NCBI GenBank assembly: GCA_947034885.2
Contig: OX344754.2
Coordinates: 3,782,001 to 3,846,000 of the forward strand
DNA from: Thuidium tamariscinum
Lineage: Eukaryota > Streptophyta > Bryopsida > Hypnales > Thuidiaceae
Reading direction: 5' to 3'
DNA length: 64,000 bases
Positions 1-64,000 of the stretch are shown in pieces (the stretch's first letter is position 1; every line of letters begins with the position of its first letter). The notes beneath the pieces were generated by a model. It saw only the letters and a list, made by a program, of their open reading frames with translations. It was not told the origin of the DNA and did no database searches. The position numbers were made by a program, and so were the translations under genes.

Positions 1-750
1 GAAATATGCTGAAGTTGTCTCGGGTGGGGACTCAATGACTATAGTGGTTCACATTTCAGGAGGCCATCGTGCCACAATAAAGGCTCCTATGCTCATTTTC
101 TCTAATGAAAATAGGAGCTATCCTATACGTAGTTTAATTGATGATATTCCAGGGGTTTCCTATAGATCAGGCCCTAAAGGTTAGATGAACCAAACCATCT
201 TCCTCGAATATTTCTTAGAACCTCGAGTATATCAAGCCGATCTTCATCAACGTGTGAAGATTATATGGCTTGATAATTATAGCGAACATACAGTGATGCC
301 TAGATTGGCTGCTGTTTTAGCAACCAAAAATACAGTTTTAAGATTTTTGCCTCCATGTTCTACTCACCTTTGCTAACGAGCTGATACATTCTTGATTTCT
401 AAAATCAAAGATGCATAGACAAGACAATGGGAAGCCAAGAAAATTGAGTTGATACAACAAAATGCTTGGCAAAATGCACCCCGGGCAAATGGACAATGGT
501 CGGGGAAGTTGACAAATCCTTGAAAACGGTTTTTTCTACAATTGGCTGCTGATAGTATAGAAGATGTTAATCGAGAGGTGGACGTTGACAATATGTCTTA
601 TGCTAGAAAAGCAATGATTCGTTTTGGATTAACATTAGGACTTGATGGCTCTTGAAGTGTAGGACAATTGTTTCCACATCTCCAAGAAATAATTGCAAAA
701 CATTTGCAATACTTCAAAGGGCAAGAAGTGCCCAATTTCAATAGGGCAAT
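1..750 (+). mobile_element. pogo/Tigger-like (DDE_1) transposase relic, cut by the window start
   Basis: This is the C-terminal half of a DDE-superfamily transposase of the pogo/Jerky type (Tc1-mariner relatives), which cut and paste DNA with a metal-binding acidic triad. Translated pieces on the plus strand read GGHRATIKAPM near 60-95, then WLDNYSEH with a catalytic-type Asp codon at 272-274, then LRFLPPCSTHL, the family's hydrophobic LPP motif. Helical pieces such as ARKAMIRFGL follow near 600-640. The reading frame is broken by several stops (for example at 182-184 and after the LPP motif) and by frame changes, so it is an inactive relic. The N-terminal DNA-binding part would lie left of the window. 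No clear terminal inverted repeat was found on the right side. Confidence 0.8.
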
Positions 751-2933
751 TTAGAATTTTATTTATTTATTTTATTATTTTTTCCTTCGAATTTATGGCC
801 TACACCTAGGATTATTATGTTTTATTTTTTATTAATGCTATATCATGCAACTTATACATACTCTATAAAAATTTTCAGCATTTCATACATCACTTTTTTC
901 CCACCATTCCAACTTATATATTTTGTTTCCATCTAACACTAAATGCACTCTCATGAAAATGGTAAAATGACTAGATTTTACTATAGAGCTTAAATAGTGT
1001 TAGAATGGGTAAATAATCATCTAACACTAACCTTGCTAATCACAATTAGTGTTATCTCAACAAATTAGTGTTGCCAACACTATTTATCAATTTTAGTGTA
1101 CTCCACAAACTGCCATACGAATCCGACTCAAGGAATTTTGAAATTGGGTTCAACAATGTTTTCATTTTCTTGCTTGCATCACCATGAGGTGGCAGTTGAA
1201 CAAACGCTGTGGAAATGCGTTGAAAATCTTCCTTTTTTTCTCATCTCCTCACTCACTTCGGGGCGCGATTCAAATCAAGGCCTTGTCAATGGTGATTTGC
1301 AATGTCAGTCGTGACCACAACCATACTAGAGATACGAAGAATTTGAAACTATACTATATATAAGCGTCGATGGAAAGAGGTCCTGAATTCGGTTATATTC
1401 CTCTTACGATTTTCGCAGAAAAGTGTCCCTTCTCTATGTTTTTGCGGCTCAGCATGTGAAAAGTGCGATTGAGATCTCTTCGAAGATGCACTTCAATGGG
1501 AAGGTACAGCCTAGTGGCTATCAAGAGTTGAGATTTGTCAGATGGCATTGACTCACTGAAGGATTCCTGCAGGAAGAGGTTTCCAACGAATTCTACGCTC
1601 TGTGTCCCAACAGCAATAGCTTGCCTGACTTTTCCAAGTACCCACAAACTCTAAAAATTCCTAGGTTCACGGTTGTGCACCAGCTTCGGACAATTAGAAT
1701 AATTCTCTTGTAGAGAATTATACCTCTGAATTGGAATGCTCATTTGTAATGAATCTCATTAGCAAAGATGACATTCTTTCTTGGTACATAATTTGTTTGA
1801 AATTATGCAGAGTACTACTCTATCCTTGTTCTCTTCTTTTGAGTTGAAGAAGCTGATAGTGCACCGCTCTCAGTGCACTATCTTCACACTTGAGGTTCAT
1901 GATGTAGCCAGTTCCACTTTCTGTCAACAATGAGAATTATTGGCTCCATAGACATGGAAAGGTTTTTTTTTCAAAACTTCTAATCCAAGCTATATGAGTT
2001 ATCACCATGATTTATCACCATGATTTATCTTTTACTATGAGCAAGAGTTATATGGAGTTGTATGCAACTTCCTTGAAGTGACTCGCCTACAATACTCTAT
2101 CATTTGTCACATTTTATGAGCTATGATTTCTGTGCCTCTCATTAAGTTTTTTTCAAACTTCAACAAACGTGTAGGTAATATACAATATAGTGCACTTTGA
2201 TAAGTTTTCAAAATACTCATTATGCCACTCAAAGAATTTTGAACAACAACATTTCATATGAAGCTCAAAAACTAAGTAAGGAACAAGTAAAACTAGTGTC
2301 ATAGGCATGCAAAGCATATACAACTATCATGACTAATGTTATAATAAAACTTCTTCAATAAACATAGGTAGCTTGAGCACTTCACATATGTCTTCAAATA
2401 CAAAAACATCTTGTATGATAACTCTTGAACTAATTACTGCCCTCATGTCTTTGTGTCCATATCATATGAGAAGACAAAGACCAATTATTCATAGAAAATA
2501 TAATAATTAGAGGAACTAGGTATATGTCTACATGTTGTGAGTTTTACACCATTTATAAAGACATAGACCACTTATTTATGGAAACTCTAACAACTTTTGG
2601 GAATTGTGGCTTGCATATGATATGAAACAAAAGACGTAAAATAATTACAACACACTCATTAAGAAAATAAAAAAAGCAACATGTCCATATCAACTAAAAA
2701 AGTCAAAGATACTAGGTATGCCACATTATATTTACATCCAATGATTATTCCAATAACAAGGGCTCTTACATATATAAACTCCACCGCATCCAAAGCACTT
2801 ATATGAACACTTTCTTCAGCACACTCTACATAGCCTTCTTGCTTTGCCAACAGGCCTTGGCCCATGCGTTGCAAGAACTATTGGTAAAAATGTAGAGTAG
2901 CATTAAGTCTTCTTTGTCCATTGTGATGCCAAT
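751..2933. other. AT-rich intergenic DNA, no supported gene
   Basis: No reading frame here resembles a known protein. The stretch 900-1100 repeats the word AGTGTTA/TAACACT in both orientations and may be the decayed 3' end of the pogo-like element. The somewhat more GC-rich stretch 1150-1680 has short frames only, with no recognisable domain. Confidence 0.5.
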
Positions 2934-3118
2934 ATGGTCAATTTTGTTAAAATAGCAGTATTCTAATAAAATGGCATGACATTTGGTTGAAATGGCACAT
3001 TTTCTTCCTCTATTTCTAAGCCTCTATGTCAAAATGGTACACGAAGTATGTCGAAGTGGCATACAGAATATGTCAAAATGGCACTTAGAATACCGCCATT
3101 TTAATGAAATTGACCATT
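2934..3118. repeat. short MITE with about 29-bp inverted ends
   Basis: The left end (from ATGGTCAATTTTGTTAAAAT) and the right end (reading inward from ATGGTCAATTTCATTAAAAT on the other strand) are inverted copies differing at a few bases, giving an element of about 185 bp. Inside, the word GTCAAAATGGCAC and variants recur. The same terminal sequence appears once more at 63786, so this is a family. I could not define a target-site duplication. Confidence 0.65.
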
Positions 3119-3199
3119 CAACTCCTTTGCCAATTGTAAATGAAACTGGAGATGAGTCTTTGGATTTGTGAGGAACTTAAAACTAAGGTCAAAGTGAAG

Positions 3200-4700
3200 G
3201 ATCCAAGAATTCAATATATATATATGTGTCAACTAGAAAGTAGAAGATACAATGCCACCACTTATGACTTTGTGTCAAAGTAGAGTAGTTGCCTCGTAAC
3301 TGGTCATTGCTATCAACACTATGCATGTTCCTCTGATATTGAATATACATTGGACCACTATTGATTGGTTTTGGCCCTTTTTTTTCCTTTGGACAATTGT
3401 CTTTTCACCATCTTTAGGTATTGGCTTAGCATGTGTAGATAGAAGCAAAACAGGACTGCTATCTTTCCACACCATGTATTCATGCAACAAATCTTACCCA
3501 ATGAATGCATTTACCAATCACACTATCCCATCTTCTTTTTTTCAAATTTTGCTTAGACTACCTGTCCTGTGGCACATATTTTCTATCAGAACGTAGTGTA
3601 CCAGTAGCCATAATGCTATTTCTAGTAGGTCCATGAAAAAAGGCACAAAAGTGAAAAAATTGTCTACAGTGACTATATGCCCTCACCCGTGTAAACTTTG
3701 TAAGAGGTTCTTAACCACTGAAATCTCTTTGCTACCCCATTCCCTTTCCACTTGTGCTTAATATCAAAGTAGTCATCTCCCCATTCATTTGAAAATCATG
3801 CTCAATTTAGTCACCTTCCTTTCCACAATAAACTTCAAAGTTCCACAAGTACTTTACAATAGCATCAGCTAAAGACTAGCCCTTTATTTGAAGTGGCAAG
3901 GTTTTTCGGGGCATATATTGCTTGATAGGGCAATATTGTCCTTTATATTTCACCATACTCTCATCAACTGTAAGTTGTTGATGAGGGTTCCATAGATTTT
4001 CGCATTGTCCTCGAATGTCTTCGACTAACCACTTCACTTTAGCTATTTTATCACTTTACAATGGTGTTTGTGCCCCCTTGCTAATAAATGTATTCACTAC
4101 ATGCAAACATCTTCTTATGGATTCAAAGCGGGCTCTAATCATTATTTTTGATATAACTGGGCAATGAAACAATGGCTCTTCTATTACCCAATAACATCTA
4201 ATGTTAGGCACATACTTCAATCCTATATACATGGTGATGGCTAAAAATGCTTGAAATTCATGCCAACCCAATGGAATCCAATCCAATCCCCCATTTGTTT
4301 GTCCAGTGTTCTTGTCTATAACTATAGAGGTATACCGATTCGTTTCTTTTATAATTTTGGCCATGGTTCCCGGTGTAAAGAAGTGCTCAAATATGCCTAT
4401 AAGTGATGGTAATCTTCCATATGGTCTTGTACTTCTAGGGTTACTTCCTATAAACAGTATTGGAATCCTAGAGAACATTCTTTCCTTGGAACTCTATTGC
4501 TCACTTGCAAATTGGGCAAGCATAGGATCAATTTTTTTCCCCTTCCCATCAACGGGAGAATGGAGATGTTGGGAAGGTGCAACGTCATCACTAAAATTGC
4601 TGCTCTTCCTTACTTTTGTGTGTGGGTGCTTTATTCCCACCCTTGGAATAAAGTGTATACAATGCATGTCACTATGATTTTGCTTCCTTTATGAAATCCT
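3200..4700 (-). mobile_element. piggyBac transposase relic (DDE_Tnp_1_7 type)
   Basis: On the minus strand the pieces run in piggyBac order. A 140-residue open segment (4478 down to 4056) holds the N-terminal domain, including WHEFQAFLAITMYIGLKYVP and SKIMIRARFESIRRCLH. Next comes LTVDESMVKYKGQYCPIKQY with the first catalytic Asp at 3963-3965. Then VTVDNFFTFVPFF carries the second Asp at 3662-3664. Finally SVDSNDQLRGNYST carries the third Asp at 3312-3314, followed by KWWHCIFYFL. All three Asp of the DDD triad are therefore present, although stops and frameshifts separate the pieces, so the gene is dead. In the family this enzyme excises and inserts elements at TTAA without leaving footprints. 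A C-terminal zinc-finger domain was not seen, and neither terminal repeat nor TTAA flank could be assigned. Confidence 0.9.
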
Positions 4701-7700
4701 ACCTCGAAATATGCAAGTACTTCCATTCTAAATGCTTGGTCATTGGACACGTTGTTGTGAGCAATTCTAACTCCACCCTTGAGTTAAAGTTTAACACACA
4801 GTTTCTATGTCTAATCAAGTACTTTCTCCTAATTAGGTGTTCAAAGAGTGCCTTTTTAGCAATGAACTCTTTAATAACTTCTTTTTAATCCTAACAATTA
4901 CTAATTTCACTAGTTATGGATATGGTTAATTTTTTAAATCTAATATTTTAATTATTCTTCTCTATCTAAGTCTAAACTTTCCTAATTATTCTAAATAAAA
5001 GTCTAAACTACTTCTTAATGCTTAAGAGCTTAGCAAGATGAAACTAAACAACAAAAGAAGTAAAATGAAAATTAAATAGGGGCGATTCACCTCCTCGGCG
5101 TATATCTCCATAGTTCCATCATCAAACATCATCATATACATGTACTCGCTGGCAATTTTCCCATTAAACTCCTCTTGCCTATCCATTGAACTAGTCCATG
5201 ATAAATTCCATTTTGTTGGTAAAATTGATTGTTCCTAAATTCAATTGCACTAATAGTTATGGAAAATTAAATTAATTGTGTATTTTTCATCAATTCCTAA
5301 TTTTTCAATAATTAGAAAAAATATCACAAAGTTAATTTAATCCACTAAATTAAAATAAATGAATCCTTAAGAAATTAAATTTCTATTAAATCTATTATAA
5401 ATGAATATCAATTGTTAATTCTAACCAATTTGTTAATTTTTGTTATTTCTTTTTCTTTGTGGAATTTCTAGCCTAATTTCAAATGGCAATTAATTAGTTT
5501 AGAATCTAAAAATTCTGACCAAATCTTTTCAAATCTAAATAGTTTTTTAATTTCCTTAATTCTTAAAGAAATTTGTTGTCAATTTTGTCCTTTGCTATTT
5601 GGCTTATTAGGTCTAATAAAACAAAGCTAACAAAATCCAAACCTTCTAAGAATCTAATTAATAACTAACTACCAAAAAATCAAGAACATCCCCTAAGAAT
5701 AAGAACAACTTCAATAGTAGGATTCTAGAAAAATTGTTTTTTTAATGTCGAAGGTCAAAGCCAAAGAATCAAGAACCAAATTCAATGGTGATATTCTTTA
5801 AATATTAATTTTTTAATATTAATTCCTTCACGTGGCGTTCTTCTTTCCACTATCATTCCCTCATTCTTCCTCCTCTTTTGTCATTCTTGTATTGCAATTT
5901 GGAGTAGAAGTTTGGCTATGGCGGTTGAGTCGAGAGCTAAGTTGTAAAGATCTTTTTGAAGCTGTAAATACTAGATTTTTGGTGGAAAATCAAAGTTGGA
6001 ATGTGCATCTAACTCCTTTGATTTAGATGGAAAATCTGATTTTTGAAGTCTCAAAAATTAATGTATGGCTTTGATGATAAAATTAGTGTTAGACTTGTGG
6101 ATTGAGTGTCTTGATTGAGAACTTTGTTTTCCCAAATTCCTTGGACTTTGAATCCAAGTCCCTAGATTCCTTCCCAGAGCTCCCCGACTCCTAGACTTCG
6201 AACTCGAATTCCCGACCCCTTCCCCGAGACCCTCTAGATGTCTACCAACCATTGCCAACTCCTGCCTTGCTCAGTACTGAGAGACATCACGTCCACGCCA
6301 CATGGCGGGGCATAAGTGGTCGCTGGGCCTCTGTCTGTTGTCTCTGTTCATTGGACTTCCAATGGCTTTGTCTGCTGGGCTCTAGTCCATTGGCTCTAAA
6401 CTAACTGGTTTTTGTTTTTTTCGAAATTTTGGTTTTATATTCCTTTTAATGAAATAACCAAGGAGATTTTGGTATTAACTAATCTAATTTAAAGAAACAA
6501 ACAATGTTAGTTTGGGCAACAATCAGATGCTAAATATGGCTTTGAAAGGGGAACAAATTAGAGGGGAATATAGTGTTGAAAATGAGGTCCTTTCAACAAT
6601 TAAGTTTTAAATTGTCCCTTCATTGTGACAAAGTCGAAGCTTCGCCGATTTAAGTCAAATTTCAAGAATAGAAAGAGCTATAGTTCCGCCATGTGAGAAG
6701 TATCATGTAGTATCTTAGAAATTTTAATCGCAAAAGGAGGTACACATGACAATGTTTAACTGAACTTTGGCGCTAAATATTTGAAATTTTTACAAAACTA
6801 GTACCTTAAGCTTTAAAAACGAAAGAAGGTACACATAATAGTGTTTAACCAAACTTTGGTGCTAATACCTTAAAGTTCCACAAAATAGTGTTCAACAAGA
6901 GGTTGAGTCAAGCTTCTAACACAAAATAAAAGATAAGAATCAATTGAAGGGACCCTAAGCCTTCAAAGTTCAATAATAAAATACACAAATAACTTGGTCA
7001 AGATCTTTGGTCCAAGTAGTGCTCCGACCATGCCGATAGCACTAATAAAGGAAAAAAGAATGTGTTGGTATGCGAAAAATAAGGGTACTGGCAACCTTGA
7101 GGGAGGCCCTTATATACCCATGGTTGGGCCCTCTTCGGTAAGTTGCTAATAAAACCACTTTGTCACTTTTCCCCTAATCTACCCTAAATGTAATTTCAAA
7201 ATAATACTTTTTTAATGGTGGAAAATTTTAGAACTCTCCCCATTTAGCTAATAAAATCTTGGCCGAATCAAATTCAAGATCTTAACCCAAGATATTTTGA
7301 AATTAACCCTAATCTATCTAGATATTTTGCAAATTAATCAAAAATTAATTTAAAAATTAATTTTCTTTAGTTCAAAGATGTTTTTTTACGCAAAAAAGAG
7401 ATCTTGATCAAATCCAATCTTTGATTTTCCAAGAGATCTTTCCAAAATCACTTTTAATTAACCACAATTAACAATTAAAGAGTCAAACTAAGAGCTGACC
7501 CTCTCTATCTTTTAGGGAACAACTTGAAATGGAAATCCGTCTACGCGGTTGTCTTCAAAAGACCCCAATTGGTCTAATGGACCCCTTACCCCTCACTCCT
7601 AGGCCATTAGTGAGCACAAGTTGGAATTATGGTAACTTCAATTAAAAGTTTAAAATCTAACTTTTAGAATTTGTTCTTATTGGTGAATTTGTCAGGCTAG

Positions 7701-8808
7701 GGTTGTGAGGAATGTTTGTGAGAGTAAGGAATGTCTCCTCATTTGCTCCAATCGGACATCATTTGCTCTTAGTATGTTGGTAAATTTTTATGAAATTCGA
7801 TGTTGATGCTGGTTCAGATAATTGAGAATGTTGGAATGTCTTCAAACTTGACTAGGCACTTATTTAGCACACAAAGACCTAATCTAATTTTTAGTGAGAT
7901 TTTACCGCAACACATGTAATTTCTAGGAATTTACGAATATGTTTGTCCGCGGTTGACTTCCCCTGGAGTCAACATGGAATTCCAGAAAAATCCAAAATAA
8001 ATTGGGTAACATCTAGGACACTCCTAGATTCTAAGTATAAGTGCCATACTCACTTATACTTGTCTATTTTTAGTAATTTAGAATTATTTTGCCCAATCGG
8101 ACAATTTAATTCCCAATATCCAGGAATCTTGAACAATTGCTTGATTTTTCTTGGCTCCTTGCATGTTCCCACCCTTAGAACACCTTTCTATAGTCTTCAA
8201 TTGTCAAATCCACCATCTTCAATGTTCTAATATTCAACTCTCAAAGCTACATATAGTGGTTTTTACTATTAAATCCAATTTACACTAGAATTGAATTTAG
8301 ATTCTTATAGACTCTCTAAACCTATAATAGACTTGGTTGGCTTAGCCAGTATGTTAGGTGCATCCTTAAAAGGTTGATTTTGCATGGACAAACACTAGAA
8401 TTGACTAACTCTCATATTCTTACAACCCTTGGAATCGCTAATTATTCTCTCAAACTCACTTCTAAGACTTAGAATGATGAAAATCCCTAGATTTAGGACT
8501 TTTCCACCTTCTAAGATGGTTCTTCACCATTTTGGCAGAGACTACTACCAAAACTCTCCTAACTCTCTTTTTATGTATTTTTCTTCTATAATTTGACTAA
8601 ATTTCACAAAACATTTTCAAATGCCAACTTGAGGACTCACAGTTATCTATCTCGAAAAACACCGAGTGTTGATGCAAAAATTCCTTGAAACGTGTTGATC
8701 CTTAAAAGCCAGGTATAAGCACCCACTTCAACTAAACTGAAGATAGTGAAGAGGTTATTTAAATAATAGTTTTTAGCATTTTACAAAATTAAGTGTTATA
8801 CTGCTCAT
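4701..8808. other. AT-rich intergenic DNA, no supported gene
   Basis: Short frames only. A local duplication is visible: about 60 bp at 6735-6795 (AGGTACACATGACAATGTTT onward) recurs diverged at 6825-6885. The segment 5830-6420 is richer in GC and might be decayed gene sequence, but nothing in it is recognisable. Confidence 0.5.
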
Positions 8809-9535
8809 GGGTGATTGCAAGAATGACTTCATAGTTTTGTCTCAAAATGGCCTGAGTACTGCACTACTGTGACTTTTGGAATTAAATTTTTTTTAATGAA
8901 TTAAAATATGGATACTCTTAAGAACACTCTAAATAGTATATGGATGAAAGTTCTAACTTAGAAAAATTTATCTCTAAAAGTTATGCTCTCTCAAAGAGTG
9001 ATGAAAAATACAAGAAAATAGGTAGTTTGGAATTTTATTATTTTTAAATAGTAAAAAAATTCAAAAAAAACAACAAAAAAAAACATTTTTTCTAATTTAA
9101 AGTTGATTCTTCTTGCCAATTTCCATCTTCGAAAAAATTATTTTGTATTCTCTACAAGTGTACCTTGGTAGTGCACTTTGAGCACATGTGGAAGGTGAAT
9201 ATTCTACTATTTTTAGAAAATCTCTCACAACCTTATGTAACTATAGTAGAAGTCTTCGTATCCCAGTTTTCACCTTCAAATTTGAAATTTAGGGTTGAAA
9301 ATAGTACTAAAACCCCTCAAAATGGCCAAGGTAGACATCCAATCAGGGTCAATTTAAAAATAGTAAACTAATTTTTAGGGATTTCAAAAAATTACCAAAT
9401 TTCAAAAACTTTAGTGTGTACCTCTGTTCCAAATTTCACGGAAAAAAAAGATACAATGCAAAAGTTATGAGCAAAAAACCACCTGTCCAAAGCCTAGGGG
9501 ACAACAAATAGGACAAGTCATTCTTGCAATCACTC
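8809..9535. mobile_element. ATTGCAAG-family element 1 (727 bp, TSD TCAT)
   Basis: The left end is GGGTGATTGCAAGAATGACT. The right end, read on the other strand, is GAGTGATTGCAAGAATGACT. The exact 4-bp repeat TCAT flanks it at 8805-8808 and 9536-9539. It has no coding capacity. The interior resembles the element at 59093-59826 (both begin with a TTTTGTCTCAAAATGGC block and both carry the AGTAGACATCCAATC/AGTAGACACCCGATC region), so I group those two as one subfamily. Confidence 0.88.
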
Positions 9536-10648
9536 TCATGAACTCATCCCCATGAAAATTTCAACATGCAAGTGACAATCATGAGATTCTCCAAATGAAT
9601 GTTTTCAATTTGATTTGTTTTTGGCCTTCACATACATTGTGAGGAGCTTCAACTAGGATACTGGAATATTACCGTAGAAGAAAGGAAAAAATAAAAATAT
9701 ATTACGGAATGTTAAGTAACAAAGCTGACTTTACATGTCAATGGCTTCTTGGCACAAAACTATCATGATGTTATTATTGATGGTTTGAGAGCGTAGCGGA
9801 ATAAAGCAACTAAACTTCATTTACAACTCACTGTAATTCCCCTAAGGAACTTGCATAAAATGACTACAACATTGTAGGACCATGGGATATGTACAATACA
9901 TTTCTAAAACAACTCATCAAATAAGCCTCCGTCAACGCTAGCAACAATGCATCAAACAGTCACCACCACATTGCTAAGGCTAGAATTTTTTTGAATGTGT
10001 TGACAAAACATGACAATTACATAGATCAAGGCAATTCAAACTAAACGGAAATCCATACTCTAATAATGAAATTCAAGGTAGCGATTGATGAAGTAGTTCT
10101 CATCGTACCTTTTGAGTCTATACGATTTCTACAAAAGAAAAAACTAACTAGAAACTTCATAAGAGAAACTCATGATTTCACACCAGCAATAGTCCCTATA
10201 CTAACCCCTCCAGTAGTCCATCAAAATGTGGTCCCATTCCAATTCTAACATATACAAGACAAGTAGTGTAAACAACCTTCGACAATTATAGAAGCAACTG
10301 CTTCCAACAATCAACACTGCAGTTCTAGTGGAGCCGGCCACCAAATAACCATTTGCTTCTTGAATGCTTCCCCCAAAATCTTGCACTTGCACTCAACATT
10401 CTCGTCGTCATCAATTTCCATGTACGCTAGCGGAACACTTGGGAAAATCACTTTCTTCAACCCCAAGTGGCCAGGTGCACTAGTTTTTGATATGTACGAT
10501 CTAGAGTGATTGCAAGGTCCCGATCAAAATCTGAATTATCTATTGAACCTACTCCTAGAAACTTGCAAGATTATGTGTTTTCCAACAACATCATGTCCCC
10601 AGGAACAATTGCCATTCCCTAGTACAACAAAGCAAACTTAGGTGCCCA
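9536..10648. other. intergenic DNA, no supported gene
   Basis: Mixed-composition DNA with short frames only. It ends at the CCA that is the left target-site repeat of the outer CACTA element. Confidence 0.5.
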
Positions 10649-12041
10649 CACTACTAGAAAATACATGTTTTATGACTACAAAATATGACTGCAATGAGTC
10701 ATGAAATCTCAAAATATGACTCATGCTAAAATCACTGTAGATGACGCAGGATATGACTGGTTCCAGTCGTTACCGACGAGTCGTTTTGGACATGAGTCAT
10801 ATTTGCAGTCATATACATTAGGGGGTATAATTAGCCATAATTAGCCATTTTTTGCCAACATGGCATATACGTTGACTATCCCTAGAGGTTTGACTTCTCT
10901 TGAGCTGCCGGGCAAAAGAAAAAATCCTACGTGACATATGATTCGATGTAGTTATATTTTTTGTTGATGTGGCATATGACTTGATGTAGTCATATTTTTT
11001 GCAGATGTGGCATATGACTAGAGAGTCATATTTTGGTTAATATGGCATACGACTTTACGTAGTCATATTTTCTAATGATGTGAAAGGTGACTCTTGTGAG
11101 TTATATCTTGTGATGTTGTAGAAAATGAATTGTGGGTCATATTTTTTGTTGATGTAAAAAATGACCCTTGTTAGTTGTATTTTTGGTTGATTTAAAATAT
11201 GACTCATGTGAGTCACATTTTTTGCTAATTTTGAAAAAAACCCTTGTGAGTTGTATTTTTTCTTGATGTGAAATATGACTCATGTGAGTCATATTTTTGA
11301 ATGATGTGAAATATAACTCATATGAATCATATTTTTTAATGATGTGGTAATTCATATGGAATGCTATTAATACTTTTATGATTGAATGTAGTCATATCTT
11401 TAAAAATTTAGAGTTACATTTATGGCTTCATTGTGAGTGTTATCTCACTACAAGTAATCATATTTTGACTAAGATATATTGTGAAATATTACTCAAGCAA
11501 GTGATATTTTAGAGAAGGGAGAGTTAAATTTCTTGCACTTGTATGCATAATTTGTAAATGGGAAGATTGAGGATTACAATCATAAACTATCACACTACAA
11601 GAGATGTGGGTATTTTGAGTAGAGAAAATAAGTAAAAAATTGCTGAAAAGACCTTAGTATTCCTAAAATCCCATGCTGTGAAGTAGAAAAAGGTACATTG
11701 AGTAGCGGATTGCTGGTCGGTCAAGTTTTATGAATCGTCCCTGACTCAACAAGCACTTTCAGTGAGTGGTTCTCTTGCGGTGGTGCTACAGTACCTCACA
11801 AAAGGAACATTTGCCATATGAGTTCTTCCTTTTTGTAAGATATGAGATCTTTGTTTTAATAGATTTCTGTGCATGCGACGATTCTTTCTCCTTCTTCTCG
11901 GCGACCTGCCGAGGTTTGTCCGTATTTCTGCTAATCACTAATCTCGATTTGGCATCGCCATCGCCATCGCAGTTCTCTTCAGTTCATTCTCGCCATCTCT
12001 CCTGTCGAAATTTCCTGTAATTCCCTGTTTCTGTTGCTGCG

Positions 12042-14576
12042 ATGGCCATGGCGATGGCGGCCTGCTCCTCCCTGGCAACTCCCGCTGCTACCTTGTCGTT
12101 GGTGGTGGCTCCTGCATCACGCCGGTTGCTGCGAGGCCGCCACCCGTCCATGCTCCATGCCAACTCCCACAGGTCAGTGCCATTACTCTTTCATGTTTTG
12201 TATCTTTCACGCTCAACTCACAGCAGATTGGGGTTCTGGGAAAACCGAAATTTCGTCTCATTTCGGCTTGATGTTCGCGGTTTCTTGAATGATGACGAGG
12301 TTGGTTTTTCTGTGCACGAAATTAGTGATTGGGTCAAGCAGAATTCTGGTCGATCACAGTTCCTATCATTATTTTTTCAAATTTGTGATGGGTGTTCTTA
12401 TTGGCGAGTGAAAGAGAGTTTCTGTGAGAATGTAGAATCTTCGAGCTCCCCAGCAATATAGACAACTTCCCCTTTCTCCCCTTAGGATGTCTCTGCCAGG
12501 GATACTCTTCAGCAGAGGTCCTTAACTCGACATGTGTCGCGGAGGGCACTCGATTATCTGATCGGCTTCAACCTGTCGCCTGTTCTGTGGCGCAAGTTGC
12601 CGGGTAGCAGGTCAGCCGGGCGTGTGCAGTCAGCTGCTCTTCGCTTGATTTGTGAACGTGAGCAGGAGATTGACGCATTTCGGAGCCGAGAATATTGGAG
12701 TGTTGAAACTCAACTAAGAAAGGATGGAGCCCAGGATGGAATTTCTTTTTCTGCTCGCTTAAATCACTTGAAGGGAGAGAAACTGGGTCAGGCTTCTATT
12801 GCCAATGATTTGGATGTACAAGCTGCGTCCAAAAAAGTTTCAGAAGCCATTCTGCATGTAAAGAGTGTGAAAAAGGGTCTCATTCGTCGCAAGCCTCCAG
12901 TCCTTTACATCACTTCCACATTACAACAGGATGCTTCCGCCAAGTTAGGATTTGGGGCCACTCGTACTATGTCGGTAAGTTTCTGTGAAGTTTGGATCGG
13001 GTTTTGTGACCGTTTTTTGTTCTTCTTTTATGTGATTGCTGAGACCCTTGGTGCAAATTCATTTCGATGTCAGCAAATGTGATAATTCTGAATAAAAGGA
13101 GGAATCCGAGGGTAGTAGTGGTTGTCATTTCGTTTCATCTTGGTTCCACAGTTTTTGTCAGAAAGATGCTGTCTGAGGCTCGCTTTGTTCTCAGAGTCAG
13201 ATTATCGAAACTGGATGAGTGTTTTAAGGGCTCCGTGACTATCCCTCGTAGTTTTGGCAAATATGAAGACTGGTATCGAATAGTCAAATTCTCTGGATGA
13301 TTTTGCTGAGAGAGTTTTGATCCTTTTTGCAGATAGCTCATCAATTATATGAGGGAGTAAAACTCAATGACGATGAACAAACAGGACTGATTACGTACAT
13401 GCGAACTGATGGTTTTCAGGTCCGTTTTGCTATTGTTTAGTAAATTCCTCATGCATATAATCGTATTATGAGGATTCTAAACAAGTTTTTGAGAGTTGCG
13501 CGAGCCTTTACCTGCAGTTTTTTGTAGTCCTTTTGGCCTTAATTACCTGTTAATTATTGTCGGTTTGGATTCAGATATCTGCAGAGGCATTGGACAATAT
13601 AAAGGATCTGGTTGGCTCGAGGTATGAGTCATTAAATCCTACCTCTTTTCATTTGTACATTCCTTTCAGTTTTTAAATGTTTCTCCAGGCTGTTCATTTA
13701 GGGGTATCGTACACCAAATATTGTAAGCAATGGCTAGCTTTTATAGGTTTAATGTTATTTAGAAATGAACGCGCTGGTGGATTTACTGATTGGTTAGGCT
13801 TGGTATCAATTGCATCCCTCTTGTAATGTAAACCAACTGAGCTTGGGTTCTTTATATTGGGATTGGCATGCATGGAATAAATTATCGGGATTTTGAGGTT
13901 CTGCTTGCAATGGCGTGGTACAGGTATGGACAAGACTATGTTCCGGCTGAAGGCAGGGTTTTGGTGTCCAAATTGAGAAATGCCCAAGAAGCTCATGAAG
14001 CCATTCGGCCAACTGATATATTTCGCCTCCCATGTAAGCTTGTTTTATTTCATGTTCTGTGTGTTCACATTCTGCTTTTAAACTATGATCAGTGCATCAG
14101 CATTGGTTGCGTTGAAGAATTCAGAGTAACCTTTGAGTAAGAGTCTTTACGATGGAACAAGTATACTTGGTGCTTTATTCCTGGAGAAAAATTCGTGGAA
14201 ATCAAGTACTTCATGATGCCAGTATTGTTGGAGAACTAATAATGCTGTAATTTCAAATTCGTTTTACAGGTCTACTAAAATGCCCACATATGTCGAGTTC
14301 CTTTTATGATTGGAGTGTACACTTCCATTTTTATTAGGTGATCAAGATATACTTCTGAATTCTAGCACGTAGGGAATGATTAACAGGACTTCTACTGTGG
14401 GTGTAGCATCTGTAGCTGATGTTTTGGAGGAAGATGCTTTGCAACTGTACAGCCTTATATGGGCTCGCACTGTGGCGAGCCAGATGGAGCCTGCTGTATC
14501 TAGCCAGGTTTGGATTCTCAATATTGAAGTGAATGGAGTTCAGTCCACCAAGTGTTTAGTTAATTTAGGCAATTGA
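12042..14576 (+). pseudogene. captured fragment of organellar type IA DNA topoisomerase gene
   Basis: Exons with GT-AG borders: 12042-12172 (43-residue Ser/Ala/Arg-rich start MAMAMAACSSLATPAA, chloroplast/mitochondrial transit-peptide-like), about 12500-12974, 13333-13419, 13575-13621, 13924-14033 and 14407-14507 or on to a stop at 14576. The second exon encodes RRALDYLIGFNLSPVLWRKL and SAGRVQSAALRLICEREQEI; the third has GLITYMRTDG with the DNA-cleaving Tyr; the fifth has QEAHEAIRPTDI. These match bacterial TopA and the plant organellar enzyme, which relaxes negatively supercoiled DNA by single-strand passage. All phases agree if the second exon begins at 12500, giving an uninterrupted frame of about 339 codons. 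The N-terminal Toprim domain (metal and DNA binding) is missing between exons 1 and 2, and the C-terminal third is absent. The product therefore could not be a working topoisomerase. It lies wholly inside the inner CACTA element, so I read it as a captured truncated copy; transcription is unknown. Confidence 0.88.
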
Positions 14577-14589
14577 TCAGAGAGGAAGG

Positions 14590-14935
14590 ATGGTAACAAC
14601 CTTTTCTTGGTTGCTGTGGCCTAGATCAAAGCTGACTAGCCAAGGGTAGAATCCGAAAAGAGTGGAGTGGTTATATCTTGTTGAACCCCGGTCATGACTG
14701 CCTGCCCACTGTAGATTAGAAGCCCTCGTTGAGATTATTTATGACTGAGACTTGGTCCTTTGGAGTGCAGGAACTCTGATCAAGAAATTTGCTCACAACT
14801 ATTTTGCGGGAGTCTTCTACGGACTAGCCTTCACGAAGGAGAATGAAGATTTCCTTGCAACTATTCAAAAGCAATGCAAGTGCTTTATTCTGGGGTTGGT
14901 AGAGCACAGATGTAGACTTTTTCATAGATTTAAAT
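14590..14935 (+). other. exon-like segment inside the inner CACTA element, unidentified
   Basis: After a TGCAG acceptor-like site at 14765-14769 an open stretch begins GTLIKKFAHNYFAGVFYGLA. It is as GC-rich as the topoisomerase exons next to it and unlike the AT-rich DNA that follows. It does not match the next part of a topoisomerase. It may be a second captured host exon, or readable non-coding DNA; I cannot name it. Confidence 0.3.
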
Positions 14936-15050
14936 TTTTTCTTAGATTTCTGATTTTTTTCTTTAGATTTTAGTTTTTTGTGTAGATTTAGATTTGTTCA
15001 TAGATTTTAGATTTTTTCATAGATTTGGACTTTTAATAGATTTAGACTTT
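14920..15050. repeat. degenerate TAGATTT/TTTAGATTTT array
   Basis: The words CATAGATTT, TTAGATTT and TTTAGATTTT recur about ten times with irregular spacing, just downstream of the captured gene and inside the inner CACTA element. They may be its right subterminal repeats. Confidence 0.55.
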
Positions 15051-15351
15051 ATCATATGTACATTTGGGCTTCTTCTAAGAAATAAAATTTCTTGTTGATT
15101 TGGTTCTTTGAAATGTATAAATTCTTACAAAGTAGAATGTCTCCTAGAGAAGATTTTGTTTATTAGGTAATGTTGTCTTTCAAGAATGCTTAAAAGACAT
15201 GCAAAATTCATGGAATTGACATTTAAGTAAGGTATAATAATGCAAGTCCTAGACACATGATTTTAAGCAAATTTTACTTAAAGTACGTGACCTTTCAATA
15301 TGCATTTTTTGACTTAAATTCCCACTTAAAACACTCCTTTCTCTTGTAGTG

Positions 15352-18000
15352 TCATAAACTACAATTACATTTTTTATATGTTCTAAATAGATATGTCTCA
15401 TTGTAATTATGCATCAACAAAACTTAGTAGCTAAGTAAAAAAGTCTATCCAATTGAAAGTGAGAACGTATGATTTTTGAGATGCACAAGAGTCAATCATA
15501 ATAAAAAGCGAAATGCAAAAAAGAATGTGTCTCTTGTCAATGACATTTATTAGTCAATAATACAAAACATATCACAATACCTCATTATAAATGTATAGTT
15601 TTGCATGCTTATAGGATTTATATTCCTTACAAAAATATGAAGATGCCTTTCTAGTGTTGCAAGTAGCTGCCAATAACTTCATAATTCAACCTTGAGTGCC
15701 TACACATACAATTAAAAAGGTTAATTTTCAATGAATGAATAAAATAACTCAACCTTTAAAAATTTTAGGTAATACAAAATATGTAGCACAAGTTTAAGGT
15801 AAGAAAAATTCATTACAACTATATCCCTAAAAATTGCAGATAAACAAGAAGAAAGAATAACAATTGTGATAGAGGGATCAATTAGCAAAAAGTACCAAGT
15901 GCTAAGAGCTAACAACAAGCAAGATGTAACTAAATGCAAGAAGATGCAATAAAAGTAAGAACAAACAAGAATTAAGAATTCAAGATACAACAAGAAATAG
16001 AAGTTGGAATACAATAGAATGCAACAAATAATAATAAGTAAAAACTAAGATGCAAGAAGAACTAAAGAAATAACAAGAGGAAATAGGAACTTAGGAAGCA
16101 ATAAACAACAAGTGAAAATAAGAAACAAAAAGAAACAAGAAGTTAGAAGCAAGAACTATAAGGTAACAAGAGGAAACTATTACTAAAAAACAAAAACTAA
16201 GAAGTAACATGAAGTAAGAACTAATTAGCTAGAAGGATCAAGAACTAAGGAACAAAAAGAAGTAAGAGCTAAAACACAACATGAAGCAAAATTTAAGAGG
16301 CAACAAAAAACAATGAAGAAGCAAAATAGTCAAATGTTCAACTTAGAAGGGATGACTACAACTAGGGTTTCAAAACCCTAATTTAGTGGCGGCTACAAAG
16401 AAGTGGCAGCTAGGGTCTTAAAACCCTAATCTGGTGATTGGCCCTAATCATGTGACTTACCTCAATCATATACATGATTGGTTCTAGTCATATGACTGGC
16501 CTCAATCATGCAATTTGCCCCAATCATGCACATGATTGGTTCTAGTCACGTGACTTGATATACGCATTAAATTGACCAAATATGGCTATACAATACAACT
16601 AAGTTAGTTTAACATCCAAATTTGATTCAAAATGGATACAAGTTGACACTCCAACTTCACAAAATTTGTAAAGGGAAGTTGCAAGGCCTTAAGCAACTAT
16701 AATTATGGAATGAAAAAGATGTCAAAGCTTGTGTCATGCAATTGTCAATGTATTTAAGCTCATGTACAAAGTGTGGCAAAGCAAAAGTATTTGATAGAAG
16801 CAATAATTAAAAACATTATTGAAGCCAAAAACAAAGGATTGTACTTTTTCATTCTTTATCTTTGTAGGAACATTCAAATTCCTATCTTTTAATTCCAATA
16901 CAAGCGTGCACGTGCTCATAGTGAGCGTCAATCTTCATATGAATAGTTTTGTAACTTCTGTAGGATCTATACAAATCTTCTATAAGTGACTTGTATGACA
17001 AGTCCAAAAAAAATTCTAAAAAAGAAACAAACTTCAGTATATGACATATGTGAGAGTTTTATTTATACCCTTGAGAGAAAGCATATACAATGATGTTCTT
17101 TTTTGTTGAACTCTAAATCCTAATAAGATGTTCAAAAGTTGTTTATTTTTCATTTTATGCAATGAACAAGTTTTTTCTAATATTAAACTATAAGTCATTT
17201 ACATCTTAAATAAAGTTGACAAATTAGTAGAAGTTAGAAGTTTGAAATGGTTTTAGCTAATCTAGGCCTAAATTGTAGTTTTCCAAATCCAATTAAAAAA
17301 ATTCAAACTTTTTATAAGCTTAGGTTGTACAATACAACATGCCTATTCTAAAATAGTAAAAATATTTATAATAGAATAATTTTTACAAAAATTAAAGATA
17401 TATGAAGTTTTATTTCTAAATCATCTTTCAAGACTTCATCCAACATTTGCTTCTAGCCTATAAGCCTAAGTTAATTTTTAACTTCAAAATTGAATTCTTT
17501 ATGTCACTTAAATTGAAAGGTTCTTTCTTTTCTTAAAAGTAAATGAATATTGATATTTACAATCTAAAACTAGCACTTTTAATTATCTGCTTTTATTGTA
17601 TTCTATTTTTTTAATTTTTTTTTTAATTTTAAAAATGTTATATGTTATTAAAAAATTCTAGAAATTACCTAAGTGATCTTGAATTTAAAGTTGGATTTTG
17701 TTAACAACTTAATTTTTTTTGCTTTTCTATTGAGTTCTATGAAATTTTGAAGGTATTCATTAAAATATAAAGAACTATCACTCCAAATTATTTGACATCA
17801 ATTTTGTATTAGACAAATCATAGAACTAAACATAATGTTTTTTATAGAGAAAATCATGCTTTAAACCAAAAGAATAGTCCTTGGGACCAAAATATAAAAG
17901 CCCCATTATAGATTGCCCACCTTTTCTTTAGGCTTCATCAAAAGAAAAAAATTATTATAAAATAAATATGAATATAAAATATGACTAACACAAAAACATA
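15352..18000. other. right interior of the outer CACTA element, non-coding
   Basis: Contains a long A/G-rich tract on the plus strand (about 15840-16340, rich in CAAGAAG and AACAAGAAG words). A short local repeat follows at 16430-16560, in which CAATCATACACATGATTGG-like palindromic units alternate with TAGTCATATGAC. The rest is AT-rich. No transposase-like frame is visible on either strand. Confidence 0.6.
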
Positions 18001-18756
18001 AGTGAAGAAAAATTATAATTGACAAATATGATTAGGCACTCTTCAAACATATTTTCCACCCAAATTTTCCTTTACCTGCCACCAAAAGAAAAAAAATGAC
18101 TACCAAAAAGATGTGACTACAAAATATGACTTGAGCAAAAATATGACTCAACACTTTCTCAACATATACTGAGGCTAAATTTACCTTAGGCTACCCCAAA
18201 AGAAAACAAATTACTACCAAATAAATTTAATTGCAAAATATAACTCACAAAAAATATGACTGAAAATATGACTGAAGTAAAAAATATGACTAAGTGCTTT
18301 CCAAACATGTTTCCTACTCAAATATTCCTTAGGCTGCCTAAAACAAAAAAATGTAATATTTATTAAGATATGACTGCAAAATATGATTAGAAAAAATATA
18401 ACTATGAAATATGACTCCATGCCCACAAATGTGTTCCCTATTGTTCTCTATGAAGTATTTGGTGTTCCCAATGGGCGTATATTATACGCTCTTGAAGTAT
18501 AAGGTCAAAATATGACTGCGACTAGTCGCCAGTCATCCTCAGTCATATTTTTGCAGTCATAAAAACATCCATTTTCTAGTAGTGCCAGATACTCACATGA
18601 AGCTTTTGTACCTAATTAATCCATCGATCAGTCATAGAAAAGCACTATAAAACACAAATGCAAAAGCACACATTAATTGTAATTCTTGCCCACCTCCATT
18701 AAATATTCAAGAGTCTCTTCAACTCGACATACACACATTATCAACATGCCAGGACA

Positions 18757-18973
18757 CACTGTAAGAAACCTATGTTTTGAATGAGAGATTTTAGGTGACA
18801 TCCAATATATGAACTTGTATTCTTATGTTCAAACTAATGTCCGCTATAACATCAAGATGTTATGGCGGACATTAGTGATGTTATGGCAGACATTGGTTTG
18901 GACATAAAAACACAAGTTCCTACATTGGATGTCACCTAAAATTCATCATCTAAAAGACAAGTTTCTTATAGTG
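18757..18973. repeat. CACTA-type foldback MITE, 217 bp
   Basis: Starts CACTGTAAGAAAC and ends with the inverted CACTATAAGAAAC. Most of the element is self-complementary: TTTTAGGTGACATCCAAT near the left end pairs with ATTGGATGTCACCTAAAA near the right end. The centre repeats GATGTTATGGCGGACATT. Flanking trinucleotides are ACA and ATA, an imperfect 3-bp repeat. RNA from it would form a near-complete hairpin. Confidence 0.75.
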
Positions 18974-19032
18974 ATATGGACCTCAAACACTGATGTTTAA
19001 TGGATTTTATATTAACAAACACAAAATGCATA

Positions 19033-19330
19033 CCCGGGGAGGACACTTCTTGTATTTTGGGGGGACCCACGTGCAGCAGTGGGGTATTTTTAGGGGGGCT
19101 ATCAATTACTTGTAATCATTACTTGGCAACATTAAAAGAGCCCCTATTTTACCATAAAGCAGAAAAATCAACCATATTATCATCCCTATTTTATTCTTAA
19201 AACACTTTGCCTTTTTAATGTCCCCTATTTTATATGTAAATTTCTTATAAATTTTACCTAAGATTATTTAAATGTACCCTATATTCCGCCGCACGTAGGT
19301 TATTAAAAAACGGGAAGTGTCCTCCCCTAG
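19033..19330. repeat. hAT-like MITE, 298 bp, 8-bp TSD AATGCATA
   Basis: The left end CCCGGGGAGGACACTTC and the inverted right end CTAGGGGAGGACACTTC agree except at bases 2-3. The exact 8-bp repeat AATGCATA flanks it at 19025-19032 and 19331-19338. An 8-bp duplication and the TAGGG-like right terminus fit the hAT superfamily. Non-coding. Confidence 0.75.
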
Positions 19331-19338
19331 AATGCATA

Positions 19339-20177
19339 AGAAGATATTAATTCTAATTAATGACAATTTCAAATGTAACTTTTTAAAAGTGTCCACAACT
19401 TGACATACAAACTCTTTCTTGACGGCAATGAAAGTTGACAGAGCAGTGGTGCTCGCAATCGTCCCTACTTACACTTCGCCCTCAATTTAAATCTGGAAAC
19501 AGAGCCAACAGCTATTCCTTGGCATCCTTTGTTATTGCCCACTTACAACCCACTAGATCCTTACCTAGTTGTTTAAGCTCTATGGGAGAGTTGTGACACC
19601 CTTTAATCACATGTTTGTCTAATATGTATGAATTGTTCCTCACATCATAAGAACGCTTAAACTTTGGATCCCACTTTGGGAAATTTAATTTAAATTTAAT
19701 TTGGGAAGTGAACTTTCCTGCAAGCTCAAAACCTGTTACATAAAACTTCTACTCCCGCGAAATAATATTTGTTAGCTGCATGTCATAGTAGTAGAAGCCA
19801 CGCTCATGCAGTGCCTTTAAGCACAGGAGTACCTCCTAGGTCATTTGAACCACCCTCTCTGAACTTAGCATCTCTGGGTCTATTGAACAATCCATTGGTT
19901 CAATATGCAGTTCTATATTATGTATGTTACAATTGCTCTTCAATTTCTTCTTTTGCCATCCATTTATCTTCCTGTATAATTCCACCTTTCCATATAATCC
20001 CACTTGCAAATATCCTCTTTACCTTTGTTACATGGGGAATCTTCTCACCGTGAAGATAGGAGTACAATTCTTTAAAATTATTATAAACTTAATAAGATAA
20101 AGGAAATTTCTTCATAACATAATTCAAATTGATATGAATAGTTACTGAATTAATCATCCAAGGATCCACCATCTGAG
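19339..20177. other. intergenic DNA, no supported gene
   Basis: Mixed-composition DNA with only short frames; none resembles a known protein. It ends in the TGAG that precedes the next ATTGCAAG-family element. Confidence 0.5.
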
Positions 20178-20718
20178 GGGTGATTGCAAGAAAGGCCTCC
20201 CATTTTTTGTCTTCTTTTGCCACAATACTCATTTTTTTGGGAGTAATTTAAAAATAGAAAAACTATTTTTTTTAAATGAAAAATATGTCCAATGTATATT
20301 TCTTTAAGAAGAAGGTATCCTATGAAGGAAAAGTGTAGAAAAATTCTCTAAGTAGGTGAATTAGAAATGAATGTAGAGGGTATAAAATAATGTTTTTTAA
20401 AGTTCTTTTTGGTAGGTACATAAATCTCTAGTCTGGGAGTAGACCACATAAATTTCAAGTCTACATCACTAATTTTGGATACTCCATAGTACTAAGAACC
20501 TCTAAATTGCAAAGTGTGACAAATTAGCTAAATTAGAATTTAATTAGAATTTTTTTTTTTAAATTTCTAAAAAATAAGAAATCTCATTACTGTCAAGTTG
20601 GACATCTTCAATAAAAATTTCAAGCAAATTGGCTTCATGACCCAAAAGTTATTATCAATGGCATGAAAGTCACTTCAATTGTGACGCCAAAAACAATAGC
20701 CCTTTCTTGCAATCACCT
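20178..20718. mobile_element. ATTGCAAG-family element 2 (541 bp, TSD TGAG/TGAA)
   Basis: Left end GGGTGATTGCAAGAAAGGCC, inverted right end AGGTGATTGCAAGAAAGGGC. Flanks are TGAG at 20174-20177 and TGAA at 20719-20722, one mismatch. The interior shares the block AGAAGGTATCCTATGAAGGA with elements 31834-32562, 54521-55254 and 57967-58697, and the block AAATTGCAAAGTGTGACAAA with the duplicated repeats at 29.0 and 42.3 kb. It is the shortest complete copy. Confidence 0.82.
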
Positions 20719-20901
20719 TGAATATTCACTAAAAATGGAATCCAAATATTGCAAAAAAGCTTTAGCTTAAAGAGACTGCATCCACCTGAGGATATTTACA
20801 ACTGCAATCACAAACATTGTCCTATATGCATGTCGTCATAGGTCCAGCTCTGGGAGCAATAGATCCGAATCAATTCCTTCTTGCACAAGCCAAATGTAGA
20901 A

Positions 20902-21546
20902 CTAAACTTTCCCATCACCAATTGCATATCCGAGTAGATATTCCAAATTGCTATATACAAAGGCATTCAACCCACAATGCTTACTTATCAACGTTGATTT
21001 GACATCTTCTAATGATTTATCCTTATGCTTGGCTAGTAGTACAAAGACCCCTCCAATTCCGGGCTTTGCATTTAAATTGATAAAAAGGTCTCTCCTCTTC
21101 TTTGGATGATTTACCAAAAACGAAATATCTTTTGTGTCAACATTTTTTGGATGATTTATTGAAGACAAAATATCTTCTACATCACCACGTATTGAAATGG
21201 GCACCTCTAATTTATCCTTTCCAATCTTCTCCATCAACGAGAATATTGAGTTCCAATAAGTGTTGGCAATAATTTCACTTCTACCAAGATCTATCACTGA
21301 GCCTTGAAGACACGTCCTAAAAAAGTACAGCACCGTTGGATCAACTTCATCCTTTAAAGCCTCAAAAATCTTACCATACAACAAAACCATATCTGGATCT
21401 CCATACATGGGAATCTTTCTAACCAATGGGCGCTTGAGTAACTCAATTAGAAGGTTTACTTTAGTCAGCAAAGTAGGTAGCAAGTTGAAAGAATAAAAAA
21501 TAAGTAAAGCCTCCAAGAGATCAACATTTGAAGGTTTTGCACTCAA
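20902..21546 (-). CDS. uncharacterised 214-residue reading frame (possibly one exon)
   Basis: An uninterrupted frame of 645 nt on the minus strand, far longer than chance frames in the AT-rich surroundings. I do not recognise the family. The product is predicted mostly helical: an N-terminal Leu-rich hydrophobic stretch (residues about 9-45), a central part with LYFFRTCLQGSVIDLGR (about 74-90), a Lys/Asp-rich segment with two similar NHPK motifs (NHPKN near 132 and NHPKK near 146), then GIGGVFVLLAKHKDKSLED (about 163-182). No signal peptide, catalytic motif or zinc ligand stands out. It begins at an ATG, but upstream exons are possible because the frame opens close to it. It may be a real lineage-specific gene, one exon of a larger gene, or a captured fragment. 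It lies 183 bp from an ATTGCAAG-family element. No promoter was identified. Confidence 0.5.
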   Translation of the reverse strand: MSAKPSNVDLLEALLIFYSFNLLPTLLTKVNLLIELLKRPLVRKIPMYGDPDMVLLYGKIFEALKDEVDPTVLYFFRTCLQGSVIDLGRSEIIANTYWNSIFSLMEKIGKDKLEVPISIRGDVEDILSSINHPKNVDTKDISFLVNHPKKRRDLFINLNAKPGIGGVFVLLAKHKDKSLEDVKSTLISKHCGLNAFVYSNLEYLLGYAIGDGKV

Positions 21547-22341
21547 TCTTGCATTATGATAGAAAAAAGATGGATAAAATATGTCTATCTATTAGGTTTT
21601 TAGTAAAGTTTATCATATTTGTCATTCAAAATACTACCAAAATTATCTAAAATTTGGAGTTTTATTTGATACTACAAGAAAACCTTACTAGTGGGTCTTA
21701 AAGAAATTAGTCACAGATTGAACAACTTTTAACTATCAAAACACGAAGTCGAAACATATGAGTGTAGTAACCAATTGTACAAATAGTTGAATCGCCTTTC
21801 AAGCTATTTCAAGCCTTTTTGAAGGTTGCTCTACATAACCATTGCAATAACTAAACCAAAGTTGAACCTAAAAGAGTACTAAAATTTGCTCTCAAGAAAA
21901 AGTTTGTACAACTAGGTTTCAAAAAAAATTCCGTAGTCTTTGACTTATAATTTGCGCCACACTTACTTCTAAATCTTATTCCTAGGTTTAAAAGCAAGAT
22001 TTAAAAAAAAAATCTCCTCTAGATTCAAGAACATAAAAGGTAGAACCTTAAATTGTAGGACGTAGACTATCAGTAATGGATACTATTGCGGAGCTGCCGT
22101 AATCATGATATAAACCCTAACAAAATGGACAAGATTCTAAGGAACGAGATACTAGTGTGTACCCTCACCAAAGGGAAGAAGTGGATGAAATAGTGGATAA
22201 TGCATTAAAAAGGAGCTTACTTGAGAATTTAGCCTTAAGCAACAAGTTTAGGCTTTCCTACAGTTCCCACAATAGTTTTTTCTTTTGGTTTTAGGTTTTT
22301 AAACAACAACTTTTTTTTTCCTGCAGGTCAGAGACATCAAC
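21547..22341. other. intergenic DNA between two minus-strand frames
   Basis: No frame of note. At 21676 a CACTA-like word (ACTACAAGAAAACC) occurs, but I found no inverted partner. If the two minus-strand frames belong to one gene, this would be an intron; no convincing splice pair supports that. Confidence 0.4.
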
Positions 22342-22473
22342 CTATGGTTCCTCTAGATCCCGTTCCACTTTCTCGATATCCTTTTCCACTTTCTTGATAT
22401 CTTTTTTCACATCCTCAATATCTTTATCTACTTTCCCCATATCCTTCTTTACTTCCTTAGTTTTTTTATCCAT
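22342..22473 (-). CDS. small coiled-coil reading frame, 43 residues
   Basis: On the minus strand an ATG at 22471-22473 opens a 43-residue frame, ending TAG at 22342-22344. It is almost entirely repeats of a seven-residue pattern: KKDMGKVDKD, IEDVKKDIKKVEKD, IEKVERDLEE. Hydrophobic residues recur every third or fourth position between Lys/Asp/Glu, as in a two-stranded coiled coil. No cysteine or membrane segment is present. It could be a micropeptide, an exon of a gene that includes the 214-residue frame downstream, or a chance product of a short internal repeat, since the DNA itself repeats a GATATC-containing unit. I cannot decide. Confidence 0.3.
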   Translation of the reverse strand: MDKKTKEVKKDMGKVDKDIEDVKKDIKKVEKDIEKVERDLEEP

Positions 22474-22844
22474 TGTCACACCTGTGCTGCTTAGACCACC
22501 TCCTATAACTTGCAACTTCAATAGAAATTTATCAAAACACTGTCATACATAAATGCAGAACTCCGCTGAGTCAAACCACACGCTAGTGTGATATTTAGAT
22601 GCACTCTTTTCAAAGGTACAAACTCACTACGTGCACTTGCAGCAAGTATCAACAAATTCTATAGTTCTAAAAGACTAGACTCCGCCTTAAGGGTTGACGA
22701 TAATTTCTGACTAGAATTGGTACATGGTGTATTTTTCAGTTTCATTCTAATCTACTTTCAACGCTAATTGACCAGGCAAGCTAGCACAAGCTTAGAGACT
22801 AAGGAATTGCTTAGGAAAAAGTGAGGACAAAGTTAAGTAGCACT

Positions 22845-23101
22845 CCTTCAAACATGGTTGCTAGTATGTGAGCATAGAAGTGTGAGCTTATGAGCCTAAA
22901 AAATGATGCATCTATAGTATAGGTGCTTATACTAGAGAAACCTTCTATGATAAGAGTATATTTATACTATAGGTACCTATATTATAGGTACTTTTACTAT
23001 AAACACTTTCAAAGGTGGTAATATATCTACTTATATACATATTAGAAGCTCACATGCTCGCATATTCATGCTCACACACTAGCATTGTTGCTCCTTTGAA
23101 C
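22845..23101. repeat. GTGAGCAT MITE, copy 1
   Basis: The left end TTCAAACATGGTTGCTAGTA, running into TGTGAGCAT, and the inverted right end, with TTCAAAGGAGCAAC, ATGCTAGTGTGTGAGCAT, are related inverted repeats. Between them lie TATAGGTACC-like AT repeats. Related copies occur at 47965-48203 and, more decayed, 57190-57415. Confidence 0.7.
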
Positions 23102-25839
23102 AAATAATTATTGCATCAACAGAATGAGTGATGCCATTTGCACTTGGCAGCTTCAATCCTCTTGAATTCTCTAATCTAAGCGCTCAACAAATTCCAAAGA
23201 TGTAACAATTTGTCAAAATATATATAATAAGTGGGATTAAATCACAAACCTCAAAGGCCAAGGCAACACTTTTGCTTTAGCTTTATCTCCTAGTAACTCA
23301 CCTCAAACTGTACACTATAAAAAACAACAAACAAAACAGTATTAGGTTGCAAGGTTCAACATTATTAGAATGCACTAACCTTCTACATTCTTGACTATGT
23401 TGTAAGGAAAGTGAGGCAAGATATCTACTTTGCTAAGCAATTTTAATCCATTTGAAAGCTAATGACATGCAATATTTAGCTTCATCCATTCAAGCAAAGA
23501 AAGAGTTCTTTGCACTGATTAAGAAACTCAAACCATTACAAACTATAAAAAACCCTAGGTACCCTTAATAAAACATTGTGCAAAATACTACCCAAACCCT
23601 TTGCAAATCCTACGCAAACCTTAGACTAACCCTAAGCATGTTCAAACAAATAGCATAGTGGCTATGAAAATAACTTTTTGTAAATTCTAAAACACCTACC
23701 AAAATCACTAAACCTGCAAAGTAAATCCTATTCAATTTTTTTTGATACCATAAACAAAATCTCTGAAATGCGCAAAGCTACAAATTAAGCCTTCATAAAA
23801 CCTAATCATGAACCCTAACTACACTCCCTAAACCTCAAAATCTGCAAATGAAATAATACACTACCTAATCTTTATCTCCTAGCTTGCAAACCTTCAAATG
23901 AAACACTAAACTGCTATATCTTGAAACCTTGACCTAAATCCTTTAATCTGGAAAAACACAACTCTAACAACAAGCAAAACTAAGCAGTTTGGAAGTAAGT
24001 TTTTTGTTGCAATCTGGAACAATAGAAGCCAATCCATATGGAAGATTAATTTTTTGTTGCATTCTAGAAGTTAATATTCCCGAACTTCCAAATCCTTGTT
24101 TGGCAAGTGTAAGTTTAGGGTCTAATAATGAAATACGCAAGACCTTTGAAACCTAGCACGATTTACAGCTAATGACCCTCAGACCTAAATCCTAAAAATT
24201 TATTAGCTTCAAATCCTAAAAATACTTCAGAAAACTCAACCTTCTAAAAACTCTACTTCTATAACATGAATCGTTGGCCACAATTGCTACTTGCTACCTC
24301 TAAACCCTCAAATTTAAGTCCCTAAACCCTCAAATTCAGGTTCATGGATAAATTGAACATGAAGACCATCAACCAAAAAACAATGTGGATCAGAGTTTGA
24401 AAGCAAGAATAAAGATTTAAAGGAAATGGAAGAAAGGTACCTCTAATAACTGGTTTCCGTTGAAGTGACTCTTGAATCAGTTCAAAGAAGTGAACACCGA
24501 CAATTCAAACCCTTACACGCAACAACTCAAGCAACAAACATAGAAATCTAAGAACTCCAGCTTCAAAGCAGGTCACTTCGAGGACGGCAACAAACACACC
24601 AAGAAGAAGCGGAAGGGTAATTCTAATTAAGCCACCAATTGATACCCTTACGCACACCAACCCTATCAAGAAGCCAAAAATTCCAACAGTGTAGTACCAA
24701 ATCCACATTTGGTATGGCAACCTTGGAATACAAATCCAAAGCCACAATAATACAATTTCTGCAACTTCAAAGTTCTACTAAATCCAGACCAACAGAAATG
24801 TACCCAATGTCTATACAACGTCAACAAGTGGATCTGTGAACAACATGCAAATGTTGTGCACAAAAGATCTACGTAGAAAATACAACGCTACGTATGGAAT
24901 GGAGGCATGGCACGCAACAAACCCTAGCATCCAGAAATGCAAAGGTCCGGTAAGAACTAGCTTGCTCAACCGGTATCTGGAATGAAAACTCAAAATTTGG
25001 CAAATATCTAGATGGATACTCAGAATGATACTCCTATAAGGACCCAGTTGATACCCAAGATGGTATCCAAACAATACCCAAATGATATGTGGATTAGGTG
25101 TTTTTTTTCTCATATGAGGCAACTACACCTATAATTGCACACTAAAGATTCTTGCCTAAAATGTACTTCTACTATTCGCAAAAATCTATTATCCTTATTT
25201 GGAACAACAATTCTAGTACTTTGAAAGAATATGGTGTCTAAAAAATACATTCTAACACAATCTAGAATCCCCTTTTCACTACCAAAAGAACTTCACAAAA
25301 AGTTTTCTAATATTGCTCCATTAAAACCATGTTGAATTGCTTAAGTGTGCAATTTAAAATGTAGTTACCTTAAAGACTCATAGTCATTTGTCATTGTTGT
25401 TGAAAATAACATTGTTAATTTCTATACAAATAGAAATGTAAGAATTTGAGAGAACAATTGAATTTTTATTTCTTTGACAAATTGCAAATCTATTATGAAT
25501 TTTAAAGTGTATACCTAGGATCTAGGTGACTCCAAATTTTCCAAAACTTTGTTAATAAGTTGCCATTAATTTACCTTGAAAGACAATGGAATTGATCTTT
25601 ACAATTTGTCAACCATCACATAACATTTGGATTTTCAATTTGAGTACTAATGTACTATAGAAGAAGTTGGTAGAAGGTGAATTAACAATATCACCAAATA
25701 ACATTCTATTATAAGAATACATTGAATTATGCTATTAAAGAGCGATTACCTGCACATTAGTGATTATTGTATTGTATTCTTTAAAAATTCTTGATTATTT
25801 CAAATAAACTTGTAGTCACTTAAAAATTAACCATTTAAT
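23102..25839. other. intergenic DNA with a possible minus-strand exon near 24.5-24.75 kb
   Basis: The stretch 24505-24747 has a minus-strand frame of 80 residues that is strongly hydrophobic (IGLVCVRVSIGGLIRITLPL, then LLLGVFVAVL) and runs into a GTAAGG donor-like site at about 24512-24517. It could be the 5' exon of a membrane protein gene reading toward 20.9 kb. It could also be chance, because the overlapping frames are equally open. The rest shows nothing I can name. Confidence 0.25.
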
Positions 25840-26178
25840 CACTAGAAGAAAACTGCGTTGTATTTGACAAAAACTGCGTTGACTACAACAGAAATGCGTG
25901 GAGTGGATTGTGTTGAAGTCTCGCTTTGTTATGCGGAGTTTTTCATTCTAACATGAAACTCTGTATTTTACTTGTTGCATTTTGCGTTTTACTTGTTTAA
26001 TTTTATGTTGAAATGTGGAATTGCAAAATTTTGCGTTATGGAGGGAGAACTCAACACAATCCACCCCACACGTTCTATTGAATCCAACGTAGTCCCAACG
26101 TAGTCTTTGTTAACTAAAACGCAGATTTCACAAGTTCAACGCAAATTTGAGAATGAATAGTGTAGTTTTCTTCTAGTG
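25840..26178. repeat. CACTA-type MITE, 339 bp, TSD AAT
   Basis: Left terminus CACTAGAAGAAAACTGCG and inverted right terminus CACTAGAAGAAAACTACA; AAT flanks both ends (25837-25839, 26179-26181). Subterminal CTGCGTTG/CTACGTTG words recur, and GTGGATTGTGTTGA appears inverted in both halves. Short, non-coding, with CACTA structure. Confidence 0.82.
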
Positions 26179-26181
26179 AAT

Positions 26182-28993
26182 AATTACAAAAAGGCCTTTT
26201 GTGAACTCTATTTGATTGGTAGTTATCAAAATCCAATATTTCAAGTAGCTTCATTAATTTTTTTAGTAATATTCAATGTTTAAATTCTAGGGTTTAAAAA
26301 AATTTAGATTAAATATAGACACAAAAAAACATTAATAATGATTACTACTTATCAATTAAAAGATTATAATATTTGAGCATGAAGATTTTTTTAAATTCAA
26401 AAAAAGATTGAAAGTCTATCAATGCTTTTTTCACATGCAAAATCTTAGGAAAGGGTGGAGAAAAAATGATCAAGAGTTAAGGGCCAAAATGCATAATTCC
26501 AATAAATAAACAACTTTATCAATTGAATTCTACATTTGTTCATGTTTAAAGTAAATTCTAAATTTTGTTGAAACCCTAGTGGGGTGCCATAAACCATATT
26601 AATACTAGATATTATCCCTAAACCAATAGGGAATTTTGGGTCAATTTTTATTTAGTTCCCCTATTCAATTGAAAAAAAAAACAAATTTCCATAACTTTTG
26701 AAATTTTTGGTCTTTAAGAAACAATAGTTTTGGATCAATCTCTTAAAGAATAGTTTGGATTCACTTAAGAATAAAAGGGCATAGAATGTAATTTTTTATA
26801 TTTCATTTAGTTTCATTTTAAAAGAAAAAAATGTGAAAGAAAAAAATTCTTGGATTAAAAGCAAGTTAATTTCAAGATAAATTAAGAAAAATCTAATTTA
26901 AATTCACTTAAAATTAAAGAACAACTTGTTTTACTTTAAAGTAAAAGAGCTTAAAATATAATTCAATAAAGAATTTGAGATCCAAACTTAGAAAATTTGA
27001 AACCCAAACTTGAAGAGTTAGGCACCCAAAGTCCCAGACTTGAAGAATTAATTGGCACCCAAACTAGAGAACCTCAATACAAGTGTACCTACTGTACCTC
27101 CAATCCTTGGATTAGAAGGTTTTAAGAGCACACAAGCTCAAAAATTTCCTACTTCATCAAATGTATACTACTGTAAAATATAAAGGTTTGGAAATTATAA
27201 AAAAACTTCTAAAATAAGAAAATAATTTGTGTTCTTTGGAATTTTTTGCTAATTTTAAAATGAAAAATATTCAAAATAAAAATAATTAAATATATAATAT
27301 AAAAACATGTATAATTAATTATATATGTAGAATAATAAAAAAACTAAAAACTAAAATTTCTAAAATAATACAATTATTTTATTAGAATTTAGAATATTTA
27401 TTATAATAATAGATTATAAGAAATTTAAATCCATAATATAGATTATAAAAATGTGAAAAATTACCTTATTGTACTTAGAATTTCAACAATTGAGAATTAT
27501 AGGATAAAAATCTTGCATCTTTTTAGTGCAAGTTGAATACAAAAATATAAAATAGACCAAATGCTTTTATTATGCTATGATTTCAAAATATGTACTATAT
27601 ATTTAAAAAATACATATTTAATTTGCAATAAATTATTCAATTTCTAATTTTCTACCAAATACGCATATAATGAATTAAAAAAGGTGACAACAAAGAGTAT
27701 TATATACGAACATTCCAAGGCTAATTATCTCATATTTAGGAAGCACCCAACACTATCTAAGGCCTTTCATAATATTAGACCTTTAAGAGTTGCATCCTAA
27801 TATAAATTCCATTCATTTGTTTTATTAAATTTTTGAGGTGTATATAAAACAAGAAATTCTAAGCTCAAATACGTAACCCTTGAAAGAATACTGCAAGTTG
27901 ATGGGGGCATTTTGGAAGTATAACTTTAATTTCTCAAGTAATTTGTTATTTCAAATGCTTGTAACCTTGATTACAAAATTCTTAGAATCATTCCAACTTC
28001 TACATTTTTTAACACACCTTGGTCTTTGGCATCTCTCTTGGCATGTAAATTTCCAAAACTTTTGGAATTTTTGGTCTTTTAAAATACAATAGTTTTGATT
28101 CAATTTTTTAATTTTGTTTCCCTATTCAATTAAAAAAATAGACTTTTATGTAGGGCTTCTTAAATTTGAATTTGTGGTATTATTTTAACTTCTATATTTA
28201 ATTATTTAATAGTTGTTGGTATATTTTGTTTTAAAACTTCAACATACATGAGCATATTACAATTCAATAAATTATCATTTTTTTGGACAACGTAATTTTT
28301 AAAAAATGAGCTAATTTAATCAACAATTTTAGAAGCACAAGAGAAAAGAAAATCAAAATGAATTCACATATAGTAGATGTAAAAAAAATTAAGATACTAC
28401 ATTGTAATATTCAAAAAATTATTTGCTAGTATAAACCTCAACCACAAAGATGGGCTCATCAACATATACAACACAAGCAAAGGAATGGATGGTACCCCTA
28501 ACAACTATATTTCAAAAGGATAAGCATTATCTTCATTTTTTCAATTTTCAGCAAAACACAGTTGTTTGTACTCCATAATATTGAAATTGTCATTATTCTC
28601 GTGGCAAATAACTTGATTGACCTCATTGTATAAGGGAATTTTAGGATCCTAGACCAACTAGTACATTATTCCCTAGGCAATTGGTGGAGATTCTCCATAC
28701 TTGAAGGTCAAAAAGTTGTAATTTTTTCTTAATGTTTTTTTTAGCTTATAAATGCATGAATTTATTATCAATACAAAAAGGCCATATTTGTTAACTTGAG
28801 ACAATCCTATTTAATGTTGCGAGTCTCTATTTCAAAGGTAGTTCTTGAAGTAAAAGATAAACTAAACAAAACCCATAAGGGGAATTTACATAATAACTAT
28901 AGCTCAAACTCAAAAACACTAATAACACTACATTAATAACAAAAAAAAATAAAGATAAGACATGATGAGAGATAATCTTCTAAGATCATTGTC
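26182..28993. other. very AT-rich intergenic DNA
   Basis: No supported gene. Local repetition is visible: CCCAAACTTGAAGA and variants recur at 26985-27080, and a unit with TTTTTGGTCTTT and CAATAGTTTTG occurs at 26690-26735 and again at 28060-28100. Confidence 0.5.
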
Positions 28994-30112
28994 TACATGA
29001 TTTCTGTAGAGACTAGCCCGTTCTTGGGTCATTTCAAGAAAGACTTGTCAAAAAGCATGATAGTGCTTTGTACAATATTCATTTTTTTCTTTGGGACTAC
29101 TGTATAATTAGTAAATCAATTTCTTTTAAAGTAAAAAATATTTTTGATGTATATATCTTTAAAAAGAAGGTACTCTAAGAAAGAAAAGCATAGAAAAATT
29201 CTCTAGGTATAATAACTAGAAAAGTGCAAAATTTTATGAAAATTGTAACTTTCACTATAGTTATACATTTTAATTTGTAAAAACTAGGAATTGTTTTTAA
29301 AAAATTAAACATTCTTCATTTGGAAAGGTTTTATAATAAAGAGATTCCATCAAAAGAATGATCTTGAAATCATTTTTAATATTCAAAATTATATATGCAA
29401 AGGAGCTCCATTTGCATGAACATAGAAGACATAAAATAATGTTTTTTAAAATGATTTTTGGTAGGCAGTTAGGCACATTCTTGCTGAGTTTGGAAATAGA
29501 TCCTAGAAATCTCATATCTAGATCATTAATTTTAAGTACTCCCTAGTACTAAAATTCCCTAAATCGCAAAGTGTGACAAATTAGCTAAATTTAAATTTAA
29601 ATATAAAATGGTTTTTGAAAATTTATCACCACTCAATATATAAGTTAGAGGCACTAGTAATTGATTGATTAACCCTGGACTGCCGCTAGTGCCATTTCGT
29701 AGCATTTGGATGACAGTCTAAGGTCATAAGAAGAGGTAAACAATAGGTTTTTCATCCATTTTTTTAAACGATCTTTCATGTTGAGTTACAAAAAATATCC
29801 AACTGAGTATCTAGTCTAACTAATGTTTGTTTTCATGTAGTTGAGAAGTAATTAGAGAAAACAAATGGCAAAATTTGCCATTTTAGTGTATATAGAGAAA
29901 TTGAGTAAATCTAAAATTTCTCCTTGAAAACAACATTTTTCGAACTTAAGGTCAACTAATGAAATAGAGGTCCTCTACTCTAGTTTCTTTTCCAATTTGA
30001 ATTTTAGAAAAATTTGTAAAATTGAATACTTTATTGCAGTTTGAACTTTGGTGGTATTTTTAATGTCTATTTCATTCTAATTATAGATGTAAACATCAAA
30101 TCAATTTACACT
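28994..30112. repeat. long interspersed repeat, copy A
   Basis: Matches 42249-44080 along its length after removal of a 713-bp insertion from the latter. Both share GACTAGCCC near the start, then a degenerate ATTGCAAG-family left end (GGGTCATTTCAAGAAAGAC at 29026), then AAGTGTGACAAATTAGCTAA near 29570 and TTCATGTAGTTGAGAAG near 29830. It looks like a chimera of an ATTGCAAG-family 5' half and unrelated sequence. No coding potential. Confidence 0.8.
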
Positions 30113-30544
30113 ATGATGTTTTTCACTATAATGTTCACACATGGTGAAATTTTCAGATTTTTTGAGATTATTTTCTATTTGATATGATTTTTTCTTCAGT
30201 TTTTTTTTTAAAAATTTCATAAAATACAATTTTCCTCAAAAGAATCTGAAATTTTTGTGAAGTACTAAAGACATGTAGTTTCATCTTTGAAAAATAAAAT
30301 AAAAAAATTTCATACACATCTAGTCACAAAATACCAACAAACTGAGTGACAAACAATGAGCCCTAAAACTAGTGGTTATAGGCTTGGCTTTTCAAGGTTA
30401 AGCAATTTTAGAACAAATTGTGCATAGTTTTAGGTAATGAAATTTTTTCCATGTAGGAAGATAGGAAATATAGAGATAGAATTTTTTTTAGAATTTTATT
30501 GTTGAAACTAAAATTACTGTGAATTTAGGGAGGTAAAAATTTCA
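30113..30544. other. AT-rich intergenic DNA
   Basis: No repeat structure or reading frame worth naming. It separates the long repeat from the inverted-repeat MITE that follows. Confidence 0.45.
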
Positions 30545-30824
30545 CGCAAAGCCAGTGTTTAGAGTCTTCTAATTAATTCCAATCATTTAAGAATTATTTT
30601 CTTGCCCACTACTTTCTTCTTCCCTTGCTCACTAAAGTAGCTAGAGGTACCCATTCTCAACTAGGGATCCATAGTCAACTTGTAGAATGTAGCTATTTCC
30701 AACTAAGGCTAGAATATATTCCAACCAAAGCTTGGAATGCATTTTTTCCTCCATTCCAAGGTTGGGCCCAATGAGATCAAGATACATGTCCCAAATTAGT
30801 GAGCAAGAAAGTAGGAAGTAATGA
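30545..30824. repeat. long-TIR MITE (CTTGCTCACTA family), truncated copy
   Basis: The left part contains CACTACTTTCTTCTTCCC and TTGCTCACTAA. The right part has the inverse, TTAGTGAGCAAGAAAGTAGG. The copy at 34036-34350 shows longer ends. This one stops abruptly at a solitary ATTGCAAG-family end (GGGATCATTGCAAGAAACAC from 30824), so its right end was replaced. Confidence 0.6.
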
Positions 30825-31833
30825 GGGATCATTGCAAGAAACACTAATCTTATATATATCACATCACAATCAAGGTTTTTTTTTTACTATCTATTGCGAA
30901 ATTGCACTAGAAAAAATAACATGACTAGAAAATACTACAAAAAATGCCAAAAAACTTGGATGAAATCTCTAGAAAATTTTGAAATTAAAAAAAAAATTAG
31001 ATGAATCGCTTGATTGTGGATGAAAACCATACTATACATCCAATAAGTCGATGAATGTTGCAATTTAGGGCACCACTATAACATTTTATATTGCCACTAT
31101 GGCACTTCTTCAAATATGAAATAAAAAGGACTTGATAATGATTGAAGTGACATTGTTGTTTCTTGTTATAACTCTTAAACCCTAAAGGTTTTTGATTATG
31201 TTTTCACCAAAACCACTCCAAAACTATCATTTCTAGAACAACTACCAAATTTTAGAATTTTTTTTTTGAATAATGTTACCATAAGATTTTTTAGTACACT
31301 AGTTTGAGATCTTGTAGAAAAAATTTCAGAAATTTTTGCCATGTAGATTGCAAGATATTACTGTTTGAAGTGACAAAAATCATTTTTCTATTATTGTAGA
31401 AATCCGCGCAGCTGCACTTCAAAGGGTCACATTTGTTTGAAAAAATGTCCAAAATGGTTGTAACTCTTTGGATTCATTCTTCAAGTCAAGTGGGCTACAT
31501 GCTTGAAAATTTTTGAATCATTTGAAATTGTACAACATGTACAAAAGAAATAGTGAATAGAAAGAAATAGAGGATGATTCAAAATACTAAATTGTTAACA
31601 ATTAATTTGTTGAATTAAAAAAATGCCAATCCAATGGTTGTAATACTATAATAAACAATCTATACACAATGTTTTGTTTTGTTTTCAAAAATATTAAAAA
31701 TTAAATAAAATAAAGGACTTCAAAGTTTATTTTAGGATAGACATTTCATAACTTCTTACAAACTACCTACAAACTAAAACTCCTCATAACTTTCATCTCA
31801 TAAATCCAAATGGCATAATTCAAAGCTTCTTAT
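30825..31833. repeat. solitary ATTGCAAG end, then an old relative of the TTAA foldback element
   Basis: It begins with an ATTGCAAG-family left end with no partner found. From about 31700 it resembles the arm of the foldback at 40412-41160: ACAAACTAAAACTCCTCATA and AATCCAAATGG correspond to CGCAAACTAAAATTGCTCAT and AATCCAAATGG there. The old copy is interrupted at 31834 by a younger insertion. Confidence 0.5.
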
Positions 31834-32562
31834 GGGTCATTGCAAGAAACACCGTCCAAAAAGCATAGCGTTTTCACATTACTCTTTTTTTCCTTCGGGA
31901 GGGCTTTAAAATTAGAAAAACAATTTTTAAAAATAATAAAAAATATGTTTCATGTATATATCTTTAAGAAGAAGGTACCCTAGAAAGGAAAATTATAGGA
32001 AAAATCTCTAAGTAGGAGAACTAGAAAAGTGCAAAATCTCATAAAAATTGGTACTTTTACATTTTAATTTGTAAAAAATAGGAAAATAAATTTTAAGAAA
32101 AACTAAAAATTTTATATTCTTAAAGAGTTGATTTTGATGAGAATTCACCAAAAGAACAATCTTAGAACCATCTTCAATATTTAGAAATTGTGCGCAACGG
32201 AAAAATTTTGCACTCATGTGGAGGACATGAAATAACATATTTTTTGATTTCATTCAAAAATTATAAGTTTTACACCTATATGTATAGACCATGAAAGTTT
32301 TGTTTATAAATCATTAAATTTGGGCACTCATAACATAGTGATTTTTGTAAACTACAAATTGTGATGCTCAACAAAAATGATTTTTAAATATAATTTTTTT
32401 TTAAATTTCTGAAAAATAAGGGATCTAATAACCTTCTGAAAGTTAGGTATGTTTAACAAAAATTTCATGTTTATTGATTTAATCTCCAAAAGTTATAATA
32501 GACAACAAAAAAGTGGTTCTCATTGTGACATGAAATAGGATCGGTGTTTCTTGCAATGACCC
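31834..32562. mobile_element. ATTGCAAG-family element 3 (729 bp, TSD TTAT/CTAT)
   Basis: Left end GGGTCATTGCAAGAAACACC, inverted right end GGGTCATTGCAAGAAACACC. Flanks TTAT (31830-31833) and CTAT (32563-32566). The interior is very close to 57967-58697: both start with GTCCAAAAAGCATAGC and end with a GACAACAAAAAAGTGGTTCT block. Confidence 0.85.
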
Positions 32563-33299
32563 CTATATCTATATAAATTTAAAGAACAAGTCTCAAATTT
32601 TTATTTCTTAAAAAAAAATTTTGAAGAAATTTTTTGAGCTGCCCTAGGCTACCTACTAAACAACAAAAATCACATATCATGCAATAACTTTTTAACCATG
32701 TAGTCAAAAGTTATGAATATTATTGAGCCAAGAAGATTGAAAGATTTCAAATCTCATGCACAATTTTAGTATCTTCTTCATGAAATAGTCAAATACTATT
32801 ATTTTTTAATTCATAAGTGATATTGTTGTATTTTCTTTTTCCTATATGATTCACAATACATCATAGTTTGAATTTGTTCACTTATAACTCTTAAAACTTG
32901 ATAAATCTTTTGACAACTACTAGCTTGTTGTTGGTTTTGATTAGACTTGAAGAAACTCAAAAAAGGCCCTAAGTATTTTAGGGATTAAGGTAGAACTACT
33001 CATTCCATATTAGAGCCCTATGTCCAACTTGTAGGATGTACTTTTTTCTAATCAATGTTGAAGCATGTTTCCAATTGCAACTCTTCAAATGTCTATTTTT
33101 TTTTCCTTTTCTAAAGTTGGGACTAAAGTAGAACCACCTATAAGTGATCATTTAAGGTATTTTAGACATGATGTAGTGTAGTGCAAGTAAATATTTTTAG
33201 AGGTGAAATAATAGAAATGATGGAGATTGCTGTAATTTTATTACATGAATCAAAAGTACTATAAATTTTGAAAGTGAAAAAAGCATTGAATTCATAGTT
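32563..33299. repeat. right part of the old foldback relative, then AT-rich DNA
   Basis: From about 32630 the sequence GAGCTGCCCTAGGCTACC and AACTTTTTAACCATGTAGTC parallels AGCTGCCCAGGCTGCC and AACTTTCTAACCACAAAGTC in the foldback at 40412-41160. The segment 32960-33160 resembles the long-TIR MITE family. No genes. Confidence 0.5.
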
Positions 33300-34022
33300 G
33301 GGTGATTGCAAGAAACACCTGTCCTATTTGTTGTGCTTGGCTGATTTTTTTAGGAATACTTTAAAATTAGAAAATTAATTTTAAAATGTAAAAAAAAAAT
33401 TGAATAGTGTATATACCTCTAAGATGAAGGTTTTCACCGAAGGAAATGGATAGAAAAATTCTCTAAGTAGGAAAACTTGAAAAGTGCCAAACCTCCAGAA
33501 AATACATATCTTCATGTTTTAATTAGGGAAAAATAGTAAAAATAGATATTTTCAAAAAATATAAAGTGTCCATTTGCAAAAACTTTATAGAGATGGTCAT
33601 TCACCAAAAAATCCACCAAAATAATATTTTATGTATTTCAAAATACAAGCAGAAGGGAGCTCACTTTATAGATCTCCACACCACATAAATTTAACTATTT
33701 TTAAAAATCCTTACGTAGAGAGCTAGAAATCTACTAGAAGACCATTTACATCCAAATTTCATGTTAAAATCATTAAAAAAAAAGGTATTCCCTAGTACTA
33801 AAACCCCCTAAATTGCAAAGTGTGACATCCAATTGGGGGCCATTTTGGGATAGTAAACTATTTTTGAAAATTATGAAAAAATTACGGAAGTTTTATGATA
33901 GTTATGAGTACCTTCCGTACAAATCCTGAGTCAATTGGAGCTAAAACACAAAAGTTATGGCCAAAAAACAAATTGGAATACAACGTGTGACAAAATAGGA
34001 CAAGTGTTTCTTGCAATCACCC
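33300..34022. mobile_element. ATTGCAAG-family element 4 (723 bp, TSD AGTT/AGCT)
   Basis: Left end GGGTGATTGCAAGAAACACC, inverted right end GGGTGATTGCAAGAAACACT. Flanks AGTT (33296-33299) and AGCT (34023-34026). The whole element is closely similar, in opposite orientation, to the nested copy 42814-43526; for example TACGGAAGTTTTATGATAGT here appears complemented there. Non-coding. Confidence 0.88.
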
Positions 34023-34035
34023 AGCTAGCCAATCT

Positions 34036-34350
34036 TTAGGCTCTTTCAATTTTAATTATTTAAAAAACTACTTTTCCATTCACTTTGCCTCCTACTTTCT
34101 TGCACACTACTTTGGAACATGTGTCATGAACTTGTAATCCCAACTTTGAAAAAGAAGAAAAAACACATTCTAGACTTAGCTAGAAATTCATCAATCTACA
34201 AGTTGGCAATAGGGTGCTTGTTGGAACTAGATGGTTCCACCTTAATAAGGTCATGATACATGTCCCAAAGTTGTGAACACAAAAGTTGGAAGTAATGAGC
34301 AAGACAATAGTTCTTGAATGATCAAAATTGGAAGACTAAATATTGAACAT
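34036..34350. repeat. long-TIR MITE (CTTGCTCACTA family)
   Basis: The two ends are imperfect inverted repeats of roughly 75-100 bp: CTCTTTCAATTTTAATTATT and CTACTTTCTTGCACACTACT on the left, against GTCTTCCAATTTTGATCATT and CATTACTTCCAACTTTTGTG reading inward from the right. The central parts ACATGTGTCATGAACTTG and ACATGTATCATGACCTTA also pair. Age appears moderate. Confidence 0.6.
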
Positions 34351-35105
34351 GGGTCCAAACTAACTTTTGACTTCCAAAACTCATAGGAATTTGAGTTCAA
34401 GTGATCAATTTACAAAAAAATTGGCAAACCCCATCATGTCTCTGCACCTCTGACTAGGAATATTTGCTTTGCCTTGCACTACTCCAGATCCTGTCCACAG
34501 CAGGGTTTTTTTTTCTGGCGATTTATCGCCAGCTTCCCGCTCTGGCTCACCAGTGTGTGTGGCTCCCTCCCAATATTGGCCTCTGGTGGGAGGCCACAAA
34601 GGGCTTTACTGTAGATGAACAGTACCAAAAAAAAAACCCTGGTCCACAGTTGCTTATTTGATTGAATATGGGTGGTTACACTATAATGCCGTAAAAATAA
34701 TAGATACATCATTCAGACTGGATGTTTTGCAGATTCGAAAAGAAGCCTGTTTACGTTTTAACTCGAAAGGGCAGGACACACAGAATATAACAGTGAGCAT
34801 TGCCCACATACTTCCTGATTCTGAAATGTCAGGATTCATACGTATAGATGTGGAGAACCACCGTGCAAGAGAGGGAATACAACCTCCATCACTCTCCTCT
34901 GTGGGAGACCAACTCTTAACCGGCTTCACGCATTTCGAGGTCATGCTCAACTCGTCGCACTCCAGGTGTCTGCAAACTTGTCCTGAATTATCCACAACAT
35001 AATTCCCTGAACTTACAATGGTACCATCCTATTGGAAAGTTTTGGCTCACAAGGCACAAGCATGTGAGAGGTGACTTTTCTGCATCCGCTCACATGGAAG
35101 TTATT
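34351..35105. other. start of the GC-richer island; unassigned
   Basis: Composition rises toward balanced GC from about 34430. Overlapping frames are open on both strands (34658-35002 plus, 34681-34995 minus) but neither resembles a protein I know. It lies downstream of the 4CL-like pseudogene on the minus strand and may be its decayed 3' flank. Confidence 0.35.
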
Positions 35106-35960
35106 CTAAAGACGTGCTTTGGCTGTTGTCGACTGCACAAGCTCCCTGCGCAAAATCTTCCCTGCGGCAGACTTGGGTATCGCATTTATGAAAGCTACTT
35201 CCGCACTTTCTTGTACGGAGCTACCTGCAATGCATCCCCCACGGATGCACGTTCTCAATGGCTGCCGCTACTCTGCTACTCTGCAAACTACCAAGGCTTC
35301 CGAGGACACGATTTGGATTCCATGATGAAGCGCGCGCATAGTCGAACGCATTGCAATTGGGAAGGAAAATTTTCCAGGTACTGTTGGGACAGTAACTCGA
35401 GTTGTCCAGGCAGAGGACGAAATCATTATGAGCAGTAAGGAACCCATGAGGACTACGAATTGCATTGTCAGGATTCATTTTAAGAGATCATTTTGATCGA
35501 AGGAACAGATCCAATAAAAAGAGGACCCCCAAAAATTGCCAATTAGTACCAAGTAGCTAGAAAAAACAGAATCCCGGCCACTTACGGAATGACTGCGCAA
35601 TCCAGAACAGCTAGCTGGGTGAGACAGAAGCAAAGCTTCCAGCTCCGCGCGCAGGAGCCACCTATGTCCAAACAATTGCAAACTGTAAAACATCACACGG
35701 TGAGGAGACGAGTGACGAGGCGGAGAACACAGTCTTGTCCAAACGTTTAATTACCTTTCAAAATCAGTGCCCAGTCCCCGAAGCCAGGGCTCCCCCAGCC
35801 TGCTTGTTCGGGGACATGGGCTTGTTGGTCGCAGGTCCACTACCTCAGCCTGCAATTTCGGAAGAAGGATGCCCGAAGCGCCAAAGTGAGCGGCCATATC
35901 ATACACAGTCGTCGGGAAGGTGAACAGCCAGGCACAGCTCTCCGTCAATCCTGGTTATCC
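35106..35960 (-). pseudogene. 4CL-like acyl-CoA ligase pseudogene, C-terminal part
   Basis: Read on the minus strand, pieces appear in the order of the 4-coumarate:CoA ligase-like family (ATP-dependent acyl activation). First comes the segment with GASGILLPKLQAEVV near 35840, with NKPMSPNKQ and LGEPWLRG in neighbouring frames. Then AELEALLLSHP near 35620-35660 ends at a GTAAGTGG donor. Then SPHGFLTAHN near 35435. The last exon, from 35224 after a TGCAG acceptor, has VAPYKKVRK and AIPKSAAGKILRREL, the catalytic-Lys motif of the C-terminal domain. The protein ends KARL before TAG (35106-35108); ARL would suit a peroxisomal targeting tail. At least three frame changes separate these pieces, so the gene is dead. 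The N-terminal two thirds, including the AMP-binding P-loop, are missing. A second copy lies at 62739-63110. Confidence 0.82.
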
Positions 35961-38223
35961 CTGACATTGCAGACATAATGGTGCTAGCACCCTAAAAGTC
36001 AAATGATGCACAAAATTTACGTGTAGGACATGGGCAATTGGGCATGAAGAACATACATTTTTTGATTCAAAATGGACACCTTGTCAAGTGAACTGGCTAG
36101 CACTGAATTTGATTATATTATCAACTTATGATAGTTGACGACCAGGAGCGTCGTCCACTTTGCCAATGAACGGCCACATGTATCGGTATGGTTGGTGCGC
36201 CGGTCATATCGTGTTCACAATTGTATTCACTTTAATCCATTTCCCTCAGGTAATGACTGTTTCTACTGAATCGGTTTTCGATTGTAATCAGGGCTGCTCC
36301 GTCAGAACAAATCTGATGCTGACTCGTAGGCGAGACAAAGTTAAGGCTGGGCAAAACCGTTGATGTGCGTTTATTGAATAGATGCAAAGAGAATTCCGTC
36401 GCCCCGCTCCCGGGGACTTTGATTCCAAGGGTGGGCCAAATTACAGAGAAAGTCTGGAGTTGGATACAATTAACTTCGACAAGTTACTGAAGCCCAAAGC
36501 TGTTGCATGCAGTGGATGACATGCTTGGTTATGATATCCCCGAGTTGCTCAAGAAGGTTCGTAATGATGATGTATGTATCCCTATGACAATTAGTCGAAC
36601 ACTGCACCCATGTTAATTCCGAACTAGTTCTCAATGTTTGTCAGTGAAGCACTTTATCGAGCTCTTGAGGACAGACAAGAACTCAGCTTAGAGCGCCACA
36701 GTGACTTAAAATTAGTTGTCATGTTCAATACATGATTACCTTGTTTAGTTTTATACAGGGACTTCAATTTGTAGTTTTCTAGTGGCGCTCAATATCCTGG
36801 TAGGCGACCTTTTCACAATGTAACAATGTAATGAAAAGCGGCGTAACCCCCCTGTGGGTTCCCCCCACCTCCCAAAAGAGCAGCAGCCGTTGATTCACGT
36901 AGAAAAAAATAATGGACACCCCACACACACCGTTGATTGGTAATGGAAAGTTTTAAAAGCAACTGTTATGGCGCCGCTTGCTGCGTCGTCGTTGGCCGTG
37001 GATCTGATAGGGTTTGTCCCCCTCCTCGTGTATCTGTTCTCACTTCTGCTCTTGCTTCCTCCCATGCACTCATGCTGCTCAGCTCCTCCTTCCCTGGCGT
37101 CGCTCTTGCTTCCGTGGCATTGGTATTGTTCATGGCCTCGGTTCTACCAGTAGCCGACTTCTCCTCAGGTGCATAGTTTGATCCTCTGGCTCATTGCTTG
37201 TGAGGGCTGATTTGCTGCGACTTGCTGATATATTCCCAGATTGCCATTTTAGGGTTACCTATGTTGCTATCAAGAAAAAATATCCACACAATTGATTTTC
37301 TAAGCTTCCGATAGTTTATGATCAGATCGGAACAAGGATATAATCTCCCTGAATCTCAAAGTCCATTGACCTAATTCCGTAGTGCAACCATAACTTGAGT
37401 ACGAAATAGCTAGAGCTCGCAATTTCAGTTGCTTTTGAATTCTGTGAACTCTGGCTCTTGCTCTTGAGTCCCAAACATTCCTCCGCTTGCAAGGCAGATA
37501 TACTTCAACTGGATGCTGAGACTGTAGAAACAATGTCATGGAGAGGACAGAAGTAGACATAAGATTGTAAGCAACATTGGGGACTTTATGTGTTGCAACA
37601 AATTATGGGAAATCAAGGACTCTTAGATTTCACAATGTTGATATCTCAAATAATTTTACCGTTTTGCGAAATGTTACATCTGGAAAATACAGTCACAGTA
37701 AAACTTGCGAATTTGATACGTCTCTTAAGGTTCCAATATCGCGACCAACATCTCTTCCGTGAATTTTGGCTCTTGCTCTTGAGTCGACTGGCTTGAAATG
37801 GTGTGAGTTGCTTGTGAGAGCTGCGCTCGACTTGCTTCAACAAGCCAATTTGCTGCGACTTGCTATTCAGTTGCTTTTGAATTAAGTGAGAAGTTGTGCT
37901 AAATGTGTTCTCATGACTCTGGGACATCTAAATTTTTGAAGACTTGGTGTGAAATCTGAATTTTTCAATTGAATGAGTGTTAAGTACTTACTAGCTTCAT
38001 TTTCTTAATTTTTTTATGTATTCTTTTTGTATGAGGAAAGATGTAATGCACAAACAGACACACAATGTACCAAAAAGTGGCAGAAACTGCCAAACCACAA
38101 AATTTCCTACCAAGAAAGTTTACCAGAAGTTTAACTCTACCAAGAAATCTTGTATTTTGTATTCTTAGTTGATAATCCACCGCTTCTTTCTGCTGCAAGC
38201 GTCCTCTGATTCATTTGCTAATA
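35577..38223. repeat. duplicated block, copy 1 (partner 62733-63786)
   Basis: Matches copy 2 in order: 35577-35700 with 62733-62822, 35700-36445 with 62850-63590, 36755-36840 with 63598-63680, and 38115-38223 with 63683-63786. Copy 1 has about 0.3 kb and 1.3 kb that copy 2 lacks. The block includes parts of the 4CL-like pseudogene and the EHD fragment. Both copies end in the same bases, CATTTGCTAATAT. Confidence 0.88.
36330..36572 (+). pseudogene. EHD-type (EH-domain ATPase) gene fragment
   Basis: Plus-strand pieces match the helical region of EHD proteins, dynamin-like ATPases that act in endocytic recycling at membranes. They are DKVKAGQ (from 36340), MQREFR with PGDFDS (36383-36425), INFDKLLKPKAV (about 36468-36503) and VDDMLGYDIPELLKKVRND (about 36513-36569). 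The order and spacing agree with the family's QREF, PGDF, KPK, VDDMLG, IPELL succession. Stops and at least one frame change break the frame, and the G-domain and EH domain are absent. It lies head to head with the 4CL-like fragment, each lacking its N-terminal part, as if two gene pieces had been joined. A shorter copy is at 63476-63590. Confidence 0.78.
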
Positions 38224-39127
38224 TGCAAAACGGGGTGCAAAACATGTATGGGCCCATCGATAACCCTCGGAGACTCGGAGCATTATCACCAGTGATTGCT
38301 AAGTACTCTTCAATTTCTTGCTAAAAAGCGAGGTCTCCATTGGACTTTTAACGAGTTGGGACTGAATCATGGTCCCTCAAGGGCTCAACTATGTATCAGC
38401 AAAAGTGTGACTGTACACTGTGAACTTATTATTATATACTCTCCAATATCACAATAATCACATCCCAGAGAGGATATCTCGGATATATGTGAGTACCACA
38501 ACTGAAAGGTAACCACACCTGGCTAATTCGCAACTGATGTGATGATCCCCATCACTAAGTAGCCAGATTGCAAAACTTGACTACCCAAAGTACTAGTGTG
38601 TTAACACAGTCAAAATCAAAGTAAAAGTGTTTTTAAAATGTTTGAATCCATAAAAGCTTTGAAATTCATTAACTTTCTCACCATCAGTGGGAATGCCACA
38701 AAACAAAGCCCGTGCACCCCTCTTCGCGGAGAGCTTTTTCACTGTACCAAACACGCCAACAGGGGAGGCACGGTCTGGGAGATTTCAACATGAAAAACAA
38801 ACAAACAAAATAAAACAAACAGCCTGTCTAGAGATACTGTCTAGTTTGGTTACTAATACTCCATAACTATGAGATTGTATCAGAGAGTCTCCTTCCAAAA
38901 GTCCCTACACCACTTCAGATACTTTGCCCAGTAGCACTGGCTGCATGTATCATGGGTAGATCAAACAAACAGTATACCCACGCTAGCTAGCCTCAAACAA
39001 AGACCACTCATAGTTTCGCGCAAACGACTTACTTCCTAAAGAAAGATCACCATTCACAAGTCATCATCTTGTTCGATCGCATGGCCCAGTAAGTTTCTAG
39101 AACTGCATGCCTCCAACAATTAGAATC
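36573..39127. other. GC-richer intergenic stretch with unassigned frames and local repeats
   Basis: At 36968-37150 a plus-strand frame begins MAPLAASSLAVDLIGFVPLL, hydrophobic like a signal or membrane segment, and nears a CTCAG/GTGCAT junction at about 37168. It might be a first exon, but I found no continuation. The phrases GGCTCTTGCTCTTGAGTC (37447 and 37766) and TTTGCTGCGACTTGCT (37209 and 37849) recur locally. 38230-39127 shows nothing recognisable. Confidence 0.35.
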
Positions 39128-39601
39128 CTAATTAGCAATGGTGGTGTTCAGCCGCATTCTAATGGTGTCGGGTTGGCATGGTTGTCCGTAGCAGATCAAG
39201 TAATCGTGGACAACGTCAGTACTCCCTTTTCCACGAGGGCATTTGATAGTGGCTTTGTTTCTGTCTGCGCCATGGCATGTGGCGATCACTTTGCCGTCGC
39301 CGCCCGCAACGAAGACGGAGTACGTTCCGTCGTTGTTGTGATAATGGTCGAGTTTTTGGTAGCCGCAGAAGTTCGAGATGGTGAAGAAATTCGTCAACGA
39401 GGGTGGTTTCTGCGAGACTTTTCCTCTCCGATCCCCGCTTCGGTAGCACTTGCAGTTGTAGTAGTTGGAGGGGCAGGCAGCGAAGGACTTGCCTCCACCA
39501 ACTACATCCGACACGTGGTAGTTGGCCTGCACCCTCGATGCAAAACCCGCCATGGCCACCAGCGTCACGCAAACCAGCATCAGAAGCTTAATCGACCCCA
39601 T
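39128..39601 (-). CDS. small secreted cysteine-rich protein, 157 residues
   Basis: An intact single-exon frame on the minus strand. Residues 1-26 form a classic signal peptide (MGSIKLLMLVCVTLVAMAGF, with cleavage likely after VQA), so the product should be exported to the apoplast. The mature part of about 131 residues has eight cysteines at 43, 50, 52, 79, 109, 121, 137 and 142 (C-x6-C-x-C-x26-C-x29-C-x11-C-x15-C-x4-C), enough for four disulfides. It is basic and rich in Gly, Tyr and Asn; no membrane segment or GPI signal follows. I do not recognise the fold: the spacing is not that of defensins, thionins, lipid-transfer proteins, snakins or hevein. A TATA box lies at 39714-39721, about 115 bp upstream of the ATG. 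Pathogen response or cell-wall interaction is a reasonable guess from the class only. Nothing in the frame is broken, in contrast with its pseudogene neighbours. Confidence 0.78.
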   Translation of the reverse strand: MGSIKLLMLVCVTLVAMAGFASRVQANYHVSDVVGGGKSFAACPSNYYNCKCYRSGDRRGKVSQKPPSLTNFFTISNFCGYQKLDHYHNNDGTYSVFVAGGDGKVIATCHGADRNKATIKCPRGKGSTDVVHDYLICYGQPCQPDTIRMRLNTTIAN

Positions 39602-39713
39602 TCTAAGCTACAAACACGCCGAATGACTTGAAGCGACTACACTGAGGAGGAAGCGAAGCGAGTGAGTGCAGGATTGTTCGAATGAACTGTGAAGCAACAC
39701 ATGAAGCTGTTTG

Positions 39714-39721
39714 CTTATATA
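39714..39721 (-). promoter_or_regulatory. TATA box of the cysteine-rich protein gene
   Basis: TATATAAG on the minus strand, about 113-120 bp upstream of the start codon. It predicts transcription start near 39685 and a 5' UTR of roughly 85 nt, normal for a short plant gene. Confidence 0.6.
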
Positions 39722-39815
39722 ATGTGCTTCCACCAAACTCCGTCCATATTGGAAGCTGCCTGTCATGGCCAGCATGACGGAGCACGGACGTCATGCGGAA
39801 GATGGATGAGTTCAC

Positions 39816-40184
39816 GTGCCTCCAATCCAGTTCTTTTTTTCTATTGAGTTCTCAAATAGTGGAACTACATATAGCATCATGTCTCTTTGCGGCCTTGAAA
39901 CACCTTTCGCATGCAGTTGTGGTACGAACAAAGTGAATGGGAGAAAAGCTTTCTCTGCTGTACTCCCTCTGTCTCGTACTATGAGTGGGCCTTGGTGCCG
40001 AAAGGCATGACGAACTGCTGACAATCCAAGGCATGGCGGACGGCATTCCACGGCCGGACGGCAAGTTTGACATTACAGTCACCGTCCTTCAATTGCATGC
40101 CAGTACGTGGGAGTCCGACGTACTGGACAACAAAACCTTATCCAAGGAAATCAAAAACTTCGACAAGTGGTGACACCCAAGGGT
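39816..40184. repeat. upstream region with segments duplicated at 44.1 and 61.4 kb
   Basis: 39906-39980 (CGCATGCAGTTGTGGTACGA onward) recurs at 44114-44180. 39988-40150 (GCCGAAAGGCATGACGAA onward) recurs at 61402-61550. The second piece is open on both strands in both copies and differs between them by an in-frame 3-bp gap, so it may derive from an exon, but I cannot name the protein. TGACACCCAAGGG at 40171 also occurs at 61689. Confidence 0.7.
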
Positions 40185-40411
40185 TTTTTTTGGGGGGTTT
40201 TCAGACAAATGGTTATGTGGCCTTCCTTTCAAGAAGGTTTTAAGTTGTCTAGCTTTTTAATTTAGGGACTTGAATTGAAAGAGGTCATACTCGAGTATAC
40301 AATTTTGAATATGTAATTTTTGTATGTGCTGACTTTGCACAACAAATGAAATGAGATTTTTGAAACATTGTGGCAATGGTGTGCCAAGGCATTATTGTTG
40401 TTTGGCATTTT
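40185..40411. other. AT-rich flank of the foldback element
   Basis: Nothing recognised. Together with 40412-41920 it interrupts sequence that is nearly continuous in the related region at 61.4-61.7 kb. Confidence 0.4.
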
Positions 40412-41160
40412 TTAACCCCTAAAGCCCTGAGGTGCATTTTTTGGCATTATAAATTTTTTGGGCAACTCACTATGAATGGAGTTTTTGTTTTTTTTTGCTG
40501 AAATTTTATACAAGATGTGCCCCAGGAATAGCTTTAAAGCCCAACAATTTTCGTAACTTTTGACTTTGTGGTTAAAAAGTTATGGCATGATATGTTGTTT
40601 TCTTTACTCAAAGGGCAACCCAAGCAGCTGAAAAAACTTCTTTAAAAACACTTTTTATTCAAAAAGCGAAATTTCAAATTGATTCTTTAGGTTTTTACAG
40701 ACATGAGAAGCTTTATTTCATTCCATTTGGATTAAGGAGTCAAAAGTTATGAGCAATTTTAGTTTGCGGATAGGTATGGTTTTCAAAAATTCCATACCTA
40801 CTCGCAAACTAAAATTGCTCATAACTTTTGACTCCTTAATCCAAATGGGATGAAACAAAGCTTCCCATGTCTGTAAGAACCTAAGGAATCAATTCGAAAT
40901 TTCACTTCTGAAAAAAAAAGTGTTCTCAAAGAAGTTTTTTCAGCTGCCCAGGCTGCCTTCCAAGTAAAGAAGAGGACATATCATGCCATAACTTTCTAAC
41001 CACAAAGTCAAAAGTTATGAAAATTGTTGGACCTTAAAGCTACTTCTTGGGCACATCTTGTGTAAAAATTTCAGCAAAAAAAAATAAAAACTCCATTTGT
41101 AGTGAGCTGCCCAAAAAATTTATAATGCCAAAAAACACACCTCAGGGCTTTAGGGGTTAA
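40412..41160. mobile_element. TTAA-flanked foldback element (piggyBac-like non-autonomous), about 741 bp plus TSD
   Basis: Almost the entire element is one inverted repeat. The left arm (TTAACCCCTAAAGCCCTGAG onward) and the right arm (inverse of CTCAGGGCTTTAGGGGTTAA) pair over about 365 bp with few mismatches around a centre near 40790 (GGTATGG, TTTTCAAAAATT, CCATACC). Each end is TTAA followed by CCCCTAAAG. A TTAA target and CCY-type termini are the signature of piggyBac elements, and a piggyBac transposase relic exists at 3.2-4.7 kb. Kolobok and Sola3 also use TTAA, so the superfamily is inferred. It has no coding capacity. A transcript would fold into a long hairpin. Confidence 0.85.
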
Positions 41161-42248
41161 CACATTTTTCCTTTTTTTTCTATAGGCTTAAAGTTGATGA
41201 TTTGTTTTTGAGGAAATTAGGCCTCATAAAGCCTAAAAAGAACAACCCTAGGTACCCACAAATGCGGGCAGCTGAGTGAGCTAACCTGAATGGGCCATCT
41301 ACAATCTGTGTACAATTCCAATATCAATTATGTATTTTTATGTATTTTTAACAAATGAAACAAATTTCAGTGCAAAAGAGTACTCATAACATTCCGTAGC
41401 CCATAGAAGGAGTGCCTTTCCCTGTGTGAAGTCCCCATCACCTAATTTCATCTGACATTTCTTGAAGTTTGCAACTTTGGTTACTAAATGGTGTGGAATA
41501 TTCCACACCATTTCATCTGCTGGATGGAATGGTGTGGGATATTCCACACCATTTCATCCGTTGGGAGGTAGTGTGACAGGCTGCTACTGAAGGTTATAGT
41601 AAAAATACAAGGCTGGCAACTGAACCACAGGAGGTTTGAGAGGGAGCAACGACCAGAAGGACACAATAAACATAACTCGACTTGACGAACAGACAAGGAC
41701 ACTGCAAACACCACATTGGGAGAGGCTATATAAGTTACCTACGTGGATGGAATGCTTGTAGGAACAAACTTTGGCACATTGTATTCAAATGCTACGTTCT
41801 TTGGTACATCGGAATGTGCTTTCATTTGTCAAGAAGACTATACGAAAATTTAAACAACCTAACAATAATATCTAGACACAATACCAGTTTGTGGCGCTTT
41901 TGGATATACTCACCTTATATATAAATATTTGCATTAGAAAATGAGCTAAAATGATTCATGCAAGAAGATTGACGAAGTTATTTCTAACACTCCAATCCAA
42001 GTATGCACATACTGACACCTAAGGGATTAGAGAAGGTTCAATTCTAATGAAGTTAACTTTAACCCTGTAATGCCGTTGCAAACACTAAGTGTTGGATGGA
42101 TGTGAAAGAATTTTTGCATGTAAAATAGAATTGCAATTGTTTATCCTTGGAATTTTGTATATAAAGGGAGGTCATAAACAAATAGTTTGGTTCCTAATGA
42201 ATACTTTTAAATAATTTAAAGTAGATGATGCACACGGTTTTAAAAAAG
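41161..42248. other. intergenic DNA with perfect palindromes and a duplicated tail
   Basis: Holds the palindromes at 41486-41513 and 41529-41556. From about 41925 to 42060 (GACGAAGTTATTTCTAACAC, CTGACACCTAAGGGATTAGA) it matches 61600-61740. No supported gene. Confidence 0.5.
41486..41556. repeat. perfect 28-bp palindrome and a near-copy
   Basis: 41486-41513 is a perfect 28-bp palindrome with core GGTGTGGAATATTCCACACC. About 40 bp on, a second copy reads GGTGTGGGATATTCCACACC, one base off perfect. A related pair of half sites (GGTGTGGAATATTTGACACC and GGTGTGGAATATGCCACACC) lies at 44417-44521. They could be paired protein-binding sites or the ends of small elements. Confidence 0.7.
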
Positions 42249-44080
42249 CATGAATTCTATATAGACTAGCCCATTTTTGGATCATTTCAAGAAAGACTTG
42301 CCCAAAAGCATGATAGTGCTTTGCACAATATTAATTTTTTTCCTTAGGACTACTATATTCAATTTTTTTGAAAGTAAAAAATATTTTTGATGTATATATC
42401 TTTAAAAAGAAGGTATTCTAAGAAATAAAAGTATAGAAAAATTCTCTAGATAGGATAACTAGAAAAGTGCAGAATTTCATGAGAATTGTAACTTTTAGTA
42501 TAGTTATACATTTTAATTTGTAACATAGGAAAAGAATTTTTTTTGAACTAAAAGTTCTCTGTTTGGGAAGACTTTATAATAAAGAGATTCCATCAAAAGA
42601 ATGATCTTGAAATCATTTTCAATATTCAAAATTGTGTGCACAAAGGAGCTTTGTTTGTATGAATATAGAGGACATAAAATAATGTTTTTTAAAGGGATTT
42701 TTGGTAGGCACATGCTTGCCTAGTTTGGAAATAGACCCTAGAAATCTCATTTCTAGATCATTAATTTTTAATACTCCCTAGTACTAAAAATCCCTAAACC
42801 ACAAAGTGTGACAAGGTGATTGCAAGAAACACTTGTCCTATTTTGTGTCACACGTTGCATGCTGATCTGTTTTTTGCCCATAACTTTTGTGTTTTAACTC
42901 CGATTGACTCAAGATTTGTACGGAAGGTACTCATAACTATCATAAAACTTCCATAATTTTTTCATAATTTTAAGAAATAATTTACTATCCAAAAATAGAC
43001 CCCAATTGGATGTCACACTTGGCAATTTAGGGGGTTTTAGTACTAGGGAATACCTTTTTTCTAATGATTTTAACATGAAATTTGGATGAAATGGTGTTCT
43101 AGTAGATTTCTAGCTCTCTAGGTAAGGATTTTTAAAAATAGTTAATTTTATGTGGTGTGGAGATCTATAAAGTGAGCTCCCTTCTGCTTGTATTTTGAAA
43201 GACATAAAATATTATTTTGGTGGATTTTTTGGTGAATGACCATCTCTATAAAGTTTTTGCAAATCTAAACTTTATATTTTTTGAAAATATCTATTTTTAC
43301 TATTTTTCCCTAATTAAAACATGAAGATGTGTATTTTTTGGAGGTTTGGCATTTTTCAAGTTCTCCTACTTAGAGAATTTTTCTATGCATTTTCTTCAAT
43401 GAAAACCTTCATCTTAGAGGTATATACATTATTCATATTTTTCTAATTTAAAAAAAATTAATTTTCTAATTTTAAAGTACTCCCAAAAAACGCAACAAAT
43501 AGGACAGGTGTTTCTTGCAATCACCCGACAAATCAGCTAAATTTAAATTTAAATATAAAGTGATTTTTGAAAATTTATCACCACTCAGCATATAAATTTG
43601 AGGCACTAGTAATTGACCATTTAACCCTAGACTGCCGCCCGGTACCATTCTGTGGTATTTGAATAATAATCGGGATGACAATCCAAGGTCATAAGAAGAA
43701 GTAAGCAATAGGTTTTTCATCCATTTAAAAAAAATGACCTTTCATGTTGAGTTACAAAGAGTATCCAACTGAGTTTTTAGTCTAACTAATGCTTGTTTTC
43801 ATGTAGTTGAGAAGTAATTAGAGAAAACGAATGGCAAAATTTGCCATTTTAATGTATTTTGAGAAATTAAGTAAATCTGAAATTTCTCCTTGAAAACAAC
43901 ACTTTTTGAATTTGAAGCCAACTAATGAAATAGAGTTCATGTACTCTAGTTTCTTCTCCAATTTGAATTTTAGAAAAATTTATAAAAATTGAATATTTTA
44001 TTGCAATTTGAACTTTGGTTGTATTTTTAATGTCCATTGCATTCTAATTATAGATGTAAGCAATAAATCAATTTACACCA
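42249..44080. repeat. long interspersed repeat, copy B, interrupted by a nested element
   Basis: The same repeat as 28994-30112 in the same orientation. It is split at 42813/43527 by the element 42814-43526, and its right edge meets a truncated ATTGCAAG-family end at 44083. Copy A shows the uninterrupted target. Confidence 0.85.
42814..43526. mobile_element. ATTGCAAG-family element 5, nested in a repeat (713 bp, TSD GACA)
   Basis: Left end AGGTGATTGCAAGAAACACT, inverted right end GGGTGATTGCAAGAAACACC. The exact repeat GACA flanks it (42810-42813 and 43527-43530). Copy A at about 29574 reads GTGTGACAAATTAGC with a single GACA, which is the pre-insertion site. Near-identical in inverted orientation to 33300-34022. 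Confidence 0.93.
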
Positions 44081-44082
44081 TG

Positions 44083-44180
44083 GGGTGATTGCAAGAAACA
44101 CCTGCTGATTTCGCATGCAGTTGTGGTACGAACAAAGTGAATGGGAGAAAAGCTTTCTCTGCTGTACTCCCTCTGTCTCA
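44083..44180. repeat. truncated ATTGCAAG end fused to a copy of 39906-39980
   Basis: GGGTGATTGCAAGAAACACC is followed within ten bases by CGCATGCAGTTGTGGTACGA, which comes from upstream of the cysteine-rich gene. The donor site there also reads GAAACACCT before the same sequence, so the fusion could have used that shared word. Confidence 0.7.
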
Positions 44181-44639
44181 TACTATGGCTGGGTGAACTG
44201 ACCCCCTCCTCAGTCCCTCAGGAAAACGCTGAAATTTTTTATTTTCCTTGCAAGATCAAATTTGCAAGTTTTGAATTCATAATAACAACCAGAGACCCCA
44301 AACTGATTGGAAGGAATGAAGAAGGTACAGTACATTATTCAAGCACAAAATATGGGAGAAATTAATTAAGCTTTTCATAACATTCAATAGCATTGGTTGG
44401 CACTACCTTTGGAGGGTGTGGAATATTTGACACCCCAATAGTGTTTCATCACTAACTATTGAAGGAAGTGGACAAGTGGAGGATGGAGAGTCTGCTGGGG
44501 TGTGGAATATGCCACACCCTTCACTGTAGAAGGAAGGCAATGCCACAACATGTTACTATATGTTATGTTATTTTTACTTGCACCTTTGAAATGACTTGAT
44601 GGGGCTTGGAGGGGCCTTGGACATGTGGTTATTTAATTG
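44181..44639. other. unassigned sequence
   Basis: A plus-strand frame runs through 44141-44365 but resembles nothing known. 44370-44530 carries the GGTGTGGAATAT half sites noted under the palindromes. Confidence 0.35.
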
Positions 44640-45304
44640 TAACTTTTGTATTGTTTGTCAATTTTACACAAAACTTGAAATAAAGGTACACATAAAAGTT
44701 CTAGACACAATATGATCTTTTGAAATTCTTAAAAATGATTTTACTATTTTTAAATAGGCCCCATTTAGATGTCCACTATGGCCATTTTGGAGGCTATTTT
44801 GTCCTAAATATTTTGACCCAAAAATGAAATTTTTAAGCTCAAAATTGGAAAGCAAGGACTTATACTAAAGTTACAGAAGACCACAAAGAAATTTTTAAAA
44901 AATAATAAATTGTCCAATTTCCACATGTGCTCAAAATAGACTACTTTTGCACATATATACACAACACAATTTGTTGTTCTCAAATATGAAAATGCTTGAA
45001 GAAGAGCATCTTGAGATAAGAAAAAATGGATTTTTTTGTTATATTTTTTTGAAATTTTTCACTATTTTTAAAAAAAACAAGTATTAAAGTGTCTATTTTC
45101 ATTGTATTTTCCATTGTGCTTTTTCTGTGCATAATTTTCAGAGTTAAATTTTCTTAAGTCTGAGTTTTAAGAGACACAATATTCTCACTTTTCTTCAAAT
45201 TATTCATATTTTATTTCATTTCAAAAAATTTATTCCAAAAGTCATAGGACTCATTGAAATAGGCCATTTTGAACCAAAAACGGTAAGTGTTTCTTGCAAC
45301 AACC
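44640..45304. repeat. decayed ATTGCAAG-family copy
   Basis: The right end is recognisable (inverted GGTTGTTGCAAGAAACACTT, ending at 45304). The interior resembles the inverse of 59093-59826, for example TAGATGTCCACTATGGCCATTTTGG. The left end was not found. Confidence 0.55.
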
Positions 45305-47964
45305 TTCTTCTAGTAGATTTGTATCTAATTACCAAAGGAATTGAAAAAATAATTATTTTTATCTAGTTTAGAAGTCCACAAAGTGAACTTCTTTCTGCTT
45401 GCATTTTAAAACATGTGAAAAATGATTTTGGTAGGATTTTTTTATGAATGGCCATCTCTATGAAGGTTTTGTAAATGTCCAATTCTTATTAAAAAAAAAA
45501 ATTCTATTTCCTAAAATGATGTTTTAATTAGGAAAAAATAGAGCCACTCTACAAACCTCCAAGGACCCCATGAATTGTTTTTATTTTGCCTTAAATTTGT
45601 TTTTTCCCTATTCTTGCACACACTCTGCAATTTTGTTGCAATGTTAGCCAACATGAATTTTCCAAACGTTGTCAGTCTATATACCCGGGCATTAGAATAG
45701 AATAAAATGCAATAGAATACAAGATTTTCAACAAGAAAATTGAACGAACAAAGTAGCTTTTGTACTACATATTTGATTTTGTGCCACTTACTCATTTCAG
45801 TGTCTTAACCAATTTTGTGTTGAAGTAGGAGAGGAAGGAAGTTTTTTATACTAGTAGAGTAGTGGTAGATTAAACAAACCATGTGGGATATTTAAATTAG
45901 GAGAAAAAGGAGTTCCACCACTCATGGTTAACTCCTAAATGCCCAAGGCCTTTTTTGAGCTTCTAGGATTTTGCTCTAAAGTGAACAAAAAGTCAACTTT
46001 ATGATAAACTTCATCAATTTTTTTTAATTGTAATTCTACAAATTTAAACTAGACATTTTAGTGATGATTTAGGAAAAAAAACATGACAATATCACTAATG
46101 GATTGACAAATTATAATATTTGATCATGAAGGTGTCAAAATTGCAAAAGTGATGTGGTAGAATGTAGAAATGTGTTCTGATTGACAAAAAACTTTAAATC
46201 ATAGAAGATGTAGGTAGATGAAGTAATAGACTAGGATTGGATGAAAAGATAGATAAATCATCCAATGTAATCAAAGCTTAAAATTTTAGTGGAAGTCCTT
46301 ACCAAAATACATTTTAAAAATCTCAAGTTCTCAACTCATTCCAAAAGCTAGAATTTCTTTAAAACATAAATGAAGATTGATGAGTTGATTAGCAATCAAA
46401 CTTTATCCTTTCATAACTTTTGCTAGAAGAATCAGATTGGATTGATCTTTACTTTTTTTTAATAAGAAGAAGGATGCTCTACAAATTTAAGTCAATAGTT
46501 TTGGTTTGTACAATTGTTCTTGGAAAACCACAATGGCCTTGGTAATTGACTCCAAACCTTAGTAATCATGTTGCCAATCAACATTTCAATCCAATTCTAT
46601 GATTTCAATCACTTAGGTATTTTAAGAAATACATTGCTTAAAAGGCACAATGAACCTATGTTTACTGCTTAGGCATCCACTAGTAGAATCATATTTCGAT
46701 AATCAAAAGTACTTAGTTGTATTAGGTTAGTTACCAAAGGTGGGTAATTAGTTGTTCACTCAATTATACTACAAAACTCATCCAAATTTGTTCATTTTAT
46801 GACAAAATCAATGCAAAATTAGTGCAAATAAGAAGTACCCCTAAACCCTAAAATTCTAATAGATACATGAAAAGATGGTTATAGTTTGTTTATCTTGGAT
46901 GCTTATGATTCTATTCAATGGACATTTTTGTAAATTTAGGACAAAAAAATTCAAAAATTCAAAGAAATTACAATTTTAATCAAAAAATTATAATTTTACT
47001 TAGATTTGATTTATGAAACAAATGCACACTTTTGAAAGTATGTTGACCTCTTGGATTTGGCCCTAAAATATTTACATTGCAAACTAGGGTGGTAATAGGG
47101 TTGTGTACCTTATAACTAAAATCGATAGATTTTATAGCTTTACAAATTTCATAATGTTGGACAAATTCACAAGGTGTTGTGGAAGTTTATTCCTTCACTA
47201 CCTAAAGTCTAAATGCACCTAAAGGTATCATTTCTTTTCAAGCCTTACAAAGTCTATATGTCACTAAAGTGTGAAGATCTCAAACATACAATCTTGTAGT
47301 GTACATGTTGCAAATGATGAGGATCAAATTTGGAGTCATTTGACTGCATAGATTACAAATTGAAAATATTTTAGTGACAAAAAATATGCTAAAATTTAAC
47401 AACAAATTTAATTAAATTTGGACATCAAATGCAAAAGTTACTATGCTTTTGAATTAGACTGCTAGACTATGTGGAGACATTTTTCATCCCCTTTGGCAAT
47501 AAGGGACTACCTCTTAAATGTCCACTCTACATTTACATTTATATGGTCAACATCATCCATTCCTTACATTTTAAGATATATTATAATTTAGGACACTTAT
47601 TTATCTTGTTTATTCTTAAACATATTTACTTTGAATTTTTTATGATTATATAAATATAAATATAATTTTAAAGATTTAAAACCAATGTAGCACGTAAGAG
47701 GTTCACTAATTTGAAATCCTCTACAGTTTTTTCCTCCTATGTGGCATTTTTTTTTGTTTATAATGTGCCTAAGTCCACGTGAGCTAGCAAAAGCTCTCAC
47801 AATGTACTTGTGCCATCCCTAGCCAATGAAGGAGCAAAAATATAAGAGGTTTAGTATAGCACTTATTGATTATCCAAAAATAAATATGTTGTGATTTGAG
47901 CATGGTTACCATGGAATGTTCAAATCCCGATAGTAAAGTCAACTCAGCAAGACTTGGGAATGAG
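45305..47964. other. AT-rich intergenic DNA with an ATTGCAAG-family internal fragment
   Basis: 45305-45540 matches the interior of 42814-43526 (GTAGATTT, AAGTCCACAAAGTGAACTTC, CTGCTTGCATTTT) without ends. Beyond that, no gene, repeat or structure was recognised. Confidence 0.45.
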
Positions 47965-48203
47965 GGTTGCTATTATGTGAGCATAAAAGTATAAGCATAT
48001 GAGCCTAGAAGACTATACACCTACGATATAAGTGTCTATACTATAGTAACCTTCTATATTAATAGTATATATATGCTATAAGTACCTATATTATAAGTGT
48101 TTATGTTATAAATACCTTCAATGGTTGCATGATTTATACTTATATATATGCTCAAGGCTCACGTGCTCATACTTTCATGCTCACATATTAGCACCGTTGC
48201 CCT
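47965..48203. repeat. GTGAGCAT MITE, copy 2
   Basis: Same family and length class as 22845-23101: starts GGTTGCTATTATGTGAGCAT and ends with the inverse of GCAACGGTGCTAATATGTGA. The AT-rich core again carries TATAAGTACCTATATTATAA. Confidence 0.7.
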
Positions 48204-49167
48204 TGGAATCTAGCAAGCAATCAACAATACTCAACTGGTACTATCATTAGAGGAGATTTGGCTTCATAGAAAACTATGAGTTCTCACACAACAGAGAACT
48301 TTGGGAACTGTGCAATTATTGCAATTTGATGTGGTTGGAAGAGAGTCACGTCAAACTTCATGTTTTTGTCTCAAAAATGGAGTTTTGGGCCACAAGACTA
48401 GCAACATTGCACGATACTTGGGGTGATCACTATTGGGTTTTTAAAAAACTATGTGAATTAAAAGATAGGGTCCATTTAATTCCTGTGTTTAATTCAAAGG
48501 AAAAAATTTATATAATGTATAGGACTACTATAGGATCTATGAAATGCTATGTATTCTATTATATATAAATTGGGCTATGTAAAAACATCATGTAGTAGAA
48601 ATTTTTATTAATAAATTAGCCTTGACAAATAGAAGTTGCACAAATTTTTCATAGTACAATGGGTACAAATGTGGACAGATAATTTCATGTAGATGATAGA
48701 TATGGAAACAATCAAGCTTAAGGAATTGGCAACAAAGCCGGATAGTTCACTAAAATTTTATAATAGTACTAATAGTGTACATATTAGAAATTAAGTTTTT
48801 GTATAAGACATTGACTACAAGTGACAAAAATTGCCTCATTTGGTATGAATAGGGAGTTTACTTTAATGGATTCAAGAAACTAAAATTTATACAACATGAA
48901 TGCAAAATTTATTGTCTATTGAACCTCAATCTTTGAAGCCATATATATTATATACAATCATATTGAATAGAATGTTTACATAATAGTTTCAATAGAGATT
49001 CTAAGGGGATTTTAGAAGAAGAAAAGCTCAAATAGACAATTAAAAATAAATAAAAAACAATCATACAAAAAATTTATTGAACAAGTGAGGTAATGACTAA
49101 AAAACATTCAGCTCATATGGTCTCATATGGTCTCATATGGTCTTGTGGATTGAAAGATTATAATATT
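48204..49167. other. intergenic DNA with a short tandem repeat
   Basis: No supported gene; the 80-residue frame at 48326-48568 has no recognisable motif. At 49113-49142 the 10-bp unit TCATATGGTC is repeated three times exactly. Confidence 0.5.
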
Positions 49168-50161
49168 AGGTCATTGCAAGAAACACCGACCACTTTTGTA
49201 GCGCTTTGTAAAATTTGTTCTTGTCCAATGCTATAACTTTTGATTGATGAATCCAATGCCCAAACCAAAAAAATATATTTCTAGAGTTCTTGATTGCAAC
49301 CATATTATATATTTTTCAAAATTTCAAAAAAATCACTTTATATTTAAAAGTTATTTTGTTAATTTGTCACACTTTCAAGATTAGGGTTTTTTATACTATT
49401 GATTGGTTTAAATTAATGATTTTTGGTTGAAATTTCTGTGGTATGTTTTTATAGTAGGTAGACATGTCCCTACCAAAGGGCATCTAAAAAAACATTATTT
49501 TATGACCTCTACATTAGTGCAAACATGCCTCCCTTGCGCGCACACTTCAAAACATTAGAAATGGTTTTGAAATTATTTTCTTAGTCAAACCTCATCACCA
49601 AGAAGTATTTTCAAATGGACAATTTTTAGTTTTGTTCAAAAATGTTTTTCCTTTTTTTTACAAATAAAAATATCAATGTATGTATTTTCTTTACTAGAAT
49701 TCAATGTCCAAGATGATGTCCTAGAAAATGGTGATGAGGTTTGACTAAAAAAATAAGTTCAAAACCATTTCTAATGTTTTGAAGTGTGCGCGCAAGGGAG
49801 GCATGTTTGCACTAATGTAGAGGTCATAAAATAGTGTTTTTTTAGATGCCCTTTGGTAGGAGCATGTCTACCTACTATAAAAACATACCACAAAAATTTC
49901 AACCAAAAATCATTAATTTAAACCAATCAATAGTATAAAAAACCCTAATCTTGAAAGTGTGACAAATTAACAAAAATAAATTTTAAATATAAAATAATTT
50001 TCTTGAAATTTTGAAAAATATATAATATGGTTGCAATCAAGAACTCTAAAAATATTTTTTGGGGTTTGGGCATTGGATTCATCAATCAAAAGTTATAGCA
50101 TTGGACAAGAACAAATTTTACAAAGCGCTACAAAAGTGGTGGGTGTTTCTTGCAATGACCT
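49168..50161. mobile_element. ATTGCAAG-family foldback element (994 bp, TSD TATT/TGTT)
   Basis: Left end AGGTCATTGCAAGAAACACC, inverted right end AGGTCATTGCAAGAAACACC. Unlike the other copies, nearly the whole element is an inverted repeat. Arms of about 430 bp (49168-49600 and 49730-50161) pair almost perfectly around a spacer of roughly 125 bp; for example GTGCGCGCAAGGGAGGCATG (right) is the complement of CATGCCTCCCTTGCGCGCAC (left). Flanks are TATT and TGTT. A transcript would form a very long double strand. Confidence 0.92.
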
Positions 50162-51539
50162 TGTTTGAGGTGAGAATTTTTTTTATTCCTATGAACAAGG
50201 GCAAAGAACTTCAAGACTTTTCAGACTAAAATTTTACAACCATTCATGAGAATATGATGTTAGGTTCATTCATGAAGGATTTCAAAAGTAAATATAAAAT
50301 TTAACTTATTCTAAATCAACTTACAATAAAAGAAGGTCAAATGCATTAGCAATACACTAATCATTTTTTGATGTTTTCTTGTATGATGAGAAATTTTTTC
50401 ATTTGAAATTAAAATTTAATAAAAATAGGAAAAACATTTGAAATATTTAGAAAAAATTTCAAGAACTTTGATTTCATAGGTTGAAAATGAATAGAAATTG
50501 AAGTTAGAAAAAAAAAATTCTTGAAGTTACTCCAATATAACAAATAGAATTTGACTTTGCTTAAATGTCATATTTTATAAGTTGCATATATATGCCAAAT
50601 TTGAAAAGTCAATGAGTGTTTTTGCAAAAAATGTACTAAAGATGCCCAAATTGCCTAGTCTATAAAAAAAATTTAGGGGATTAGAACTTTGATTTGGATA
50701 CTCAATTGAAAAAATTATACTTCCACTTAAAGACGTGCACATTTACACGTTTATAAAAATTTTATGAACATCCAACGAAAATCCACTTCAAAGGAACCCA
50801 CCTAAATTTTCAATTGTCTATTCAATGAACAATTGGCTTTAAGAGGTAAAAAACTATGACTTGGTCATTGGTCAATGGCACTTGAATTGAATTGATTATT
50901 GCTGATTTCAGGTGTATATCCTACACATATATATTGTAGAAGGAAAGAAATTTTGTAAAGAAAAGTGGAGGTAGGAAAAATTAGACACTTGGATTTTAAA
51001 TGTAAAATAGATCCACTTTAAAATCCACATAAATGAATTTACAAAAAATAAATGGTATTGAAAATATGCCAGCCTTTGTAGCTTTCTATGTAAAAATACA
51101 GTCCTCTTAAATACAAGAACTAAGGTAAATAGCCCTACATCAAATACCCTCTTAACTCAAGTGTATACCTTAAGGTACAAGGAGTGGTCTCACCAAGGCG
51201 CAATACTACTAGTACTACATGTCAGTATTGTACGTGCAAATTTTAACCGTTGATTTAGGACCTCTAGATTTGAATTGTCAGTTAGTACTATGTAGTACTA
51301 TAGACTACTACAAAGAATTGTAGAAGCCATTAGTAGCAAAAAATAGTAGTAAAGAAGTTTGTGGACTTTTTCATTTTTAATAATTCAAAAAAATTTAAAA
51401 ATTCCTATAAAAAAATTATTAAAAAATTCATTTTTTTAGACAAGATTGTGCTTACATTGCAATAAAAAATTCTTCTAGGAAATTTTTTCCCTCTTTGTAG
51501 CCTTTGCCCTTAAGAAGGTCACTTTGATCCTATGTGTGC
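50162..51539. other. AT-rich intergenic DNA
   Basis: No gene. 51200-51340 contains clustered TAGTACTA and AGTACTACA words, perhaps ends of a decayed element, but I could not define one. Confidence 0.45.
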
Positions 51540-51891
51540 AACAAATATGTTTCTATTTTCATAAAAACTCATCATTGATCCTTGCAATGTTGATAGACCT
51601 CCAACATGTCCAATTTGTGGCTTCAAATTCGGATATTTGGGTCAAAATAGGACTACCTCCCCACCCTACCCCACCACCAAAATGACCAAAGTAGACATTC
51701 AATTGGGGGTAGGTTAAAGATAATAAATTAATTTTAAATTTTAAAAAAAAATTACTCAACATCGAAAACTTTTATATGGACCTTCAATTTTCAAGGTAGA
51801 AGGACAAAAGATGCAAATTTTTTGAGAAAGAAACTACATGTTGGAGGTTGAGGGGACAAAAAAAAGGAACTAGTATTTCTCGCAATCACCC
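51540..51891. repeat. ATTGCAAG-family 3' fragment
   Basis: Ends at 51891 with the inverse of GGGTGATTGCGAGAAATACT. The interior (AAGTAGACATTCAATTGGGG, GGTTAAAGATAATAAATTAA) matches the right halves of 8809-9535 and 59093-59826. The left end is missing. Confidence 0.6.
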
Positions 51892-52612
51892 TATTGTGAG
51901 AACATCACAGGAAGTTTGAAACAACCTCTTACTCTCTAAAATCTCGTCTAATGTTCTTCTAGCATTAGTAGGTTTGGACAAATCAATGCTCTTAATTGCA
52001 TTCCTATTTATTTTTTTATGGATAGTAAGTTAGTGAAGAGCAAAATGTATAGGCTAGATACTAACAAATTACTTCTAAGCATACTAATAAGCAAAATTGA
52101 ATGCAAAAGTGTTTTGTTGTCAATCAACTCCAAGCTCTAAAAAAATACTTTGCCCACTCTAAGCTACAATATCTTGCTCAAAATCTATTGTACCTAATAT
52201 TTGAAAAATTGTCCATACGCCATATTGGAGATTGTTTTGCCTCATAGCCCTTGACAAACACGCCTTGGTTAGGTGTGGTAAGTAGACGTGGGCATGCTCT
52301 TAGAGAATTGAACGTGTTAGGTAGTTTAAAGATCCAAATATTGTAATAGGTATTGATGAGGCCGGCACATGTACTTGAAAGTGAAACAATAGAAAAAAAA
52401 AAGGCTATGAATTGTTAGAGTATGCATTATTGACTTGCTGTAGTGAGGAGTCATTGATGGAGAAGTGAAGATGCTCTTAGAGCTACTCTACAACCCACTT
52501 AAACATAGATATGGTTAATACGATTGCAGGAAGGCAGTGCTTTAGTGCTTCTCTATGTTTGTGCTAAAGGCTTTCTGGTTTTCTTGCGCAACGCTATAAT
52601 GCTCTACCTATA
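51892..52612. other. intergenic DNA
   Basis: Nothing recognised. It ends in the TATA that flanks the next element. Confidence 0.45.
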
Positions 52613-53325
52613 GGGTGATTGCAAGAAAGAGTGGTCCTATTTGGAATCACAATTCAAATGCCAAAGTTATTATTAGCTATAATTTTTAGAGCATGAAGCC
52701 AATTGAATTGAAATTTTTACTAAAGATGATCAACTTAAATGTAATGAGATTTCTTATTCTTTAGAAATATCCAAAAAATATTTTCTAATTAATTTTTCAC
52801 ACTTTGGGGTTTTTAGTATTGAGGAGAACCTTAAATTTATAATGTAGACTTGAAATTTTTGTGGTCTATTTCTACACTAGAAATGTGTGAGCCTACCAAA
52901 ATGAAATTAAAAAAGCATTATTTTATGTCCTCCACATTCATGCAAACGAGGCTTTTTGTACGCACAATTTTGAACATTGAAAATGGTTTCAAGATCATAC
53001 TTTTGGTGAAATCTCACTTCTATAAAGCCTTACACAATTTCTAATTTTCAATTTCTTTGAATTATTTTCCCCTATTTATTATTGATTAAAACACCAAAGT
53101 ACCAATTTTTATGAAATTTTGCTCTTTTTTAGTTCACCTAGTTAGAAATTTTTCCTATGCTTTTCCTTCTTAGGGTACCTTCTTCTTAGAAGTATATACA
53201 TTAATTGAACATATTTTTAAAATTAAATTTTTTTTTTTAATCTAATTTTAAATTACTCCCCAAAAAATCATGAGCACTATGGAAAACGCTACAAAAAAAA
53301 CAAATGCTCTTTTTTGCAATGACCC
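52613..53325. mobile_element. ATTGCAAG-family element 7 (713 bp, TSD TATA/TACA)
   Basis: Left end GGGTGATTGCAAGAAAGAGT, inverted right end GGGTCATTGCAAAAAAGAGC. Flanks TATA and TACA. The interior is the reverse orientation of the 54521-55254 type: AGGGTACCTTCTTCTTAGA here is complementary to the AGAAGGTACC block there. Mixed G and C in the two ends shows that both TIR subtypes can sit on one element. Confidence 0.8.
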
Positions 53326-53609
53326 TACACTACTTTTAAAGTCTTATGCACCCATGGAGAAGTTCAAACAACAACTCAACCCTTTGTCTTTAAAGAAATA
53401 AATAATTCTCTTTTAAGATGTAAAACAAATTGGATGAAGTATTGTTAAGAGGTGAAGTATGGATGCACTATGACTATTTAAAAGAAGGAGAGATGGAACA
53501 ACATGCAACTAATCAACCTAAAATGTCACTCTACAAAAACCATTTTACATTCATTTTCTTCATTGTTGTAGTGGGATTGTTCTGAGGGATTATGATAATA
53601 TGGGTCAAG

Positions 53610-53962
53610 GTGGCCGATAGGTCAAGGGGACAAAAAATAGGACAAGTGTTTCTTGCAATCACCTAAGACCATCTTCAAATTTCAGCTCAAAATTCATTTT
53701 TTGGGGTGCTCAATAGTACTAAAAACCTCCAATTTGGTTTAGGGTTTAGGATTAAGTATAACATTAAATCGGGGTTTATTTTTGAATAGTTAACTATTTT
53801 TTAAAAATATGAAAAATTAGGAAAAGTGTATAATAGTTAAAAGTACAATCTTTCCTATAAATTTTGAATCACCTAGAGCCAAAACACAAAAGTTATGGCC
53901 AAGAAACATATCAACACACACCATGTAACATAAAATAGTACAAATGTTTCTTGCAATCATCC
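53610..53962. repeat. two abutting ATTGCAAG-family 3' ends
   Basis: One fragment ends at 53663 (GGACAAGTGTTTCTTGCAAT, then CACC). Directly after it, 53664-53962 is the right half of a 33300-34022-type copy, ending GTTTCTTGCAATCATCC. No left ends are present, so these are remnants of two elements joined by deletion or nesting. Confidence 0.6.
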
Positions 53963-54520
53963 TAGTATACATTGTTAAAATTTTCATATCACGCACTATG
54001 TGTAGCATATGTACATCCCTTGGCACTATCTCCATGGAAATTGAATAAGGTTTTCTTCCTCGATCAAATTCCATGAAATTAGTATATTTTTTTTCAAAAT
54101 TTTGCTTTTAGCTAGGAATCTCTTCCTTCTTTTCTTTTTCTTTTTCTACCACTTGAATGTTAAGATGCTATAACAAAAGAACGGAACAAATTGAACAAAT
54201 TGTAGTGAATATATAATGCAAGAAAGATGATAGTAGAATAAAAAATTACTTGATGACAATTTTTAGTCTAATGAAATTCTGATTTTTATAATTAATGTAA
54301 CTCATATATTTTTATTTTTTTTGAAAAAAAATTGTTCTAAAAATAAATTATTTACTTCAAATATAAATAATTAATTTAATTATTACTACAAATTATTATT
54401 TTTAAATAAAACTATTATTATTATTGTAATAATAATTTTTACTTAAAGAGCACACATAGACTTAAATCATTAAACTTTTGATGAATGAAACAATATGAAA
54501 TGACACATACATTTTTAATA
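53963..54520. other. very AT-rich intergenic DNA
   Basis: Runs of ATTATTATT and similar around 54350-54440; no coding or repeat structure beyond low complexity. Confidence 0.5.
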
Positions 54521-55254
54521 GGGTCATTGCAAGAAAGGGAGTCCATTTCTGTAGCGTTTTGGATTTGGATGCTTTTCTTTTCGGGAGTACTATTTAATTA
54601 GAAAAACACTTTTAAAAAAACATGAAAAATATGTTAAATGCATATACCTTAAAGAAGAAGGTACCTTATAAAGGAAAAGCTTTGGAAAATTCTTTAAGTG
54701 GGAGAATTAGAAAAGTGCCAAAACTCATGAAAATGGGTATATTTAGATTTTAATTTGTAAAAAATAGGAAAATTTATTTTTCTTAAATCTAAAAATTGTC
54801 CATTTGGATAGAGTTGATGGTGATGAGATTTTACTAAAAAAATTTATCTTAGTACCATCATCAATGTTCAAAAATTGTATGCAATGGGAGTGCTATTTGC
54901 ACACATGTGGAGGACATAAAATAATGTATTTTTAGATTTCCTTTGGTAGGAATGTGCTTTTCTACTATGAAAATGCACCATGAAATTTTCAGCTTTAGAT
55001 CATTAAATTAGGGGACTCCGAATGTAGTACAAAACCCTAAACCTCAGTTTGTGACAAATTAAGAAAAATGATTTTTAAATATAAAATGATTTTTTTTAAT
55101 TTCTGAAAAATAAGGGATGTGAAAACCATCAAGTTAGATAGGTTCAATAATTATTTCATATTGTTAGATCTTTAGATTCAAAAGTTATAGCAGAAAAGAA
55201 CGACGTCACTCCAATTGTGACGGAGAATAGGACTAGCGTTTCTTGCAATGATCC
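54521..55254. mobile_element. ATTGCAAG-family element 8 (734 bp, TSD AATA)
   Basis: Left end GGGTCATTGCAAGAAAGGGA, inverted right end GGATCATTGCAAGAAACGCT. The exact repeat AATA flanks it (54517-54520 and 55255-55258). The interior aligns with 57967-58697 and 31834-32562 through AGAAGGTACC, GGACATAAAATAATG and the terminal AATTGTGACGGAGAATAGGA block. Confidence 0.9.
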
Positions 55255-55415
55255 AATAGAATCATTGAATTTTGTCATGAGTATTTAATATTTTAATATA
55301 CATCTTATATTTTTTCATTTGAATTGATTTGTAAAAGTTTGGTAGATATGAATTTATATAATTATGACTTTGAACATGAAATATATTAAGCACAAGGTAA
55401 CTTTGGTTTTTTTTA

Positions 55416-55628
55416 TCAACATAATTAAGAGTGGTTTGCTAGCATTAGATATAGATGTGAGTACTTTATCACAACTTGTGTGAACACCACCACCTTTGGT
55501 TGGCATTTATCAAGACTACATTTTGTCCAAACCATAGTACGCCAACCCACTATGGTCACTATAGCATCTCACTTACACCAACGCTTATGTAGCACCAAGG
55601 GTGAAAGGCCTGTAAGGGTGGGCAAAAA
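55416..55628. repeat. duplicated segment with the unoccupied site of element 59093-59826
   Basis: Homologous to 59058-59092 plus 59827-60008. It reads TTTGCTAGCATTAGATATAG straight through, with no insertion. It continues GTGAACACCACCACCTTTGG, GGCATTTATCAAGACTACAT and GAAAGGCCTGTAAGGGTGGG, all diverged slightly from the second copy. No coding function recognised. Confidence 0.88.
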
Positions 55629-57189
55629 ATTTTAAAATAGCCAAAGGAATTTAACTACGTGTACAAAAATGGGCTTGAAATTTTAGATCAACTATATATG
55701 ATTGATTAGGTAGTTAGGGGTTAATCATTTTGCAATACCTTTTGTTAGCACTAAAATCACATACCTTGGCCTTAGAAACATGTAGAAATCGTCAAATTAA
55801 GCAATTTAGTATAGATGGAGGCTTTAATTAAGAGAAATGATTATTGTACTTTTAGTAATTGAAAATCATAAATGTAGAAGAAAGAAACAATTAGAATTTT
55901 TGGATACCACATGTAAATATTATAACTTTTAAAGTTAAAGGCTCTCTCCACTATTGAAACCCTAAGGTTGACTTGTTGTGAAATCAAAATTTAGAAATCA
56001 ATGTTCAAACAATCACCATTGACTATAGAAATGTTTTGATATCATCATGGTTGGTACTTTATAAATGGGTCAATGGGTGGTTTATGGATGGAAAAATGCT
56101 AAATCTGAACTACTAAAAGTTGGAAAATCAAGTTAATTTTCATCTTCAAAAATTTGTTTGTGATTTCAAGTCTTCAAAAAAGTTATGGACAAAGTTCATA
56201 GAGGGACAACAACTATTATTTGTTTTTCATACCTCAACTCTAGAAGGAGAAGCCTATGACCACTAATTTCAAGCATCCCTATCCATCACTTTGTTAGTTG
56301 TTATTATTCAAGTAGACATGAATGGAAAATCCTATATTTATTTTTCAAAGTTGAAACCATATGCATACTATAAGTCATAAAATTTTCAGATTTTGTGGGA
56401 ATAATTTGAAATTATTGTAAATTATTGAAGAAAAATTTGAAGATAATTCTTATCAAATACATAAAATATCTGAAAAATTTGAAATTTCCACCATAGGTCT
56501 TTTTTATAGTGCATAACATCAAGGTATAAATCAAAGTTATCAAGTCGCACTAAATTCATTCTCTAAGGTATGAGGTCTATAAAGCAACCATTTACCAATT
56601 GATGGCATTTGGAGAAGTGAACTCCCTCAATTACATATTTTGTAAATAATTTTGTTGAAAGACAAATAGAATGAAGCATCCAACTAAGCATTCAATTGCT
56701 TTGTATATTTTGAACCTCCATGAGATTACTAATGAATTTTTGATGCTAAAATGATAATGAACTATTCAATCCTAAAATGATTCATTGAGTGAAGACCATG
56801 AAAATCATCCCTTTTGCTACAATATAAATAACTGGCTTAATCAAATGCAAAGCACTCATTGGAAGTGAAGCTACTATTTAAATACCTTCCACTTTTAAAA
56901 ACCTTGGCACTTTATAGACCTCCTATTTTACTTTAAATATACCATTGAATGATTGACAAACCACTTAATAGTATTTTTGCATTACAATACAAGACTAAGA
57001 CACAACATTTTCTACTAACATGTATTGTACAAAAAGCCAACACACTAAACAAACTTGCTACTATAGGTTGTAGTATTGCAATTCTCAATTTGACATTTTT
57101 ATTGTTTTTCATTCCTACAAATACTAGGTGTCTAAATACATTCGATTTTATTCTTTCAAAATTTTAAATTTTTTATATGAGTTTTTGTG
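55629..57189. other. AT-rich intergenic DNA
   Basis: No gene or defined element seen. Confidence 0.5.
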
Positions 57190-57415
57190 CATTTTTAGGG
57201 TATTGATTTCAATTCCTTGAACCTAGCTGTATATATGTATTTATAGCCATTTGAAAGTGTTTATAACACATATACTTATGACATAGATATACAAAAATAG
57301 GAGTCTACAATATAAGTACCTATGACCATAGAAGGTGTCTATAATATATACTCAATGGCTCATGAGCTTATAAATTTTAATCTCATTTTCAATTGCTCCC
57401 CTTTGAAACTTTATA
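57190..57415. repeat. GTGAGCAT MITE, decayed copy 3
   Basis: The core (ACAATATAAGTACCTATGAC, TCATGAGCTTATAAATT) and the right end (CAATTGCTCCCCTTTGAAAC) resemble 22845-23101 and 47965-48203. The left end is poorly preserved. Confidence 0.5.
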
Positions 57416-57966
57416 ACCCATTCATTTCATCCTCAAAATTATATGTAAAGAAAATATGGACTTGTAAGATCCAATAAAAACTAAACAATTGAACAAGATG
57501 AATCATGATTATACAATTATTGTAGCTTTTAGGTATAGACACATTATTTGCTTCTAAAGAAAGTATATTCAAAACCAATTACTTTATAGCTTGAAAGTTA
57601 TATAGTAAATAAGAAACTATATAAGACTTAAGAAAAAATCCATAAATTAAAGAGTATACACTCATTTAAATCTAATACTACGTATATAAGTTGATATCTA
57701 TGCCTTTCATTATAGTGCAATAGAAAGCACATTAACTAAGAGACAAGCACAAAAGATGTTACGGACAATAACTTTATTGTAAGTATCATCATTTCAAGAT
57801 TATTGATTCAAAATAACATTCAATTCTTAGGATGCTGATTCAGAAAATCTATCTTTCAAATATACAAATAATTAATTCAAGAAATGAAGGATTCTACATT
57901 GACTAAACGTACATAAAAATGACCAACTTTTCACCTTCTACTACCTAAAGGAAGACATGCAAAGAT
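57416..57966. other. AT-rich intergenic DNA
   Basis: Nothing recognised; ends in AGAT, the target repeat of the next element. Confidence 0.5.
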
Positions 57967-58697
57967 GGGTCGTTGCAAGAAACACTGTCCAAAAAGCATA
58001 GCATTTTGCAACATAGTCTTTTTTTTTCGGGAGTACTTTAAAATTAGAAAAACCAGTTTTAAAAAAAGTGAAAAATATGTTTCATGTATAAACCTTTAAG
58101 AAGAATATACCCTAAAAAGGAAAAGCATAGGAAAAATCTCTAAGTAGGAAATCCAAAAAAGTGCAAAATCTCATGAAAATTAGTACTTCGACATTTTAAT
58201 TTGTAAAAAATAGGAAAATCAATTTTAAGAAAAAATAAAAATTGTCCATTTGAGGAAAGTTGATTTTGATGAGATTTGACCAAAAGAACGATCTTAGAAC
58301 CATCATCAATGTTCAAAAATTGCGTGCCACGGGAAAAAATTTGTACTCATGTGGAGGATATAAAAAAACATATTTTTAGATTTTTATTTGAAATTTATAG
58401 GTTTTACACCTATGCAAATAGACCATGAAAGTTTCCTCTTGAAATCATTAAATTTAGACACTGCGAACGTAATGATAACTATAAACGTAATTTTGTGATG
58501 CTCAACGAAAATGTTTTTTAAATATAAAATGATTTTTTTAAATTTCTGAAAAATAAGGGATCTAATAAACTTCAAGTTAGGTATGTTCAATAAAAATTTC
58601 ATGTTCATTGGACTTAATCTCCAAAAGTTATTGTAGACAACAAAAAAGTGGTTCTCATTGTGACATGAAATAGGACCGGTGTTTCTTGCAATGACCC
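57967..58697. mobile_element. ATTGCAAG-family element 9 (731 bp, TSD AGAT)
   Basis: Left end GGGTCGTTGCAAGAAACACT, inverted right end GGGTCATTGCAAGAAACACC. The exact repeat AGAT flanks it (57963-57966 and 58698-58701). Closest relative in the window is 31834-32562. Non-coding. Confidence 0.92.
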
Positions 58698-59057
58698 AGA
58701 TTCCAACTAAAAAGATCTAATCATTAAGCATTTTTTACAAACAATCCAAAGATAGTTCACATTGTTGCACCAATGCACCTATATAGTCTTTTTTAATGTT
58801 TTAGAGGAAGATTTATTTATGAAAAATAATAATCTTTACATGATAGGTCCAAATTCAAAATGTGAATTTGTATGTCATTCTTTAGGGCTTACATCCCTAC
58901 ACGTCTTAATGGCTTAAATGATGAACAATTTCTTAGGTCATTTTCAATTTTTTCAAGGTAAAGACTATTAATTAAAAAAATAATCTTTTCAAGAGATTCA
59001 ACTTTCTTCAATGTATGATTTTGTACCTAGGTGATTCTTTATGGCCCACATGCCTTG
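58698..59057. other. intergenic DNA
   Basis: AT-rich; nothing recognised. Confidence 0.45.
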
Positions 59058-60008
59058 TTATCAACACTATTAAGTGGTTTGCTAGCATTAGAGGGTCATT
59101 GCAAGAAATACTTACTAGTTTTGTCTCAAAATGGCTCAAAATCAATGAGTCCTGTGAGTATTGTGACTTTGGGAATAAATTTTTTTTAAATTGAAAAAAA
59201 TATGGATAATTTGAAGAGCAATGAAAATATTATGTCTCTTGAAATTCAGACCTAAGAAATTTTTTCTTTAAATGTTATAGACAATGGAAAATACGATGAA
59301 AATAGCTCATTTTTCACTAATTTGGTAAAAATAATTCAAAAATGAAAAAAATGAAAAAAAAAAATCAATTTTTTTTCCAAGTAAAGGTATTTTTTTCAAC
59401 AAATTTCATTTTTGGAAAAAATTAATTTTATTCTCCACACTTGCACAAAGTCAGCCACTTCAACAACATGTGGAGGTTGAACAATATAGTATTTTCAAAA
59501 AATCTCATTGTGGTCTTGTGTAACTTTAGGTGAGGTCCTTGCATGCCAATTATCAGCTCAAAATTTGCATTTTGGGGTCAAAAATAGGATTAAAAACCCC
59601 CAAAATGGCCAAAGTAGACACCCGATCGCCCGATCAGGGTCAATTTAAAAATAGTAAATTAATTTTGAAAAAATTGAAAAAATTACAGAAAATGTAAAAC
59701 TTTTGTAGGCACCTTCATTTCAAGTTTCAAGTCAAATGAAGAAAAAATGAAATAGTTATGAGCAAAAAACTACCTCCTAAAGGTCAAGGGGACAAGAAAA
59801 AGGACAAGTGTTTCTTGCAATCACCCTAGATATCTAGATGTGAGTGCTCTATCACAGCTTGAGTGAACACTGCCACCTTTGGTTGGCATTTACCAAGACT
59901 ACATTTTGTCCAAACCATGGTGTACTAATCCACCATGGTCATTATGGCATCTCATTTACACCAATGTTTATGTAGTATCAAGTGTGAAAGGCCCATATGG
60001 ATGGGCAA
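59058..60008. repeat. duplicated segment, occupied copy
   Basis: Second copy of 55416-55628, containing the 734-bp element 59093-59826 and one extra TAGA. Right of the insertion it continues GTGAACACTGCCACCTTTGG and GAAAGGCCCATATGGATGGG. Confidence 0.88.
59093..59826. mobile_element. ATTGCAAG-family element 10 (734 bp, TSD TAGA)
   Basis: Left end GGGTCATTGCAAGAAATACT, inverted right end GGGTGATTGCAAGAAACACT. The exact repeat TAGA flanks it (59089-59092 and 59827-59830), with a related empty site at 55441-55460. The interior is of the 8809-9535 type. Confidence 0.94.
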
Positions 60009-60890
60009 TAAGAATCTTAATCACTCAAAAGGGCTATTCATTAGAGAAATTTTGAACCTTCAAAGAAGCCTTTAGAAATTGACATGCAAAGCTATTTATT
60101 GAAGGCTAGAGATGATAGCCTTAGTACACAATATGTGTAGCTACCTTGTGTGAATATTCATCAAGTATTTATGAATTTGCTAAATAAAGAATTCACTTAT
60201 TATACTAAGGAGTTGAATGACAAAAAATATCTATTGTTCTATTGTCTAATAAGAGGTATTTCACGGTGTAAACATCATGAGCATGAAGTACCAATGATCT
60301 TATTAGAAAAAAACTTTCACTTATTGTACTAAAAATACATGAGCCATTAGTACTTCATTGCACCAAATTTGTCCTTCTCCAAATAAAATAATCCCTCAAT
60401 GTACTTAAAATTTGAATGACAAGAAGTATCTAATGTCCCATTATCCAATAAAAAACATGTACCTTTATAAACATCATGATGGCAAAATGGGTAGAAATAG
60501 GGGAAAAAATTGTCCTTTCTTTGACAAGTACGCATTTAAATCCAATTGAGGCCATTTTAGAGGCCTCTTTGAGGGTTCAAAATTTCTCTAATGTACTTTT
60601 CAATTTTCTCCAATTCGATTGTATGGGAGACCAAATGTAGGACTTAGTGAGCTCTCAAGGAAGTGCCCCAATGTGCCCAAGGTCTACACTCCATTGGATT
60701 GGTCAGATTATGACTTAATGGCTTGGGATGGTAGGGGGTTTGGACCAACATTTAGGAAGTTTCTTTATAATTTTGCCAACTAATTTCTTCAATTCTCATA
60801 CCAAACCGGTTTTTCAAATACCAAGTAAATCTTGTCATGCACTCTATTTTTTCCTCATAGTAGAAGATTTTTGGATTTTTTCACCTATTT
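60009..60890. other. intergenic DNA
   Basis: AT-rich with short frames. CACTTATTATACTAAGGAGTTGAATGACA-like wording near 60193 recurs loosely near 60400, a weak local duplication. No gene recognised. Confidence 0.4.
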
Positions 60891-62732
60891 TTTGTCAAAT
60901 TACAACCGGATCTTTTATCCCCACTCCACTTGCTAACTTTGTGCTAGCCGCCTGCCAGTCATGGCCACTTGAGGGCTTGCCAAAACCAATTCGACCTGTC
61001 ATTTCCGACACAACTAGGTTGCCATGTATACTCTCAGGGCCACATCCCATTCCTGGAAGTGGCAATACTGTAGGTGGTGGTGAGTGGTGAAGTAGGGCGG
61101 CTCTGTTGTAGGTCTTGTTCCTGCCGCTGAGTTCTGCATACTCCAAATCAGTTGCCTCTCCCTACGCAGGTGGTACGTCATGCGCGGATGGAAAGTTTGC
61201 AGAGCTGGCATGGCATGGAGTGCCGCTTGTAAGCTAATCGGGCCTCCAGTGGGGAAACTTTCCTGGAAGAGAGGAAGAGAAGGAGCTGCAAGTGGAGAGT
61301 TTCACTCCCTTCAGTTGCTTGCAGTACCTCTCCACCAATCCCTTCCTTGCCTCACCCTGGTGGGCATGCCCTGCCACCAATGCAAAGTGGAGTGGGCTTT
61401 CTTGCCGAAAGGCATGACGAATTGCTGACATTCGAAGGTATGGCGGATGGCATTCCACGGACGGACGGCTTTGACATTACAGTCACCGTCCTTCAACTGC
61501 ATGCCAGTACGTGGAAGTCCGACGTACAACAAAAACTTATCCAAAGGAAATAAAAAACTACGACAAGCGTGCACCTGCGATACGTGTAAATATCTACATC
61601 AGAAAACGAACCGAAACGACTCGTGCAGTAAGATAGACAAAGTTATTTAATTCACACTCTCCAAATCTCCAATCCAAGTCTGCACATGCTGACACCCAAG
61701 GGATCGGAGAAGGTCCAATTCGATCTAATGAATTAACTTCAAGTTTGTTCCCACTCAGCTCAGCATATATAGTACGTATATTGTAGTTTGTTCACTGTGT
61801 ACTGATGCTTGGCCTGGCATACACGGCCTTATGTATAATCTAAATAAAATCAAACTCTTTCGCTCACACTAATCGATATCGATCGATCATTCGGCAGGCG
61901 ACTAGTTTTACATATTCATTCCATTCCAGGTCCTGACGTACGCAGAGGTTCTTTTTTCTTCTTCGGACTCAAACCCCCGGATCGGGTGGAGGATCCGGCC
62001 AGACAACGGCTCCACGCTGAAAGGAAACTAAGCTTGCATGTGGAAGTTCTCGCTGAACGTACGCGCAACAGAACTGGCGACATCTTCGATCATTTCTCCC
62101 ACGGTAACGAAACTTAATTAAAAGGAAGAACTGATCTCACCTCCCATGCCAAAACATGCGGTTGCAGCTTTCCACAGGAAGATCGAGTCAATCAGTCCTA
62201 GCTAAGTAGGTAGCAATCCAAATCTCGTTGAAGTATTCAGTTCCCACAGAACCTGAAACCTTGGTTCACGCAAGTTTGCAGGTCCTAGCTTGACTTGGCA
62301 GGAGAATAATTAAGGTTCGCACCGCTAGAGCTTGTACTGAGTTGCTCGGACATGTTGATGATGCCGCTAGCTTGGAAACTAATTCATTCAGCAGCAAGCA
62401 TGCATCAAACTGGAGCAAAGCGGGACTGTCTGTGGAAAGTGGGGTGAGTAAACACATAATTGGCGTCCACTTTGAAGTTCAATAAAATCATATCAAAAGA
62501 TTTATTCCTGGTGAAATTATAAACTACTTGAACGCATTTTAAAGTCTATTTTAAGCATCGAAATCCAATTTCGAAAAAACTTGAGCACTTAAAATTTTTC
62601 TAATCACGATTTGTGCAAGGGGTCCATTGCAATTTGCAAATCTTGATTGCAAAATCACCTTGTCCAGGGTTCGGTCATCCAGATAGTAAAACTTGTAAGA
62701 ATCGCGTTACTTTGTCAACATGATTTCTCACT
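60891..62732. other. GC-richer island related to 39.8-42.1 kb, unassigned frames
   Basis: 61402-61550 matches 39988-40150 and 61600-61740 matches 41940-42060, here nearly adjacent, whereas in the 40-kb copy about 1.8 kb including the TTAA foldback lies between. Several overlapping frames are open on both strands at 60890-61560, none recognised. GCATATATAGTACG at 61762 is TATA-like. A minus-strand frame at 62266-62457 is Leu-rich and unplaced. Confidence 0.4.
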
Positions 62733-62738
62733 TACGGA

Positions 62739-63110
62739 ACGACTGCGCAATCCAGAACAGCTAGCTGGGTGAGACAGAAGCAACACTAGCTTCCAGCTCC
62801 GCAGGAGCCGGCCACCTGTGTCCAAAAAAAACCAAGCATCCCCTGTTATTAGTGAGGAGATGAGTGACGAGGCGGAGTGCACAGTCTTGTCCAAACGTTT
62901 AAGTACCTTTCAAAATCAGTGCCCAGTCCCCGAAGCCAGGGCTCCCCCAGCCTGCTTGTTCGGGGACATGGGCTTGTTGGTCGCAGGTCCAATACCTCAG
63001 CCTGCAATTTCGGAAGAAGGATGCCCGAAGCGCCAAAGTGAGCGGCCATATCATACACAGTCGTCGGGAAGGTGAACAGCCAGGCACAGCTCTCCGTCAA
63101 TCCTGGTTAT
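62739..63110 (-). pseudogene. 4CL-like acyl-CoA ligase pseudogene, second fragment
   Basis: Minus-strand copy of the central part of the pseudogene at 35106-35960: LTESCAWLFTFPTT and GASGILLPKLQAEVL near 63000-63100, LGEPWLRGLGTDF near 62910, and a more damaged hinge exon with SHPAS-type remnants near 62760, ending at a GTAAGTGAG donor. The C-terminal exon with the PKSAAGKILRR motif is absent here. It shares frame damage with copy 1, so the gene was already broken before duplication. The left breakpoint (about 62733) falls right at the former exon/intron border. Confidence 0.75.
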
Positions 63111-63475
63111 CCCTGACATTGCAGACATAATGGTGCTAGCACCCTAAAAGTCAAATGATGCACAAAATTTACGTGTAGGACATGGGCAATTGGGCATGAA
63201 GAACATACATTTTTTGATTCAAAATGGACACCTTGTCAAGTGAACAGGCTAGCACTGAATTTGATTATATCAACTTATGAAGGTTGATGACCAGGAGCGT
63301 CGTCCATTTTGTCTAGGAACGGCCTCATCTGTATGGTTGGTGCGCCGGTCATATCGTGTTCACAATTGTATTCACTTTAATCCATTTCCCTCGGGTAATG
63401 ACTAGCTGTTTCTACTGAATCGGTTTTCGATTGTAATCAGGGCTGCTCTGTCAGAACAAATCAGATGCTGACTCG

Positions 63476-63590
63476 TAGGCGAGACAAAGTTAAGGCTGGG
63501 CAAGACCGTTGATGTGCGTTAATTGAACAGATGCAAAGAGAATTCCGTCTCCCTCCTGGGGACTTTGATTCCAAGGGACCAAGGGTGGAC
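63476..63590 (+). pseudogene. EHD-type gene fragment, second copy
   Basis: Reads RDKVKAGQDR, a stop, then CALIEQMQREFRLPPGDFDS on the plus strand. It is a cleaner version of the start of the fragment at 36330-36572 (which has lost the EQ and RLPPGDF wording), but it stops before the KPK and VDDMLG parts. The shared TGA before CA suggests that the common ancestor of both copies was already non-coding, or that the TGA lies in an intron remnant. Confidence 0.72.
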
Positions 63591-63785
63591 CCAATTCTAT
63601 ACAGTGACTTCAATTTGTAGTCTTCTAGTGGATGTGAAGAAGCACTCAACATCGTGGTAGGTGACCTTTTCACAATTGACAAAAGTTTAACTCTACCAAG
63701 AAATCTTGTATTTTGTATTGATTTCTTTATTGATAATCCACCGCTTCTTTCTGCTGCAAGCGTCCTCTGATTCATTTGCTAATAT

Positions 63786-64000
63786 ATGGCGAATTTCGTT
63801 AAAATGGCGGTATTCCATTAGTTTGACACTTTGGACAGTTCAGACCGCGCAGTCTAAAATCTAAAACTGTCATAGATTTTTGAAATCTACATGTGTTATG
63901 TCTGAAATCTACTCTTGTCCAAGATGTTTCAAACTGCACATTCAGAAATCTAAACAAGTCATAGATTTTGAACATCTAGATGTGTTTTAGATGTTTGAAA
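63786..64000. repeat. MITE end (family of 2934-3118), then AATCTA-rich DNA
   Basis: ATGGCGAATTTCGTTAAAAT, then GGCGGTATTCC, matches the terminus of the MITE at 2934. The right end would lie beyond the window. 63850-64000 is rich in AAATCTA and TAGATTTTGAA words in both orientations. Confidence 0.6.

Follow-up and report, generated by a model that had tools for sequence, protein, structure and literature searches.

PIF/Harbinger elements duplicate 3 bp of target DNA, hAT elements about 8 bp and Academ elements 3-4 bp. An initial G is common in PIF/Harbinger and MULE elements. For other superfamilies, the published duplications measure 7-12 bp (Mutator), 3 bp (CACTA, with CACTA/CACTG ends) or consist of TA (Tc1/Mariner; PMC10741241). 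The plant MITEs described are nearly all placed in the five superfamilies Mutator, CACTA, Tc1/Mariner, PIF and hAT (PMC12550479). Under the Repbase naming described, non-autonomous families are named by TSD length and the first 11 terminal bases, with one mismatch (PMC4455052).

Duplications of 4 bp are described elsewhere. Sola TSDs measure 4 bp, the termini vary and the TIRs span 11-1124 bp; the elements described measure 2-9 kb, encode a DDD transposase and are present in Physcomitrella (PMC10741241). Sola has been reported in Physcomitrella and Capsicum, with the plant elements listed as Sola1 (PMC9033089), 2,739 Sola elements were counted in Ceratopteris (PMC6890710) and Azolla is described as SOLA-rich (PMC6786969). 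Sola2 of Dictyostelium and Polysphondylium makes AT-only 4-bp duplications (AWWT, the form given for Dictyostelium; ATAT, AAAT, ATTT; PMC3627910). Ginger elements, also known in plants, have TG...CA ends, TIRs of 40-270 bp and duplications of 4-6 bp (PMC10741241). Kolobok ends read 5'-RR...YY-3'; KolobokP, reported from animals only, has solo repeats with 3-5 bp duplications, and the other Kolobok elements duplicate TTAA (PMC9587614).

The window analysed here, 64,000 nucleotides of Thuidium tamariscinum DNA, harbors a family that, on balance, consists of short, apparently non-coding, non-autonomous MITE-like DNA transposons and is probably the satellite of a Sola-type element.

Ends, copies and pieces of the family

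All ten complete copies listed in the initial annotation lie at the coordinates given there. They measure 541-994 bp (713-734 bp in eight of the ten) and their inverted ends read GGGT[G/C]ATTGCAAGAAA. The motif GGGTSATTGCAAGAAA matches 11 of the 20 ends exactly, eight with one mismatch and one with two, and three shuffled versions of the window (first-order Markov) contain no match at up to two mismatches. Across the 28 ends examined, T4, T7, T8, C10, A12, A14 and A15 are constant and the first two bases are always purines. TIRs of 18-34 bp (at least 80% identity) bound nine of the complete copies; the remaining one is palindromic over its whole length. Profiles built for three subfamilies (A, B and C, which differ in divergence) were used to search the window and gave seven fragments, in agreement with the minimum of seven first proposed, and two further isolated ends, at 30826 and 44083, lie outside these. 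Complete copies and fragments thus add up to 17 in 64 kb and cover 16% of the window; many copy pairs are less than 75% identical. The features are as follows.

8809-9535, plus strand: complete copy, subfamily A, 727 bp, TSD TCAT/TCAT
20178-20718, plus strand: complete copy of subfamily B, internally deleted (without profile positions ~195-380), 541 bp, TSD TGAG/TGAA
29026-29625, plus strand: fragment, B positions 1-581, from profile search; includes the empty counterpart of the 42814 insertion site
30826-30870, plus strand: isolated end, one mismatch in 16; view limited to the first ~45 bases
31834-32562, plus strand: complete copy, subfamily B, 729 bp, TSD TTAT/CTAT
33300-34022, plus strand: complete copy, subfamily C, 723 bp, TSD AGTT/AGCT
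42279-42814, plus strand: fragment, B positions 1-535, broken by the 42814 copy; the profile match ends on that copy's first base
42814-43526, minus strand: complete copy, subfamily C, 713 bp, TSD GACA/GACA; inside the older B copy
44083-44104, plus strand: isolated end, 22 bp terminal repeat, then unrelated sequence, repeated at 39905-39989
44612-45304, minus strand: fragment, A positions 2-706; flanked on its outer side by TCTT, with the terminal base at 45305
45306-45489, minus strand: fragment, C positions 260-442; part of the C element into which A inserted
49168-50161, no strand: complete copy, palindrome, 994 bp, TSD TATT/TGTT
51339-51891, plus strand: fragment, A positions 206-746, from profile search
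52613-53325, minus strand: complete copy, subfamily B, 713 bp, TSD TATA/TACA
53618-53664, plus strand: fragment, end of A (positions 700-746); flanked on its outer side by AAGA
53665-53962, plus strand: fragment, C positions 439-725; second half of the C element that received A
54521-55254, plus strand: complete copy, subfamily B, 734 bp, TSD AATA/AATA
55420-55628, plus strand: related empty site for the 59093 insertion, with a single TAGA
57967-58697, plus strand: complete copy, subfamily B, 731 bp, TSD AGAT/AGAT
59093-59826, plus strand: complete copy, subfamily A, 734 bp, TSD TAGA/TAGA

Insertions are nested, with a C copy in an older B copy and an A copy in a C copy, and two elements may account for four of the seven fragments. 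The palindromic copy consists of two subfamily-B right halves placed head to head (B 731-210, then 298-731), so that the identical end occurs on both sides. Subfamilies, nesting, empty sites and this palindromic arrangement are additions to the initial annotation.

The 4-bp target duplication

The flanking 4-mers of the ten complete copies agree at 35 of 40 positions; five pairs are identical and five carry one mismatch, as originally read. When left and right flanks were re-paired at random, an agreement of 35 was reached in 0 of 200,000 trials, and random 4-mer pairs from the window are identical in 0.7% of cases and alike at three or more of the four positions in 7.0%. Shifting the boundary by 1-3 bases in either direction lowers the agreement to 1-13 of 40. 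Over lengths of 1-12 bp, at most 45% of positions match at every length except 4: 2 of 30 (7%) at 3 bp, 20 of 80 (25%) at 8 bp, 24% at 9 bp and 22-34% across 7-12 bp, against a null of 27-33%. A longer duplication masked by misplaced boundaries was rejected, as both the shifts and the other lengths do worse. None of the 20 flanking 4-mers is TTAA and none has the AWWT form.

For three insertions, the window also contains a related empty site in which the 4-mer occurs once: GACA near 29575 for the 42814 copy, TAGA near 55446 for the 59093 copy and AAGA near 33741 for the A-in-C insertion, whose uninterrupted site, CTAG-AAGA-CCAT, is held by the 33300 copy. These sites confirm the 4-bp duplication independently and, together with the flank agreement, show that the family is genuine, is bounded by TIRs and moves by cut-and-paste with a stagger of 4 bp. 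The 4-bp length, for which a statistical check had been suggested, stands within the window, where neither of the outcomes named in advance as refuting the initial interpretation (8- or 9-bp TSDs, long copies encoding hAT or MULE transposases) occurs.

Among the 14 x 14 pairs of plus and minus ends, seven flanks match exactly, namely those of the five complete copies with identical pairs and of 49168/51891 and 29026/45305. A single long element 49168-51891 (TATT/TATT) was rejected because 50161 is the better-matched end and of the same subfamily, although its flank matches at only three of four positions; the pair 29026/45305 (TCTT/TCTT) joins different subfamilies 16 kb apart. Both matches are taken as chance.

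Coding capacity and transposase search

The ten complete copies carry no coding signal: their longest stop-free frames encode 53-103 aa, and none exceeds the maximum of its own 60 shuffles. The Pfam scan covered 100 frames, that is 97 of the 98 stop-free frames of at least 72 aa (all but the minus-strand frame 10821-11036) and three shorter ones; frames below 72 aa make up most of the 461 counted at 45 aa or more. The only transposase matches in these 100 frames are to DDE_Tnp_1_7, in three minus-strand frames at 3192-4493 that, judged by this match, represent piggyBac-type remnants. No transposase linked to the family's ends appears among the frames scanned, which is weak evidence since Pfam may lack a Sola model. 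A non-autonomous family with its driver out of view, as the initial annotation supposed, agrees with both results.

Other Pfam matches comprise one strong and one weak hit to Topoisom_bac, with a topoisomerase gene located at 12486-13079; weak hits below the curated cut-offs were taken as chance. A separate fold-back element at 40412-41160 has ends TTAA-CCCC...GGGG-TTAA, which fit piggyBac, and the right flank of the 31834 copy (from 32565) is similar to it. The 24-base end pattern has 0 matches in viral and 0 in prokaryote contigs, and one C copy has none in plasmids, all places where a plant element is not expected. End-motif strings of 12-15 bases gave no match in a paper titled on transposons. 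The window has 0 Rfam matches at gathering thresholds and 0 tRNAs in a tRNA scan.

Candidate sources of the enzyme

With TIRs, a TSD of one length (4 bp) and no coding capacity, the family shows three marks of MITE-like elements. Like Tourist, Stowaway and other plant MITEs it is short, non-coding, AT-rich, TIR-bounded, nested and, within this window, multicopy; unlike most MITEs, described as mostly under 500 bp (PMC10741241), its copies measure about 730 bp. The variable non-TTAA 4-mers and the GGGT ends argue against piggyBac, Ginger, CACTA, MULE, hAT, PIF and Tc1. An origin in one of the five usual superfamilies is accordingly very unlikely, even if an initial G would suit PIF/Harbinger and MULE elements: ten insertions agree on 4 bp, 3, 8 and 9 bp fare far worse, and the PIF and hAT lengths differ from 4 bp. 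These superfamilies are the home of nearly all plant MITEs described (PMC12550479), yet the family's duplication length and ends match none of them: the published Mutator, CACTA and Tc1/Mariner lengths also differ from 4 bp (PMC10741241), no signal occurs at 7-12 bp as in Mutator, and both the CACTA/CACTG ends and the 3-bp duplication of CACTA are missing.

Among Sola, Ginger and Academ, the three candidates named initially, Sola probably fits best, because its published duplications are 4 bp and it is reported from a moss and ferns. As in Sola1 and Sola2, TTAA is not fixed in the duplication. The family (541-994 bp, without coding signal) differs from the 2-9 kb Sola elements described with their DDD transposase. 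The source would be of Sola1 rather than Sola2 type, because the Sola2 duplications published for two amoebozoan groups are AT-only. Several results count against the Sola-type explanation: five of ten TSD pairs carry one mismatch, none of the 20 flanking 4-mers has the AWWT form of Dictyostelium Sola2, and the frames scanned include no transposase linked to these ends. Ginger has duplications of 4-6 bp, a range that includes the present one, and occurs in plants; a Ginger satellite is nevertheless highly improbable, as the published TG...CA ends and TIRs of 40-270 bp contrast with GG...CC, 18-34 bp in nine of ten copies and 0 of 28 ends beginning TG (PMC10741241). Less likely still is that relatives of the remnant at 3192-4493 mobilize the family as a piggyBac satellite: such remnants are present, but the duplications contradict this reading (0 of 20 TTAA), and it is a different element, at 40412-41160, that carries fitting ends.

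The family's 4 bp is also compatible with the 3-4 bp of Academ. It is possible, though clearly less so than a Sola-type source, that the same kind of element is served by a non-Sola enzyme with variable 4-bp duplications, either Academ- or Kolobok-like and unreported in land plants or of an undescribed group. The two-purine start of all 28 ends recalls the 5'-RR...YY-3' ends of Kolobok, and KolobokP duplications are likewise variable; KolobokP is, however, reported from animals only, and the TTAA of other Kolobok elements is absent from these flanks (PMC9587614). This explanation would also require a new distribution, whereas Sola requires none. That a superfamily not yet recognised in land plants (a relaxed-4-bp Academ- or Kolobok-like one, or an undescribed one) drives this prolific MITE-like family is rather doubtful.

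Under the preferred Sola-type explanation, a transposase encoded elsewhere would recognise the GGGT[G/C]ATTGCAAGAAA ends, excise the element and join it to target DNA cut with a stagger of 4 bp, whose repair would yield the duplication. The two ends may be interchangeable for the enzyme, since the 49168 copy, bounded by the same end on both sides, has integrated, and its flanking 4-mers match at three of four positions. The family adds to a known kind of element and is not categorically new. The initial suggestion of a group little described in plants is fair; 'unprecedented' would go too far, given the reports from Physcomitrella, Ceratopteris, Azolla and Capsicum (PMC10741241, PMC9033089, PMC6890710, PMC6786969).

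The end motif, known exactly, and the 4-bp duplication length offer a direct handle for locating the transposase in the full genome. If the source is Sola or a neighbour, a superfamily treated as rare in plant surveys has left a dense satellite population here, and any pipeline in which a plant MITE can be assigned only to one of the five superfamilies (PMC12550479) would miss or misfile such elements. Were an unrecognised superfamily responsible, the five-superfamily scheme would overlook a whole class.

Ends and target duplications

The ten complete copies of the 4-bp family lie where the initial annotation had placed them. Eleven of their 20 ends carry the end motif GGGT(G/C)ATTGCAAGAAA in exact form, eight with a single mismatch and one with two. 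Copies measure 541-994 bp (713-734 bp in 8/10), with a G+C content of 26-30%, and nine carry inverted repeats of 18-34 bp (at least 80% identity). The tenth (49168-50161) is self-complementary over its length (about 90%, with gaps); it is a head-to-head pair of right halves of subfamily B flanked by TATT/TGTT. If this copy moved as a unit, a single end type, twice present, suffices for transposition. Any RNA transcribed from this palindrome would fold into a hairpin several hundred bp long, a possible source of small RNA.

Left and right flanking 4-mers are identical at 35 of 40 positions, five of the ten pairs being exact; when these flanks were re-paired at random, not one of 200,000 trials gave 35 matches. 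Other duplication lengths (1 to 12) leave at most 45% of positions identical, and boundaries moved by 1-3 bases leave 1-13 of 40. The five inexact pairs differ by a single base each, which, arguing from age, would be expected from the degree of copy divergence. A+T is 76% in the 20 flanking 4-mers vs. 66% in the window; none of the 20 is TTAA or has the AWWT form of Dictyostelium Sola2 duplications. The family is real and well-defined.

Empty sites, nesting and spread

Three insertions have empty sites, which are related repeats and not alleles. The insertion 42814-43526 interrupts one copy of a repeat and is absent from the other (28996-30115; 85-87% identity), the site reading GTGT-GACA-AAT when empty vs. 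GTGT-GACA-[element]-GACA-AAT when filled. At 59093-59826, the right flank is 84% identical to 55446-55628, and the final ~19 bases of the left flank also match near 55446, where TAGA is single. The third case is a subfamily-A element within a subfamily-C element (target CTAG-AAGA-CCAT; one insertion flank at 45306, the other at 53665). This target is uninterrupted in copy 33300, near 33741, and likewise present in copy 42814 with one base altered.

Profiles of subfamilies A (8809, 59093), B (20178, 31834, 52613, 54521, 57967) and C (33300, 42814) account for 10,209 of the window's 64,000 bases; they also bring in seven fragments. Nesting occurs twice, copy 42814 lying within an older B copy and the A element within the C element. 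Of this A-in-C element, one piece now lies on the minus strand (44612-45489) and one on the plus strand (53618-53962); jointly they represent profile positions A 2-706 and 700-746. The arrangement is consistent with an inversion of ~9 kb, which would explain it as one split composite; four of the seven fragments would then be parts of two elements. Alternatively, the pieces may be two separate copies. Pairwise identities run from 92% (33300/42814) through 85% (31834/57967) to 71% (8809/59093) and lower still for other pairs, and thus the family likely spread in several bursts.

Coding sequences and other features

The longest stop-free frame per copy is 53-103 aa, in no copy exceeding the maximum of its own 60 shuffles. 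Among 100 window frames scanned against Pfam (97 of the 98 of at least 72 aa, plus three shorter), the only transposase matches were to DDE_Tnp_1_7, the piggyBac family.

DDE_Tnp_1_7 matches in the window
4059-4493, minus strand, piece 1 (Pfam E 3e-15)
3879-4055, minus strand, piece 2 (Pfam E 2e-8)
3192-3404, minus strand, piece 3 (Pfam E 1e-6)

The minus-strand region 3192-4493 is a piggyBac-type transposase gene broken into at least three pieces. In a sequence search of solved structures, piggyBat was weakly matched by 4059-4493 (E 0.04) and 3879-4055 (E 0.02), and 6x67, a piggyBac structure, by 3879-4055 (weakly, E 0.002). A fold-back at 40412-41160 (88% self-complementary, both ends TTAA-CCCCTAAAGCCC, a piece also at 32565 to 32728) fits a piggyBac satellite; its ends and duplication rule it out as a relative of the 4-bp family.

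The window has a single clear gene, for a type IA DNA topoisomerase (exon-like frame 12486-13079, Pfam Topoisom_bac, E 7e-35; weak Pfam match continuing at 13841-14137). The DNA is taken as probably that of a plant from its general character and the initial annotation; the topoisomerase is not decisive on this point. Also present are a duplicated segment (35579-36431 and 62729-63577; 92% identity, 869 aligned columns) and a tandem array at 10931-11346 (38/76-bp unit, 11.1 or 5.5 copies). A minus-strand stop-free frame of 159 codons (39131-39607; 157-aa ORF) has several cysteines and, by eye, a signal-peptide-like start, and no Pfam match.

Source of the transposase

Judging from the ends, duplication length, empty sites and nesting observed in the window, a transposase acting in trans would cut at GGGT and insert the element with a 4-bp stagger. 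PIF duplications are 3 bp and hAT duplications 8 bp. In excerpts of PMC10741241, MULE duplications are 7-12 bp, CACTA elements have CACTA ends and 3 bp, Tc1 duplicates TA, Ginger combines 4-6 bp with TG...CA ends, and Sola combines 4 bp with variable ends. PiggyBac and most Kolobok elements duplicate TTAA, and animal KolobokP 3-5 bp (PMC9587614, excerpt). Given these duplications and ends, Sola remains; by described superfamily features it would be the simplest candidate for the source, and the initial annotation had named it beside Ginger and Academ. Excerpted reports place Sola in Physcomitrella (PMC10741241; as Sola1, with Capsicum also named, PMC9033089), in Ceratopteris beside PiggyBac (PMC6890710) and in Azolla (PMC6786969). 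The AT-only 4-mers of two amoebozoan Sola2 groups (PMC3627910, excerpt) are unlike those of the present family. Excerpts of PMC12550479, PMC12595863, PMC4455052, PMC12477816 and PMC10294476 hold nothing decisive on the source. In the open-licence literature searched, nothing was found that describes MITEs combining this end motif with 4-bp duplications, which says little about papers outside that literature. On the best reading, the 4-bp family is a MITE-like satellite of some Sola-type transposon: a kind of element already known, unless its transposase shows otherwise.
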